Below are positions 1-64,000 of a DNA stretch of 64,000 bases, in pieces. Numbering within the stretch: position 1 is the stretch's first letter; each line of letters opens with the position of its first letter. The stretch lies in contig CP136495.1 of NCBI GenBank assembly GCA_032768795.1, positions 1,552,501 through 1,616,500 on the forward strand, given 5' to 3'. Below the pieces are notes generated by a model. The model was not told where the DNA came from. It made no database searches and saw only the letters and a program-made list of their open reading frames with translations. The position numbers and the translations under genes were made by a program. Source of the stretch: Tremella fuciformis. Its lineage: Eukaryota; Basidiomycota; Tremellomycetes; Tremellales; Tremellaceae.

Positions 1-1
1 T

Positions 2-1089
2 GAGCTTGCTCCGCATAATCCAGCTCACCAGTTGGTGCACGGAGGGTCGACATCTGGCGTAGTGATCAGCCAAGTCAAAGAGGGACACTACTCCACTGTG
101 AAGGCAACCTTCGTTCTTCTAGACGTCATCCTTGCCGATGCGGAAATCCCAGTTTTCGGGTTCGATGTTATTTTCACGAGTACTGAATCGCTTGATCAGC
201 GTGAGTTGCATTCTCGAACCCCTCTGAGCTTGGCTTTCGGGTTTGCAACGAGCTGATATCTGTCAGAGGCCGACGCACGCCAACAGCCTGCAAACAATGA
301 GGTTAGCCCCGTTCGCGAAGGAGTTATCGTTGATGACTAGTCCAAACAAGTCTCAGTGATGCAGCGCGTACGTCAGAGGTCGTCTCGGATTGCAGCCAGC
401 ATTGCCAGGAGAAGCACTCAGGTCTGGCGCTCGATCAATACGCAACAGCGTGCACAGCCCACACTACAGGGGCCCGTTGTGATGTGTTACGGTCCGGCCG
501 AGGTGTTGGGTCGGCCTACCACGGTGAACGTTCAGAAGAAACGACGCACCCGAGTAGAGCCAAAAGTGAAATTCAACGGAGTAGGCGTTGAAGGGGTTGG
601 AATGGAATCGGGAACGAGACTGGATTTCACCACCGAGAACTGCCCATATATCCGTCTTGCCAAGATCTCGAGCGGAGTCCGGGTTCGAGCTGCCGGTGCA
701 AAGATTGTGTCAGGAGGCTGTCCGACACGGTTCCGAGTTGCCTTCGTCGTCGCTCATCCGGGACCCGTGGACATTCAGGTCATCAGAGACGAGACCTGCT
801 TCAGCGACTTCCTCCACTGGGCTTCAGCGCCCGTCAAGAGAACCCTCCGGGACACCACTCGAGGCGGAACGATCGCCACTGCGGCAACTTGCGTGTATGG
901 CGAAGCGTGCGAGGAGCGCCCAGATTGCCGACAGCTTCACCCGTATCACATGACTCCCGGAGTCTGGAAAGAGAGGCTTATTCTTCCCCTCAGGGGTTTT
1001 GACGACCCTTCGAATGATGAGGTGAGTCAGTCAGCGCATGAGCAGGTGCTGATAAGCTATAGCACTGGGTTACCTATTGCTTCGAGTGA
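2..1089 (+). CDS. Unknown-family protein, copy A (5' partial)
   Basis: I do not recognise a named family. The frame is open from base 2, so the 5' end may lie outside the window. Proposed exons are 2-200, 267-301, 365-1021 and 1063-1089, joined by GT-AG introns. The N-terminal exon has a K-x-G-x-Y-x4-A motif (KEGHY) followed by hydrophobic beta-like stretches. The middle has a YGP motif. The C-terminal part has three cysteines leading into PYHMTPGVW (890-967). All three motifs recur in copies B (25210-25963) and C (26484-27540), so the three are paralogs. The last tiny exon begins after an intron at the same place as in B and C and encodes a matching WV dipeptide. No signal peptide or membrane helix is visible in the part seen. 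The intron model is mine; without splicing the large exon would run on to 1165. Confidence 0.62.
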
Positions 1090-1555
1090 ATCTCTGAGAA
1101 CTTACGATGGGTATCAGATCATAACCAATCGCGAATGCATCAGTGCAGGGCATGGGTATTGTTAGTGGGAGTCATATGGCCAGCCCCAGACGAGGACGCA
1201 GAGTACAAATCGCTATCACGCTGCTGACAGTTGTGAGCATGGCGACAGGAAGGCGGGCAGGAAGGCCCACGATTTGCAGTAGGGCCGGAATGAAACCCAT
1301 GTGGCAACAGAGGGAGAGGCCGCGAGTGGTCTGTACGTGGAAGATACAGTCAAGTCTTCGAACAGTTGATGGTAGTTCGGTGACTTTTGCCCGAATGTCT
1401 CGTCGAGTCACCGTCCTTTGCTGTTGACGGCAAAATGTGCCACATTCGAAGTGCCACACTCAGCCTGTCGTCGGTTGACGCGACTGTCGCTGGACAGGAG
1501 CGTCCACCAGACCTCATATGATGCAGCGAGCATCACTGACTGCCTCGTTCGCGAG
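1090..1555. other. Intergenic region upstream of Ku80
   Basis: No coding exon could be supported here. Open frames on both strands are short and lack splice-consistent homology. The stretch holds the 3' flank of copy A and the presumed promoter of Ku80. Confidence 0.5.
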
Positions 1556-4500
1556 ATGCCTTCGGACAGGGCTGGGTATACCTTGTCGATATTCGCCATC
1601 GATGTCTCGCCTTCCATGGGGGAGAAGCGCGAGGACGTGGGGAGCTCGACCAAGAGGACAAAGTTGAGCCTTGCCAAGGAGTATGTGGCGAGACGATGCG
1701 AGCCAAAGGTCAGTGCCGCTCTGGCCAGAAGATGGGTTCTGACCGAAAAGATCTCATCAGGACGCAAGACCGAAGTGGTCGGCATACTGTCTTATGGTGG
1801 TCGTGAGTGTTTGCCGTCGCCCAGAGGGATGTGTCTCATCCATCAAGGGAGCAACAACCAGGCCCATCACGACTATGTGGCCAAGAACCCGGACGATGAG
1901 GAACCCATGTACGCGCATGTCTCATGTGACGTCGCTGCGCAGACAGCCAAGCCGAAGATCGTGGAGGTGGTGATGAACCTGGAAGTTGGGGAGCATGAAG
2001 GCAATCGTGGGTTTAATGCCGAGGCCCAGGTATCAGCTGAGAGGCAGCCGTATCCGCCCTCATGGTAGCGCTCGACATGGTCGCGACGCACAAACATACA
2101 AAGAGCTGGGCGCTGGAGGTCAATCTCATCACAGATGGTGAGGACGAATCGCCGTGCCCGAGCGTCCGTTAAAGTGTAGGCGAGAGTTCTTTTGCTCAGG
2201 GGGAGTACGAAGATGCCATGGAACGATTCGACGACATGGGGGTGCAGCTCAATGTCATGTGCGTACCCTCATAGCTACAGGCATGAGCTCATCGTCAGTG
2301 GGATCGGTTTTGACGAGCCTTCCGTGCCGGTAGATAAGACCAAGTCCCGCGCCAAAGTGAGCGTAACTCTAGGCAACATCTCGCCGAGCTAATGGGCAGC
2401 GTCTGTCGGAGAAGTTCTGGCGGATCTTTGTGGAGCAGCTCCATGAGAGGATATCTCGTACCACTCAGGCTGAGGAGATACTGCCTACTCTGTGCACCTT
2501 CGATCCGGCCCTCACTGAGGCTCGTATGCCCAGACCAAATATTGTCAATTCGGCTGTCACGGCGATCGATCTCAAGATCGGTTCCCCCGACGTCAACGAA
2601 GACCAAGCCATAACAATTCCGATCAAATACTCGAAAGCGACAATGAAGGCCAGACCACCATCGCTGTCCAAAGCCTGGAAACCGGCAATGGATCTGCAGG
2701 TACCGATGACATCTCAGGCGTACGGCAGCTATGGTGCGCCGAGTCAGCTGTTGACCAGCTTGACACAGCAGTCCCAGTCGCAATCGGACAAGCCGCCTGT
2801 AGCGAGCGATCTTGCCGCCATGATTTCCGCGGACGTCAAAGCACACAGCACTTACGTACTCAAGCGACACGAAGATGAAACAACGGACGGCGCTCCGGCG
2901 GGGACGCAGAGAGGCACACAGGATGCAGATGAGCCAGATGAGGAGGGTGGTCCGGGCTTGCCAGAGGGGGGAGAGGAGGAGGAAGTCGTCGCTCAGGAGG
3001 ATATCGTCAAAGCATGGCGTTTCGGCTCGACCTGGGTGCCCATGGAGAAAGACACTTTTGATCCGCTGGATACCAAGAAAGGCATCGAGGTCTTGGGCTT
3101 CTTTCCTCGAGAGAATGTGGGTCCGACGTCTGCATGCGAGTCTGGGGCTAACAATCGCAGATCCACCGACACATGCTCATGGGCGAAGTTCGGTTCATGT
3201 GGCCCGACATGACATCACCCAAAGCTCAGCTTCAATTCTCGTCCTTGGTCGAAGGCATGTATCTGAGGGAGATGGCGGCTGTTGTGCGTTGGGTCCTGAA
3301 AGACAACGCCGAGCCGGTCATAGGGGTCTGTGTGCCAGAGTTCAACTATCCCGGAGAGGAGAAGCGTCTTGATTATATGTTTTGGGTTCAGGTGCGAATC
3401 GCTGCAGCTCAGCTCACTGGTCCGCTGGCTGATGCCCTAGCTTCCGTTCGCCGAGGACGAGCACAACTTCTGGTTCCCGTCGTTGACCAACTACAAGACT
3501 CATTCTGGCAAGACCATTACCGAGCATCCCCTTCTGCCCACAGATGAACAGTGCGAGCTCATGGACCGCCTGGTGGAGGGCCTGGATCTGGACGCGTACG
3601 CTCAATCCACTTCGAGCGGTCGACTGCCACCGAGAGTCGCGGTCAACGCCGATGGAGATGAGGACATCAAGCCGGATGTGGAGGGCGAGGAAGCGGACTT
3701 TGTGCCTTGGTTCGAGCCAGGCAAATCGTACAACCCAGCCATACATCGAGTTAAGGAGGCCATTTTTCACGCTTCGCTCACTGCCGATCTCAGCGAAGAT
3801 CCCCTCGGCCCACCGCATCCCGAGCTTGTCAAATACTTCTACACTCCCGAAGAACTGGTCGCGGATACGGTCAAAGTCACCGCACAGCTCAAGGATGCGC
3901 TGGACGTCAAAAAGATCCCTCCTAAGCAGAGAAAGAAAGCCGCCAAGGAGGGGCTGAGAGAGGGCGAGGGATAGTCCGTTACCTCTTTGTGTCGTACGAC
4001 TTATGCTGATGATCAGCATCGACATCGACGAGCTGTTCGATGAGCCAAGTCAGGCAGGACCTTCTCAAAAGGGCAAAGCAGAGCCTATCAGCCCTCAACA
4101 ATCACTCAGGCCGGTCAAGGATGAGCCTTTTTCTCCCACTCAGCGCAAGACAGCTGGGGATCGACGAGAGAACGAAGCACAGCCGAGTCCCAGCAAGCCC
4201 AAGAAGGGCCGTCTCGTCTCGAATGAGACACCCCTGGAGGACTTCAATGCTCTCATCGAAGGAGAGGGTGACGTGTTCCGGAAGGCCATCCAGGATCTGG
4301 GCGCCGTTGTCAAAGAGAATATTGCAGCCTCGTTCTCTCGGTCTGCATTTCCGCTAGCCATTGACTGTCTAAAGGCCATGCGCTCGACAGCTTTGACGTA
4401 TGAGGAAGTGGAGACGTATAATGAGTAAGTTGACATTGTCGCCACCAGTTCATCAGCTCATGTGTGCCAGATTTGTCGATGAGCTCGATGGTTTCGTCAA

Positions 4501-4763
4501 TACGCCTGGATTCAAGCACAAAGACTTCTGGAAAGGCAAGTCTGCCGCGGTCCCCTGTGAATTAGCTGACAACCAGCCTTTGAGAAGGCAGGCAAGGAGG
4601 TTAGTAAGATCTCCCAAGAGGAGGCCAAGGAAGCTCTGGAGGGGTACGAGTAGTTTCATCCCTGTTGTAAACCATTTTACTGTATACGTCAAGCAGCCGC
4701 TCCTCCTGTATGTAGGCACTTTACGACGAGGACTTCCACCTCTTCTCGAATGTGTCAGCCTGA
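1556..4763 (+). CDS. KU80: Ku80-like DNA end-binding protein (NHEJ)
   Basis: This is the large subunit of the Ku heterodimer, which binds broken DNA ends in the nucleus for non-homologous end joining and acts at telomeres. The start at 1556 begins an N-terminal von Willebrand A-like domain (FAIDVSPSMGE), followed by pieces of that domain such as NLITDG. A central beta-barrel segment (KAWRFGSTWVPM, GIEVLGFF) follows, with an acidic loop just before it. Next comes a conserved region with NPAIHRVKEA, and then a helical C-terminal domain (about 4210-4760) resembling the Ku80 C-terminal domain. At least eight short introns interrupt it; the first, 1709-1750, is only 42 bp and carries CTGAC. The stop at 4763 gives the end FSNVSA. 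An alternative last intron starting near 4753 could extend the protein to about 4940. As placed, the end overlaps the LAMTOR2 gene on the other strand by 9 bp. Confidence 0.85.
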
Positions 4764-5346
4764 GCCATCAGCTTGAGACGTGACATTATGCAGGTAGGAG
4801 CTCACGGCCGATATGAGGGCTGACCAAGGCACTGTACTCGTCGCGTTCAACACGAGGATGAAGGACAATGGCAGGACAGATCGTAATGTCGGTATTTGGG
4901 CATCAGGCGGCGGCGTCTCGGGCTTCGCAAGGGATATTTGACGAAGCAGAAGTCTTCCCAGCTACAAGCTCAGCTCAATGATAGTTCTTGTTGCCGCAAC
5001 GTACCTCGCACTCGACTCTGGGAGACGCGTCTTCCTCCCACTGACTCGCCAAACCCGATAACAACCTCAATCTCTCCGGATCTTCCAGCCACGGCTCCTC
5101 TTCCTCCCCATCAGCATCATCGCCATCCTCCGTGTCATGTCCATTTGCTCTGACAACGCCATCCTGCTCGCCTTCATCCCCATCCGCCGAGTGAAAGTTG
5201 GAGGCCCAAGAAAACACCTGGCCTTGCGGGGCGATAAGAAGGGCAGTGTGTGGACCCGACGCAGGAGCGAGCCCGTTCGAGCTCGAGCTGCTGGATGCAA
5301 GGCAGGCGCTGAGGTCTTGGTGTACTCGAGTGGGGCTGAGGAGCAT
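4755..5346 (-). CDS. LAMTOR2-like Roadblock/LC7 protein (Ragulator/EGO complex)
   Basis: This is probably the Roadblock subunit of the lysosomal or vacuolar Ragulator scaffold that anchors Rag GTPases for TORC1 signalling. Exons are 5005-5346 and 4961-4755 with a 43-bp intron whose branch is CTGAG, giving 182 residues. The N-terminus reads MLLSPTRVHQDLSACL, followed by TALLIAPQGQVFSWAS. This matches the family pattern of a helix followed by a hydrophobic strand ending in a glycine-rich turn. A roughly 35-residue acidic insert (many D and E) follows, which is not in animal LAMTOR2 (about 125 aa). Exon 2 supplies CELGRLL and SFILVLNATSTVPW, the expected second half of the fold. An in-frame stop at 5356-5358 excludes the longer upstream frame. 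The gene is divergent from UGGT with about 170 bp between the starts. Assignment is by pattern, not by search. Confidence 0.68.
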
Positions 5347-5518
5347 TTTGCCTTTCTATAGTATGCGAGTCGAGTGAAGCAACGGACCAAGCTTGGACCA
5401 CCAATAGACCAGCTTCTCGGGCAAGTCGGATGGAGCCCCAGATTCTATAGTGACGTGGTGGGCAGACAATTCCAGCGATGACCGTTCAACGCGTCCACAG
5501 TCTCGAGTATCGACAAGC

Positions 5519-8500
5519 ATGAGGTGGGGCGTCGCTGCGTGGCTGGCGGGCGCAGTGCTGGCGAGGGCCAGCACGGAATCGCACCCGCTCAGCATACAGC
5601 TCGAAACGGCCTGGCCGGCGGTGCCCATAGCGCTGGAAATTCTGTCAGTCTTCTTTCATTCTTTCCTCGACTCGCGGCACTTTGTCCGCGTTGGGCATTC
5701 ATAGATGCTCGTACATGCGCCCAGCTGACATGTAGCGAGACTGCATACGATGAGAATCCTGCCTCGTACCTCCCCTTGCTCCGACTCCTCACTGCTCTCC
5801 CTCCACACCTGTCTGACCGCGATGTGCTCGCCTCTGCCAGTGAACTCATCACTTCACACTCTCTCCTCCCAGAAACGAGCTTGGCGACCTTTGAGTATGC
5901 CTTGGGACTGCATTTCGCCGCGCCGAAGGTCGAGGCCTTCTTCAGCTGGTACGACAACCACGAGTGGTCGGAGTTGGTCGCAGCGAAGGATGATTGCGGC
6001 AGTTGGGTCGAGTGGCGGGGCAAGGGGTTTTGCACTGCAGGAGAGCTGCGGAGGGATATCGAGATGAGCATAGAGGATGGCGACCATCACTTGTGAGCTG
6101 CGCCACTCTGAATTTGGCTTCCTAGCTCATGGTAGGGGCGCTTCCACCATTCATTACCTCCCATTCGACCACCACTCTCACCCCAACGACAGACCGTCTC
6201 AAGCCGTCTTCTACTACGATGTGGCCGATGTGACCAATTCTGGGGCCCTTCTGAGCTATCTGGACCATCATGCTTCCCAGGATCCGGCATTCGGTTACAT
6301 CGTCCGTTACGCTCCACCTTCCGGCAGGGATGTGGAGAAGAAGACAACGCTGTCGGGATATGGCGTGGAGATGGTTCTGAAGAAGACCGACTATCTCGTT
6401 GTAGACGACCGTGCACCGACCTCAGGCCAGTTGGAGGAGCAGACACCTTTGAATCATGGTGATGGGGAATCGAGCAACGAGTCGTTCTTCGGCGAAGTGC
6501 TGGGAGACGACCCGTGGGCGGAGCTCGCCAATCCCCTCCAAAGATTCGAGATGGGATGTAAGTCGACTGCCAAGCCTTTTGCTCGTCAGCACTAATCCTC
6601 AGCCCTGGGAGTCTTTGCGTCGGCCCTCATCAAGTCGCATCCCCGCCCGCTGGATGCTTTGTTGCACCTCGCTGAAGACTTTCCCAAGTACTCGGCGGCC
6701 GTTGCGAGACGGGTCGACGTGCCTAGGGAGATTGCGAGGCGCGTCGATCAGCTCGCTCACAGGGGCCAAGCAACTCCGTCTCTCATCATCAACGGTCGGC
6801 CATTCAAGGACGGAGAGATCAATGCTTTCTCGTCGGTCCCACCTTGTCTACCGTACGTGTATCTATGCTTACTGTCAGGCTGTTAAACGTATTGCGTGAA
6901 GAGCGAAATCACATCCTGTCCCTTGTCTCACTTGGCTTGACCCCAAAGCAAGCCTTCGAGCTCCTCACCGATCCCCTGATTGGACAGGCCCAAGTCGAAG
7001 ACGATCCGACAGAGGGGCTAGTCGATGCGAGTGACCGTGAAGAGGGTGGCGGTGTCATCACTTATTGGAATGATATCGAAAAGGACAAGAGGTCAGCACT
7101 CTCATCCAGAGTGCAAGCCTGAGCTGACTCGTAGGTATGCGCAGTGGCCTAAAAGCATGCAAGGAGTCAGCCCCGATCTCTACCTAGTCTGACATCGACT
7201 GACATGCGAAGTTCGTCCGTCCGACGTATCCTGGACAGTTCCACCCGATCCGGCGCAATGTGTGGAACTTGGTGTTTGTGCTCGACCTATCTCTTGGACC
7301 ATCTCTCGATATCATGGCCTCGTCGATCTCCGCAATGATACAGCGCAATGTCCCCCTACGGTTCGGAGTCGTCCCCATGATCACCCCGGGCGAAGAAGAC
7401 ATATGTAGGTCAACCCGCATGATGTCCACAGTATTCCACTTATCCGCAGCGAGACAAATGGCCCGTCTGTTCCTATATAGCGTAAAGAATCTCGGGCGTG
7501 GTGCCACAAGGGACATGTTGATCGAGATTCTCAAGGTCACCCCTTCGACACCGTCGAGCCCAGGCAAGGTCAAGCTGGAGACTGCAGAGCGTGCCTACCG
7601 TTGGATATCCGCTCAGCTTGAAAAGGAGGTATTACCCTTTGAGCAGGTCATCCGGTTGGACGAGCTGGATGAACAACTGGTGAAGATTGAATCGTATATG
7701 ACTCGATTGAGTGCAACCAGAGAAGACTCGCCTGTCGGTCATCTGTTCATCAATGGCAAGCACACGCCCTGCGGGGGAGTGAGTCTGTCCTGATGGTTCG
7801 GAAGCCAACGTGCTCATCTATAGCACTGGGCACAAATCGTTCAGAACGAGCTGCAGAACCTGCTAGGCTTCTTACAAGGAGCTGTACAGTTGTTCTTCGT
7901 GCCGTTATACTTGCTGATCCCAGATCATCAACAAGGTGGACATGGAAGACCCGGCGCACTTCTTTTATGATCTGCCGTCGACGAGCAAGAGTCGAAATAC
8001 ACTCATAGTCCCCTCCCAGCCTGACAGCAAATTACGGGCATTCAGCTTGCCTGATCTTTTTGCCCAGGATACCACAGAGAAGTTGGCCCACAGCTTCGTA
8101 TATGCCGGTAGGTGACAGTCACGCACGATCAGGGGATGAGGCTGAGGTCCCCAGATCCATACAGCCATGCGCCTATTACAATATGGGTCATCGCTGATAT
8201 GGACACCCAACAAGGTCGAGCGACCGTGAGAAGCGCGATCCAGAATCTGGAGAATCCTCTGAATCTTGCTCGTGTCGGTTTCGTGCACACCCCTTCTGCG
8301 CGGGCGACCAGCTCGACATCAGACGCGCCGTCGTTGTCGACCATTATATACCAGCTCGTGGCCACCTCTCAGCTTAGCTCGCTGACTCCGGGCCAATTCC
8401 TCGAATTGCTCGATGCTGTCGAGTCTACCGCTATCGAAGAAGCAGGTCTACCCGCCAACTCTCCTCTGCATGCATTCTCCTCGGGAGGCTGGAGTGTGGC

Positions 8501-11346
8501 CGATGAAGCGGCGGCTGCCAAATTCTGGGAGGTAGGCTCGAGCATTACAAAGAAGCTCAAGGTCCGATCTGCTGCGCCGCATCTACTGGTCAATGGGAGA
8601 GTGAGTGATCGCGAAGCTCGGGTGTCTTGGCGATTGATTGCAGCTCGTCGGACCGATCACTGGCAAACTTTTCACCGCCGGGGACTTCCAAAGTCTTGCC
8701 ACATACGAATATCGCAAACGCAACAAGGCAGTCATTGACGCGGTCATGACCATGTACGACAACGTCGATGCTTTCGATCGGTGAGTCATGAAGCGTTTGG
8801 GTGTTCGGTACTTACATGCAGTCAAACCCTGGCGAGCTTGGTCGCCTCCATCTCGTCTGTCGTCACCGTTGCCTATCTCCCGCCCGGAAACGAAGGCATC
8901 TTCCAGCCCGAGCCGGCCCCGCGAAGCAGGTGGTATGAGCAGCTGGATGATGGGGCTATGTAACTATTACCTACACATACTGTTCACAGCTTATAGCAGG
9001 TCCTTCACCCATGGAGATCAGGAAACTGCGCTCATCCGGGTCGCAGCAGTGCTGGATCCGATTTCGGAGACGGCTCAGAAATGGGCGCCTTTATTGAAGG
9101 TTAGTTCTTCATATGACAACTCTGAAGAGATCACTGATTCCAAGACCCTATCTACTATGAGTCACGTAGCCGTTTCAGTCTACCTCGAGCCAGATTTGGC
9201 CGCTACCGATGTGAGTGCGAAGACGGCAATGGTCCGAAGCTGACACTGCAGCTCAAGCTCAAACGCTTCTACCGGTCTTCGATCGCCCCGGGTCCGCAAT
9301 TTGACGTTGACGGGTTAGTGCTTGGAATGTTGCTGGGTATGAGAGCCGATGGGTTACAGAAAATCCGTTGCTCCTCCTGTCACCTTTTCCGACCTGCCAG
9401 CATCTCCCATCTTCACGCTTGGGCTCGACATTCCTCCTTCATGGATCGTGTCGCCCAAGACGTCGCCGCTTGACTTGGACAACCTGGTCATCTCATCGTT
9501 GTCCAGCCCTACCAGTGTCCTCTTTGAACTGAAGCAACTCCTCATTGAGGGGCATGCTCGAGAGGCGTCCAATGCTCCTCCACGTGGTCTACAACTGCAC
9601 CTTACACAACGTGGCCTCGAGGTATCTGATACGCTGGTCATGGCGAACTTGGGCTATCTGCAATTCAAAGTCACTCCTGGTGTCTATGATCTCTCCATCC
9701 GTCCCGGTCGAGGTCAGGAAGTGTACGAACTCGAGTCTGTTGGCAATGATGGCTGGGACAGTTTGAGCGTCAACGCCACGGGAACAGAAGTCATCTTGAC
9801 GTCCTTCGAGGGCGTCACCATTCTGCCCCGTTTCGTCAGACGCCCGGGTATGGAGACGGCCGATGTTCTCACCGAGCGCGGTCCCCTCGCAGATACCAGC
9901 TACGCAGGAGCAGTTTTCTCGAGGTGAGCAATGCCTTCAAGACGACGGTGTCGGCTAACGCCGCAGGATGAAGGAGATGATTGGCCTGAAAGATGAACAT
10001 AAGTCGGTAGAAAAGACGAGGCATGCCGATATCAATATCTTCACTGTCGCCTCTGGCCTGCTTTATGAGGTGAGCTGTCGCATCCGCCCAATTCAAGCTC
10101 ATAAGTAGCGCTTCGCCTCCATTATGGTCCTTAGTGTGATGAAGCACACGACTTCGACTGTGAAGTTCTGGTTCATCGTCAGTCTCAAAGCTTTGGGTTG
10201 ATGTCATTGTGCTGAAGTGCCAGGAAAACTTCCTTTCGCCGACTTTCCTCGCTTTCCTACCACATTTGGCGAAGGAGTATGGTTTCGAGTACGAGCTGGT
10301 CACATACAAATGGCCGTCTTGGCTGCGGGCCCAGACGGAGAAACAGCGCATTATCTGGGCGTGGGTCATCTGGTATCGCCCTTACCAGGCTGCTGGCTGA
10401 CTCTCCAGATACAAAATTCTTTTCTTGGACGTGCTTTTCCCCATGGACCTTGACAAAGTCATCTTTGTAGATGCCGACCAAATTGTCCGGACGGATATGA
10501 AAGAGCTCGTGGATGTGGATCTGCACGGCCGCGTGTACGGCTATGCCCCGATGGGCGACGACCGAGAGGAGATGGAAGGCTTCAGGTTCTGGAAGACGGG
10601 CTACTGGAAGGAGGCACTGCGAGGCAGGCCATACCATATCAGGTAAGGATCACTGGGCCTCCGGCCTCGACTAGCCTCAAGGACGCTCACTATCAGCGCG
10701 CTTTACGTTGTAGACTTGAAGCGATTCAGACAAGTGAGCGATCGCCCCTAAGGACAGCTCACAAGGCTCACATCAGCTCGCGACGGGCGATAGGCTTCGA
10801 GGACAATACCATGCCCTTTCGGCTGATCCGAATTCTCTCGCAAACCTCGACCAGGACCTGCCGAACTCGATGCAAGATACGATACCCATCTTCACGCTTG
10901 ATCAAGACTGGCTATGGTGTCAGACGTGGTGTAGTGACGAGTCACTCGCTCGAGCCAAGACGAGTGGGTCCAAATATGATGTGAGAGGCGACGCTGACGA
11001 GCAGTCGACCTCTGCCAGAATCCCTTGACGGTCAGGTGCTTGATCCCGCATAGAATTGGAGCTGACGTGGCAGAAAGAGCCCAAGCTTGTTCGGGCGCGA
11101 CAGATTCCCGAGTGGGACGCGTATGATCGTGAGATTGCTGCTCTTGCTGCGAGAGTGGAAGGTGCCGGCGGCGCCCTTGCCGCAAGCGTGGATGATCTTG
11201 CTGCGGACAAGGGTGGCAGTGGGCCGGTGGGAGAGAACGAGGAAGATCTTGGCATTAGTGATGCTGCTAGTGAGCTTGAGCAGGAGGCCGGGGAGGTGCT
11301 GGAGGAAGAGACGGGGCAGAGCAGACGGATTGAGGATGAACTATGA
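5519..11346 (+). CDS. UDP-glucose:glycoprotein glucosyltransferase (ER folding sensor)
   Basis: This enzyme re-glucosylates misfolded N-glycoproteins in the ER lumen so that they rebind calnexin. The protein starts with a hydrophobic signal peptide ([15 protein letters not shown]). Exon 1 ends at 5643 and exon 2 starts at 5736. Long thioredoxin-like lumenal domains follow, with recognisable UGGT blocks such as [15 protein letters not shown] and [10 protein letters not shown]. The C-terminal glycosyltransferase domain (about 10,020-11,050) has [15 protein letters not shown], the metal-binding DxD within [13 protein letters not shown], and [11 protein letters not shown]. The last residues, RIEDEL, look like a DEL-type ER retrieval signal. 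The gene is cut by more than ten short introns. The total size fits the family (about 1,500 residues). Yeast Kre5 is the relative, but the intact catalytic motifs point to a functional UGGT. Confidence 0.93.
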
Positions 11347-11499
11347 GCCAGGCAGTCACACAAGCATATGCATAGCATGTTATGTATCTCTCTTGCTCTC
11401 GTGGATGGCCATGTCCGTGGACCTACTCTTGGCAGGAGATCATGAGTGTGTGCGACGGCATGCTTTGAAAATGGTAGCGGGGCCGGAGGCTATGGGCAA

Positions 11500-13684
11500 T
11501 CATGTGGACCCGCTATTGTCGGCGCAGGAGAAAGGTCTGCAGTCCATGTCAGCTTCAGAAGTCTTGACCAAAGCAGCGTGGGCTATGACCCACGAAGTGA
11601 CATTGCCCTGCCCGATATCATTGCGGATCTGCACGACCGCCGCATACGTCCCTGCACCCATGATGAACCACCCGATGAGGTTGAACATGGCATTGAGCAC
11701 GAAGAGGCCGTACCACTTGGCGGTCTTGCGGGCTGGGCGCCAGTTGTCGTAGAACCACATGAACGTCTCGGTTTGGCTATAGTCAGCTTCACTGGCATCT
11801 CTCTTCCCGCCTCTCCACAGATAGCCTGGGAGTGACAAAGGAGATGAGAGGGTCATGAAGGACCCACATGCAGAGGAAGGTGGCGAATATGGATCCGATA
11901 ATCGACAGCAGGTCGTCGAAGACGGGTATGGCCTCGGCTATGATGAACGCCAGCACGCACAGTGCGCCGACGCACGGGCTGGCTCGTCAGCCACGCTCAC
12001 ATGTGCAGAGAGGGGGACTTGCAACCATACGAGCAGGTGGATTGGGGTGTTGCGCGAGAGATGCCGCGTCCCGCCGAGCAGACGCACGAAGACTATCTTT
12101 CAGCGACTGGCAGTGATGATACCTTGTAAGGGACTGACCATACTTGGCCGGCAGGTGCAGGTTCACCATGCCGCCCACGAGCAGACCGGGGATGGCGATA
12201 CCGTAGCAGATCTACCTTGTCAGCTGAGCTAAATGAGGCCACAAGCTAGCTGACACGTTTCAGGAGAGGACCAGCCGAGCCCAAGGCGGGCGAGGCGATG
12301 TATCTCCGCCGGTCAGCTAAACGTCTCGGGTGGACAAGAAGCTGACTCACTGTCCGGTGAAGTGGTAAACGACAGACACAATCACTAGGTATGTCTACGG
12401 TTTCAGCGCTATATTAGTGGTATCGGATCATGCGTACAACTGTGACAAAGCCCTGGCAGAGGTACACGCTCTTCGAGTAATCTTTGAAGTCGCGCATCTC
12501 AGAAGCGATCTGCATAAAGTTGGGTGCTGCGCATCAGCCACCCCGTTCAGGTCTGATCAGCGCAGGACTCGCTCCCGCAGTATGCGAACAAGACGATCTA
12601 GCGGTCAGCTCGATATCTGTACACCCGACGTAGCTGACATTGATTGCATTCATCGCGTCGACAAATGGTACTTCGCGAAACGCCCGGATGTCCTTGTCCA
12701 ACGGACCGGTCAGAGGGGCCGCCGCAGGCCGGTCGGACACGCCGACGGCAATGGCGAGCGTGACGACCGATACGAAGATGGAGCACACGCCGACCCATCC
12801 CAGCCAGGAGATCCGGCTGAGCGTCTGGATGGACGCGAAGAAGAAGACGATGATAGCGCCCACGGCGACGAAGACGACTGTGCACGTGCCGTGACTGATG
12901 TTCAGCTACAGTACCACGTTACGAGAACGACAGCTGCGTACACTGAGACGGCGTTGAGGGCGATGGAGAACCCTAGAAAGCCCCCAGCCGACACGGCGAC
13001 GAGCATGAGCTGACATTTGTCAGTGGTGAACGGAAGACATGATATGGTCAACTGACCAGGTACGCCCAGCCCCAGATTTCCCGCCCGATGCGCCCGAAGA
13101 AGAGGTATCCTACGTCTCCCATAGTGTAGCACTCCGGGTGGTTCCTCTTGAACTGACCAATGCACAGGTCGGTCCCTCTCAATCAGCACCTAAGATCACA
13201 CAGGAAAGGGTAGTTGCACAGGTGATGATGATGGCCATGCCGATGATGACTAGAAGTCCCGTCGCAAAACCCAATGTGTCAAGCACAGCCGGCTGCACAG
13301 TCAGCTGACACGCCAGGCTACCGCAGCTGGACTTGCCAGACCGAGGACACCCAAGCCGATCTGCGTCTTGGTCTCGAGCACAGAAGCCCGGATCCTTCGA
13401 AGTCAGTATGGAGGTAAGGAGGTAATTGGCGATACCCACCAACCCAACCCGCGGTAGTTTGGCCCCTCGTCGCCCACCTCACCCCAAACGGCGTCTGAAG
13501 TTACCGCGCCCTTCTTCTGCCCGTCCACGACTTCGCCCGCCCCAGCAGCGACTAGCACGTCCCCGTCTGCGCCCATCATCTTGGCATCGCCCTTGTCGCC
13601 CTCTACGCCCGTGTGCTGAGGCGCTAGCGTGATGTTCTCGCTGATGACCGACCTGGGTCGGGTGTACTCTTCGACAGCGACCAT
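11500..13684 (-). CDS. Amino acid transporter, AAAP (Aa_trans) family
   Basis: This is a multi-pass transporter related to the fungal neutral amino acid permeases (Neurospora Mtr type), probably in the plasma membrane. The start at 13684 opens a roughly 75-residue cytosolic tail. It is followed by KTQIGLGVLGLASPA and then about eleven hydrophobic helices spread over seven or more exons. Family blocks visible are QFKRNHPECYTMGDVGY, RISWLGWVGVCS, DKDIRAF and FMWFYDNW. The last intron, after GNVTS, is removed to give the end PFSCADNSGST with a stop at 11500-11502. It converges on UGGT, leaving about 150 bp between the stops. The substrate cannot be read from the sequence. Confidence 0.88.
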
Positions 13685-14094
13685 GATTGCGGGGTAGGCA
13701 AGCGAAACGAGGAGGATCAGGAGTCAGAACGAGTGTGATTTGGCTGTACGCCCATTCAGTAGACGCCGAGCAGGTGTTGGCCCCACAAATCAGTTTTTCA
13801 CACCGTGGACGCTTAGCACTGTTCGAGGTCCGCCCGGAACCCCGTCTGGGGTCAGGTGAGGGGTGGTCAGCATGCAGCAGGACGGTCAGACGGGCCGGAA
13901 GCGTCCTACGTCGTCGACGGCAGGACAGGGATGGGATGCGATGGGAAAATGTTTGTCCTCGCTTAGGTGTGGGCAATTCGAAATCCAATCCATTTCCAGG
14001 CACGACTCAAGATCCGAGTCCGACCTCCAACTAACCGGACTGAGCTGTACAATTTCGAAGCATTACTCTAGCCTTCTTGAGCAACCCATTGGAC
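13685..14094. other. Divergent intergenic region
   Basis: This 410-bp spacer separates the start of the amino acid transporter from that of the mitochondrial membrane protein, so it should contain both promoters. I see no coding exon, RNA gene or repeat in it. Confidence 0.5.
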
Positions 14095-15114
14095 ATGCTT
14101 GTGCTGCGCGCTCTTACTTATGCGGGGCCGTCACGCCTGCGCCAAGCTCCGGCGGTCTTCATTGTCGGCATTCGGTGCGCCTCTTCCGCCCCGGTAACGC
14201 CGTCTGCGCCTCCTCGCCGCCGAGTCCGGCTTGTCCTGCCAGTGAAGCCTGGCCAGCCTGGCCAATCAGGCCCGTCGCCGGCGGCATCACGATCACCCGC
14301 TGTGGTCGCCGAGGCGCATGAGAAGCCTGGAGACCCGGTCCGTCTCATCGGCTCATGGCCTTGGCATGTCGTTCGCAATGAGGAAGGGATGAGGGAGGAA
14401 GAGCGGGTGATCTTCGCGAGACCATTTGAGCTTGGACGTCCGAAGATGTATTGGTGGGCACTGGCAGTATCTGGGCTGTTCGCCTTTGCATGGATCATCG
14501 CGCCGCCGCCCCCCGAGGTAGCAAATCCTCAGACCGAAGAGTGAATCGACATCTTCTCCATCAAAGAGTGTGACTGATCGACAGGGAACATACCAATAAG
14601 CTACTCTCGGTGATGTACTCGTACGCCGCCTCAGGTGCCGTCTCGACGACCGTCTTCGTCTCTGTCCTCTTCCTCATCCTGCCTTCGAGGTTCATCACGC
14701 GGCTCTCGCAGGTCCGCCAGCATCTCCCGAATGGACAACAACGTACCTTTTTGCGGATGCAGCATGGCGGTCATCTCATGTGGGCAGAAGGGAGCAGTAG
14801 GGCGGGACCGAGGGAGCTCGCGATGGAGAATGTTCACGTGAGGATGCTGGCCAACCCCAATCGTGAGTCTCGTTCTGCTCTCAGGTGCCGTATGCTCGGT
14901 ACTGCGATATCAATCCACGCCTCGGGTAGCACATTGCAGCTGCTGACACTCAGCTCGCTCGCCATATCTCAGCTTGACTGTCAAACCTCGGCAGACCTTT
15001 CTCGATCGCCTAGCCTACCGAATCAACTTTGGGGACAGCTCGGCACTGAGGGAAGCCACGGACGGAGTGGTACTGAGTCTCAACCGCGTCGAGCATGTCT
15101 TTGGCAAGCTATAG
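14095..15114 (+). CDS. Predicted mitochondrial two-helix membrane protein
   Basis: The N-terminus from the ATG at 14095 is rich in R, S and A and free of acidic residues for about 60 positions, as in a mitochondrial presequence. Two membrane helices follow: YWWALAVSGLFAFAWII, and, after an intron, AVSTTVFVSVLFLILP. A soluble tail comes next. The intron begins GTGAATCG near 14542 and restores the frame as TEEEHTNKLLS. Later exons give VPYARYRDINPRL and FLDRLAYRINFGDSSAL, and the stop is at 15112-15114. The layout (presequence, two helices, C-terminal domain) recalls TMEM223/TMEM186-like inner membrane proteins involved in respiratory complex assembly. I cannot demonstrate that homology, so the function stays open. 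Confidence 0.6.
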
Positions 15115-15357
15115 CAGAGTGTCACCCGCTGCCATATTCATCTCCTCGCAAGCGAGTCATACAACCTATGCATTCACGTTTGGTAGTGGTGTGCGGTGGT
15201 CGTACGGTGGAAGCTGCCAGTGCCACACTCCGGATGCGAAGACCCTGAATCGTGTGCAGAGTCCGAGCTGGATGGGATTCTATGGCCGGTCCAGACGTCA
15301 CCCAAGATCGCCACCAGAATCATTCATCCGTCCATCTCATCTACCACTGCTACAAAG

Positions 15358-17023
15358 ATGGCAGACCAAGCGTCCGCCTCGACGTCCAGCACCGCCGCCC
15401 CAGGCGAAATCACCGTGTCAGTCTTCGGACAAATGCTGATTGAGCGGCATCCGGCGGACGGTCCGACGCTGACGCCAGCAGCAACGTCAAGTGCCCCGCC
15501 GATATCCAGCCCAACAAGCTCTCCATCTCCATCTCCGCCGACAAGACGGTCGTAGATCTCAAAGAGGCCATCGCGGGGAAATGCGACCTGCCGAAGGAGA
15601 GGCAGAAGCTCATCTTCTCTGGTCAGTCGCCCTACTCTAACATCCGCGTCAGCCTCCGAAGTGGGCTGACCCAGCAGGCAAGGTGCTCAAGGATGACGAT
15701 GTCCTTTCGACATACAAGATGCAGGTCAGCTGGCAAGCACTCGGCATATAGCAGCGCTGAGATGTAGACCGGTCATACCCTGCACCTCCTCAGAACGAAC
15801 AAACCTCCCGAGACACCTGCTGCTTCTGCTCAAGTCCCACGCTTGCCGCAGATGGGCACAGGGCTCAACGTCGCCAGCGATCCAATTGACGGTATCACCA
15901 ACGTGCACCATGTCAGCTTTCTTTCGAGCCCGTGTCGCGCCTTTAGCTGATCACCAGGGCTTGGCAGGATTCAACCCCTTTGCCAACATGCAGGGCTTGG
16001 ACAACCTCAATGACCCCAACGCCGTGAGCTCGAATGCGAGCACCCTTGATTCGACTGACGCAAAGATGACGGGTTTGATGAACAACCCAGAGTTCCTGCG
16101 ACACGTCGCCGACACTATGCAGCAACCGGGCGTGCTTGATCAGGTACGTAGAGCACTCCGCCCTCGCATGTAGTGCTCATGGGCAGATCATCAACTCCAA
16201 CCCTCAGCTCGCCAGTATGGGACCACAACTCCGGGCAACACTGCAATCCCCAATGTTCAGGGAGATGATGTCCAATCCGGAGGCTCTGCGCAGCGTGAGT
16301 TTCCCCCCGCACGCACTACCGTGCGGTGATGCTGGTTCTGACTCTCAGATGATGCAGATGCAACAGGCGATGGGTGGCGCCGGTGGCTACGGCGGTCTAG
16401 GAGGCATGGGTGGGCTCGGGGGCATGGGAGGATTTCAGGGCATGGGCGGGATGTTCGGGCAGCCTTCAGGAGGAGCAGCAGCGACCCAGGCGAACCCGGG
16501 TCAAACACCCACCAGCGAATTCCCCAACCTCTTCGCCCCCAACGCTGGACAGACAGCGACTCCAGCCGCAGCACAGACCGGTGCGGCCGCCGGGCAGACT
16601 GGAGGTCAACAGCCAAATCCGTTTGCGGCGATGATGGGCGGCATGGGCAACTTCCTGGATACAGCCGGCAATACCGGTGCGGGCGCACCCGCAGCAGGGA
16701 CAACTGGGGCCGGGAGTGGACAACAGCAAAACCCCTTCGCAGCGCTGCTCGGCTCGAATCCCTTCTTGACCAACCCCGGCCTGTTTGGCGGTCCCGGCTT
16801 CGCTCCCCCGCCGCAGGACACCCGGCCGCCAGAAGAGATCTACGCGACTCAGCTGGGGCAGCTGAATGCCATGGTCAGCTCTCGATTGTATACTGTGAAA
16901 GAGCTGACTCGTCAGGGCTTGTGGGATGCACAGAAGAACATCCGGGCATTGCGGTCGACAGGCGGGAATGTCGAAGCTGCCATCGAGCTCATCTTCTCCG
17001 GCCAGCTGGACGGGACGGGCTGA
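15358..17023 (+). CDS. DSK2: Dsk2/ubiquilin ubiquitin-shuttle protein
   Basis: This protein carries ubiquitinated clients to the proteasome in cytosol and nucleus. The N-terminal ubiquitin-like domain (about residues 20-90) is split by introns and shows DKTVVDLKEAIAGKC, RQKLIFSGK and TGHTLHLL. STI1-type repeats follow (LMNNPEFLRHVADTM, LRATLQSPMFREMMSNPEAL). Next is a low-complexity stretch rich in G, M, Q, N and P, with NPFAA repeated twice. The C-terminal UBA domain reads LWDAQKNIRALRSTGGNVEAAIELIFSG, described here by its ends: LWDAQKNIR to IELIFSG. Domain order UBL-STI1-UBA is the family hallmark. The start at 15358 gives a short acidic/serine leader before the UBL. It converges on the dehydratase gene with 110 bp between. 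Confidence 0.93.
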
Positions 17024-17132
17024 GCGTGAAATAAATACATTGTATCTCGGAGAGAGTGGTAGCATGTCACTTGATACCACGAAAATGCAGCGATACCCTT
17101 CCATCGTCACCTGATCTTCTAGATATCTAGAT

Positions 17133-19190
17133 CTACCCTTGATGCGCTACGGTTGGGGCCTCGCCCTTTGCCGCTTGGACCCAGTATGACCCGCCGGGGA
17201 AGGTGTAGTCTTCAATTGACTGGTCGTACATTTCGATCGAGTACCCGCCTTTCGGGTCGGTGGGTACGCTGCCATCAGTCCAAGCTCACAACTGCGCCCC
17301 TGGGAGGGCTCACTTGTATCGCCCTTCCGAGTTGATCGAGACGGGGTAAAGGAAGTGCTCGTGCAGGTGGCTACCGGTGAGCAGGGATGGACATCATCAA
17401 GGAAATAAACCCACTCTACATATTCCAAGACGTTGCGCTCCATATCGCCCGACACGCAGATATAGTCGATCAAACTCAGGTGGATCTTCTCTCAGCAGAG
17501 TCACTTGGGATATGAGCAGTGTCACTCACAACGTATTCGCAGAGTCCGACACCGCCGGCATGTGGGCACACTGGAACGCCGAACTTGGCGCTCATGAGCA
17601 GGACGGCGAGAATCTCGTTGACTCCTCCCAAGCGACACGAGTCGATCTGGCACACGTCGATCGCGTCGAGCTGCAAGAGCTGCTTGAACATCATCTGGAA
17701 GTCAGCTGGCGCGCCCAGAGGGCGACGTAGAGGAGAACGAGGACTCACTCGGTTATGTGCGTGCTCCCCGGTGGCGACACCTATCCGAAGTGGCTTGAGA
17801 GCCTTGCGAATGGCTGCGTGGCCGACAGCGTCGTCTGGTGCGGTTGGCTCCTCGATGAACCATGGTCGGAGCGGTTCTAGCTTGTGCATGTACTGAATAG
17901 CCTGTGGAACGTCCCATACCTCTTCTATGTCAGCGAGGAGAAGAACGATCTGATGCGGGGACGAACGGTTGGCGTCCACCATAAGGACACATCCTGTTGG
18001 TCCGGCATTCTTTCCCTCAATTGTCTTCGGGTCAACGGGGGGACGATCAGAAGGGATGTTGGCGGGGTCGTCGATGATACTTCGCAGCAGAGTCCCGCGG
18101 CGAAGGTCGTCCTCTGGGTCGGCACCGACTTTAAGCTGAGGTCAGCTCTGGGAAAAACCAGCACAAAGCTCGGTGCGGCTTGCCTTGAAGTGGTTGAAGC
18201 CTTGGGCCAGAGCTGATTTGGTCAAGCGCTCGACTTTCTCGTCCGAATATCCTATATCGTCAGCTTCGTCGGTGATACAAGTCGGACTGACCCAGCCATC
18301 CCACACTGGTCGTGTATGCTGGATAGCCTCTTCGCATCACTTCCTCTTCTCGCGCCTTCTTACCCGCCTCGTTCTTCTTGAGGAGGGCGAGCGCCTCATC
18401 AGGCGTGAGCGCGTCCGTGATGTATCGCCACGACACGGCTTTAACGAATCTGCAATTAGTGATGCCCAGATTGAGAGGAGCAGGAAGCTCACTCTTCCGG
18501 TGTGAAATCGCAGATGAGCTTCCACAGTGGTTTCCCACGAGCTTTGGCATACATATCCCACAAGGCATTTGACACGGCTGCTGTGGCGAGGTGGATGACG
18601 CCCTTCTCTGGTCCGAGCCAGCGGTGCTGCGGATCTCCAACCACTGACTGTCAGCGGGCATGCTTGGGGGACGTGTACTGTAAGCCATACGAAAGTTCCA
18701 AAACGCCCCCATGTCTGCGAAGATCTCCTCGACGTCTTTGCCCACTATACGCTTGGCGACCTCTTGTATTGCGAAGCAGACCTGCGGTTAGCATCTCCCA
18801 TGACTTAGTCATGATAATCACTATCTCGTTTCCTCGTCCGATGGCTGATCATCAGCGTTGCCCCTTGGGCTCCAGGACAACCCACTGAATGTCATGCCCT
18901 GCCCCTTCAGCGCTGAGGTGGTGGTCACCTCGATATACGCCGCCGAATAGTCGCACTCTTTGTTCCTGATGTCAGGAGCTATCCTAGCCCTATTCATTGA
19001 CAGCATCTCACATGGCATCTGTACCGTCTCCGCTGACATTCTGTTCGGTCAGTCTAGCCATCTCCCTCCCGGAGGCCGCCTCACAGTCGGGAAGCGGACA
19101 TCTGCCGCGTGAGCTGTCCTCATGTGCCGGCTAAGAGCATGTCAGCTCACCGTGAACCGTGAAGCCAGAAATCTTTGCGCCATGTGACAT
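17133..19190 (-). CDS. LGD1: L-galactonate dehydratase (enolase superfamily)
   Basis: This enzyme dehydrates L-galactonate to 2-keto-3-deoxy-L-galactonate, the second step of fungal D-galacturonate (pectin) catabolism. It belongs to the fuconate-dehydratase/ENOSF1 branch of the enolase superfamily. The start at 19190 gives MSHGAKISGF. Two short introns lead to ADVRFPT and then NVSGDGTDAM and CDYSAAY, matching the known N-terminal pattern. Visible catalytic elements are HFKVKVG (the K-x-K base), LMVDAN (metal Asp), WFIEEPTAPDD (metal Glu), ATGEH (third Glu) and CPHAGGVGL (His base). The end is GEAPTVAHQG. About nine introns. No other galacturonate-pathway gene lies beside it here. A fuconate dehydratase role is the main alternative. 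Confidence 0.88.
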
Positions 19191-19801
19191 TCTGCGACTG
19201 TTCTTCTTCTTGACAGGCCGGTCTCACAGGAAAGAAGCACGACACATATAGATTCCCCGCATGAACAGTGAGCTCGTCACTCGGTAGATCCGGGCCGACC
19301 CATCATGCGGGGGTGGGGGAATTGATCCCGAATTTGATCGGCGACCGCCGCTCGGGCGATGGTGTGGGACCCTGACCGTGTCAACTGGTCTTATTGTTCG
19401 TCGACCCTCAGCTGTTCATTGTACTCTGTCACACCCTCGTCTCGCCCCTTTCGGAAGACTCTACAAGAGAACAATGAGACGAGCTGCCAGGGGAGGCAGG
19501 AGTCATCGCTGGGGCGGCAGAAAAGAAGAAGAGAAGCAGCTAGGTCCAAGGCGCCGCGAGGCGCTTCGGCATGAGATCATGAGACGCTACAGAAATGTCG
19601 AACAGCTTCTGCTGTTCAATCACTACTGACAAGTCCTCACCCACACCTCTTGACGATCCTCACCGCCGTATCATCACCTCACCTCGACGCTCAACATAGC
19701 AGGCACAAGAGCTCAGACAGGACCGTCCGTTGGGCGAGAATCTACACAACGCTAAACGAGGGACCTTGATCGATTGTCAAAGGAAGCATCCATAGTTCAA
19801 C
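19191..19801. other. Divergent promoter region, LGD1 / ABC transporter
   Basis: This 611-bp spacer lies between two divergent starts. Small open frames occur at 19,359-19,629 but have no splice-consistent extension or recognisable domain. I see no RNA gene or repeat. Confidence 0.45.
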
Positions 19802-22800
19802 ATGGAGGCATCTTCGTCTACCCAGCATCGTCCTTCTCCATCATCAATCGCCACGCCGTCTACCCCGCCACCTAGGCATGCGGCTGCCTCACATACTTCC
19901 CCTGCCCGACCCCAATCCCAGCGCCCGCCCTCTCGAAGCTCACTCTACCCGCCAGTCGCCTCGATAAGAAGTACGCATACGGACAAGACAGCCAGTCCCA
20001 GGACGCCGCCTCGTGCCCCGGCCTCGACCACACGCTCCCTCACCACCCCACCCACGCTCCAGCGGGCAATCAATACCTCTCTTCCAGTCTCCCCGCCCAC
20101 GTCCCACTCTGCCTATCGTACACCGCCATCCGCCTATTCTGCCCGGCTCGAGACACTGGAGCTGACACCGCTCTCGAGGAAGAGTCAGCTGAGAGAAGAG
20201 GATTCGCCATTTCACGATCGGCATTCGATCGTTGCGGACGAGCCCAACCAGCTGGACGACCCCTTCGAATATTCTCATGCCAGGAGTATGAGCGGGGGTA
20301 GTGGTGGGCGGCAGAGGACCATGGACGGCTACAAGTTTGCCTCCTTGTCTCCGCCAGCCCGCAGTGAGAAGGAAGAGGTGCTCGGATATTCCGCTGGCGA
20401 GCTGCACGAGGTCCTCGAACGACCGATCTCAGAGTACAGACGCTCGCTCTATCCCTCTCAACCTCCCATACCCATAACGACCATTGAGCAGCACCCCGAC
20501 CTGCTACCGTCTCGGAGCACTCGGAAACCCTCCAAGCCGCCTGCAAACACGATCAAGCCCTCTTTCCGCACCCTCTTCTCCCTCGCAAGACGAAAAGACT
20601 ACCTCCTCAACTTCATTCCAGGCCTCATCCTCGCCTTCGCATCCGGCCTGGTTCCCCCGTACATGTCTTCGGTTGTCGGTGACGCCTTCCAAGTCTTCGA
20701 GTCATACCCGCTTGACGACATTGCCACGGACGCACAGCGAGCCGCTTTCACGTCCGGCATTCAGTCCACCTGCATTAAGCTGACAGTGGCTGGTGTACTC
20801 GGAGTCGTCTTCAATTACCTGAAAACTGTTGCCTGGATCCGACATGGGGAGACGCATGTTGGCAGGTTACGGCAGGCAGTCTACGAGGGAATGCAGCGCA
20901 AGGGAATGGAGTGGTTCGACTTGGGAATGGGGATGAACGACAAGTCGGGCGTGTCCGAACAGAACGGCGAGACAGTTGGAGCAGCAGGTGTCATGTCCAA
21001 GTTCACCAGGTCAGCTACCATCGGATAAGGGTGACACAGCTGACCCTCTAGAGAGACGGACGAAGTCCGCATTGCCACCTCCCAAGCGATGGGATTGGCT
21101 TTTACAAATGCGGCTATCTTCATCTTCGGCTTCATCCTCGCCATGATCACGTCTCCCAAACTCACTCTTGTGACTTTGTCCACGATACCTTTGCTCGTCG
21201 TTGTACAGATCATCACACAGTTCGTCGTTGGTCCCCTATTTGCAAATGAGCGTCGAGCCATGGCAGAGGCGTCGACCAACATCGAGCGCGCGACCACTGC
21301 CATCGCGACCGTCAAAGCGCACAACGCGCAAGCAAGCGAGACGACACGATTCGATAAGATCGTCTCGCGAGGCAACACCGCCATGGTCAAGCAGGGCCTC
21401 GTATGGGGGTTCATGTTCGCCTCGACTGACTTTCTTTCCCTCGGCACATTCGTAATCGGCTTCTGGTACGGCGCCAAGCTGGTACAGAAGGGCGAGCTGT
21501 CCAACGGAGACGTCATGACTGTCTTCTGGGCGTGTCTCATTGCGGCGGGATACTTGCAAAACATCGTCCCTCAGCTCACACTCATCACCAAGGGCAAAAA
21601 CAGCATGGCATCCCTCCTCACCATGATACAGGATGTCCCGGAACGTCCTCTGTCCGGCTCGTCCTTCTCCACCTCGCCGACATCCTCGACTTTTCCCGGC
21701 AAACGAGCTTCACGGCGACCCACTAGCTTGCAGAAGATCCGCCCGCCTAGGTGTCGAGGCGAATTCAACTTTCGCAACGTCCAGTTTTCGTACCCATCCC
21801 GACCCGACAATCCGGTCTTGCGAGATGTCACCTTGTTTCTCCCTCCAGGCGAGACGACTTTCGTAGTTGGCGGGTCGGGTTCAGGCAAGTCGACCATCGC
21901 TCAACTCCTTCTGCGTCTGTATGAACCACTCGGCGGGGAAATCACCTTGGACAACCAGTCGTTCGCGTATCTCGATGAAGCCTTTACTAAAGAGCACATC
22001 GCCGCGGTACAGCAGGGCTGCATTCTCTTTGATCTAAGCGTACATGACAATGTCGCAATGGGCCGAGCTGGCTCTGGCCTCAACGCGGAGACGCAGATGC
22101 CGGGGAGTCCGTTGGACGTCACGCGGCAGGAAGTCATTGAGGCGTGCAAGATGGCCATGATTCACGACTTTATCGAGAGCCTTCCAGATGGGTATGAGAC
22201 CAAGTTGGGGACTGGTGGATCGCAGCTCAGCGGCGGGCAGAAACAACGGCTAGCGATAGCTCGAGCGAGAATCCGCAATCCTACCATTCTCATTCTTGGT
22301 ACGTCTTCTGTCTGAGACTCCGGCGTCGCTGATCCCGTAGACGAGGCTACTTCTGCCCTCGACGCGACCTCTCGGGTAGTCGTCTTTGAGAACGTCAAAC
22401 AATGGCGAATTAACAAGACGACCATTGTCATCACTCATGACCTCTCCCAGATCCTGCCTGACGATTTCGTGTACGTGATGAAAGACGGCATTGTCGCCGA
22501 ACAGGGCTTCCGCTCGGACCTCATGCAGAAGACACCGATACATGGACATGATTTCGGCGTCTTCGCCTCCATGGCGGCGGAGCAGGCTGTCGAACCTGTG
22601 CCGCAAAAGTTTGACGACTATGCGGATGGTTCGATGATCGAGGAGATACTCGAGGACGATGCGGACGTTTCGCCTGAATCGAATAGGCGAGACTCGCACT
22701 CCCGACCACACACTCCGAGCTTTGCTGCTGGTATCCGACCGGGAAGCTCGATGTATCTGGATCTCATTGACGAGTATGTCAAAGGCAGCCGCAACTCGAT

Positions 22801-25106
22801 GACGCCCGCGGCAGAAAGAAGAAACTCGCGACGGATGAGCAATGCGCAGAAACGTCTCAGCTGGTCGCCTCAAGAGCTCGACCGTCGGGCTAGTCGTTCT
22901 AGTTTGGTTCACAGACCCCCTTCCATGGCCCGTCCGGCGTCCGCGACCAGCTTGCGTGTCTCGAGGCAACTGTTTCCTCCTTCCTCGTACGACCTTCACC
23001 GTACCAACTCGTCTTTAGAGTCTGGCCTCAGCCCCTCCCCCTTCATCGAGAAGGATGGACGTCTCTCTGTCGTTCCATACGACTTTCGCACCCGCACGCT
23101 GTCCCAGAACCTTGACGACGAGCTCAAAGCGTCCGACGTCGAGATCGTTCCTCATACTCCGCCGACCGAGGTCGAACCGGTTCCATCTATCTTCAAGCTG
23201 TTGTATCGGTACTACCCGACACTTGTCCGCCGATACCTGCTGGTCTTTGGCGTCGTGGCCTCGATCTGCCATGGCGTCGCCACGCCCTTCTGGGCATCCT
23301 ACCTATCCAAGCTCATGCAGTGTGCAGGGACGGGCACGACTGGATCCGAATTGACGAAATACGCCCTCATTGTGCTTGCACTGTGCGGTGCTCAGGCAGC
23401 ATCCGACTTTTTCCAGCAGTACTGCCTCTACGCCGCATCCGCCCACTGGTCGACATCGCTTCGCACTACTGCCTACACCGGCATGATGCGTCAAGACAAG
23501 AGCTGGTTCGACAAGTCCGAGAACGCGCCTTCGAATCTGGTGCAGATGTTGGTGAAAGATACAGACGATATCAGGGCTCTGGCCAGTACTGTTGTGGGCA
23601 AATTTGTGGTCTTTGTCGTCATGGTTTCTCTTGGCATTATCTGGGCGATCGTAGTTGACTGGCGACTAACGTTGTGTGGAGTCGCTCTGGCACCAGTGTT
23701 TGCGGGAGTCATGATGACGAACGAGTCGTTGATTGGCAAGGCGGAAGTGCGTAACAAGGCCAAGCGCGAAGCCCTCGCCAAGGTCTTCTACGAGGTCAGC
23801 TAGCTTTTGAGCCCGTGATGCGTAGCTGACGTTTCAGAGCATCGCCAATATCCGTGGAATACGCGCTATGGCACTTGACGGTATTTTCCGAGAGAGGTTT
23901 GACCGAGATGCGGCTTTGGCAAGGAGGGGCGGTCGGCGAGATGCCTGGAGTGTCGCTGTTGGCGCTGGCATGTCGGGTGGAATGATGATGTTCTGCCAGG
24001 GTGGGTCGTCTTTGTGCAGGGCGGGGTCGTGCTGATCAACAGCACTTCTGAACTGGGCGGGGTATCGGTTTATTCTGAATGGGTGGCTGAACTATGTGCG
24101 GATGCTGCAGGTGTACAACCTCGTCCTGTTCTCCCTGACGTTTGCGACGCAGATGCTGGATTTTAGTGAGTTCTGTCTTGTGTCGACTGGACAGAGATCA
24201 GCAGAAGTGAGTCTAGGCTGACAACAGTCCCAACGATGAGTAAGGCCAAAGTCGCCGCACGGGACTTTTATCGCCTCGTCACCCTGCCCATCACCACGCT
24301 GGAGACAAGCGGAGACCTGCGCTTCCCCATCACCGGCAACGTCAAATTCGACCACGTCTCATTCTCTTACCCAACCCGACCTGACGTGCCTATCCTGATC
24401 GACCTTTCGTTCTCCCTCACGCCAGGCGAGTGCGTGGCCGTTGTCGGCCCCTCGGGGTCGGGCAAGTCGACCATCGCCGCTCTTCTGCAACGATTATACG
24501 AGCCGACTACCGGCAAGATTCACATGGACCGTTTCGATCTCAGCCGATCAGACGTCAAGTGGCTCAGGAACCACATCGCCGTCGTTTCGCAGAGCGCAAA
24601 CCTCTTCGACGCCAGTGTGGCAGACAATATTGCCTACGGTAGCGATGTGCCGATGGGCGAAATACACCGTGCAGCTCAAGCAGCCAACATACACGACTTT
24701 ATCCAGTCCCTGCCCCAAGGCTACGACACGAACCTCGGCGAGAACGCCAGCTTGATCTCGGGTGGTCAGGCACAGCGACTGCAGATTGCTCGGGCGCTGG
24801 TCAGGCGGTCAAATATCCTCATCCTGGACGAATGCACCAGTGCTCTGGACGTCGACAATCAGCGCGCTGTGCTGGATACGATAGTCAGGATCAAAGATGT
24901 GAGCGGCTCCACTTTGGCCAATGACACAGCGCTCATGTTAGACCCGCACTACCGTCTTCATCACACATAGTGTCGAGGCCATGAAGCGGTGCGACAGGAT
25001 CATCTGCATAGGCGATGGCAGAGTCGCGGAGGAAGGCTCGTTTGACGAGTTGACAAGGAGGGGAGGCGTATTCGCCCAGCTTATGCGGACGGGCGAGTGG
25101 GAGTAG
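19802..25106 (+). CDS. STE6: Full-length ABCB transporter, Ste6-like (a-factor exporter)
   Basis: This is a TMD-NBD-TMD-NBD exporter. A roughly 250-residue Ser/Pro/Thr-rich cytosolic extension precedes the first membrane domain. NBD1 has Walker A GGSGSGKST, signature QLSGGQKQR and, across an intron near 22,300-22,340, Walker B ILDEATSALD. It is followed by TTIVITHDLSQI and DFVYVMKDG, which resemble the Ste6 pattern after NBD1. A Ser/Arg-rich linker leads to TMD2. NBD2 has GPSGSGKST, LISGGQAQR and LILDECTSALD, and the last intron ends just before TRTTVFITHS. Exon 1 is 19802-21009 and exon 2 starts at 21052. The stop is at 25104-25106. Both NBDs keep all catalytic motifs. In mating fungi Ste6 exports the farnesylated pheromone; a general multidrug exporter is the alternative. 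Confidence 0.78.
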
Positions 25107-25209
25107 GTGTCATATAGACAAAGTGTCATTGTTGTACGAAAAGTATCCTACCGCTCTACATTTTCAGACCTATGAAGTCTAGAGGGCGCTCCGCGCGCAA
25201 TTGGGTCGA

Positions 25210-25963
25210 TCACGAGCTCTCCTGCTGCTGTGGTGAAGCTTGCTTAGTCGAGTAGCGCACCCACTGCTTGGCGTCAGCGTCGGAAAGTCACAGTGGCGGC
25301 GGGTGAACTCACTGTTGGATTTGATTCGCCGGCGATGCGGTCGACCGCCCAACGGGCGAAGAGCTTGTGCCAGAATGCCGGAGACATGTGGTCGGGTCCG
25401 AATTCGCTGCAGGACGTATGACAGTCTTGCTCGCCTCTGGCACACGTCGGCATGGGGTGGAACTCAGTCGCCAGATCGATGAACAGCGGAATGGCATCGA
25501 ATCTGACGAGCGCGAGCAGACGCTGCAAGGTGTCGTAGGTTGCGTAGACCGTCAGGCGGATGATGCTCGAGTGGACAACCACCATGCCCATTGTCAGCCG
25601 GAACGGGACGGCGACGTTTCCGGGCTGGCTCCTCGTCACCGTCAGTTGAAGCCCGCCTGCCGGCGTCTCGCGCATCTCGATGCTGGCCGGAACCTTGACT
25701 TTCGCCCTCGGGGGCGACACGATATGTGCCGGCCCGTACGCAGCGAGAGAGAACGGCTTGTTAGACGGGTCGGCCACCGTGGACGGCTGCGCGCTGCCGA
25801 TCTCAAAGTCGAAGCGGGTCTGACGGATGCTTTTGGTCATGGCTTCGGTGATCTCGACAAGAAGGTACGAGGCCAGTTGGGACTCGTACGTGCCCTGCTT
25901 GAGGGAGATGAGTTCTACCTGCATCTCGTTGCGCTGTCCGAAACGGGCGTGACACGACGACAT
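25210..25963 (-). CDS. Unknown-family protein, copy B
   Basis: This is a 234-residue paralog of copies A and C. Exons are 25313-25963 and 25210-25263, joined across a 49-bp intron with CTGAC. The N-terminal motif is LKQGTY followed by x4-A. The middle has AAYGPAHI. The C-terminal motif (25370-25444) is C-x6-C-x3-C followed by SEFGPDHMSPAFW. The small last exon encodes WVRYSTKQ. The start at 25963 (MSSCHARF) was chosen because the conserved region begins soon after it. An open frame continues upstream to 26155, but that part has no similarity to A or C. It lacks the roughly 100-residue low-complexity insert present in C. It is divergent from C and converges on the ABC transporter with about 100 bp between stops. 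Function unknown. Confidence 0.7.
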
Positions 25964-26483
25964 GAGGACGGTTCCTGAATCTGGCGAGTGATCTGGTATC
26001 CATATGGTCCTTGTGAACAATGGCGAGTGCTGTATCTTCCTCCACAACATCTCGAGTCGTCTCAAGAGGGGTGCTTCGGGACTGCTTGTTGCTGAGCATC
26101 TAAGCTGTGACAAACAAAGTGGTAGCCTCATGATCAAAGGAGACACCGCTTGCACCTGACGAGAGTCGCCAGATCAGCGCTCGTTTACAGCGGCGAGGCC
26201 GCAACGGGGGAGGCCAGGCCTCGCCAGAAACACGTTGTCAGCCTTCCTTCATAACGCCCCCACCGCCTGCGCAAGCGGAGACGATTACGCGAGCTCTCAT
26301 TTCCCTATAAGTCCAGCTTCTGGGTGACTAACTTCGTACGGTCGGGTCAAGAAAATTTCGGACAGGTAAGTGCTCACACAAGGACTCGCAGATGCGGTTT
26401 AGTCAAAACACAGCGCTGACAGAGGAGCCTGTAGCTCACGCCGTGATCCCAGAGCGCTCGTTACATCCTCGTGTTCCCTCGAG
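25964..26483. promoter_or_regulatory. Shared divergent spacer of paralogs B and C
   Basis: A 520-bp gap separates the two divergent starts, so it should contain both promoters. A TTTCCCTATAAG sequence near 26,301 could serve as a TATA-type element, which is inference only. No repeat or RNA gene is apparent. Confidence 0.35.
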
Positions 26484-27540
26484 ATGTCCTTCCATCGCTA
26501 CGTCTTGTCGGTGGCACCCCCGACTGGTACTCGTACCTTCTTCTCGGGGTCCTTTGAATTGACGACCGACAACATCTTCATCCGCCTCTTGAAGATCAAG
26601 CGAGGCACGTACGATGGCTCGCCCGCCAGCTTGGTCCTCTTCAACGTCAACCTCGGCCCATTGGAACGCGCCTACTTCGAGTACGCCATCACAGTCGAAC
26701 AGGTCATAATGACAGGCGATCCAGCTCAGATTGCTCCTGCTGGCCCACTTCCAGCAGTTCCTATCAGTCCCATGCCATTCGGGACTTCAAATCCCGGCTT
26801 GACGCAAAACCTTGCGCACGGTGCTAGCTCACTTTTCTCGAAGGCCCTCAACGCTGGCGACAAGCTGTTTCGATCTGCCGTTCTGCCTGGTCTACGCAGA
26901 CTGGAAGCAATGGCGGGTCGGAAGACCAAGGGTCAACCTGTGGATATCGCGGCGGTCGGTCCATGGTACATCAAAGGTCCAGACAGCCCTTTCCCTCATT
27001 CGATCACGCGCACGACATTAACGTCTTCCGGACGTTGTGAGACGCGATATACGTACCCAACCACCCCCGGGCCGAGCATGTGTATGGAATGCGACAACGA
27101 CCGGCATTCAATCCGTGTAGTGATGTCCGGTTCACCGGAAGGAGCGACTGGAGCGCCGCGGATTTCGACAATCGCATTGGTGATCCCTCACAGAGGCCCC
27201 GTGGCGATTCACGTGAAGTACGTTGGGTCTCTTTTCGAGAACGTCAAGAGCCACTCCAAGCCGCAGATTCTCACCGGACTTGAAGCTGCCGCTGGGAATG
27301 CAAATCTGGTGACTTGCGGCGTTCAGCCCTGCACTCCTGACTGCTCGGAGTTTGGCCCTGCCCATATGACGCCCGCAGTCTGGAAAAACCTTTTGGCTAC
27401 AGAAGATGTCGCGGCTTACGATGGCGAATCTGGCCATCAGGTGGGCGCTGTGGTTTCCAGCATCGCTGCAAAGCTGACTCCTCAAGGCCTGGGTAATGCA
27501 CCTGGAAAGGAGCGACGATGATGAGAACACTACCGCTTAG
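26484..27540 (+). CDS. Unknown-family protein, copy C
   Basis: This is a 336-residue paralog of A and B. Exons are 26484-27440 and 27487-27540, with a 46-bp intron containing CTGAC. The N-terminal motif is IKRGTYDGSPASLVLFNV. A roughly 90-residue Ala/Pro/Gly-rich insert precedes AAVGPWYI. A predicted beta region contains IALVIPHRGPVAIHV, aligning with AFVVAHPGPVDIQV of copy A. The C-terminal motif (27315-27383) is C-x4-C-x3-C followed by SEFGPAHMTPAVW. The last exon starts AWVMHLER, in line with WV in both paralogs. No signal peptide, membrane helix or catalytic motif is recognisable. The K-x-G-x-Y-x4-A start recalls a large set of uncharacterised fungal proteins. I cannot name the family. 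Confidence 0.75.
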
Positions 27541-28225
27541 CTCAAACGTATGCTCCCTCTATCTTTGAGACTTGAAGCGGCAAACAGCTCAATAGCCTTT
27601 GCACTTTGTATCAGCCCAATTCCCAGCTCGGAAATTGCGATGAGTTAGCCATCATGCATCGTTGTCTATACCTCGAGTGATCCCGCAGCTCTCCGTGTTA
27701 GACGACTCCCGGTGGATGAACGACCACAAAGGCCATCTGGGCTCCCATCCCTCTCCAGTGCTTGGCGCGGACCCCAATAACCCTCATGCGACTCTCAATA
27801 GCAGAGGGCGGCCCCGTCTGCCGCTCGGTTCGTGACGAATCATATTGCGGTTAGGATCTCCCCTGGCACCCTGCTTGCTTGCGGCAGGGGTGGCAGGCAT
27901 CTCGTCGGGGTAAAAAAGCGCAGGGCTTGCACCGTCGTGTGGCCGACGTCGCAGTGATAAGGTGCAGGATAGCCTGTACCGATTAAAGACGCCCGAAGGA
28001 ATAGGGTCCCGCAAAAAGATATATTCCTCTCAAGGAATCGAACTCGGATCATCCCGACACTCTGCTTACCTGGCCGGTAGTCGCGAACTCCGGGGCCGCT
28101 GACAAGTCGTCCGGTCACGAAGGGATGACTACCAGCCTTGGTACAAAAGGGTGCGCTCGACCTGACATGGTGTTAGTGTGCATGATCCGCTGTGAAGTAG
28201 CCATGGAGTGCGGCAAAAAAGGGAC
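27541..28225. other. Gene-poor spacer with a tRNA-like fragment
   Basis: About 685 bp without a supported protein gene. Around 28,014-28,110 the minus strand carries GAGTTCGATTCC, a B-box/T-loop sequence. It is followed by AGAGGAA and a short T run like that of the tRNA 200 bp away. The T stem is badly paired and no matching 5' acceptor is present, so it looks like a decayed tRNA copy. Confidence 0.3.
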
Positions 28226-28333
28226 CTTCCTGTCGGAGAATCGAACTCCGATCTCCCGCGCGCGCTTACGAAATCGCCTTGAACGTTACGTAAACTTGAC
28301 AAGCGAGCATACTAGCCGTTATACGAACAGGAA
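28226..28333 (-). tRNA. tRNA-Asp(GUC) with intron
   Basis: Read on the minus strand, the acceptor 5' arm TTCCTGT (28333-28327) pairs perfectly with ACAGGAA near 28,227, followed by discriminator G. The D arm contains GTATAACGGCTAGTAT. The anticodon stem CTCGC pairs with GCGGG (one T-G wobble) around loop TT-GTC-A, so the anticodon is GTC. An intron of about 36 nt interrupts the loop after position 37, the usual nuclear position. The T arm is TCGGAGTTCGATTCTCCGA. A Pol III T6 terminator follows at 28,215-28,220 (A6 on the plus strand). CCA is not encoded. The 5' end lies 34 bp from the first ATG of the next gene on the other strand. Confidence 0.88.
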
Positions 28334-28366
28334 TATATCCAGTTTGGCCCCGCAATCAATTTATAT

Positions 28367-29797
28367 ATGATTGAACAGGGCCATGATGCAGCGTCCTTCC
28401 TCTGTCATCACTCGCCTTGTCTTGCGCATTGCGTTGCGATGTGGCCAACCTACTCGGTCTCGTCTGTGCGGCGCAAGTCGTCGACAGCGTCCTCGATCCA
28501 CCCACAGCCAGTAGCCGTCCCGTCCGTCCAATACTCCTCGGCCCTAGTCGAGTCGCCCGTCTCAGCCTCGCACCCGCTCTTGGACCGATCACCGTCCCTG
28601 CAGCTGGGGAGCCGCAACCATGCCGCCTCTCCACCAATCGCCCCGTTGCCACAAACCCCGCAGAGGGAGATGTCACTTGGGAAGGTGGACGAGGATACAC
28701 CGCAGACCCACCTGACCGACGGAAGCCGTGTCCCTCTTCTTAGCGCCCAGCCGCCCCTGCCTCCCTTGATGGATGCGCGTGATGGACCTGAGTCCGCGAG
28801 TCGGGATTACCTGGCTACAAGCAGTCGCACGCCAGAGCACGAGGCGTATGTATCACGGACGCTCGAAACCGACCGTACGGATCCCACTACCCGCCCACCC
28901 GAGTTGAGGCTGGACGACGCGTTCGAGCGGTACACCTTTGACAGCGATACTGAGCCGTCCTCGCCTGCGCTCCCCAAAGACATGCCGCGCCAGCTGGACC
29001 CGAGCCTGCTCCCTCCCCCTGCGCCGCATGATACCTACCTCTCTCACTTTTTCCGCCCGGCCATGGCGCGATCCAGCTCGGCGCCCATCCCGGTCCCGCT
29101 CGCGCCTTCGCAGGCCCAGCCTCAGTCCCAGCCGCAGACAGCTGAGGGAGCCACCACGCCCGGCAAACTCCTCCCTTCCCCGCTGGGGGGTGCACCGGTG
29201 ACACCGGGCCACTCGGACGGCCAGCCAAAGGACCGCGGTGACAAGAGCATCTACGAGATATTCAACGCGGCCCTCTCGCCAGAGGGCGACTCGATGGTAC
29301 GCGCGCTCAAGGATCACCTCGATGCGGTTCTCAAGGTTCAAGAGGAGATTGGGAGGATGCATCTGGCTTTGGAGAACCTGCAGAGCCCCGATATGCAGGG
29401 CCAGACGGGGCGCAAGGTGTGGCGGGAGGACGACGAGCGTATGGAGGGGCTTGAGGGGCTGAAGCGAAGAGAGAAAGGCGTGGACGATATCATGAACAGG
29501 GTCAGGCTTTCCCACAGCCGCGGCCATCGTGCTGACGAGAAGCTATCCATCATGTCGGAAGAACTGAGGACGTATCATCAACTTGGCACACCCCGTCTGG
29601 CCTTTCCTCAGCCGGATCCTCGACCTCTACGACACCCGTCCAATGCTGCTCAGCCAGGTGTGTCGACGAGCGCCTCGAATCCCAAGATTGCCCGTGCACA
29701 TAGCTCGGTGGATCAGACAGCTGCAGGTCTGAGTGGGGGTTTGAAGCCATTCGCCTTGGTCGGCGAGGACAGGTCAGCCGAGAGTCCCACCAGCTAG
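28367..29797 (+). CDS. Hypothetical disordered protein with coiled-coil segment
   Basis: A single uninterrupted frame of 476 codons that I do not recognise. The N-terminal two thirds are rich in Pro, Ser, Thr and Gln and are probably disordered. Between about 29,245 and 29,580 there is a charged helical stretch starting SIYEIFNAALSPEGDSMV and continuing with KDHLDAVLKVQEEIGRM, likely a coiled coil for protein contacts. The start may be the ATG at 28367 or the later one at 28439 (MWPTYSVSS). The later one is more comfortable because the tRNA-Asp gene occupies the immediate upstream DNA. Lack of introns in a region where most genes have several is unusual. The gene converges on the FYVE-RING ligase gene. 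Confidence 0.6.
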   Translation: MIEQGHDAASFLCHHSPCLAHCVAMWPTYSVSSVRRKSSTASSIHPQPVAVPSVQYSSALVESPVSASHPLLDRSPSLQLGSRNHAASPPIAPLPQTPQREMSLGKVDEDTPQTHLTDGSRVPLLSAQPPLPPLMDARDGPESASRDYLATSSRTPEHEAYVSRTLETDRTDPTTRPPELRLDDAFERYTFDSDTEPSSPALPKDMPRQLDPSLLPPPAPHDTYLSHFFRPAMARSSSAPIPVPLAPSQAQPQSQPQTAEGATTPGKLLPSPLGGAPVTPGHSDGQPKDRGDKSIYEIFNAALSPEGDSMVRALKDHLDAVLKVQEEIGRMHLALENLQSPDMQGQTGRKVWREDDERMEGLEGLKRREKGVDDIMNRVRLSHSRGHRADEKLSIMSEELRTYHQLGTPRLAFPQPDPRPLRHPSNAAQPGVSTSASNPKIARAHSSVDQTAAGLSGGLKPFALVGEDRSAESPTS

Positions 29798-29907
29798 TAC
29801 CAGCGACCGTGGCCACTGCCTAGGTTTCAAAAGTCTGAACTGTATTGTTGTAGCACCTAGCCTGTACAAACTCCACTGTTGCTACAACTATGTGCGATGC
29901 GGGCTTC

Positions 29908-31419
29908 TCATGGCCGATATATGCGTATCAACCTCTGCGGGGTGATTATCCTGGTCCGACACAGAGGGCATTCTTGACTCGTCGCCATGATAATGTCTGA
30001 GCAGTCTGAAGATCAGCGAACCGAATTGTGAAGAGGGCTTCACTCACGCTGGCACATGCAGAGATGGCCGCAGTCGACAACAGCCAATGTGGCCTCCTCG
30101 TCCTGGCAGACGATACAGAGACCTCTATCAGAATCGGCTACCGGCCCGGTTGGAGCAGGCTTCTTCACCGCCTCGGCTTCTTCTGCATCAGACCCAGCAG
30201 GCTCTGGCGGTGTCGTGCCCGCAACCTCGGCCTCTTCAGCACGGGCCTGACGTTCGAGTCGCTTGCGCTCTTCCGTGACCAGTTCCGAGACACGGTTGAT
30301 GAGCTCGTTCCTGTTTGTCAGCTTGGCTACGGCTCGTATCCGTTCGGCAGCTGACTTTTCCAGAACTTGCTTAAAGTCCACCTTGACATGATTGTCGAAC
30401 AGAATGCCCTTGAGTTGTCCGACAGTCAAAGTCGAGAGATACGATTTGGGTAGGGCCACGAGGTTGAGCACTGTGGGTATTGGAGGCGTTGGCTGACGAG
30501 CCGGAGCAGCAGGTGCGGGGCGAGCGGCCGTCGAAGTTGGCGGCCGAGCATACGGCTGTGGAGGACGAGCTTGGGTGTTTTGACGAGGGGCATAAGCGTT
30601 GGTAGGGGGCGGTGGTCGGAATGCGTGCGGGTTGTACTGCTGTTGAGGGTAGCCATTGGGCCGTGCGGCGGAGGGTCTAGCCTGTTGCTGTGGCGGCTGT
30701 TGCTGAGACGGCTTGAACTTGGGTACACTCTTTCTACGGTAGAAGCTCTACTGATCAGCACGTCGATATTGGGCGGACCAGTAGCGCACTTCTGCCTCGG
30801 GCGATAAACACCCAGTGGCGGGATCTCTCGCCCGCACGACCGCCTGAACAAAGTCCTCTTTCTCCTTGGGTCCGACAAGCGTAATGTCGTATGCCGCAAG
30901 ATACTCCTTCAGCCTCTTGACGGGTAATGCCCGCAATCTCTCCACCGAGGCCGATGTGACTGGATCTCAGTCACCCTCCAAATGCTGATGCAGCTATCGC
31001 ACCCTGCAACATCCCTAAGCAGGGCACACAAACGCTCTCCAGCTCATAGCCGTTCTGAACTCTCGGCTCATCCGTCACAGCAGCCTTGATCTCATCAAGA
31101 ATACCCTTGGGCTTTTGCTCGCCGGGGCGGCGGGGCATGAGCGCCTGGCCGTCGGACAGACAGGACGAGCAGTATTCGTAGCCGCAGTGACCGCATGCGT
31201 GCGACCGCCGCCAGAGCGGGTTGAACTGCTTCCCGCATGAACGGCAGTCTACTAGTCAGCTCGACTCTCCATGCAGGTATTGGCAAGCTGACTGGGGGAT
31301 TCAGTTACTGGTGGCGGTCCAGATACTGATTGATCAGCTTCATCTGATAGGAGTCTCAATGAGAGCTGACGTATTGGTATTCCCCGCGGCGGCGCAGATG
31401 GGCCGGCTGCATTGGACAT
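29908..31419 (-). CDS. FYVE-like/SAP-like/RING E3 ubiquitin ligase (CARP/RNF34 type)
   Basis: A predicted ubiquitin ligase. The start at 31419 gives MSNAAGPSAPPRG. After introns comes an FYVE-type zinc finger (DCRSCGKQFNPLWRRSHAC, then GHCGYEYCSSC). A helical SAP-like segment follows (ALPVKRLKEYLAAYDI). Next is a long Pro/Gln-rich linker with a second helix-pair (TVGQLKGILFDNHVKVDF). The C-terminal RING reads LCIVCQDEEATLAVVDCGH, LCMCQHC and, after an intron, CPLCRTRI. It ends RLIRIYRP. The order FYVE-SAP-SAP-RING is that of animal RNF34/RFFL, which act on endosomal membranes and in signalling. The exact exon 1-2 junctions are uncertain. Substrate unknown. Confidence 0.75.
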
Positions 31420-31762
31420 GTTTGGTGTGGAAGAGGAGCTCTACGGTCTATGCACAAGAAGTGAGATGGAGAATGTTGTCTAGATGCTGTTGATCATCAG
31501 ATCAGACGAGCGATGACCGTCGGGGAGTGCCAAGAGCTCTGTCACAGCTCGTCAGGTATTGCGTGGTGCGGACAGGCAGCGAAGCCACTGTTCTCACTGT
31601 CGGAAACGCTGTCGTCGCCGCAGAGATGGGCGGATTGGCGACGAAGTGATGCGAAGATGGAATATGCTCGAAAGATGTCATCTCGGCCTCGTTGACGGCC
31701 AGGCAGAAGCATCGCTCATCGCCGAGCTGCCATTCCAGCTCACGTGATCATACTCAGGGTAT
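31420..31762. other. Upstream region of the FYVE-RING gene
   Basis: About 340 bp between the ligase start and the left edge of the repeat cluster. No exon could be supported; it presumably carries the ligase promoter. Confidence 0.4.
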
Positions 31763-31811
31763 CCACGTACCGCGTCGAGATAGTGCCAAAATAGTTCCGC
31801 GTTTGGATTTC
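31763..31811 (+). repeat. Left copy of inverted ~45-bp repeat
   Basis: The sequence beginning CCACGTACCGCGTCGAGATA recurs in reverse complement at 33,737-33,785 with only one or two differences. The core shared by both includes AGTGCCAAAATAGTTCCGCG. The element sits just left of the non-autonomous Helitron's 5' conserved block and may belong to the ends of that family. Confidence 0.8.
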
Positions 31812-31824
31812 GTCTTCTCGATTT

Positions 31825-33133
31825 TCAGCGTAGCTTGCGTAGCTCTTACGGGGGTGAATTCTGCGGGTCCACGTGCCAAACACGTGCTGAAAACGGCAAA
31901 TGGGGGGGTTAAATAGAAAAATTCCGGCCATCCCAGTGCCCCCAATTGCCTTTCCTCAGAGAATCATGCATGCATGAGGCTGATGGATGGAATGACATCT
32001 GTGACAAGGACTATCACCTACATAGCTACTACACTCTCCAGCTGCTATCACTGCACCACTAGGGTCAAAATAAGCCAAGTCTGATGAGACTTGCTTGCTG
32101 TCACACGGCCAGGCCGGTCATTGACTGATGGGCCCTCTCACACGTGCTGTCTATCAATCTGCTGCTGTTTTCTGCAAGAAGGTGCTCTCTACAGCCTCTT
32201 GTGCATCAACAACATGGCTGCGCCGTTAATCTCTATCCATGGGACTCAATACCATGGTGCTAAGGACGGTCTATTGGTGTGAGCTCATATATATAACACC
32301 CGCGCCCGCCTCTGCATCGCCTCGGGCTTTCTCCTTGAAACATCGTCTTTGAGACTATTCAAGGCTCATTGAGGGCATTTGAGCATTGACGAGGTGCTTC
32401 TGTGTCTGACAGGCGTGCTGGGCTGGGACAAAGGTTGCAGGCATGCTGTCACGGGGCCAGGCTGGTTGTCAACTGATAGACCCTCTCACACATGCTCTCT
32501 GTCAATCTGTCTCTGTCCTCCACAAGAGGGTGTGTCCTACAGCCTCTTGTGCGTCGACAACACGGCTGCGCCGTTACTTTCTATCCATGAGACTCAATAC
32601 CACGGTGCTAAGGACGGTCTATTGGTGTGAGCTCATATATATAACACCCGCGCCCGCCTCTGCACCGCCTTGGGCTTTCTCCTTGAAACACCGTCTCCGA
32701 GGCTATTCAAGGCTCGTTGAGGGCATTTGAACATTGACAAGGTGCTTCTGTGTCTGACAGGCGTGCTGGGCTGGGACAAAGTTTGCAGGCATGTGTTGGT
32801 GATCATGGAGGCGTGGCCGACGTGACAGTAGGCATGCATGGAGATCACACAGGTATGGCTGACATGTCAACTACATCTGGCGCAGCCGGATGCTTGACCC
32901 GTCAGGGTTGAGCTACATGCACCGTCAGGTGCAAGGGGGGAAGAGGCAGGGAGGGGGAGGGCGGGGGTGCGGGGGTTGTCCCACCCCCTAACGGAATCAA
33001 AGATCAAAGAATTGTATGAGGCTTATCAAACTACCTGAGAACCAGCAAACAACAAATTAGAATTAAAAACCTAAAATAAATCCAAAATACGGTGCTACGC
33101 CCCATCGCGCACCTTCCTGCACGATTTACCTAG
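31825..33133 (+). mobile_element. Non-autonomous Helitron
   Basis: The 3' end is diagnostic. GCTACGCCCCATCG leads into an 8-bp stem (33,104-33,111 with 33,118-33,125, one C-A mismatch). Then come TTAC and the terminal CTAG (33,130-33,133), followed by T, as expected for insertion between A and T. The same end occurs at 59,064-59,067. At the 5' side, TCAGCGTAGC, GAATTCTGCGGGT, AAAACGG and a G7 run before AAATAGAAAAATTCCGG match the autonomous element near 52,519-52,605. No Rep or helicase coding is present, so movement would depend on the protein encoded at 52,883-58,304. The interior carries a tandem repeat. The exact 5' TC is not fixed; homology may extend left to 31,763. Confidence 0.75.
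32097..32793 (+). repeat. Two tandem ~350-bp units
   Basis: Unit 1 (about 32,097-32,454) and unit 2 (about 32,455-32,793) align closely throughout, at roughly 85-90 percent by eye. Each contains a CTCATATATATAACACCCGC block that looks like a TATA box, followed by a C-rich segment. Each also carries a short open frame ending at the same place (YHGAKDGLLV then stop). Internal tandem repeats are common in non-autonomous Helitrons. Confidence 0.85.
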
Positions 33134-33150
33134 TTGGACCCACCTCAGTT

Positions 33151-33713
33151 GTAACCGCATTCCTGCAACTTGCTCAATATGGATGCTAGAGGTCTGAAAA
33201 TTGGAGATTGCTCTGTATAACTATATGTGACCTTGATACCAGCCTCTTAGAGTCCCAGGCTGCATACATGAAGTGCATGTACTGACCGGTCACCGCTGGA
33301 GGGGGTCTCGGAGCCAAGGTCTCGGAGCCAAGTGGAGGTGACCGGTTGGGTCTTGCTTGTCAAAGATTTTATGCATGGAATCTGGCCCAGAGCTCAGTGG
33401 CACCTATACAGGAGCCCATAGTCAAGCACTCAGAGTAGCTCAACGATGGGTTTTGGGAATGCATGACTGCCCAGACCATGTAAACCGGCCAGCTCAAAAG
33501 TGCCACATTCACTCGGAGGTGGCCGGTTGTTCACCTCCACCTCCTACGAGACCTCTTGCTTGCACCAGGTGGTGACCGGTCAGTACATGCTCATTCATGT
33601 ATGCAGCCTGGGACTCAGAGAAGCTGGTATCCAGGTCACATATAGTTATACAGAACAATCTCCGATTTTTTAGATCTCTAGCATCCATATTGAGCGAGTT
33701 GTAGGAATGCGGT
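33151..33713. repeat. Fold-back element with ~146-bp inverted arms
   Basis: Left arm 33,151-33,296 and right arm 33,569-33,713 are imperfect reverse complements. Matching blocks include ACCGCATTCCTGCAACTTGC, TATAACTATATGTGACCT, AGTCCCAGGCTGCATACATG and TGTACTGACCGGTCACC. The spacer of about 270 bp contains a tandem GGTCTCGGAGCCAA doublet and further GACCGGT/ACCGGTT motifs. The structure fits a MITE or fold-back element. No coding sequence is visible inside. Confidence 0.85.
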
Positions 33714-33736
33714 CACGGCGACAACAACGAGAACAA

Positions 33737-33785
33737 GAAATCAAAACGCGGAACTATTTTGGCACTATCTCGACGCGGTACCACG
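33737..33785 (-). repeat. Right copy of inverted ~45-bp repeat
   Basis: Reverse complement of 31,763-31,811, ending CTCGACGCGGTACCACGTGG on the plus strand. It lies between the fold-back element and the UVRAG-like gene, so the two copies bracket the whole repeat cluster in opposite orientation. Confidence 0.8.
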
Positions 33786-33920
33786 TGGACTGACGCCAGA
33801 GCCAGCATCCAGCTCAACTCGCAATGTCGCAAACGCCAGTTGTACCGTCGCGATACCTAGCAGACATGACCTAGTCAGGACAAGGGGACCGACATCGGGC
33901 ACATCCTCGAGCCAAACAGG

Positions 33921-36764
33921 ATGGCCGATGAGGATCCTCCAGCTGAAGCCGCGTCGGACACAAAGGACAGCTACTTCTCTCTGCTGGATCAAGTGGGAAT
34001 ATTCTCCCCATTCATCTTTTATGGCTGACTAGCAGCCGCGTATCCGAGACATCACGGGGTCTGCTGAGCGACTTATCGGGTCAATCAAGCTGACTTTCAG
34101 TGTCCGTATCCACCAGCTCACCCTTCCACAGTCCTTAGCTCTCGTCTCCAAGTTCATCCCCTCCCCTTCTCCCGGTACGGAATTCGGTGGGTACGAGCTG
34201 GGCGAATCCAGCAGATCCGTGCGCCGACCGAGCACCGCATCCCTCGATCCAAGCAGGAAGGACCGCCGCCTCTCAGCTACGAGACACGAGCGATCTAGCT
34301 CCGTCTCCTCTCTTGGGCCACCCTCACCGGCGACAACCCGCAGTCGCATCACTAGGCCACGAGCGCCGACCTTGGCGGGAGAGGCTTTGGAGCATGCTCA
34401 TGACCCACAGTCAACGAGAAGAGAGGCGGCTATCGTGGAGGATGAGGAGTCCAGCGGTCCAGCGTCGCGTTTAGCACGATGCTTCGTGGCATTCAAGCTG
34501 GTCCCACCCGCACCAGCGGACAACCAAGGAAGCATACCGTTTCCGCAGCCAAAGAGGAGCAACAGCGACCATCTTCCACCTAGCAAGGTTCGGTCTGGGA
34601 CAGTTCCCGATCTCAATAGAGCCTCTTCATCCAGATCACTCTCGACACCATCAACACCTGACGGCAAATCTAGAGCATCGCCGCCTTCCAGATCACCCGT
34701 GGCTTCCGCTCCCACCACGCCAGTCAGAACACGGACGACTTCCTTGACTACCTCAGCATCCAGAACATCTCCTCATGTTATCAGAAGGACACTGTCGCAT
34801 GCCGCCGAAGAGCGAAAAAGCCAGCTCGCTCGTGTACCGTCTCGCCTCGGGGAAGGCTCAACGCGTGCGGCGAGGCCATCCATCCCGTCACCTCGTAATT
34901 CGACCAGATCACTCCAACCCCATAGACCATCGCTCCAGGTAGCTACTCGTTCTTCCGACACTGTCGCAGTGGCCAAACGGAAAGACGATGAGTCGGAGGT
35001 CCCTTTTTTCGTCTCTCCCGTACACAACCCCTCCACGCATCCACGTTTCCTCTCCCTAACACCAGAGACCGACTTTGCCTCGTGGCTTACGATCGAAAGC
35101 GCCGCAGCGACAACCCTACGAGTCGAAGTCTGGGTAGAGGACGATGCGATCACCCCTGTAAAATGGCGAAAGCTTGAAGGTTTGGGTGGATCGGTGGATC
35201 TTTCTGACTTGCGACCTGTTTCTGCTCAGACGCAACTCCCGCCCAACACCCTTCAGTTCACACTGAGTAGCGACGACAAGCATGTGTTCTACCTGCCGCC
35301 AAAGGAACAGCGAACGAGCAGTACCTCTGCCATGAAGCGGCACACCGCACGGGGGGTGTTGGAGAGAAGCAAGCGAGAAACGCGAATGAAGAAGGGGTCG
35401 ACATTGAGCGCCCTGCATCAGTCAGCTTGGCGTCTCGTTCCAAGGGAGCCCAGAGCTGAGACACAGACTCGTCAACATCCAAGCCGTTATCACAGATACA
35501 CAGCGAGGTATACAAGCAGTGCAAAAGAAGATTGATGCACTCCTCTTGTCTGATGTGAACCACCAAGCCCTGGTAAGATATGCCTTGTACCTTTGGTGGC
35601 GCTGAATCTCAGCGGCGTGACATCGACGAGCGGGAATCGAGGGTCGAATGGCTTCGAGATCGCATATCTGAAGTGAGAAAGAGCTCGGCGGAAGTCCGAG
35701 CGCGCACGACTCTAGCCTACAACGGAAACGACCGTCGGCGAGAGAATCTGCGTGGGGCCGAGGTGCAGGACGACTTGCTCAGCGGGGTCGCAGGAGAGAA
35801 AGAAGCCGCCATCGAGCTCGTCCTCGAAGAGACATCGGCTCTCCGCCCAGCGATTCACCTTCTCAGATCGCAGCACGTCCAGAAGCTTGACGCGTTATTC
35901 CCCATCGTCCCGCTCGATCCTGCTCGCTTGCTCTACACCATCCTTGACGTCCCGTTACCTATACCTGCCAATCCGAAAGAACCGGCGCCGCCTCTGACAC
36001 TACCAGCTGCGGAACTACCAGAGGGGGTCAAGGTAGATGAGAGAAGTACCAGTGCGGCCCTTGGATACGTTGCGATGGTCTTGCAGCTACTCGGAGGGCT
36101 GAACGGGGTTTCCGGAGGATTGCCGTATCCAGTAACGTGCGCCGGCAGCAGGAGTCTTGTCAAAGATGTTGTGAGCGTAATGCAAGGTCCAAGGTCGTGA
36201 GTGGATCGCGCTTAGTCGCTTGGATCTGTTTTGATGTCAGGTTTCCCCTTTACGCACGTGGGGTTGAGCGCTATCGTTTCGAGTATGCCGTGTTCCTGCT
36301 CAATAAGAACATCGAGCTGGTATGTATACTGCCATGAGGGTTACAAGGCTAATCACCAGCTCATGCAAGAAGCTAGTGTCCGCATGCTGGATCTACGGCA
36401 TACACTGCCCAACCTCAAAGCCCTCTTGCTGACATTGTCATCCCCTTCACCACCGCCTCCACCAACTCTGGGCCGCTCGACCACTTCATCACGACAGACG
36501 TCCAGAGCTTGGTCATTCTCGCAAATGCCCACATCGCCTGGGTCACCGGGTACATCTGAGGCCGGTCGAGCAGGCGGCCCCGGCTCATCGAGAGGGATCA
36601 ACACGCCTAGTCCGCTTGGCCGGCGAATCCAGCGAGGAAGAGCGATACGAGGCAGTTTGGGGCGAGCGATGAGCCCCGAAGCGGCCGAGGCCGAGGAAGA
36701 AGAGGATGAAAAGGTGACGAGAGGTGCTTTGGGTCGAGTGGGGAGTATGATGGCGTCGCCATGA
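33921..36764 (+). CDS. UVRAG/Vps38-like subunit of the PI3K (Vps34) complex
   Basis: This is probably the complex-II subunit that directs Vps34 to endosomal and autophagic membranes. The start at 33921 gives MADEDPPAEAASDTKDSYF. Two introns lead to PRIRDITG and VRIHQLTLP, matching the conserved N-terminal strand region of this family. A Ser/Pro-rich stretch follows. Next is a C2-like domain with FVAFKLVPP, FASWLTIES, VEVWVEDDAI and WRKLEGLGGSVDLSDLRP. A long coiled coil follows (RRDIDERESRVEWLRDRI). The BARA-like C-terminal region includes LGYVAMVLQLLGG, GVERYRFEYAVFLLNKNIE and LDLRHTLPNLKALLL. It ends in a disordered acidic/arginine tail with a stop at 36762-36764. Atg14 is the related alternative; the C2-coiled coil-BARA order favours UVRAG/Vps38. 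Confidence 0.8.
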
Positions 36765-36868
36765 AAGTGAGGCCGATAATGCTTGTAGTCTAATCTAGCA
36801 ATGTGCAGTGTCTGTTCGGTCGTGTCTCGTATCTCGTGTGTCGGTCGTTTGAGAGAGCCAGGGGAAAC

Positions 36869-37696
36869 TCATGCTGGCCGCCGCGGGATTCCGGGACGGA
36901 AGAACGGATCTCGCATCTCTTTGAGCGTGTCGAATCTGACGTCCGGTACGCCCTGTTCGGGATGAACATCTTCGTCCGCAAATGCCGTCGTGTCAATCAG
37001 AGTAAACCGCTCTTCCGGGGATGGAGGCGGCGTGTATCGCGCGTTCAGCTCGGCCATCCCGCGATACAGCATGCGGCGGGAGGTGTAGTACGAGACGGAC
37101 GTGGCGGTGACTGAAGTCAGCCTAGACATACAGGGCACAGAGAGGGTTCTAGCTTCAAAAAAGATGGTGAAGCCAGAAAACAAGAGGAGAAGAGGAGGGG
37201 ACGTACGGATGAACGTCAAGAACAGCCCGTTCTTCGGTACCTGCACAGGCGACCACCTCCTCAGTCCCCACGCTACACTCAGTCAGCGCAAGGTCATCGA
37301 CTCATACTGGGGGAGCTCACTCGCCGCGCCGCCCGTGAGGACTCCGGTCCACATGCCCACCTCTGTGCTGCGCATATTGAGCCGCCTGTAGTCGTATATA
37401 CTCGTGCCCGGCGCGCCGAACCGCCCGTCGTCGAGCGGGTGCTTCTTCTCGCTCCGCCTCTTGCCTGCTCTCTCTGCCGGGGTCGCTCCATCATTATGAC
37501 CGGTCGTGGTGTCGTGCGAGTCTGGGTTGCTGGATGGGGAAGGGTCGACGATTGTCTCTGCTGGACTCGCTGAATGTCAGGATCAGAGACAGGCCATAGG
37601 ACCGCCATCTGCAGCATTGGGATTTGGGTCTATTTGGAGACACCCACCGTCCACAAAGCTGCCTTCTGCGGCGAGGGCGCTGTCTGATAGAGGCAT
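36869..37696 (-). CDS. Hypothetical two-helix membrane protein
   Basis: A short spliced gene that I cannot name. The start at 37696 gives MPLSDSALAAEGSFVDG. A charged segment (KRRSEKKHPLDDGRFGAPG) precedes SIYDYRRLNMRSTEVGMW and TGVLTGGAAS, which begins a likely membrane helix. Introns then lead to KNGLFLTFIR and VTATSVSYYTSRRMLYRGM, a second hydrophobic segment. The hydrophilic tail ends in FFRPGIPRRPA with a stop at 36869. At least three introns, each with CTGAC or CTGAT near the acceptor, support it being real. Small two-helix proteins of this kind are often mitochondrial or ER assembly factors, but nothing here decides that. Confidence 0.62.
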
Positions 37697-37861
37697 CTTG
37701 CTGGCTCTTCTAGATTGGGGAGGTAATGGAGAAGAGAATACGCAGACGCAGACACAGACACATAGTCGGATCGGCCGATGGGACGGCGACGGTGACACCC
37801 GGTGGTCCACCTCCACTTCTACGTCTTGGGTCTTTGGTCTAGATATGCATAATGCAACAGA

Positions 37862-39749
37862 TCAGATGGACGCCCGACCATCATGGGGCGGCACCTCGCC
37901 CTTCTTCACCCGCTCGATCAGCTCGCGCACCCCTTGCTCCCCCTTGACCTTGTAGATCCGCTTCTGCAATACCTCCAGCTCTCTCAGCTGTTCGGGCAAG
38001 ACCTGTTCTCGGAAGTTGAAGGCAGAGTAGCGCGAGGAGGGGAGTGCGAGGTCGACGGCCTCGGAGAACTTGGCCGGGTGGGCGGTGGACAGCGTGACCC
38101 ATGTTGCCGAGGGACTACGAACGCATGAGCACATAACTCACTGAAATCGCAATGACTCACGCCTTGGCTTGCGACCGGGCTTGTGCTGCGAGACCAACGG
38201 CGGTGTGGGGGTCAACAACGTACGAGCCAAAGTCTTTCCGCTCGTAGTACTTTCGGATCTCCTCCAAGGTCTGCCGCATCAGCTCTGCCCCACTCAAAGG
38301 AGGATACTCACCTCCTCGTCGGACACCCGTTCTGCCCAAAAGTCCGACCCGGCCTCCTGCTGTGCCTTCTGGCCCAGGTCCACCCTGCCGTCCTTCTTCA
38401 GCGCGTCCATCCACCCTTTCAAAATCGCCTGGCCACCCGAGCGCCTCTCCTCGCCCGCGCCGCTGGCCTGGCTCTGCGCCAAGTAAAACAACAGCCTCTC
38501 AAAGTTGCTCGAGAGCAAAATGTCCATCGCAGGAGAGTACGTTGCCTTGACTCCGCTCGCTGCGCCAGACGCCTGCTGCCCGTCGCTCGAGCCGTCCACA
38601 ACGGCCGTCTCGCCCGCCTGCGGCTGGCTCGGCGCGTGGTCTTCCCGCTCGTACCGCCCGGTGCGGAAGAATCGCTCGAGGATATCGTTCTCGTTGGTCG
38701 CCACGACCAGCGGGCCCATCGGCAGACCCAGCTTCTTCGCATACCACCCCGCGAGGATATCGCCAAAGTTGCCGGTGGGCACGACGAATCGCACGTCTTT
38801 CCGCTTGTCCGCCGGGAGCTGGAAGTACGCCGAAAAGTAGTAGACGATCTGCGCGAGGATGCGCGCCCAGTTGATCGAGTTGATGGCGCCCAGCCGGTGG
38901 GCCGCGTTGAATTCGGCGTCAGAGAAGAGCGTCTTGACTATCGACTGGCACGTGTCAAAGTCCGAGTCTTCGACGGCGACGCAGAACACGTTTGCGTCGG
39001 GCACAGTGGCCATCTGGGCGAGCTGGATGGGAGAGATGCGGCCGTCGGGGTAGAGAATGAAGATGGTGATAGAGGGCTTGGACCGCAGGCCGTAGATGGC
39101 AGCACTGGACGTGAGCCTTGACTCAAGCGAAGATGGGTGGGAGGACGCACGATCCCGTGTCTCCACTTGTAGCTCCCACCACTGTCAGAGTCTCCTCGGC
39201 CCCCTTCGCATTCCGTCTCTCCAAAAAGTACGCAAAGAGGTTGCCCAGGAACTGCAAGGCCACATCTTTGAACGCCCATGTCGGGCCGTGCCACAGCTCC
39301 AGCACCCACTCCTTCTCGCCCGTTTGGCGCAGAGGCGTGGTGAGGTCGGAGCGGAAGGTAGCGTAGGACTGCTCGATGATTACTCTTAGATCGGACTCCG
39401 GGATGACAGCGCGAGGGATGAACAGGGAGAGGATCTCGAATGATAGTTCGGGGAAGGAAAGGGTGGACCACCGGGTCTCCCAGTCGGCCGGGAGCGACGG
39501 GATGTGTGTGGGGATGTAGAGGCTGCTTGTCAGCTACGGCTCCTCTCGTACTCGTACGAAAGGTCAGATGATCCGCCTTGGGTTGCGCAACATGTGAAGT
39601 GCAAAGCTCACCCTCCATTCGGTGCGAGACCAGTGAGGACCGCCTAAATGTTAGTTGAATCCCAAGGTGAGCTTGATACATACCTCTTCGAACGAGAGCG
39701 TTTCTTTCCCTCCCCGTGTCGAGAAATATCTCATCTCTTCGGTCGCCAT
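37862..39749 (-). CDS. THR4: Threonine synthase
   Basis: This PLP enzyme converts O-phosphohomoserine to threonine, the last step of threonine synthesis. The start at 39749 gives MATEEMRYFSTRGG, followed by introns and AVLTGLAPNGG, the standard fungal N-terminus. The PLP lysine lies in PTWAFKDVALQF. The substrate and phosphate loops are VVGATSGDTGSAAIYG and VVPTGNFGDILAGWYAKK. The large C-terminal domain contains SINWARILAQIVYYF and SPAMDILLSSNFERLLF. The end is KKGEVPPHDGRASI. Exon joins around 38,135-38,160, 38,280-38,310 and 39,110-39,150 look normal. Length is close to the usual 510-560 residues, with a small Ser/Gly/Ala insertion before SPAMDILL. Confidence 0.95.
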
Positions 39750-39977
39750 CGTGTTCGCTGCTTGACAACCGGCAAGTCTGCCTGGGTACCTCGAATGCTA
39801 CAGGTGAAGAGCAGCGAAACGCAACCTCTCACCGTCTCCGACTTTTCTTGGTCGACGACTCGGCAAATCACGTGCGAAAAAGGTCCGAACAATCTCTGCG
39901 AGTAGATGCATACAAAATCGATGTGGTAACGCAGTACAATGATATGAGGTGAACAAACCCGACTCTCCACACTCGTC

Positions 39978-41573
39978 TCATCTCTTCAAGCCAGCGAGGA
40001 CGCCAGGAGGAGCGCCTGAAGTCTGCGCCATTCCGGGTGTAGGAGGATAGGCAGATCCAGGTGTTTGAGGGAGGCCTCCTGGAGTGGCGGGATACCCCGC
40101 CGGTCTCTGTTGTTGCGGGGCGTAGGACGTGCTCTTCCGCTGAGGCTGTTGTTGCTGCCCCGGAGGCGGGCGTGGTGGGCCTCCTGCACCACCTTGTTGT
40201 CGGCTGGCTTCTCGGGCCTTCCAAGCCTGGCGGATCGAGTCGGTGCGAGCGAGAATCTAGTCAGTCAGAAAGGGTTCAGGCATGGGAGATGAACCGCACA
40301 GTCTCGACTTCCACGCCATCTTCAATACTGATCAGAATCTTCTCCATGATGCTTTTGTGATTCGCGTCGTGCTTGTCGTTTCGAATGCGCATGAAACGCC
40401 AGCCGTTGCGCGTATTGTCCCAATGTACCTCGACTATACGGTCGTCGTATTGTTCGCCCGACTCCTTCATTCTGCTCATCAGCTAGACCTTATGGAGGGA
40501 TACATGCAGCTGACGATTCCCACTCGTCGTCTTCCACCTCCATCACATCATAGTACTCATAATTGTGTCCACCAAGCCACGTATGAAGGAGGAAATCGGG
40601 TTTCGCATAAAAGTCGGGTTCGGACGAATGAGGTGATGGAGGAAAGCGCAGTTCCAGCTTGAAATCGATCGAGTTTTCGGATGGCGGCTTCCATTTGAGA
40701 CTGAGGTAAGCCTACACCTTTAGAAATCGTACAGCCTGCCAACATCTTCTCGTCTGTCCCAGGAGTATATTCAGACTCTGCACATGTAAAGATGAGGCCA
40801 TCGTGGCCGTGCTGAAGTCGCGGGATATGGCTTTCCAGAACCGTCTTCATGTGGTAAGATAGCTCTTGAGTCTTGGCCACCACACTGCCGTCAGGATCGG
40901 ATTCAATGTCGAGCATGAGGACTTACTCGAATGGCAAGACCTCTCTCCATTCAGGGTACTGTTTCAGGGCCTTTTGCCATGGCTCGATCACCCACTGCTT
41001 CAAACGCTACACATGAGCTAGGTGCCAGAGTGAACGAACGATAGCTCACCCCGTATCGCTTGACCATGGGTCGCTGCATGATGTTCTCCCCGTTCAAAAC
41101 CAAACAGTCGAATGCGTACAGCCGGAGGGTCTCTGTGCCAGTCTTCGGATCTTCATCGATGATCATCTCGCCGTCGAGGAGGGTTTCGTGTAAAGGCTGG
41201 TCAGGCTTTTCCCAGTGTGGGAAATGCAGGTCCTCAATGGCGAAGAAGCGCTGCTTGCGGTCAATCTACACGTCAGGATGGCTGCTCACAGCCTCTTGAA
41301 TCAGCCACGACGTACCAGCCAGACTTCCTGTTGTTGTGTCGCCTGGTTGAATACCACAAACACCAGCACGCGCACACCGTCGCTCTTCTCACACACCCAA
41401 AAGTCCATGTTCTCTAGAAGGTCCAACGAGGCAGAAGTGAAGGAGACCGGCTGAGAGCCCGGGAACCGGTTGCTGGTGAGACCACATAGCGAAGACACCC
41501 TCTCGGATAGGAAGTGCTGGATATTCGGGTCTTCGTTGAGCCTGCCAGGGATATCTGGGATCTTGCCAGGCAT
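39978..41573 (-). CDS. CEG1: mRNA capping enzyme, guanylyltransferase subunit
   Basis: This nuclear enzyme transfers GMP from GTP onto the 5' diphosphate of new Pol II transcripts. The start at 41573 gives MPGKIPDIPG. The nucleotidyl lysine is in VCEKSDGVR (motif I). Other motifs are HETLLDGEMIID (motif IIIa region), LRLYAFDCLVLNG, HDGLIFT (motif IV) and LKWKPP (motif V). The C-terminal OB fold contains KIVEVHWDN-like sequence (here RIVEVHWDNTRNGWRFMRIR). A Gln/Pro-rich tail ends at GVLAGLKR. About six short introns. As in other fungi it lacks a triphosphatase domain, so a separate Cet1-like partner is expected. Its start faces that of eIF5B across about 340 bp. Confidence 0.94.
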
Positions 41574-41914
41574 GTTGCCTCGACAGTCGCTTTCAAGGTG
41601 TTGAAGAGCAGAGAAATGGGTAGGCAGTCTCGTAGAATGGCTGTTGTAAAGAGCTGTCCCCGATCGATACTATAGCGATATTATGAGAGTCAAGATGGTG
41701 TATGGTCTCTCTTTTGTCTCGTAACCATTGTCAATGCCAAAAGGAGACCAGACACGATGAGAGATGGACCATGGACTAGGCTCAATCTGGGGGTTGCCAC
41801 AACGGGATCAAATCTCACATTGAGCCTCCGGTTCTCTTGCCGGCCGAACAAAGACGGACTGACTGTCCAGCATTTTTGGCCACTCAGACTTCTTTCGCGA
41901 CCAATTTTGTCGCG
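41574..41914. promoter_or_regulatory. Divergent spacer CEG1 / eIF5B
   Basis: A 341-bp gap between divergent starts; it must hold the promoters of both genes. I see no repeat, RNA gene or clear named motif. Confidence 0.45.
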
Positions 41915-44900
41915 ATGCCGCCCAAGAATAAGGGCAAGAAGGGGAAGAAGGCCGAAGACGATGACTACTGGTAAGCCACCTTCACTGCTTCCCCGGGCCC
42001 CAGTCACTGCTCGCAAGGCGCGAGGCTGTCAACGCGTTTCGATTGGTAGAACCACAGCTCACATGGCAGGGAGCAAAAGGCGGCGGCGCTCGAGCAACAG
42101 GCTCAGCAAGATGCTTCAGGACCAGTCGAGAATGGCGGAGCATCCGGCGCATTCGATATGCTCGACGAGGAGGAAGTCGACGACATTGGCGGTGGAGGCC
42201 TGATGGCCGCTGTCAAAGCTGCCGCTTCCAAAAAGGACAAAAAGAAGGACAAGAAGAAGAAGAACGCGTTCGCATTTGACAATGACGAAGAGTCAGAGTC
42301 GGGGTCGGCGACGCCTGCCGCCGGTATCGAAGAGAGCAGGGTGAACATGGATGACGAGTGGCCCGAGGACGATGTCAAGCCTAAGAAGGGCAAGAAAGGC
42401 AAGAAGGGCAAGCAGACCAAACAGGATGACGAGGACGTCGAGATGGACGGGGAGGCACCCGCGCCCGTCGAAGAAGACAAAGCGCCAGCTGCTGTCGACA
42501 TGGACGAAGAGTGGCCCGAGGAGGATGTGAAGCCGAAGAAGGGCAAGAAGGGGAAGAAGGGCAAGCAGCAGAAGGCAGTCGACCAGGACGAGGACGATTG
42601 GGGTGTCGTGCCCAAAGACGAGCCTAGAGCTGCTGAGGAGCTTGCGAAGGAGACAAAGGCTCCGGAACCCGAGGTCAAGGAGGCAGAGCCCCAAGAGGAG
42701 GCAGACGACGATGATGGACCCAAAATCTTGACAAAAGCGCAGAAAGAAAAGTTGAAAAAGGAAAAGGAGAAGGTCAGCTCTCGTCGAGCTACTGACTACC
42801 CGGCTGACGTGTAGGCCAAGAAGAAGGCTCAAGCGGCGGCGAAAAAGGGCGGTGGAGCGGACAGCGCCCCTGCTCTTGTGGAATCGACGCCAGCTCCCGA
42901 GACTGTAGCTGAAGCAGAAGAAGACGAGGGCGACGAGGAAGGAGCTGGCGGTGCAGACAAGAAGAAAAAGAAGAAGAAGAAGGCTGCCGCCAAACCTGAA
43001 CCAGCCGCCGCGCCAGTAGCCAAAGGCAAAAAGGTGCCAGCACACATTGCTGCCATGCAAGCGGCTATGGAGGAGCGCAAGCGTATCGAAGAGGAGGCAA
43101 AGCGTGCGGAAGAGGAGCGCCTACGGAAGATCGAAGAGGAAGAAGCGCGTCTTGCCGCCGAAGAGCAACGGATAGCGGAACAGAAGGCCGCGAAAAAGGC
43201 AAAAGAAAAGGAGAAGCAAGCCAAGGCCAAAGCTGAGGGTCGTGTGCTTACGCCGGCGCAGAAGCGCGAGAAGGCCGCTGCCGAGGCGCGCAAGCAGGCA
43301 ATGTTGGCGGCCGGAATGAAGGTCGCGGGCTTGGTCGAGGAAGGAGAGAAGAAGAAAGTCAGCTATGGCTCGAGGAAGAAGCCGGCAAAGGGCGACAAGG
43401 GGCAAGCAGCGTCCTCGAGCGGACCTTCATCTCCAGCTGTCTCGAGTCCAGTGGCAGCAAAGGAGGCAGAACCCGCAGCCGTGGCCGCGCCGGCCGCGGA
43501 TGCTGGCGATGACGACTGGGACAAGTCCGAGGATGACGCTGCTGCTGTTGAAGATGTCGTGGCGGGTCTGGACAATCTGAAGGTCGAGGACTCCGGGGAT
43601 GACTGGGACAAGAGCGAAGATGAAGCGCCGGCGCCGCCCAAGCCCGCAGCAGCAATATCTGCTCCTGCCAAAGCGGCCACTGCGCCCGCAAAAGCATCGC
43701 CTCCGACCAATGCTAAACCGACCGCTAAGCCGAACGGCAAAGCTCCTGTTGCTGAGGAGTCATCGGAAGAAGAGGACTCGTCTGAAGAGGAGACCGACTC
43801 GGACGAGGATTCTGACGAGACATCCTCCGACGAGGACGACCTTGAACATCGAAAAGAGCGAGCTCTTGAGAGGATCAACGCCCGAAAACAAGCTGCCAAA
43901 GCCGCTCAGTCGAAAGACGATCTCCGATCTCCCATTTGCTGTATCATGGGTCATGTCGACACGGGCAAGACCAAACTTCTAGACAAGATCCGTCAGACAT
44001 CCGTCCAGGAAGGCGAAGCCGGCGGTATTACTCAGCAGATCGGAGCCACCTTCTTCCCCAAACAGGCGATCCTTGATAAGACCGCCGTCGTGAATAAGGA
44101 CAATGCCTACGATATCAAAATTCCTGGTCTTCTCATCATTGATACGCCTGGTCACGAATCTTTCCGAAACATGCGATCTCGAGGTTCCTCCCTTTGTAAC
44201 ATCGCCATCCTGGTTGTCGACATCACTCACGGTCTTGAGCCTCAGACCATCGAATCGCTCAATCTGCTTCGCGACCGAAAGACACCTTTCATCGTGGCAC
44301 TGAACAAGATCGACAGATGTTACGGATGGCAGCCGATTCCCAACGGAGGCTTCCGTGAGACCTTGGCGAAGCAGAACAAGAGCACTCGCTCCGAATTCGA
44401 CGAGAGGGTCAAGAAGACCATTCTGGCCTTTGCGGAACAGGGCCTCAACGCCAAGCTCTTCGACGAGAATGACGACCTGAGGAGAAATTTGTCGCTCGTT
44501 CCGACTTCGGCCATCACTGGCGAGGGTATCCCCGACATGTTGATGCTTCTTGTCAAGCTCACTCAGGAGAGAATGGCTGCCAATCTCATGTTCATGGGAG
44601 AGCTCGAGGCTACGGTACTCGAGGTGAAGGTTGTGGAGGGTCTCGGCACGACGATCGATGTCATTTTGTCAAACGGCAAGTTGAAAGAGGGAGACCGGAT
44701 AGTGTTGTGTGGGCAGGACGGAGAGCCGGTTGTGACAACCATTAGAGCATTGTTGACGCCACAACCATTGCGAGAATTGCGGATCAAGGCGAGTTCGCTG
44801 TCGCTGTTTGAACAGAAGAGCTCACGTACAGTCTGCCTACGTACGGCATCCAGAAGTCAAGGCTGCTCTCGGTGTCAAGATCTCTGCTCCTGGTCTCGAG

Positions 44901-46001
44901 CGCGCTCTCGGAGGCTGCAAGCTCTACGTTGCCTACGATGAAGACGAAGAGGAGGTGTACAAGGAGCTGGCTCTCGAGGATCTGTCAGACCTCTCGAAAT
45001 ATCTCAACCCAAAGGGCGTGGGAGTCTGGGTGCAGGCTTCGACGTTGGGCTCTCTCGAGGCTCTGCTCGACCACCTGCAGAAGGACAAAGTGCCTGTACG
45101 AGCATTTGGTATTGGACCGATCTACCGCAAAGATGTGCTCAAAGCGGGTCTCATGTTGCGCAAAGACGACACTGCACAGTACGGTGTCATCCTCGGCTTT
45201 GACGTGCCAGTCGACCCAGACGCGGCTGATTACGCCAAGAAGGAGGGTGTGCGAATTTTCACGGGTTAGCTTTTCGCTTGGTAACATGGTGACAGATGCT
45301 GATTTTCGTGCAGACGAGACCATCTACCGTCTCGGCGACCAGTATGTCGCGTACCACAACGAGGTCGAAGAGGCCAAGCGGAAGGAGGCGATGCCGAACG
45401 CCGTATGGCCCGTCAAACTCAAGATCCTCAAAGCATTCGCCCACAGAGATCCCATTATCCTCGGTTGCGACATCATTGAGGGTTCCATGCGTGTGGGAAC
45501 ACCGATGGGTGTGGTCAAAGTGGACAAGGAGAAGGGCACGCGGGAGATTGTGGCACTCGGCAAAATGTCAGCTAGATGCATGCGTAACGGCCAGCAAGCT
45601 GACAAGTAGCACAAGTATCGAGATCAACCACAAACCTTTCGACGTGAGATTCCTTGTGCCGACAAACGTATGCCCGCTGACGAGACAGATTGTGAAGAAG
45701 CACCAGGTCGGTGCCGGTGCTGCGGTCAGGATCGAGCGTGCGCCCCATCAGACCGCCAAGCTTTACGGCAGGCAGTGAGTCCCTCTGAACCCTTGTGTTG
45801 GATATGACTGAACCCCAGCTTTGACGACAAGGACGAGGTTGTCTCGCTTATCACGCGTCAATCCATCGACACGCTAAGTGAGTCGCCCGATCTGAGGTTG
45901 GGCCTGGCTAACAAGGACCAGAAGCAAATTTCCGAGAGCAGGTCGACATGTCCGACTGGGCATTGATCAAGAAGATGAAGACTGAGCAGGGTATCCCATA
46001 A
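41915..46001 (+). CDS. FUN12: Translation initiation factor eIF5B
   Basis: This GTPase joins the ribosomal subunits and positions initiator tRNA at the start codon. The start at 41915 gives [19 protein letters not shown], followed by introns. A long lysine/glutamate-rich N-terminal region contains repeated [12 protein letters not shown] and [14 protein letters not shown] blocks. The G domain has [15 protein letters not shown] (G1), GGITQQIGA (G2), IDTPGHESF (G3) and NKIDRCYGW (G4). Domains II-IV follow, with [43 protein letters not shown] and [16 protein letters not shown]. The end is [10 protein letters not shown]. Several introns lie in the 3' half (about 44,790, 45,270, 45,570, 45,778 and 45,880). 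A normal full-length factor. Confidence 0.96.
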
Positions 46002-46287
46002 AGACGCATCGCATCGTCTTGCCTATTCTCACTTCGCTTGCGCTTGCCCCAACTAGCATCTTGTATCATCTTCATGCATAGCCACCTTGACACGGGACAT
46101 GGGATAGTGTTTGCCCAAATATTGCATGATCATCATCATCACCATCGTGAGACAGACTATCTAATGCTATGTAAAATGCTATGAACCGACAGCCCCTCTG
46201 GATCCCATTCGTTCACCGCCCTTTCCGTTTCCCTTCGCCTGATCCCATTCCCTTCATTCGTCTCATTTCCTCTCGTGTTCTTGTTTA

Positions 46288-49200
46288 TTACGCCACCGCC
46301 GTCGCCGTCAGGTTTTTCTCGAAAGTGTCAGACGCTTTCGCTTGGAGCAGGTGCAGCCGATCCGCGCCGAGCAAGTGGGCAGAGGAGATTCCCGGTCGTT
46401 CAATCTGCGAGTCAATCGAAAGTCCGGCTGCTGTGACACAACTCACCAAGCCCGCTCGTGCCAAGCTGCCGGCGAGGTCGTGCAGACGGCTCAGCATGTC
46501 ACTGAGCACCGCCACCTGCTGCACGTTTGCAGTGTCAGGGAAGAGGGCTGGCAGGAGCTGTATCGTTCTTCCTACTTTATTGCCGAGATCGGCGAGGCGT
46601 TCGGCATTTTCGTCTTCACCCATGATACGAGCTTTGACTCCCAGAGCAAGTAATCTGGGGACTTCTTCGCTGATGTCGGAGTAATCAAGCAGAAGCTTAG
46701 CGCCCTGTTCCCAGCCGGTCGGCGGCTTTTGAGAGAGTGGTGTGCACAGCTTGCGAAGCAGACTTAGATCATCACGGAGGATGACCTCGGGAGCGAGACG
46801 AGCGATGAGTACCCTTTGAGCACGATCGGTGAGATTGGCCGATATGAGGGATTGGTACTCTCGCCATGGATCGTTAAGCGAGGCAAACCAGGCTGCTGAA
46901 GACTCGTGTATCCACTCGACGGGTATGTGCAAAGTCTTAGTGAGAAAGTCGACCTCGGTGCTCGACGGCTCTGGATGACGGAAAAGAAGGGAACGCAGAG
47001 CGGCTTCGCGACTGCGAGTGAGCTGAGCAACGAGTCTGTTTGAAGATCTCACCCATCATCCGTCTCGAAATGGAGCAGAACAAAGGCGGCCATCGTCCAC
47101 TCCTGACAATCCTCCAACTGCTTGGCATAGCCCTGCGTCAAGGCATCGGCTCTCGCGCTGTATCCCAATTCGTCTCGATCCTCAAAGTCCCGCTTTTGTA
47201 AGACTCGAGAAAGCAGCATGTACAGGTGCCACGGCAGTCGGAAATCAAGCGGTGAGGATGACGAGTCACGAGGTTGAAGAAGGGAGTCCAGAGACAGCCC
47301 GACATCCGCATACAGTCTGATGAGGCCGTAAAGCACGTCGGTAGGTTGCGTAGGGATATTCCACTTCCGTTCTCCCTTCGGATCCTCGATGTAGGGTGGC
47401 AAAGGCTTGGATGGAGCGTGTGGGCCTGACAAGGCTGCAGTGTAGTCGTCGAGGAGCTCTGAGATGGTCGAAGAGAACGGCATGGAGAACCAAAGACGGA
47501 GGCCGATCGCACGCTTCCAATCCAGGTCCTTGGCAATCAGCACCTCGCCAGATCCTCCCGTGCCGGATGACGAATCGCCTGGTGAGACGTCTGATATCCC
47601 CGCCAAGAGTGCGTATATTCGGCGATAGTCGGGAGAGATGAAGGACGTTGAGCTGTACTTGTTCCAATCGTCCAGCTGTTGCAAAAGCTCCTCTTTGAAC
47701 TCTTCCGGCCCGCCTGACTGGGAGATGAGGGTTGCAAGGCGCATGTCCTTCCCCTGCAGAGCCGCGTCGACTGCCCGGTCGATCTGATTTCCTGTCAACA
47801 GAGTGAAAACTTTCTTCGGCAAATCATCCGCATTGACGACAAGTTCTTGGTCCACGGACGCCGAGACAGCAGTTTCGAGCCATTTGGATAGTTCGAGCTT
47901 CCTGCGAATCTCCGCGATCCGGCGAACGAGGTCATCGGCCGAGTGAATCGGTAATTTGAGGTCGATCTCGTCGAACAGAGCTACTCCAAGCCGAAAAATC
48001 ATCGCCTCGTGCGAGTTGTCCGATCCCTCAAATAAGCCAGCCAAGTCTCTGAATCTTGTCTCGAGCGAAAGGGTCGCCACAGGGACACTCTCGTCTTCCG
48101 TACTGATGGCGGTGCGACTCAGATGCAACCTGAGAAGGCGCTTAGCTTTCTGGGCTTCCGATTGATCCGCAGACGAGAGCAGAGGCACGCTCTCAATCAA
48201 CACTCGAGCGGAAGATGGGGAGGAGCTTGATGTCAGGCCGATCGTCACACGAGCGACTGCACTTACAACGATGTAGAAGGTGCACAAATTTTGCCAAAGT
48301 GAACCAGTCGACCATCAGGGCCCCAGGAGCACCTGAAAGATCTACCGAGAGCTAGACCTCCATCGGCACGCACCCCCTCAGAGCCATTGGTGAGACTTTG
48401 AGCGAGCTCGATTTTGGCGTATTTGCGAGGCATACGGAGCTTGGGCGGGTAGACGGGTTCGCCGAAAGAGGCACGCTGGAGGTCAGCCTTGAATCGAAGA
48501 AGCAGCATAAGGCACACCTTGATCGCCCGTCGACCCAGCGCACTCTGATCCTCTCCGGCATGCTCAAAACCCTGCTCTCGCTCGTAAAATATTCTCTTGA
48601 CCCTATCCGCAGCTGCTTGTTTCCTTTCCCCTTCCGTTCGATCGATAATGGAGCCCTTGACCTCGTTGAATAGGCTGGATTGCATCTGTCGGAGCTTTTG
48701 AAGACCTTCGTGACCGAGTTTCAATTTAATGGGTTCGACAAGACCCTCGTCATAGATGCCCACAACGCCTTCCTCTTCATCCATTGCCTCGCTTGCGCTG
48801 CTCCCGCTGAGCGAGTGAGAGCCTGATGAAGTCGCTTCAAAGTCGCCGTCTTCCTCTTCAATACCCGAGTCGTGGTCTTCATCCTCGTCTTTGTCGTGCA
48901 TGCTCCTCAGAGGGGGCATGTCATCCTCCTCGTCTGCAACGAGTCGACCAGCTTCCTGGTCTGACTCGTCGCTGTCATCGTTGAGACCATACTTGCTAAA
49001 GTGTTCGACCTTGAACGTCCAGATTCCTTCGTCGGTATAGCTGACGAACTCTGTGTCCTTGATCGACTTTACACGCTTAAGGAACCGAACATGACGCGGG
49101 TCCGACATGTCGGTGATGAAAGCGCCTGTTGCCTTGTCCTTGGCGAAGCAGTTGTGCAGCGAGATCTCCGCTGGAACATTCAAACCTTCACCACGAGAGG

Positions 49201-52200
49201 GCTTGTTGGGATAATTGTCTGGGTAGACAGCGAGCTCCATCTCCCGGAAGTGAATGATGTTGCCGAGCAGCTCGTCCAGATCGATCTGGGTGAGATCGAC
49301 AGGTTGTAGGAAAGTGACCTCGCCATAGCCCGTGCGCCCTGCGGAGAACCGATTGATAGCAGAGAGATCTTGTTTTGACATTTGCTTGAGGCGCTGCAAA
49401 GAGGGTTTGCACCAATACTGGCCTTCGGCCGGGGGCGGAGCGGTCCCCGGCACCTGCGGTGATTGATGACCATTGCGACCGGGTGGTTGAGAAGGCGTGT
49501 TGTTCCCATTCACTGCAGGCGATGCGGCCGGGCGAACTGGCGTGGCAGAGCGAGAGGGAGTACTGCTGACAAGAGATTTGCCAAGAACCGATTCGAGCCG
49601 GTCCTCGCCGGAGCCGCTCGTCTGAGACGTTGGCGTGATGGTCAATTTCTTGATGCTAGGCCGAGGTACAAAAGCATTCGGCGTCAGGGCAGCCTCTGTC
49701 AGACCGGCCCAGCGGTCAGGCTTGGGCGAACCAACTCGTGCTGGCGAAGATCGACCGAGAGAGGCGGACAGTGCTGGAGAAGCGAAACCGCGCAGGACCG
49801 AACGGCTCTTGCTCGGCGTCGAGATCCGGAATGAGGATGCCGTCAGAGGTGGCAGTGCAGGCTTCTTCGGTTGTACGCTGAAATCCAACTTTTGACCGTT
49901 GTACGCAAACAGCTCGTTTCGCCCGTACGGATTCTGGTCCAGCGACGCAGTAAGGGTGGGCTGTTGCTGTTGCTGTTGCTGCTGCTGTGGGACCTGCGGC
50001 TGGTTGAAGATGCCGCTCAACAGGCCTGTGCCTTGTTGTGTTCCGGAGCCACCGAGGAAACCTGTTTGCGCGGGCTGAGGTTGACCTAGAGCGCCGCTGA
50101 AAATAGAGTTAGTCGGTTGCGTTGCGGGCTGAGTCAGGCTTGGACCGAAGAGTGAGCTACCGGTGAACTGGGTTTGTCCTGGTGGTTTGCTAGCGTTGGA
50201 CTGTGCTCCCAGTGCGTTATTGGGACCGAACAGCCCTCCACTCTGCCCGAGGCTGCCGAATGCTGGAGGCTGAGTGTTGGCGGGCTGCTGAGCAGTCGAA
50301 TTATTGTTGTTGAAGCTGAATTGCGGGGTCGTCGTTGACGCTGCGGGCTTGAACAAACTGCTCGAATTGTTGAAAATGCCGCCCGTTTGCCCTTGTTGGG
50401 TTTGTTGCGCCTGAGGACCGAAGAGCGATCCGGTAGTGCCCGCCGCAGGCTGTGATTGGGGGGTATTGAATATGCCAGTAGAAGCGGGCTGTTGGTTCTG
50501 CGTTCCGAAATCTGGCGTTTAGGTCAGAATCTAGCAGCAAAAGTGGACGTACTGAAGGAGGGAGTAGTGGTATTGGTCGCAGCCGGAGCACTACCGAATA
50601 GGGGTTTTGCAGCGCTCGGGCCGAACAAGCCTCCAGTCTGTTGGGGTGCGGCCTGCTGATTTTGTGTGTTGAACAATCCTGTTGAACCGGGCTGGGTTTG
50701 ACCTGAGAGCATCAGCAAACGATATTCTAGATCAGGAAGCAGACATACCAAAAGAAGGTGTCGAAGACGGTCCAAAGAGCCCGCTCCCAGCAGTCTGTTG
50801 CGGCTGTTGCTGCCCGGCAGAGTTGAAGGAGCCGAAAGCCGGTGGATTGGTAGTCGTAGTGTTTTGACCAAAGGAAGGGGTTGTGGATTGCGTCCCGAAA
50901 CCGGAGGTGTTCCCGAAAGCTGGCTTATTGGCGGTCGCGCCAAATCCAGGAAAGGCGGAGGATGCCGTGGGCTGCTGGGTATTGGTGCCGAATGGGTTGG
51001 GGTTCTGGAATAAACCTCCGCCTTGATTGGGCTGTTGGTTCTGCTGCCCGCTACCAAAGAAACCACTTCCAGTGTTGGTATTAGTCTGACCAAAGGCGGG
51101 CTGCTGAGGCTGTTGGGTGTTACCAAAAATACCACCGCCAGTACCAGTGTTGTTTTGGCCGAAGCCGCCGGACGTGCCGCCGAATGATGGAGCGGCGGAG
51201 CTCGTGGGGCCAAACAGGGATCCAGCAGGTTTCGGAGCGAAGGGATTGGACGCAGCATTCGTCTGACCGAACGCGTTCTGCTGCTGCTGAGGAGGGGGGC
51301 CGAATGGGCTGGTGGATGAGCCGAATCCTCCTGCCGCCGGCTGAGCGGTAGGCTCTTTCCGGTTCTGTTGATAGTCCACGGCTCTCAGCTCCTCCCAGCT
51401 GGCTCCTCGGTACGGCTCCATGGCACTGATAGCATGGAAGAGGAAAGGCGGGGTGTCTTTAACGCCGACGCCGATTGTAGCCGGTGTGCTATCTTGTTGC
51501 CAGGTAGGGAAGTAGGCAGGTTGAGCTGTACCCGTTGAGGGCGGCGGAGCGTAAGGGCCGGCCGAGTACTGAAAGATTTGATTGGGGTTTGGCTGTCCAG
51601 CCCCAACACCAAAGGTATTGCCTGCAGGTTTAGGACCGAACAGGTTGGACGTTGTACCGCTTCCAAAGGTAGAAGTCGTGGCGGGCTTCGTTCCAAATAA
51701 GCCTCCGCCGGTGCTGGGCGCACTGCCAAAGGTGTTCGTCGAGGCAGATGCGCCGCCAAATAAGCCACCACCAGCTAAACATCAGTACAAGCCTGCTCAT
51801 AGAAGCTTGTACTTACTGTTGGTGTTCGAGCCGAACGTCGAACCAGTCGCGCCAAACGTTGGGCGGGTCTGACCGAACGCGTTGCTGCTTTGTGTAGTAT
51901 TCGCATTGTTCCCAAAGCCACCTGATCATGAATGAGATGATGGAGTGTCATGACTCGGGAACAGCTGACCAAAGGTAGACGTGTTGCCACCGCCACCGAA
52001 GATGCCTCCCGTATTCTGTTGCTGCTGAGGTTGTCCAAAACCGCCGGTATTCTGCGAACCGAAACCTATTTCGCGTCAGTCCGTCAGCGGGTACCATGAG
52101 TGACGCCTGACCTCCGGTATTCTGTCCAAAAGTCGTCGAGGTGTTACCAAACAACCCCCCTCCAGTGCTCGGCTGCTGAGTTTGATTCTGCTGTCCCCAT

Positions 52201-52220
52201 CCTGACGACCCTCCGAACAT
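46288..52220 (-). CDS. Nup98-Nup96 nucleoporin precursor
   Basis: The polyprotein is self-cleaved into an FG nucleoporin and a Y-complex scaffold subunit. The start at 52220 (MFGGSSGWGQQNQ) opens a long GLFG/FG repeat region split by several introns. A GLEBS element, the Gle2/Rae1 binding site, lies at about 51,345-51,490 and reads ISAMEPYRGASWEELRAV then DYQQNRK. The autoproteolytic domain contains YWCKPSLQRLKQMSKQDL and WTFKVEHFSKYGL; cleavage is expected within HFS at 48,995-49,003. An acidic linker precedes the Nup96 helical solenoid, which includes FRLGVALFDEIDLKLP and YGLIRLYADVG. The stop is at 46288-46290. Both halves look intact. The fused arrangement corresponds to vertebrate NUP98 and yeast NUP145. 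Confidence 0.93.
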
Positions 52221-52518
52221 GACGCCGGCGCGGCGTCGCCTCCAATTTCCGACAGATCACTGAGCTTTTGCGTGACAGTTCCGGATTTCTGTTTCGACGC
52301 GACAAGGATGAGGGGTAACGAAAGAATTAGGAGGTGGCGAGGAGAGGTAAAGAGGTAGAGGCGAAGGATGGCAAGGCATCAACGGCCAACCGGGGCGAGT
52401 GCAGGCCTATTTTGGTCCAGTGAAGACGAATTGATGCACACGCCTATTTGCTCGCTCGAGAGGGCGGCGTGGTAGCCGGACGGTCTTCGCGTCGAGAGGT
52501 TCAGAAACGTCTCTGTAT
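52221..52518. other. Promoter-side remnant between NUP98-96 and the Helitron
   Basis: About 300 bp of the former divergent spacer left of the Helitron's conserved 5' block. It includes the presumed NUP98-96 promoter. No exon is supported. Confidence 0.4.
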
Positions 52519-52882
52519 TCAGCGTAGCTCTTACGGTGCTGAATTCTGCGGGTGTCCCTGGAACGAAAACGGTAAGTGGGGGGGCCAAATAAAAATTTTC
52601 CGGCAGGCTGGGTATAAGGGTGGAGGGGACTTTGAATTTTCATCCTCATCCCCCTCTCTACTCAAATCTGGCGAAGCCCTGGCAGTTTGACTGTTTATGT
52701 GGGGGGATCAAATAAAGAAATTCCGGAGCACTTAGAGATTTCAGGCTGCCTGGCTTGCCTTGCACACCTAATCTTCTCACTTCCTATTGCATGCCTAACT
52801 TTGGACCCACTGTAAGTCGCCCATTCTTCTGTCATGCATGCATGGGCTGATGAGTACAGCTGAACTTCTTGCAAGTTGATGC

Positions 52883-55800
52883 ATGATCAAGTGTTGGCTT
52901 GTCCATAACATCAATGTGAGCTTTGCCTTCAAGCGATGCATGCACATACTGATGCAGAAAGTCCCAGATATTGCAGCAATGCACTGCTCTCGAGGCCAAC
53001 GCTGTTTGGGTCAGCACACAACTCTCAATGGTGATCACTTTCGGAAGGCTTCTTCAGGGCGGGGCAGCAGCGACTTCTTCAAAACATGCTCCTTCTGTCG
53101 CAAACAACCGCCAGTCCCACTTGCAACACCCCGGTCACGGCATGGTCATGCTGAGTGCATCAAATGTGGCTTCACCTTTGCCACTCCTCGATTTCGAGAC
53201 AATCGAGGTCGCCCACGCAACACATGCCAATCTTGCTTGGAGCAGCATCACTCCCAATCAGCGCCAGGCACACCCACTCGCACAACCCGGCCATTGCCAC
53301 CAGTCACCCCAGGCTCTCAGCCTACGCCTGGTACACAGAGAGGTCTTCCACGCCCGCGCCATGAGGTCACCTCACCAACACCACGTCGCAACCAGGATCT
53401 ACATCCTGTAGAGCTTGGCCGCCCCACACGAACCAGACGTGCACCTCAACTGCCCTACGCCACTCCGCCCAGCCCGCCTCAAGGTGCTGCACACCGAGTC
53501 ACAGAACAGCCACCAGCCCCACCACCACGCCTGGATCGCCATGCTGGACAGTCACGCTGCTTCAAGTGCAAGACCTGGAAAGAACATTCCGAGTTTCTCC
53601 AAGCAGGGACAGCCTCTCGCCGCTTCAAGACTTGCAGCACCTGTCGCGAATCCTCCAGAGCAGCCTATCATCGTCGACAACAGTCAACTCAGTCATCCCT
53701 CTCAGTCGACATGCTGGGCAATGCCTTCCTGCCCATTCCTGCAACACCCAACGATCTTGACGACATCTGCCTCTCTGAAGCTGCCATTGGGTGTATTGGG
53801 GACTTCCACTCAGCAATGGCAGCTGAGACGATGGAGACTTGCGAGAACTGCAATGAGAAATGGTTTGGACTCAAGGTCCAACAGGGTAAATGTTCACGTT
53901 GTCAAATTGATGGGGAGAAATGGACATCTGCCAACTGTATGGATCCAGGTCAGTGTCCAGGATTGTATGTGCTTCTCATGACTGACTTCACAGGTCCTTC
54001 TCTGCAGGAACTGTGCCGTGCAGCTGGCAGAGCAGTCCCTGACTTGCCCTCACAGGTGGAAGAGATGCTCCTCTCTCCCTACCATGTGCTGCTTCAAACA
54101 TGGCGCGTTGGTGGTGGACAAACCAAATACGGAGGCCACACCTGTCTCTATGCCCATGACAGTGGCAGATTCCTCTCTCGACTTCCCCTCACCGTCACCG
54201 ACCTTGATGTTCTCATCATCAAGCCGACAAATGCCCAAGCCCCCGCCAACGCTGCCAATCCCTCAGAGGATTTTGCACGCCGACCAGAGTTCCAAGTCCA
54301 GCGGTCACGCATTCTCGCAAACCTGCAAGCACTACAACACTTCCATCCAGCCTTTCAGAATGTCGAGATCAACTGGGAAGCAATCAATTCCCTTCCTGAA
54401 AACGGTTCTGTCTTCCATCAGCTGCGGTCTGTCAACTTGGAGGAGGTGCAGTACAGCGCACCTGAGCCTGACACTGGGCCAGTTGAGCAGGAGTCAGCAG
54501 AGGAGACAAGCTTGCCAGAGCTGGCTATACCAAACCTTGGAGAAGGCAACAATATTGTGGAGGAGATCCGGGAAGCACTGGAACAGGTGGTGGATGGAGG
54601 ACCACCAGCACCCCTGCTCCTCACTGGACCTGTGCTGCATTCCACTCCAATCAATGAGCACGACATCAGCAACCCATTCCTCACCAAGGCCTTCCCCTTC
54701 CTCTTCCCCACCGGCCAGGGGGATCTGCATCAACAACGGCCTACCACAATACGTGATTCAGACTACTTCCGTCACCTGCTCTACTATCAGGATGGAAGGT
54801 TTGCAAAACACCCTCGATTCCGGTGAGTGCATCTCTCAGCATTAAGCCAAGCTGACAGTCAGCTATTATGCCTTCAACTGCATCATGAGGTGGCGAGCAA
54901 AACGGCTCTCCTGCTTCTATGTCAGCCGGAATGAAGAGGACCGAGCCCTCTCTGCTGCAGACATTGCTGCCATGGTGTCCGACCCAGCCAAGCAGCTGGC
55001 ATCTCGAGTGCGACGATCAGCAGCCACCTTAACCGGAACACCACCCTACTGGGCACAGCAGAGTCGCAATCTTGCTGCAATGATCCGTCAACTGGGCACT
55101 CCACATGCTTTCATCACATTCTCAGCTGCGGATCTTCAGTGGCCAGATCTCCACGTCCACATGCCGGACCAAGCGCTACCAACTATGAGCGAACCTGATC
55201 GACAACGCATCAATGCCAAGAACGTCAATGAGAACCCAGCAATTGCAGCTTGCTGGTTCTATCGAAGATTTGAGCTGTTCTTGGCCAAGGTCCTCAAACC
55301 CCTGCTTGGAATAGAGGACTGGTGGTATCGCTTTGAATGGCAAAATCGAGGCTCCAGCCATGTCCATGGACTGGTTTGGCTCAAGGGGGCGCCATCCCCA
55401 GACACCCTTGATATCAACAATCCGGACAGTGTCCAGGAATTCCTTGACTTCTGGTCCACCAGAGTGTCAACCATCAATCCTGGAGAGGACATTCCGCCTC
55501 ATCCAAAGCACCCCTCTGCCCACAGTAGCGACGAAATCATCTTTCGCTTCAAAGATCTGGCACAGATGCTCAACCGTGTCCAGAGGCACACGAGGTGCAC
55601 TGCCTATTGTCTTCGCCGCCCAAAAGGATCTCCTCCCAACAGTCCGCTTGTCTGTCGCTTCAAGTTCCCCAAGGAGCTGGAGACAGAACTCCGACTGGTT
55701 GTCAATCCCAACAGAAACAAGCAACTCATCACACCACGCAACGACACCCACCTCAACAGTTACAATGCAGTCACTGCACTGGGATGGCGAGCCAACTCCG

Positions 55801-58304
55801 ACATCAGTCCATGCACAGATCCCCGTGCAGTTGCCTCCTACATCTCCAAGTATGCTTCAAAATGCGAAAAACCATCCAACAACTTTGGCGAGATAATGCA
55901 GGCTATCTCAACCCGCCTGGAGCAAGAAACATCTTCACGAATTGTCTTCCAGAAGATGCTCAGCCGCATTGTCACCGAGAGGGATTACAGTGCTCAGGAA
56001 GTCTGTCATCAGCTCTTTGGTCGACATATGATGTCTGCATCACGAGAGTTTGGCACACTCTGCATACTGGAAAAGAGACAGAGACGCCTGAGGCAGAGGC
56101 AGGAAGATGAGGGACTGGACCAAGGTGTGGAGGAGCAAGACTGGCACGATGCCTACTTGGCACGCCAGCCAGAGCATGAGGGCATCAGCCTGTACGAATG
56201 GTTTCAATTCTACCGGAAACAAGGTCGCAACGCCACTCGAAGGAAGCACCCAAAGATCATCATTCTCTGGCCGCTGTATTATCCATCAGACCCTCAGTCT
56301 GAGGATCACCAAAACTGGTGCCGGGCAAAGTTACTACTCCACCATCCTCATCGACACCCTTCAGAGCTCAAGCTTGATGACGAATCCTGGACAGAAGCTT
56401 TTTCTCGCTGTACTGAGGACCACCCAGAGGGGCACCAAGACACATTGCCCAAGCGACCCATCCGTCAACAACAGGGTGACAATGAAAACGACAGTGACTC
56501 AGAGTTTTCTGAGGGTGAAGAAGTCAATGACCACGAGCTTGATGACTGGCAAGTTCTGGCTGGAATGGGCCCTCAGTTTGATGAAGATGGGTGGAATGGG
56601 CCACTGCTTGGAGCACGTGATATTGATACTTCCCACGATTGGGAAGCAGTGGGGAGGGAGTGGGGATCAGATGGTATAGGAGAGAGGGCAAGCTACTTAG
56701 AAACCGAACGCAAGAAGGTGAGCAGTGGCCTACAATCCACTGCATACTGTGAGCTGACCAAGCAGTCTCAGCCTTCTGTAGCTCGCAACACTGTCGATCC
56801 CCAACTACTCAACACCACACAGCGCCTCATCTTTGACAAGGTCTTGCGCCATGCCAACCGTCTGCTCTCTGGAGAGTCAGTCCCTCAAATACTCCTCAAC
56901 ATCGATGGGACAGCAGGAACAGGCAAATCCTTCCTCATTGACGCCATATCCCAAGCTCTTCAAGGGCTCCAATCTGGGCAGCACAACAATCTCGACTTCA
57001 GCACAAATCCCATTGTCCGCCGGCTTGCCCCCACGGGTGTGGCGGCATTCAACATTGCTGGTTCAACATACCATGCTGCCCTTGGTCTTGGAGGCTCAAT
57101 AGAGGAAAGTCATGACAAGCTTGGAGAGGGAAAGCTTGCCAGCCTCCAGGAAGAGTGGCATGGGACACGATACCTCATCATTGATGAGAAAAGCATGGTT
57201 GGAAGGGCGGCCTTGGGGAGAATCAACCTTGCTCTTGGTCAAATCTTTCCGTCGACAGCGTACTTGCCCTTTGCCGGTCTGTCTGTCCTGCTCATTGGCG
57301 ACTTTGGTCAACTGCCCCCTGTGGGAGACACTCCACTGTACAACACTGCACGCTCGACAAAAACCTCCTATCTAGGCAGGCTCAGCAACATTGGCCGAGA
57401 TATCTACCTTGCTTTCACTGAGAGCGTTCAGCTTGATGCTGTTATGAGGCAGGAAGGCTCCGACCCTACCACCACTGCCTTCAAAGCAACCCTTGCTCGC
57501 CTGCACACCGGGACACCTCAACAGGAGGACTACACCCTTCTGTCCTCTCGCTTCTGGGGGAACCTTTCCCCGGCATCTCAGCAGGCCTTTCAAGATGCTG
57601 TATGTCTTTGTGCAACAAAGCAGAGTGTCTCCGAGATCAACCTACACACTTTGGCTCGCTCTGGACAGCCTGTACTGCGCTCTCTGGCTCAGCACACAGG
57701 GGTAGGAGCAGCCCAGGCTTCAGAGGAACAGGCACAGGGGCTTGCTCCTGCTGTCTTCCTCATGATTGGTGCTCAAGTCATGCTTTCTCGCAACCTCTGG
57801 ATCGAGCAGGGATTGGTCAATGGCACCAGGGGCACAGTATATCAGATTGGGCTCTCACCATCTGAGCCTCCTCATCAATCTGTTCCTTCTGTGGTCATGG
57901 TCGCCTTCCCATCCTACACTGGACCAACACCCTGGCACACCACAGACAACATACCACTGGTTCCCATTGTGCCCCATACAGCCAGATGGGAGACAACAAA
58001 CGGGCAGCGGTGCTCTCGACGCCAGCTGCCACTGCAGCTTGCATTTGCTATCACCATACACAAATCACAGGGTATGACGCTGGACAAGGCAGTGATTGAT
58101 CTTGGTTCAGCCGACTTCTCAACGGGATTGACATTTGTGGCAATCTCAAGAGCAAGATCTCTGGAGGGCCTTGCTTTCAAGCCAGGCTTTGATTGGGCAA
58201 GATTGAACAGCTTGAACACAGAGAGTAGAAGGGGGGGAGTATCAGGACGTGTATTGGCAGCAAGGGATGCGTCTAGACGTCAGATGCTTCAGATGACAGA
58301 ATAA
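52883..58304 (+). CDS. Helitron Rep-helicase (RepHel) transposase
   Basis: Exons are 52883-54822 and 54863-58304 with a 40-bp CTGAC-containing intron, giving about 1,790 residues. The N-terminal third has several Cys pairs ([48 protein letters not shown]), probably zinc modules. The Rep domain follows: [14 protein letters not shown], the HUH motif as HVH at 55,359-55,367, and two tyrosines in YISKYASK (55,839 and 55,851) that nick and rejoin DNA. A Pif1/RecD-type SF1 helicase completes it: GTAGTGKSF (Walker A), LIIDEKSM (Walker B), [25 protein letters not shown] and [13 protein letters not shown]. No stop or frameshift interrupts it, so the element may still be active. The first exon could be shorter if GTGAGC near 52,915 is a donor. 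Confidence 0.93.
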
Positions 58305-58435
58305 ATGTATAGAGAAAAAGATGAATGACAATGCATAGGTAGACTGAATAAAAGTTGATCAAGCATGACTCTGAGTGTTTGATGCATCAGCTGAATCTCA
58401 AGTTCATGGGGTGTATGCATGTCATTGTGCTCTCT

Positions 58436-58971
58436 CTAGCTACTAACACTACCTCTATCTGCCTCCATCTCCTGTCTGTAATCATCCCACACAGGATCAT
58501 CAGCAGCAGGAGTTGGGGGATCTGACCAGGTAGGAGGCTCAGGGGTGGGGGGAGGAGTGAAGAGAGGAGTTCCAGGTGGGCTTTCTCCTCCTCTGAGTGT
58601 TCTCATCTTCCTCAGCCAATCCAGCATCCTACTTTTCCACAAGGGCAATCTGAAGGTCTGGGGATTGGTGACTGGACCATTGAAGCTACAAGTCAGCTTT
58701 GTGTCATGCCAAGAGAGAGCCTGACTCACAAGGACTTCACAACAGGTCTTTTGGGCACCCATGGCTTCTTCTCTCCATTGACTTTGCCTGACCCAGGAGG
58801 CAGGTAGGATTGTTGCTGGGGTGGGTGATAGGGAGAGTGTCTGACTGGCTGTGGGCGGCTTTGTTGAGAGCAGGAATGCTTGTGCTCATCATGAGGGTTG
58901 GGATGTCGCTTTTTTTGCTCTCTCTGGTGCTGCCTGAGTGCTTTTTTGAACAAAGCTGACTGGAAAGCCAT
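58436..58971 (-). CDS. Small Helitron-borne basic/proline-rich protein
   Basis: A predicted gene inside the Helitron, antisense and tail-to-tail with the Rep-helicase gene. Exons are 58731-58971 and 58436-58686, joined over a 44-bp intron with GTGAGT donor and CTGAC branch. They give 163 residues. The N-terminal half is basic and Gln/His/Pro-rich (MAFQSALFKKALRQHQREQK). The second half has RLPLWKSRMLDWLRKMRTLR, and then a Pro/Thr tract ending in an acidic tail (DDPVWDDYRQEMEAD). No known domain is recognised. A clean spliced frame within a mobile element suggests a real accessory gene or a captured host fragment; neither is shown. Confidence 0.55.
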
Positions 58972-59181
58972 TCTGATGTAGATGTACAGATGAGAGATGA
59001 AAAGTCCAAAATTTTCCGGAGTCAGAGCTACGCCCCATCGGCGACGCGCCACCGCCGATTTACCTAGTTGAATAGTATAGCAATCCACGCCTGACGCTTC
59101 GCCCTAGGCGCTCCCGACGGTTCTGAATGGTCAGGCCTGTCGTATTCCTGCTCCTTGCACAGCACGACACCGTCATCCGAC

Positions 59182-61012
59182 ATGTCCACCTACCATACAT
59201 CCTCGTCCAATGAGCCTGCAGTCGCTGGCGAGCAGTATGAGCTCCCAGCGTTGGCAAACGACGACGAGGCGCCTCAAGCTGGACCGTCGAAACAACCTCG
59301 TAGAACCTCAAGGAGCAAGACGTACACATTCCACAGCAATCAGTCGAGTGCATTACTCTTTGCTGCCCCGGGGCACAATCTCCCTTCGCCCCAGAACGCC
59401 CGACACCGACACGCCCGCTCCTCGTCATACCCAGATTCGCCCACGACCCCTAGGGTACAGCGACTGACCGACACCTTTCTGGCAGACGACGATGTATTTG
59501 GGGCCAGCCATGACCGGGTGATTGTCCCGGATTTTGGCCACATGCTAGGCTTCATGCCGGATGCAGTTGAGGATCCTTTCGTCATTGCTCAGGGGATGAG
59601 GAGTCGATGGAAGAGGAGGCTGTTCTTATTGATGGAGGAGCCTAGTTCGGGCAGGGAGGCCTTCTTCGTCCATGCCATGGTCACGGGCGCAATCCTCTTC
59701 TCGTGAGTCGTTAGCTCTTCGGGGACATCAAGCTGAAGCCCAGCGCCCTGCTCACAGTGATCTCTACTCTACCAGCATTTCATACCGATCCAAATTCGAC
59801 TCGTACTTTGTTCGGCCTCGATACAACTGTTGTTGTTCTGTTCACCATCGAGTACATCGCCCGCTCTATGGCTCATTCCGATTCGTGGAGACAATACTAC
59901 AACTGGGCGACTTCATTCTTCGCCTTGTTAGACCTCATCGCCATCTTCCCGTACTATGTCGAAGTCGCTAGACAGGACGACACATCCATCCTATTTCGAT
60001 TCTCCATCCTCAGGACCTTCCGGTTGCTTCGAGTCTTCCGAGCATTCAGGTACCAGAACCAGATCCTATTGACTATCGAAGTCATGTACGTCGCCGTCCA
60101 CCGCTCAAAGGACGCCCTTGTCGCGTTGTCGTTCTTCATCCTGCTTGTCCTGGTCTTCTTCGCCACCCTGATCTATTTCGCCGAACGGGGGACATGGGAG
60201 CCGAATCTCGGTCTTTTCGTTGACGCGGACGGCGACCCCAGCCAGTTTGACAGTATCCCGCAGACGGCATGGTTCGCACTGGTGACCATGAGTACGGTTG
60301 GATACGGCGATGTCGTGCCCCGCAGCTTTCTCGGCAAGCTGTTGACCATGCCCCTTTTGCCTCTCGGCCTGCTTGCTATTGCGCCGTGCAGTTTCGTCAT
60401 GGGACGTAATTTTGCCATGGTCTTTGATGCCATGGCAATGCAAGCGCATCGCGAGGTGAGCGAGTAGTCCTGCGTATGAGATTTGCTGACTGGTAGCCCA
60501 GTGTCATTGGAACGGCGCGACAATCTCTCGACGGACCGCCAACATCACCTGTCAACACGCAGGCAGTAGCGACGCAGCACGGAGAGACTGCGTCCGCCCC
60601 GTTACTACCCTCAACATCTTCCGACGTGACACTGCCGAGGCCCGTGTCCGCCATCGGTACTGCACCCCGAGCAACGCCCATGATGCCCACGGGCAGCTCG
60701 GCAGGGCGGACGCCCATTCCGCCTAGAATGTGGGTCGGAGCTCAGGATGTCCCGCCTGGTCCGGGACAAAAGGCGGGCGACCTGACCAATACCAAGTTGG
60801 CAAAGAATCAGCTGGTCCTGCTGGAACAGATATCGCTGTTGCAACGCACGGTCGAGAGGCAGGGCGAGATGCTAGAGAGGCTATTAGTTGCGGGCGGCAT
60901 GAAGCCGGGCTCGAGACTCATGAATGGAGAGGCGGGACCGTCGCGGCTTCACAGGCCTAGCTCGGACGAGCATCAGTTTGCATTAGGGGCGTCCGACGAC
61001 GAGCGGGAATAG
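59182..61012 (+). CDS. Six-helix voltage-gated-like K+ channel
   Basis: A membrane channel with the Kv-type layout. A disordered N-terminal tail of about 130 residues precedes S1 (FFVHAMVTGAILFS, then VISTLPAF after an intron). S2 has TTVVVLFTIEYIARSM and S3 has FFALLDLIAIFPYYVEV. S4 shows regular arginines (RFSILRTFRLLRVFRAFR), as in a voltage sensor. S5 is LSFFILLVLVFFATLIYF. The pore has AWFALVTMSTVGYGDVVP, with the K+ selectivity filter TVGYGD at about 60,297-60,314. S6 follows with LGLLAIAPCSFVMG. An intron near 60,457-60,497 leads to a C-terminal tail with a coiled coil (LVLLEQISLLQRTVERQ). No T1 domain is visible. It is unlike yeast Tok1, which has two pores and eight helices. The start at 59182 lies 114 bp from the Helitron end. 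Confidence 0.88.
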
Positions 61013-61169
61013 GGCTTTATAGTTGGCATGCATTAGCATCAGCATACACCATGCCGGCATTAGGCGCGAATTCGGAGCGGATTACGACCCACGCCTATTG
61101 AAATGTGGCACGTTTGCATCACGTGACTTTTGATAAGATACCAGTACAGACTTCAATGGTCTCCTCGAG

Positions 61170-62401
61170 TTACTCTCTCGTCCTCTTCAAGCCGCCTCTG
61201 TCGCCTGGAACAGCGGCATTGGGGCACGCGTTTGCGAAATGGCCATAAGAGTTGCACCTCTGCACGTAATCAGCCTGGTCACTTCGAAAAGACAGAAGGT
61301 TACTCACGAAACAAAGGACGGTACTGAGATCCTTAACCCAGCCGGTCTTTCGAGGCGCAGCGGAGTTGGTGGGTTCGCCGCTTCCCAGTGTCCCGCTCGA
61401 CCTGTCGCTGGGATACGAGCCCCCTTCTCCTCTGCGAGCATTGGCGCTGAGCATGCCGCCCGCTCGCCAGCCGGATAGGGAGCCGCCTTCGAGCCATGCG
61501 GGCGACGAGTACACCACAGCGTTCGGGTCGTACTTGTACTCGCGCCAACGGCCGTAGCCAGCGGGTAAATTCGGCGGCGGACCGGCCTTGGTCGGGTCGG
61601 GCGGGGTGGGGTTGATGTATTCTTCTGGCTCGGGGCGTTTGGGCGAGGGGCTGAGAGGTCAGCACAGTCTACATACAGGATGACGGTTAACGGGGGGACA
61701 GTGGTGGAGAGGATGGAGGAGAAACTCACTGAGCAAGTTTGCAATTTGGTCCATCAGGACAGAATCCAGCCATATACGCCCCGCACAACTGACGCCTGAT
61801 ATGCCGCTTGTCGCATGCAGGTCCGAACCGACAGAATCCCCTGTTGAAGTCCGGGCACTCCTTCTTGCGCACCCTGTCGTGGTAATACAGGCACTCTCCG
61901 CCCAGCTCGCACTTGCCGATCTTCTCGAACCATATGCACTGCGGCATCGTGCGGAGGTTCCAGTCGTGCGTGTACTCGCAGTTGTCGCCCATCTTGCACA
62001 GGTTGCGCAGGTAGTGCTTGCACACCGTGAGCTTCTTTTCGCGCTCCCGCGGGTGTGTAGGGAGAGGGGGTGGGGGCCGGAAGTTGGCGGGCGAGGGGGT
62101 CGTGTGCCGGTAGGGGCATTCGCCAGGTGGGAGTGGGCACCCTAGTGGTAGGAGCGAGAGGCGGCAAATCTCGTCGTCTACACGTCAGCATCTTCATACA
62201 CGAACTTTGATGACTAGTATACTTACCCGAGTCGAGCTTGTAGTTCCTTTCTTGCTTCAGATACCCCTCGACGTCGAGGTTGACCTGGTGAAAGTCGGGA
62301 CGAACGAAATCGGCGGCGGGCCCGAGCAAGGCGGCGGAAGACGGGCCCGCCACGCCCATCGCCGGGCTGGCGACGGCAGCCATGGTGATTGCACCGAGCA
62401 A
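61170..62401 (-). CDS. YTH1: CPSF30/Yth1 CCCH zinc finger protein (mRNA 3' processing)
   Basis: A subunit of the cleavage and polyadenylation factor that binds the polyadenylation signal of pre-mRNA. The start is 62401 (MLGAITMAAVAS) or six codons later. Five CCCH fingers can be followed: CRLSLLPLGCPLPPGECPYRH, CKHYLRNLCKMGDNCEYTH, CIWFEKIGKCELGGECLYYH, CPDFNRGFCRFGPACDKRH and CGAYMAGFCPDGPNCKLAH, given here by key pattern C-x-C-x-C-x3-H. The last exon, after an intron starting GTGAGTAACC, completes a CCHC zinc knuckle (CFRCNSYGHFANACP). It ends LKRTRE. The number and order of fingers match Yth1/CPSF30. Divergent from nothing; it is tail-to-tail with the K+ channel. Confidence 0.93.
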
Positions 62402-62664
62402 GACGTTCAGAGGGAGACCAGCGGCTGCAGATAGAGAATCGAAGCGATGCTATGCATGCAGATGCGGCGCGAAGAGAGATGTTGACGACTGAAAGAACTG
62501 AAATGGTCGCCTCTCACTTTATCCCCCTGTGGCATCTCCAATGTCAGGCTGACTAAGCCGTGTGGCACTTTCTCGTTCACGCCACCAAAGGCCTGCGGTC
62601 GATGGCAATCAGAAAAACGCAACCCAATGCATACACACAGATCACAACCGCATACAGGAGGCAG

Positions 62665-64000
62665 CTAGTTCCTCTTGCGATAGTACGCCTTCTTTGGCCG
62701 TCCGTCGTCCTCACTATCGCTCTCCGTCTCGTCTCCCTTCTTCGCCTTGGCCTTGACGCTGCCAACACTGATGTTAACCTTCGGTGGGACACTGAATCCG
62801 AATGCCTTGCCGACCTTGGCTAGGTCGAGCGAGTTGACGTCGAAGATCTTCTTGAGCGAGTAGGAGGCGTATGACTGAAGATAGGAGCGGTAGCCATCTC
62901 GAGCAGACTGGTTGAGGTAGTGGTTCTTGGAGATCAGGCTCTCGAGCTGGGCGTTAGCTCGAAACCCTGAGTCAATCTTGAGGGACCGACCTGCTTCTGC
63001 ACATCTGCAATCTTCTTCTGGGGGAACTGATATTCGTTAAGCGGCACTTTGGCCACCTTCAAGAATCGCAAAAAGCCCAGCTCGCTCGGCAGCAGGAAGA
63101 GCAGACTCTTGCCTGATTTACCGGCACGTGCTGTGCGGCCAACTCGGTGGATGTAGTCGCGCGGGTCGTCTGGCGGGTCAAATTGTATAATCCAGTCTAC
63201 TTTCGGAATGTCGAGACCACGAGCCGCCACGTCTGTGCAGAGCAAGATGCCGGTCGGGGCGTTACAGAACTCGAAAAATGTGTTGGTACGCTTCTGCTGT
63301 TTCTGCTTGCCCTGGCGCATCAGCAAGACAAACGCCGACAACCCGGACCACATACGTGGAGGTCGAGGACTGGCACATCGATGTAGTTCAGCAGTTCGGC
63401 ATGGTATTTGACGCTGTTGCAGCTGGAGAAGAACACGATGACTTTCTTCTTGAGGTTCTTCTTGAGGAAAGTGAACAGCAGCATGAATCTTTTGTCCGAA
63501 TCGCAGACGACATAGCCCTGCTCCAGCATGTCGACCGTGGAAGCGTTCTTCTCCGAGTCGACGTTGATATACAGAGGCCCCGGGCGAAGAGAGATGCGTG
63601 CGAGATCGGTGACCTTGGTAGTTTGGGTTGCGGAGAACAGCATGGATTGTCGGTTCTCTGTGCGGCGTCAGCGGATGAAGCACGATGCGCATCAAGGCCT
63701 ACCATTCGGCAAAAGCTTGATGATCTGCTTCATCTCTTCTTCGAAACCGATCTCTAAGATCCGATCCGCCTCGTCGATGACCAGTGCCTTCAGGTTCTTG
63801 AAAATGAAACCTCTCGTGTTTTGGAGGTGGTCGAGCAGTCGACCAGGCGTGGCAACAATCAGGTTGACACCCTTTTGCAGCTTGTCTGCTTCGGCTTTTC
63901 GATTCGCGCCGCCCATGAGGACACCAAACGTCTGCGAATGTCCCTGCATCAACTCTTTCGCGACTCCGAAAATCTGCAGAGCGAGCTCGCGAGTAGGGGA
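62665..64000 (-). CDS. HAS1: DEAD-box RNA helicase Has1 (3' part; 5' end off window)
   Basis: A nucleolar ATP-dependent RNA helicase for 18S rRNA release and 60S assembly. The window holds the part from [10 protein letters not shown] (motif Ia region, at the right edge) onward. Motifs seen are [12 protein letters not shown] (Ib), [17 protein letters not shown] (II), [10 protein letters not shown] (III), [15 protein letters not shown] (V) and [10 protein letters not shown] (VI). The typical Has1 C-terminal segment follows: [15 protein letters not shown], then [20 protein letters not shown] and [17 protein letters not shown]. It ends in an acidic/basic tail AYYRKRN with a stop at 62665-62667. 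Short introns lie near 62,945-62,990, 63,330-63,380 and 63,660-63,705. The Walker A motif and N-terminus lie beyond the window. Confidence 0.95.

What the first reader, a model, noticed from the sequence alone, without database searches (positions are those of the whole stretch)
2..27540. Three-member paralogous family of unknown function within 27 kb
Copies at 2-1089 (+), 25210-25963 (-) and 26484-27540 (+) share an N-terminal K-x-G-x-Y-x4-A motif and a central [YV]GP-x-x-[IV] motif. They also share a C-terminal signature: C-x(4-6)-C-x(3-5)-C-x4-P-x-H-M-[TS]-P-x-x-W. The rest diverges strongly, including a long low-complexity insert only in copy C. The three clustered cysteines before a strictly kept HM-P-W suggest a small metal or disulfide site on a beta-rich fold. 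I know no named domain with this pattern. Retained signature with rapid divergence elsewhere fits a fast-evolving lineage-specific family, perhaps for interaction, defence or self-recognition; that last step is speculation.
Basis: partly seen in the sequence, partly recalled or inferred. Interest (0 to 1): 0.78.

Follow-up and report, generated by a model that had tools for sequence, protein, structure and literature searches.

The report
Paired fungal gene cluster, unnamed family
The three look-alike genes are the right-hand end of a roughly 95,000-base cluster of 27 related genes in a fungus, many of them in back-to-back pairs of two protein types that were copied together; what the proteins do is unknown, but the pairing suggests that they work as partners.

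Summary
Copies A, B and C sit where stated with the stated motifs. They are the right edge of a cluster of 27 family genes, some truncated, at C6:1484.8-1580.0 kb; 14 further members lie in five other places. The copies and members tested gave no significant Pfam, NCBIfam, PADLOC or PDB sequence match. C-C-C-H-x5-W is kept in 34 of 36 C-termini examined.

Two types exist. Type I (B) is compact and starts with a W-x3-Q-[RH]-like motif; type II (A, C) has roughly 20-90 extra residues before the GP motif. All 9 type II genes on C6 lie head to head with a type I gene. Partner divergences correlate (Mantel r 0.65, 2 of 20,000 permutations), so pairs were duplicated as units. A public protein is exactly spliced B. 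dN/dS is 0.10-0.38 where computable: old and constrained. Low-confidence models give a similar beta-sandwich for both types.

Best reading: intracellular type I/type II partners, probably heteromeric, with a zinc-stabilised C-terminus. Partnership and zinc are inferred. A poison-antidote or recognition role is possible but unproven.

The parts
1..200 (+). copy A (type II, C6:1552A): N-terminal coding exon, continuing upstream of the window (K-x-G-x-Y part)
   Evidence: ORF C6:1552418-1552753; donor GTGAGT at 201. No in-frame ATG upstream in this ORF.
357..1021 (+). copy A second exon: insert, GP motif, C3H-W motif
   Evidence: intron 201-356 (156 nt) is the top of 24 possible joins, not confirmed by a transcript
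890..967 (+). copy A C-x5-C-x5-C-x6-H-x5-W motif
1063..1089 (+). copy A last exon (HWVTYCFE, stop)
   Evidence: 41-nt intron 1022-1062, the only join
25313..25963 (-). copy B (type I, C6:1577) main exon
   Evidence: identical to residues 1-217 of P0001. An upstream in-frame ATG would add the W-x3-Q-[RH] N-terminus; which start is used is not known.
25370..25444 (-). copy B C-x6-C-x3-C-x6-H-x5-W motif
25210..25263 (-). copy B last exon (WVRYSTKQASPQQQESS, stop)
   Evidence: 49-nt intron 25264-25312 with GT..AG ends, spliced form found as P0001
25964..26483 (.). 520-base spacer between the divergent starts of B and C
   Evidence: one of ten such spacers of 282-1296 bases (start codons chosen by eye); no exact 7-10-mer shared beyond random windows
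26484..27440 (+). copy C (type II, C6:1578) main exon
27315..27383 (+). copy C C-x4-C-x3-C-x6-H-x5-W motif
27487..27540 (+). copy C last exon (AWVMHLERSDDDENTTA, stop)
   Evidence: 46-nt intron 27441-27486, the first of two joins; no transcript seen

Best explanation
A large, old, unnamed fungal gene family of intracellular beta-sandwich proteins, each with a C-terminal C3H (probably zinc) element and a following tryptophan. Two forms exist: compact type I (B), and type II (A, C) with an inserted segment, usually net basic, between strands 3 and 4. The working unit is a head-to-head type I/type II gene pair with a common upstream region, so the two proteins are probably made together. I infer that they bind each other as a heteromer through the shared beta-sandwich, that the zinc element fixes the C-terminal helix, and that type II's insert is the targeting or effector part. 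Shown: the family, cluster, pairing, correlated duplication, constraint, and a spliced public match for B. Inferred: co-expression, heteromer, zinc, intracellular location, role of the insert. The biological purpose is open.
For: Cluster of 27 genes. 9 of 9 type II genes on C6 have a type I gene immediately 5' in divergent orientation; shuffling order reached this in 56 of 100,000 trials, strands in 0 of 100,000, types in 15 of 100,000. One pair has the opposite orientation as a unit, and a tenth pair lies on C10. Type I and type II partner distances correlate: r 0.649, 2 of 20,000 permutations for 10 pairs; r 0.669, 15 of 20,000 for the 9 C6 pairs. dS agrees for one duplicated pair: 1.32 for type I, 1.40 for type II. 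Objective type difference: K-x-G to GP 48-55 in 16 of 16 measurable type I, 74-142 in 9 of 9 measurable type II. C3H-W in 34 of 36 C-termini examined. P0001 is the spliced form of B; P0003 matches C1:3646 over 294 residues and then ends in 8 residues that frame does not encode, as splicing would give. No secretion-like N-terminus by hydropathy; 6 of 32 proteins exceed a mean of 1.6 over 19 residues, 5 of them around the strand that carries the conserved V-[HY] motif, one at an N-terminal strand. Similar strand order in the two models.
Against: No interaction, co-expression, localisation or metal data. 9 of 18 type I genes on C6 stand without a type II partner, so type I can exist alone. One couple of pairs is discordant: II_1526/II_1546 are 47% identical while I_1525/I_1544 are 24%, so partners were exchanged at least once. 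In the best tree type II is not one clade, and the branch uniting type I is weak (60/80). No shared spacer motif. The models are poor (pLDDT 50, pTM 0.57 and 0.51).
Confidence: 0.42

Rival explanations
1. An ordinary tandem-expanded family in which head-to-head pairing is only a leftover of how an ancestral divergent duplicate was copied. The two proteins share an upstream region but do not act together.
For: Segmental duplication alone would give the pairing and the correlated distances. Half of the type I genes on C6 are unpaired. No shared spacer motif. The cluster sits in DNA with mobile elements, which favours duplication.
Against: Compared pairs have dS about 1.3 to saturation, yet none of the 9 type II genes on C6 has lost its partner or the divergent orientation, and the one flipped pair has both genes flipped.
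Confidence: 0.33
2. A two-gene poison-antidote (killer) system: type II is the harmful partner and type I the antidote. Hence type II never occurs here without an adjacent type I, while type I persists alone.
For: The asymmetry: 9 of 9 type II paired against 9 of 18 type I on C6; truncated copies, which suggest birth and death (I_1523, I_1549, C10_431, C10_434); nearby mobile elements.
Against: Average constraint rather than positive selection; no toxicity data; wtf killers use one gene with two start sites (abstract start of PMC9762604).
Confidence: 0.12
3. Fungal DNA-binding regulators with a p53/Rel/velvet-like beta-sandwich, acting as heterodimers.
For: p300-p53 complex and p73 DNA-binding-domain chains at Foldseek ranks 9-10 for P0002 (E 0.015, TMq 0.25), Grhl2 at rank 46 for C (E 0.55); a cysteine/histidine site; inserts net positive in 8 of 9 by a rough cut. 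Velvet proteins do heterodimerise (abstract starts).
Against: No velvet or other significant Pfam hit; many unrelated beta-sandwiches score as well or better.
Confidence: 0.09
4. Proteins with the beta-sandwich cap of small pore-forming proteins, type II carrying a membrane-active insert and type I acting as its partner (a two-component arrangement).
Confidence: 0.04

Closest known systems
Divergent HD1/HD2 homeodomain gene pairs of basidiomycete mating loci (abstract start of PMC4915694)
   Same: two different partner genes head to head; from general knowledge (no call) the products heterodimerise and pairs can be multiplied
   Different: no homeobox match in B, C, the second exon of A or the 13 proteins of A1; beta-rich by the models; 27 genes in one cluster
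wtf killer gene family of fission yeast (titles and abstract starts)
   Different: one gene makes both proteins in wtf (PMC9762604 abstract start); here two diverged paralogues; wtf proteins are membrane proteins (recalled); no drive data here
Head-to-head paired plant NLR genes (abstract start of PMC11298796)
   Different: no NLR domain matched; proteins here are about 230-380 residues
Velvet-domain regulators (abstract starts)
   Same: fungal proteins with a Rel-like fold that form selective heterodimers
   Different: no Pfam velvet match; C-terminal C3H-W element; family expanded in clusters
Unnamed ascomycete proteins with K-x-G-[TS]-W and G-x-P-T-E motifs (recalled, from no call)
   Same: I recall a similar order of motifs (lead only)
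   Different: not tested: the protein searches made returned none

Membership tests
the family defined here (type I/type II) | K-x-G near the start of the beta domain | tested here: met
   A, B and C all have it; found in 26 of 29 type I/II proteins assembled, the other 3 being partial assemblies
the family defined here (type I/type II) | C-x(2-9)-C-x(3-14)-C-x6-H-x5-W | tested here: met
   34 of 36 C-termini examined out of 41 loci; exceptions C10_431 (ends early) and C5_1141 (C-x4-H). Not examined: I_1523, I_1549, C10_434 (no C-terminus found), C5:1138874 and C1:3096702 (not fetched)
the family defined here (type I/type II) | shared fold of the copies | tested here: inconclusive
   each of nine P0002 strands overlaps a copy C strand, two of them the same one; C has further strands at 173-178, 198-204 and 274-276; kappa 0.65; pLDDT about 50 and overlapping inputs; A and B not folded
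HD1/HD2 mating-type pairs | homeodomain | tested here: not met
   no such Pfam match in B, C, the second exon of A or A1
HD1/HD2 mating-type pairs | divergent pair of two partner genes | tested here: met
   9 of 9 type II genes on C6
velvet regulators | velvet domain by sequence profile | tested here: not met
   no velvet family listed for B, C, the second exon of A or 13 A1 members at E <= 1
velvet / p53-like fold | Rel or p53-type beta-sandwich | tested here: inconclusive
   weak generic matches only
wtf killers | poison and antidote from one gene by two start sites | tested here: inconclusive
   type I and type II are separate genes, but alternative starts within a gene were not examined
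wtf killers | membrane segments (recalled) | tested here: inconclusive
   6 of 32 proteins pass a 19-residue mean of 1.6 (1.67-1.93), 5 around the strand with the conserved V-[HY] motif, which argues against membrane spans but does not exclude them
poison-antidote systems in general | toxicity of one gene relieved by the other | not testable with these tools
   needs expression and crosses
paired NLRs | nucleotide-binding and repeat domains | tested here: not met
   no Pfam match in B, C, the second exon of A or A1
small beta-pore-forming proteins | cap beta-sandwich fold | tested here: inconclusive
small beta-pore-forming proteins | secretion signal | tested here: inconclusive
   hydropathy only: maximum 1.12 in the first 19-residue windows of 36 sequences, some partial and with starts chosen by eye

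The most novel reading that the evidence does not exclude
A previously unnamed two-component system of fungi: a chromosome cluster built around head-to-head type I/type II gene pairs, in which the insert-bearing type II protein is an effector held in check by its own type I partner. It would serve as a killer (poison-antidote) element or as paired self/non-self recognition, with specificity set by pair and partners occasionally swapped.
Probability: 0.15. Interest if true: 0.85.

Novelty: new variant of a known kind. Interest (0 to 1): 0.58.

Why it matters
Head-to-head pairs of diverged paralogues kept together through old duplications often mark proteins that must be made together (mating-type and immune-receptor genes are known cases). 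A cluster of 27 such genes with a conserved C3H-W signature and no named domain gives a concrete, testable set of candidate partners. The one partner exchange (1525/1526 against 1544/1546) and the unpaired type I genes allow the specificity question to be asked directly.

Tried and rejected
Rejected: chance resemblance. Fast evolution as an average over exons (NG86, synonymous sites near saturation in most comparisons, no site test). A shared exact 7-10-mer in ten spacers (none above random windows). Significant membership of a Pfam, NCBIfam or PADLOC family for the proteins scanned. Relatives in viral or prokaryote contigs, sought with patterns from type I only (no match; 14 pattern matches, none confirmed). 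C1:1173904 is taken as chance: the ORF there looked like an isopropylmalate dehydratase by eye, not by a search. C1:2791138 (E 0.048) was not followed and is not counted.

Full report
What was checked. The window is G000:C6:1552501-1616500 of an unnamed 28.1-Mb genome in 11 contigs. All three copies are present with the stated motifs. Their ends fit a model in which a short intron precedes a last exon: HWVTYCFE (A, stop at 1089), WVRYSTKQASPQQQESS (B, stop at 25210), AWVMHLERSDDDENTTA (C, stop at 27540). The introns are 41, 49 and 46 nt. A mechanical scan of 34 C-terminal ORFs for a join giving W-[VICLTA]-x-[YHFW] found at least one for 20; 3 had no anchor, and 11 had an anchor but no join; several of the listed joins are plainly poor. 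For B the model is confirmed from outside: protein P0001, from a 1,224-base public contig, is exactly the spliced product. P0003, from a 2,889-base contig, is identical to C1:3646 over 294 residues and then ends in 8 residues that this frame does not encode, as splicing would give; I did not locate that exon. Such contigs may be transcripts; the record does not say.

How large the family is. Searching the genome with copies C and B gave 31 and 26 matches at E <= 1. Assembling the loci and scanning stop-to-stop ORFs with a profile of seven compact members gave 27 genes on C6 between 1484.8 and 1580.0 kb, 5 on C10 at 431-438 kb and 3 on C1 at 3644.8-3649.2 kb (ORFs were grouped into genes by eye). 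Further searches added three at C1:160-163 kb, and two on C5 at 1138.9-1142.0 kb and one at C1:3096.7-3097.7 kb. That is 41 loci; the tool calls its counts lower bounds. Some are incomplete: I_1523 and I_1549 show only the N-terminal part, C10_431 ends before the signature, C10_434 shows only the N-terminal part, and no N-terminal part was found for I_1492. The profile found none in the gap C6:1493.8-1523.7, which holds Ty3-type retrotransposon ORFs; bases 1523701-1523834 are not held.

Two types and their pairing. Type I (16 of 16 measurable) has 48-55 residues between K-x-G and the GP motif and an N-terminal [WAV]-x-x-x-Q-[RH]-like motif. Type II (9 of 9 measurable) has 74-142 and lacks that N-terminus. 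The three C1:3644-3649 genes have 47-48, so the insert is probably derived. All 9 type II genes on C6 have a type I gene immediately 5' in divergent orientation. Shuffling gene order gave 9 in 56 of 100,000 trials, shuffling strands in 0 and shuffling types in 15 (order and types were entered by hand before measured them, and I_1523, I_1549, I_1492 and I_1538 could not be measured there). Spacers between chosen start codons are 282-1296 bases (copy A's ATG is not seen, so its spacer is approximate). The pair II_1527/I_1529 has the opposite orientation as a unit. C10_431/C10_433 is a tenth pair, apparently incomplete. On C6 9 of 18 type I genes are unpaired.

Co-duplication. Over 10 pairs, type I distances and type II distances correlate (r 0.649; 2 of 20,000 permutations as high); over the 9 C6 pairs r is 0.669 (15 of 20,000). 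The tree agrees for three couples of pairs: I_1484+I_1488 with II_1486+II_1490, I_1529+I_1550 with II_1527+II_1552A, I_1532+I_1540 with II_1534+II_1541. It disagrees for one: II_1526 and II_1546 are sisters, but I_1525 groups with B (93/94) and I_1544 with I_1537. The unity of type I is weakly supported (60/80), and type II is not one clade in the best tree.

Age and constraint. In ten comparisons over nine gene pairs (two are fragments of one pair, and I_1548/I_1550 is not a closest pair) amino-acid identity was 38-71%. dS was 0.95-4.2 in the eight that could be computed and saturated in two (II_1527/II_1552A and I_1548/I_1550). dN/dS in the eight was 0.10-0.38. With synonymous sites so near saturation these ratios are rough, and sites under positive selection were not tested. 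The two halves of one duplicated pair have similar dS (1.32 and 1.40).

The signature. C-x(2-9)-C-x(3-14)-C-x6-H-x5-W is present in 34 of 36 C-termini examined, including C1:160-163, where it is C-x2-C-x(12-14)-C-x6-H-x5-W. The exceptions are C10_431, which ends early, and C5_1141, where the histidine follows after four residues. Five of the 41 loci were not examined: three with no C-terminus found (I_1523, I_1549, C10_434) and two not fetched. Three conserved cysteines and one histidine in proteins without a secretion-like N-terminus point to zinc rather than disulfides; this is inference. Six of 32 proteins have a hydropathy peak above 1.6; five of these lie around the strand that carries the conserved V-[HY] motif.

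Relatives elsewhere. Three searches of 5.8 billion proteins found four proteins: P0001 and P0003 (identical to this genome's genes, apart from the spliced end), P0002 and P0004 (relatives, 63% to I_1529 and 52% to C1_161). The searches scored 168, 7,155 and 7,995 candidates, the last a capped list. Type II was not used as a query there. The collections searched with patterns are viral and prokaryotic, so absence says little about other fungi.

Interpretation. Shown: an unnamed, old, on average constrained multi-gene family whose 9 type II members on C6 are all paired head to head with type I, and whose pairs largely duplicated together. Inferred: the proteins act as partners, bind zinc, and the insert distinguishes the roles. 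Not known: the purpose. The asymmetry (type II never alone on C6, type I often alone) is what a poison-antidote or effector-inhibitor relation would leave, and equally what a heteromer with a type I that also acts alone would leave.

Noticed in passing
C6:1493.8-1523.7 kb (L065-L067): The cluster is split by retrotransposon DNA: Ty3-type ORFs, one 1,369-residue ORF with a chromodomain, and a second ORF of the same length 7.5 kb on with neighbours of the same sizes (the second was not scanned).
   Followed up: partly
window 52880-58304: ORFs with DUF6570, Helitron-like N and PIF1 helicase domains: a Helitron-type element.
   Followed up: no
window 1376-3372: Ku-domain ORF (2373-3209, Pfam Ku E 7.1e-10) shortly after copy A; the gene spans several frames and its introns were not modelled.
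   Followed up: no
C1:160-163 kb (L073): Array of three diverged relatives with C-x2-C-x(12-14)-C-x6-H-x5-W; P0004 is a relative from another record.
   Followed up: partly
C5:1138874-1141967 and C1:3096702-3097681: A further, more distant branch (45-47% identity between C5:1140936 and C1:3097), possibly an older form of the family.
   Followed up: no
C6 pairs 1525/1526 and 1544/1546: Type II partners are sisters (47% identity) but type I partners are not (24%): a partner exchange within the cluster.
   Followed up: partly
window 1-200 (copy A): No in-frame ATG before the first visible coding exon, although the close paralogue II_1527 has one there; copy A may be damaged or have an unseen upstream exon.
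   Followed up: partly
C10:442385-445999 (L070): Copia-type reverse transcriptase ORF near the C10 cluster.
   Followed up: no
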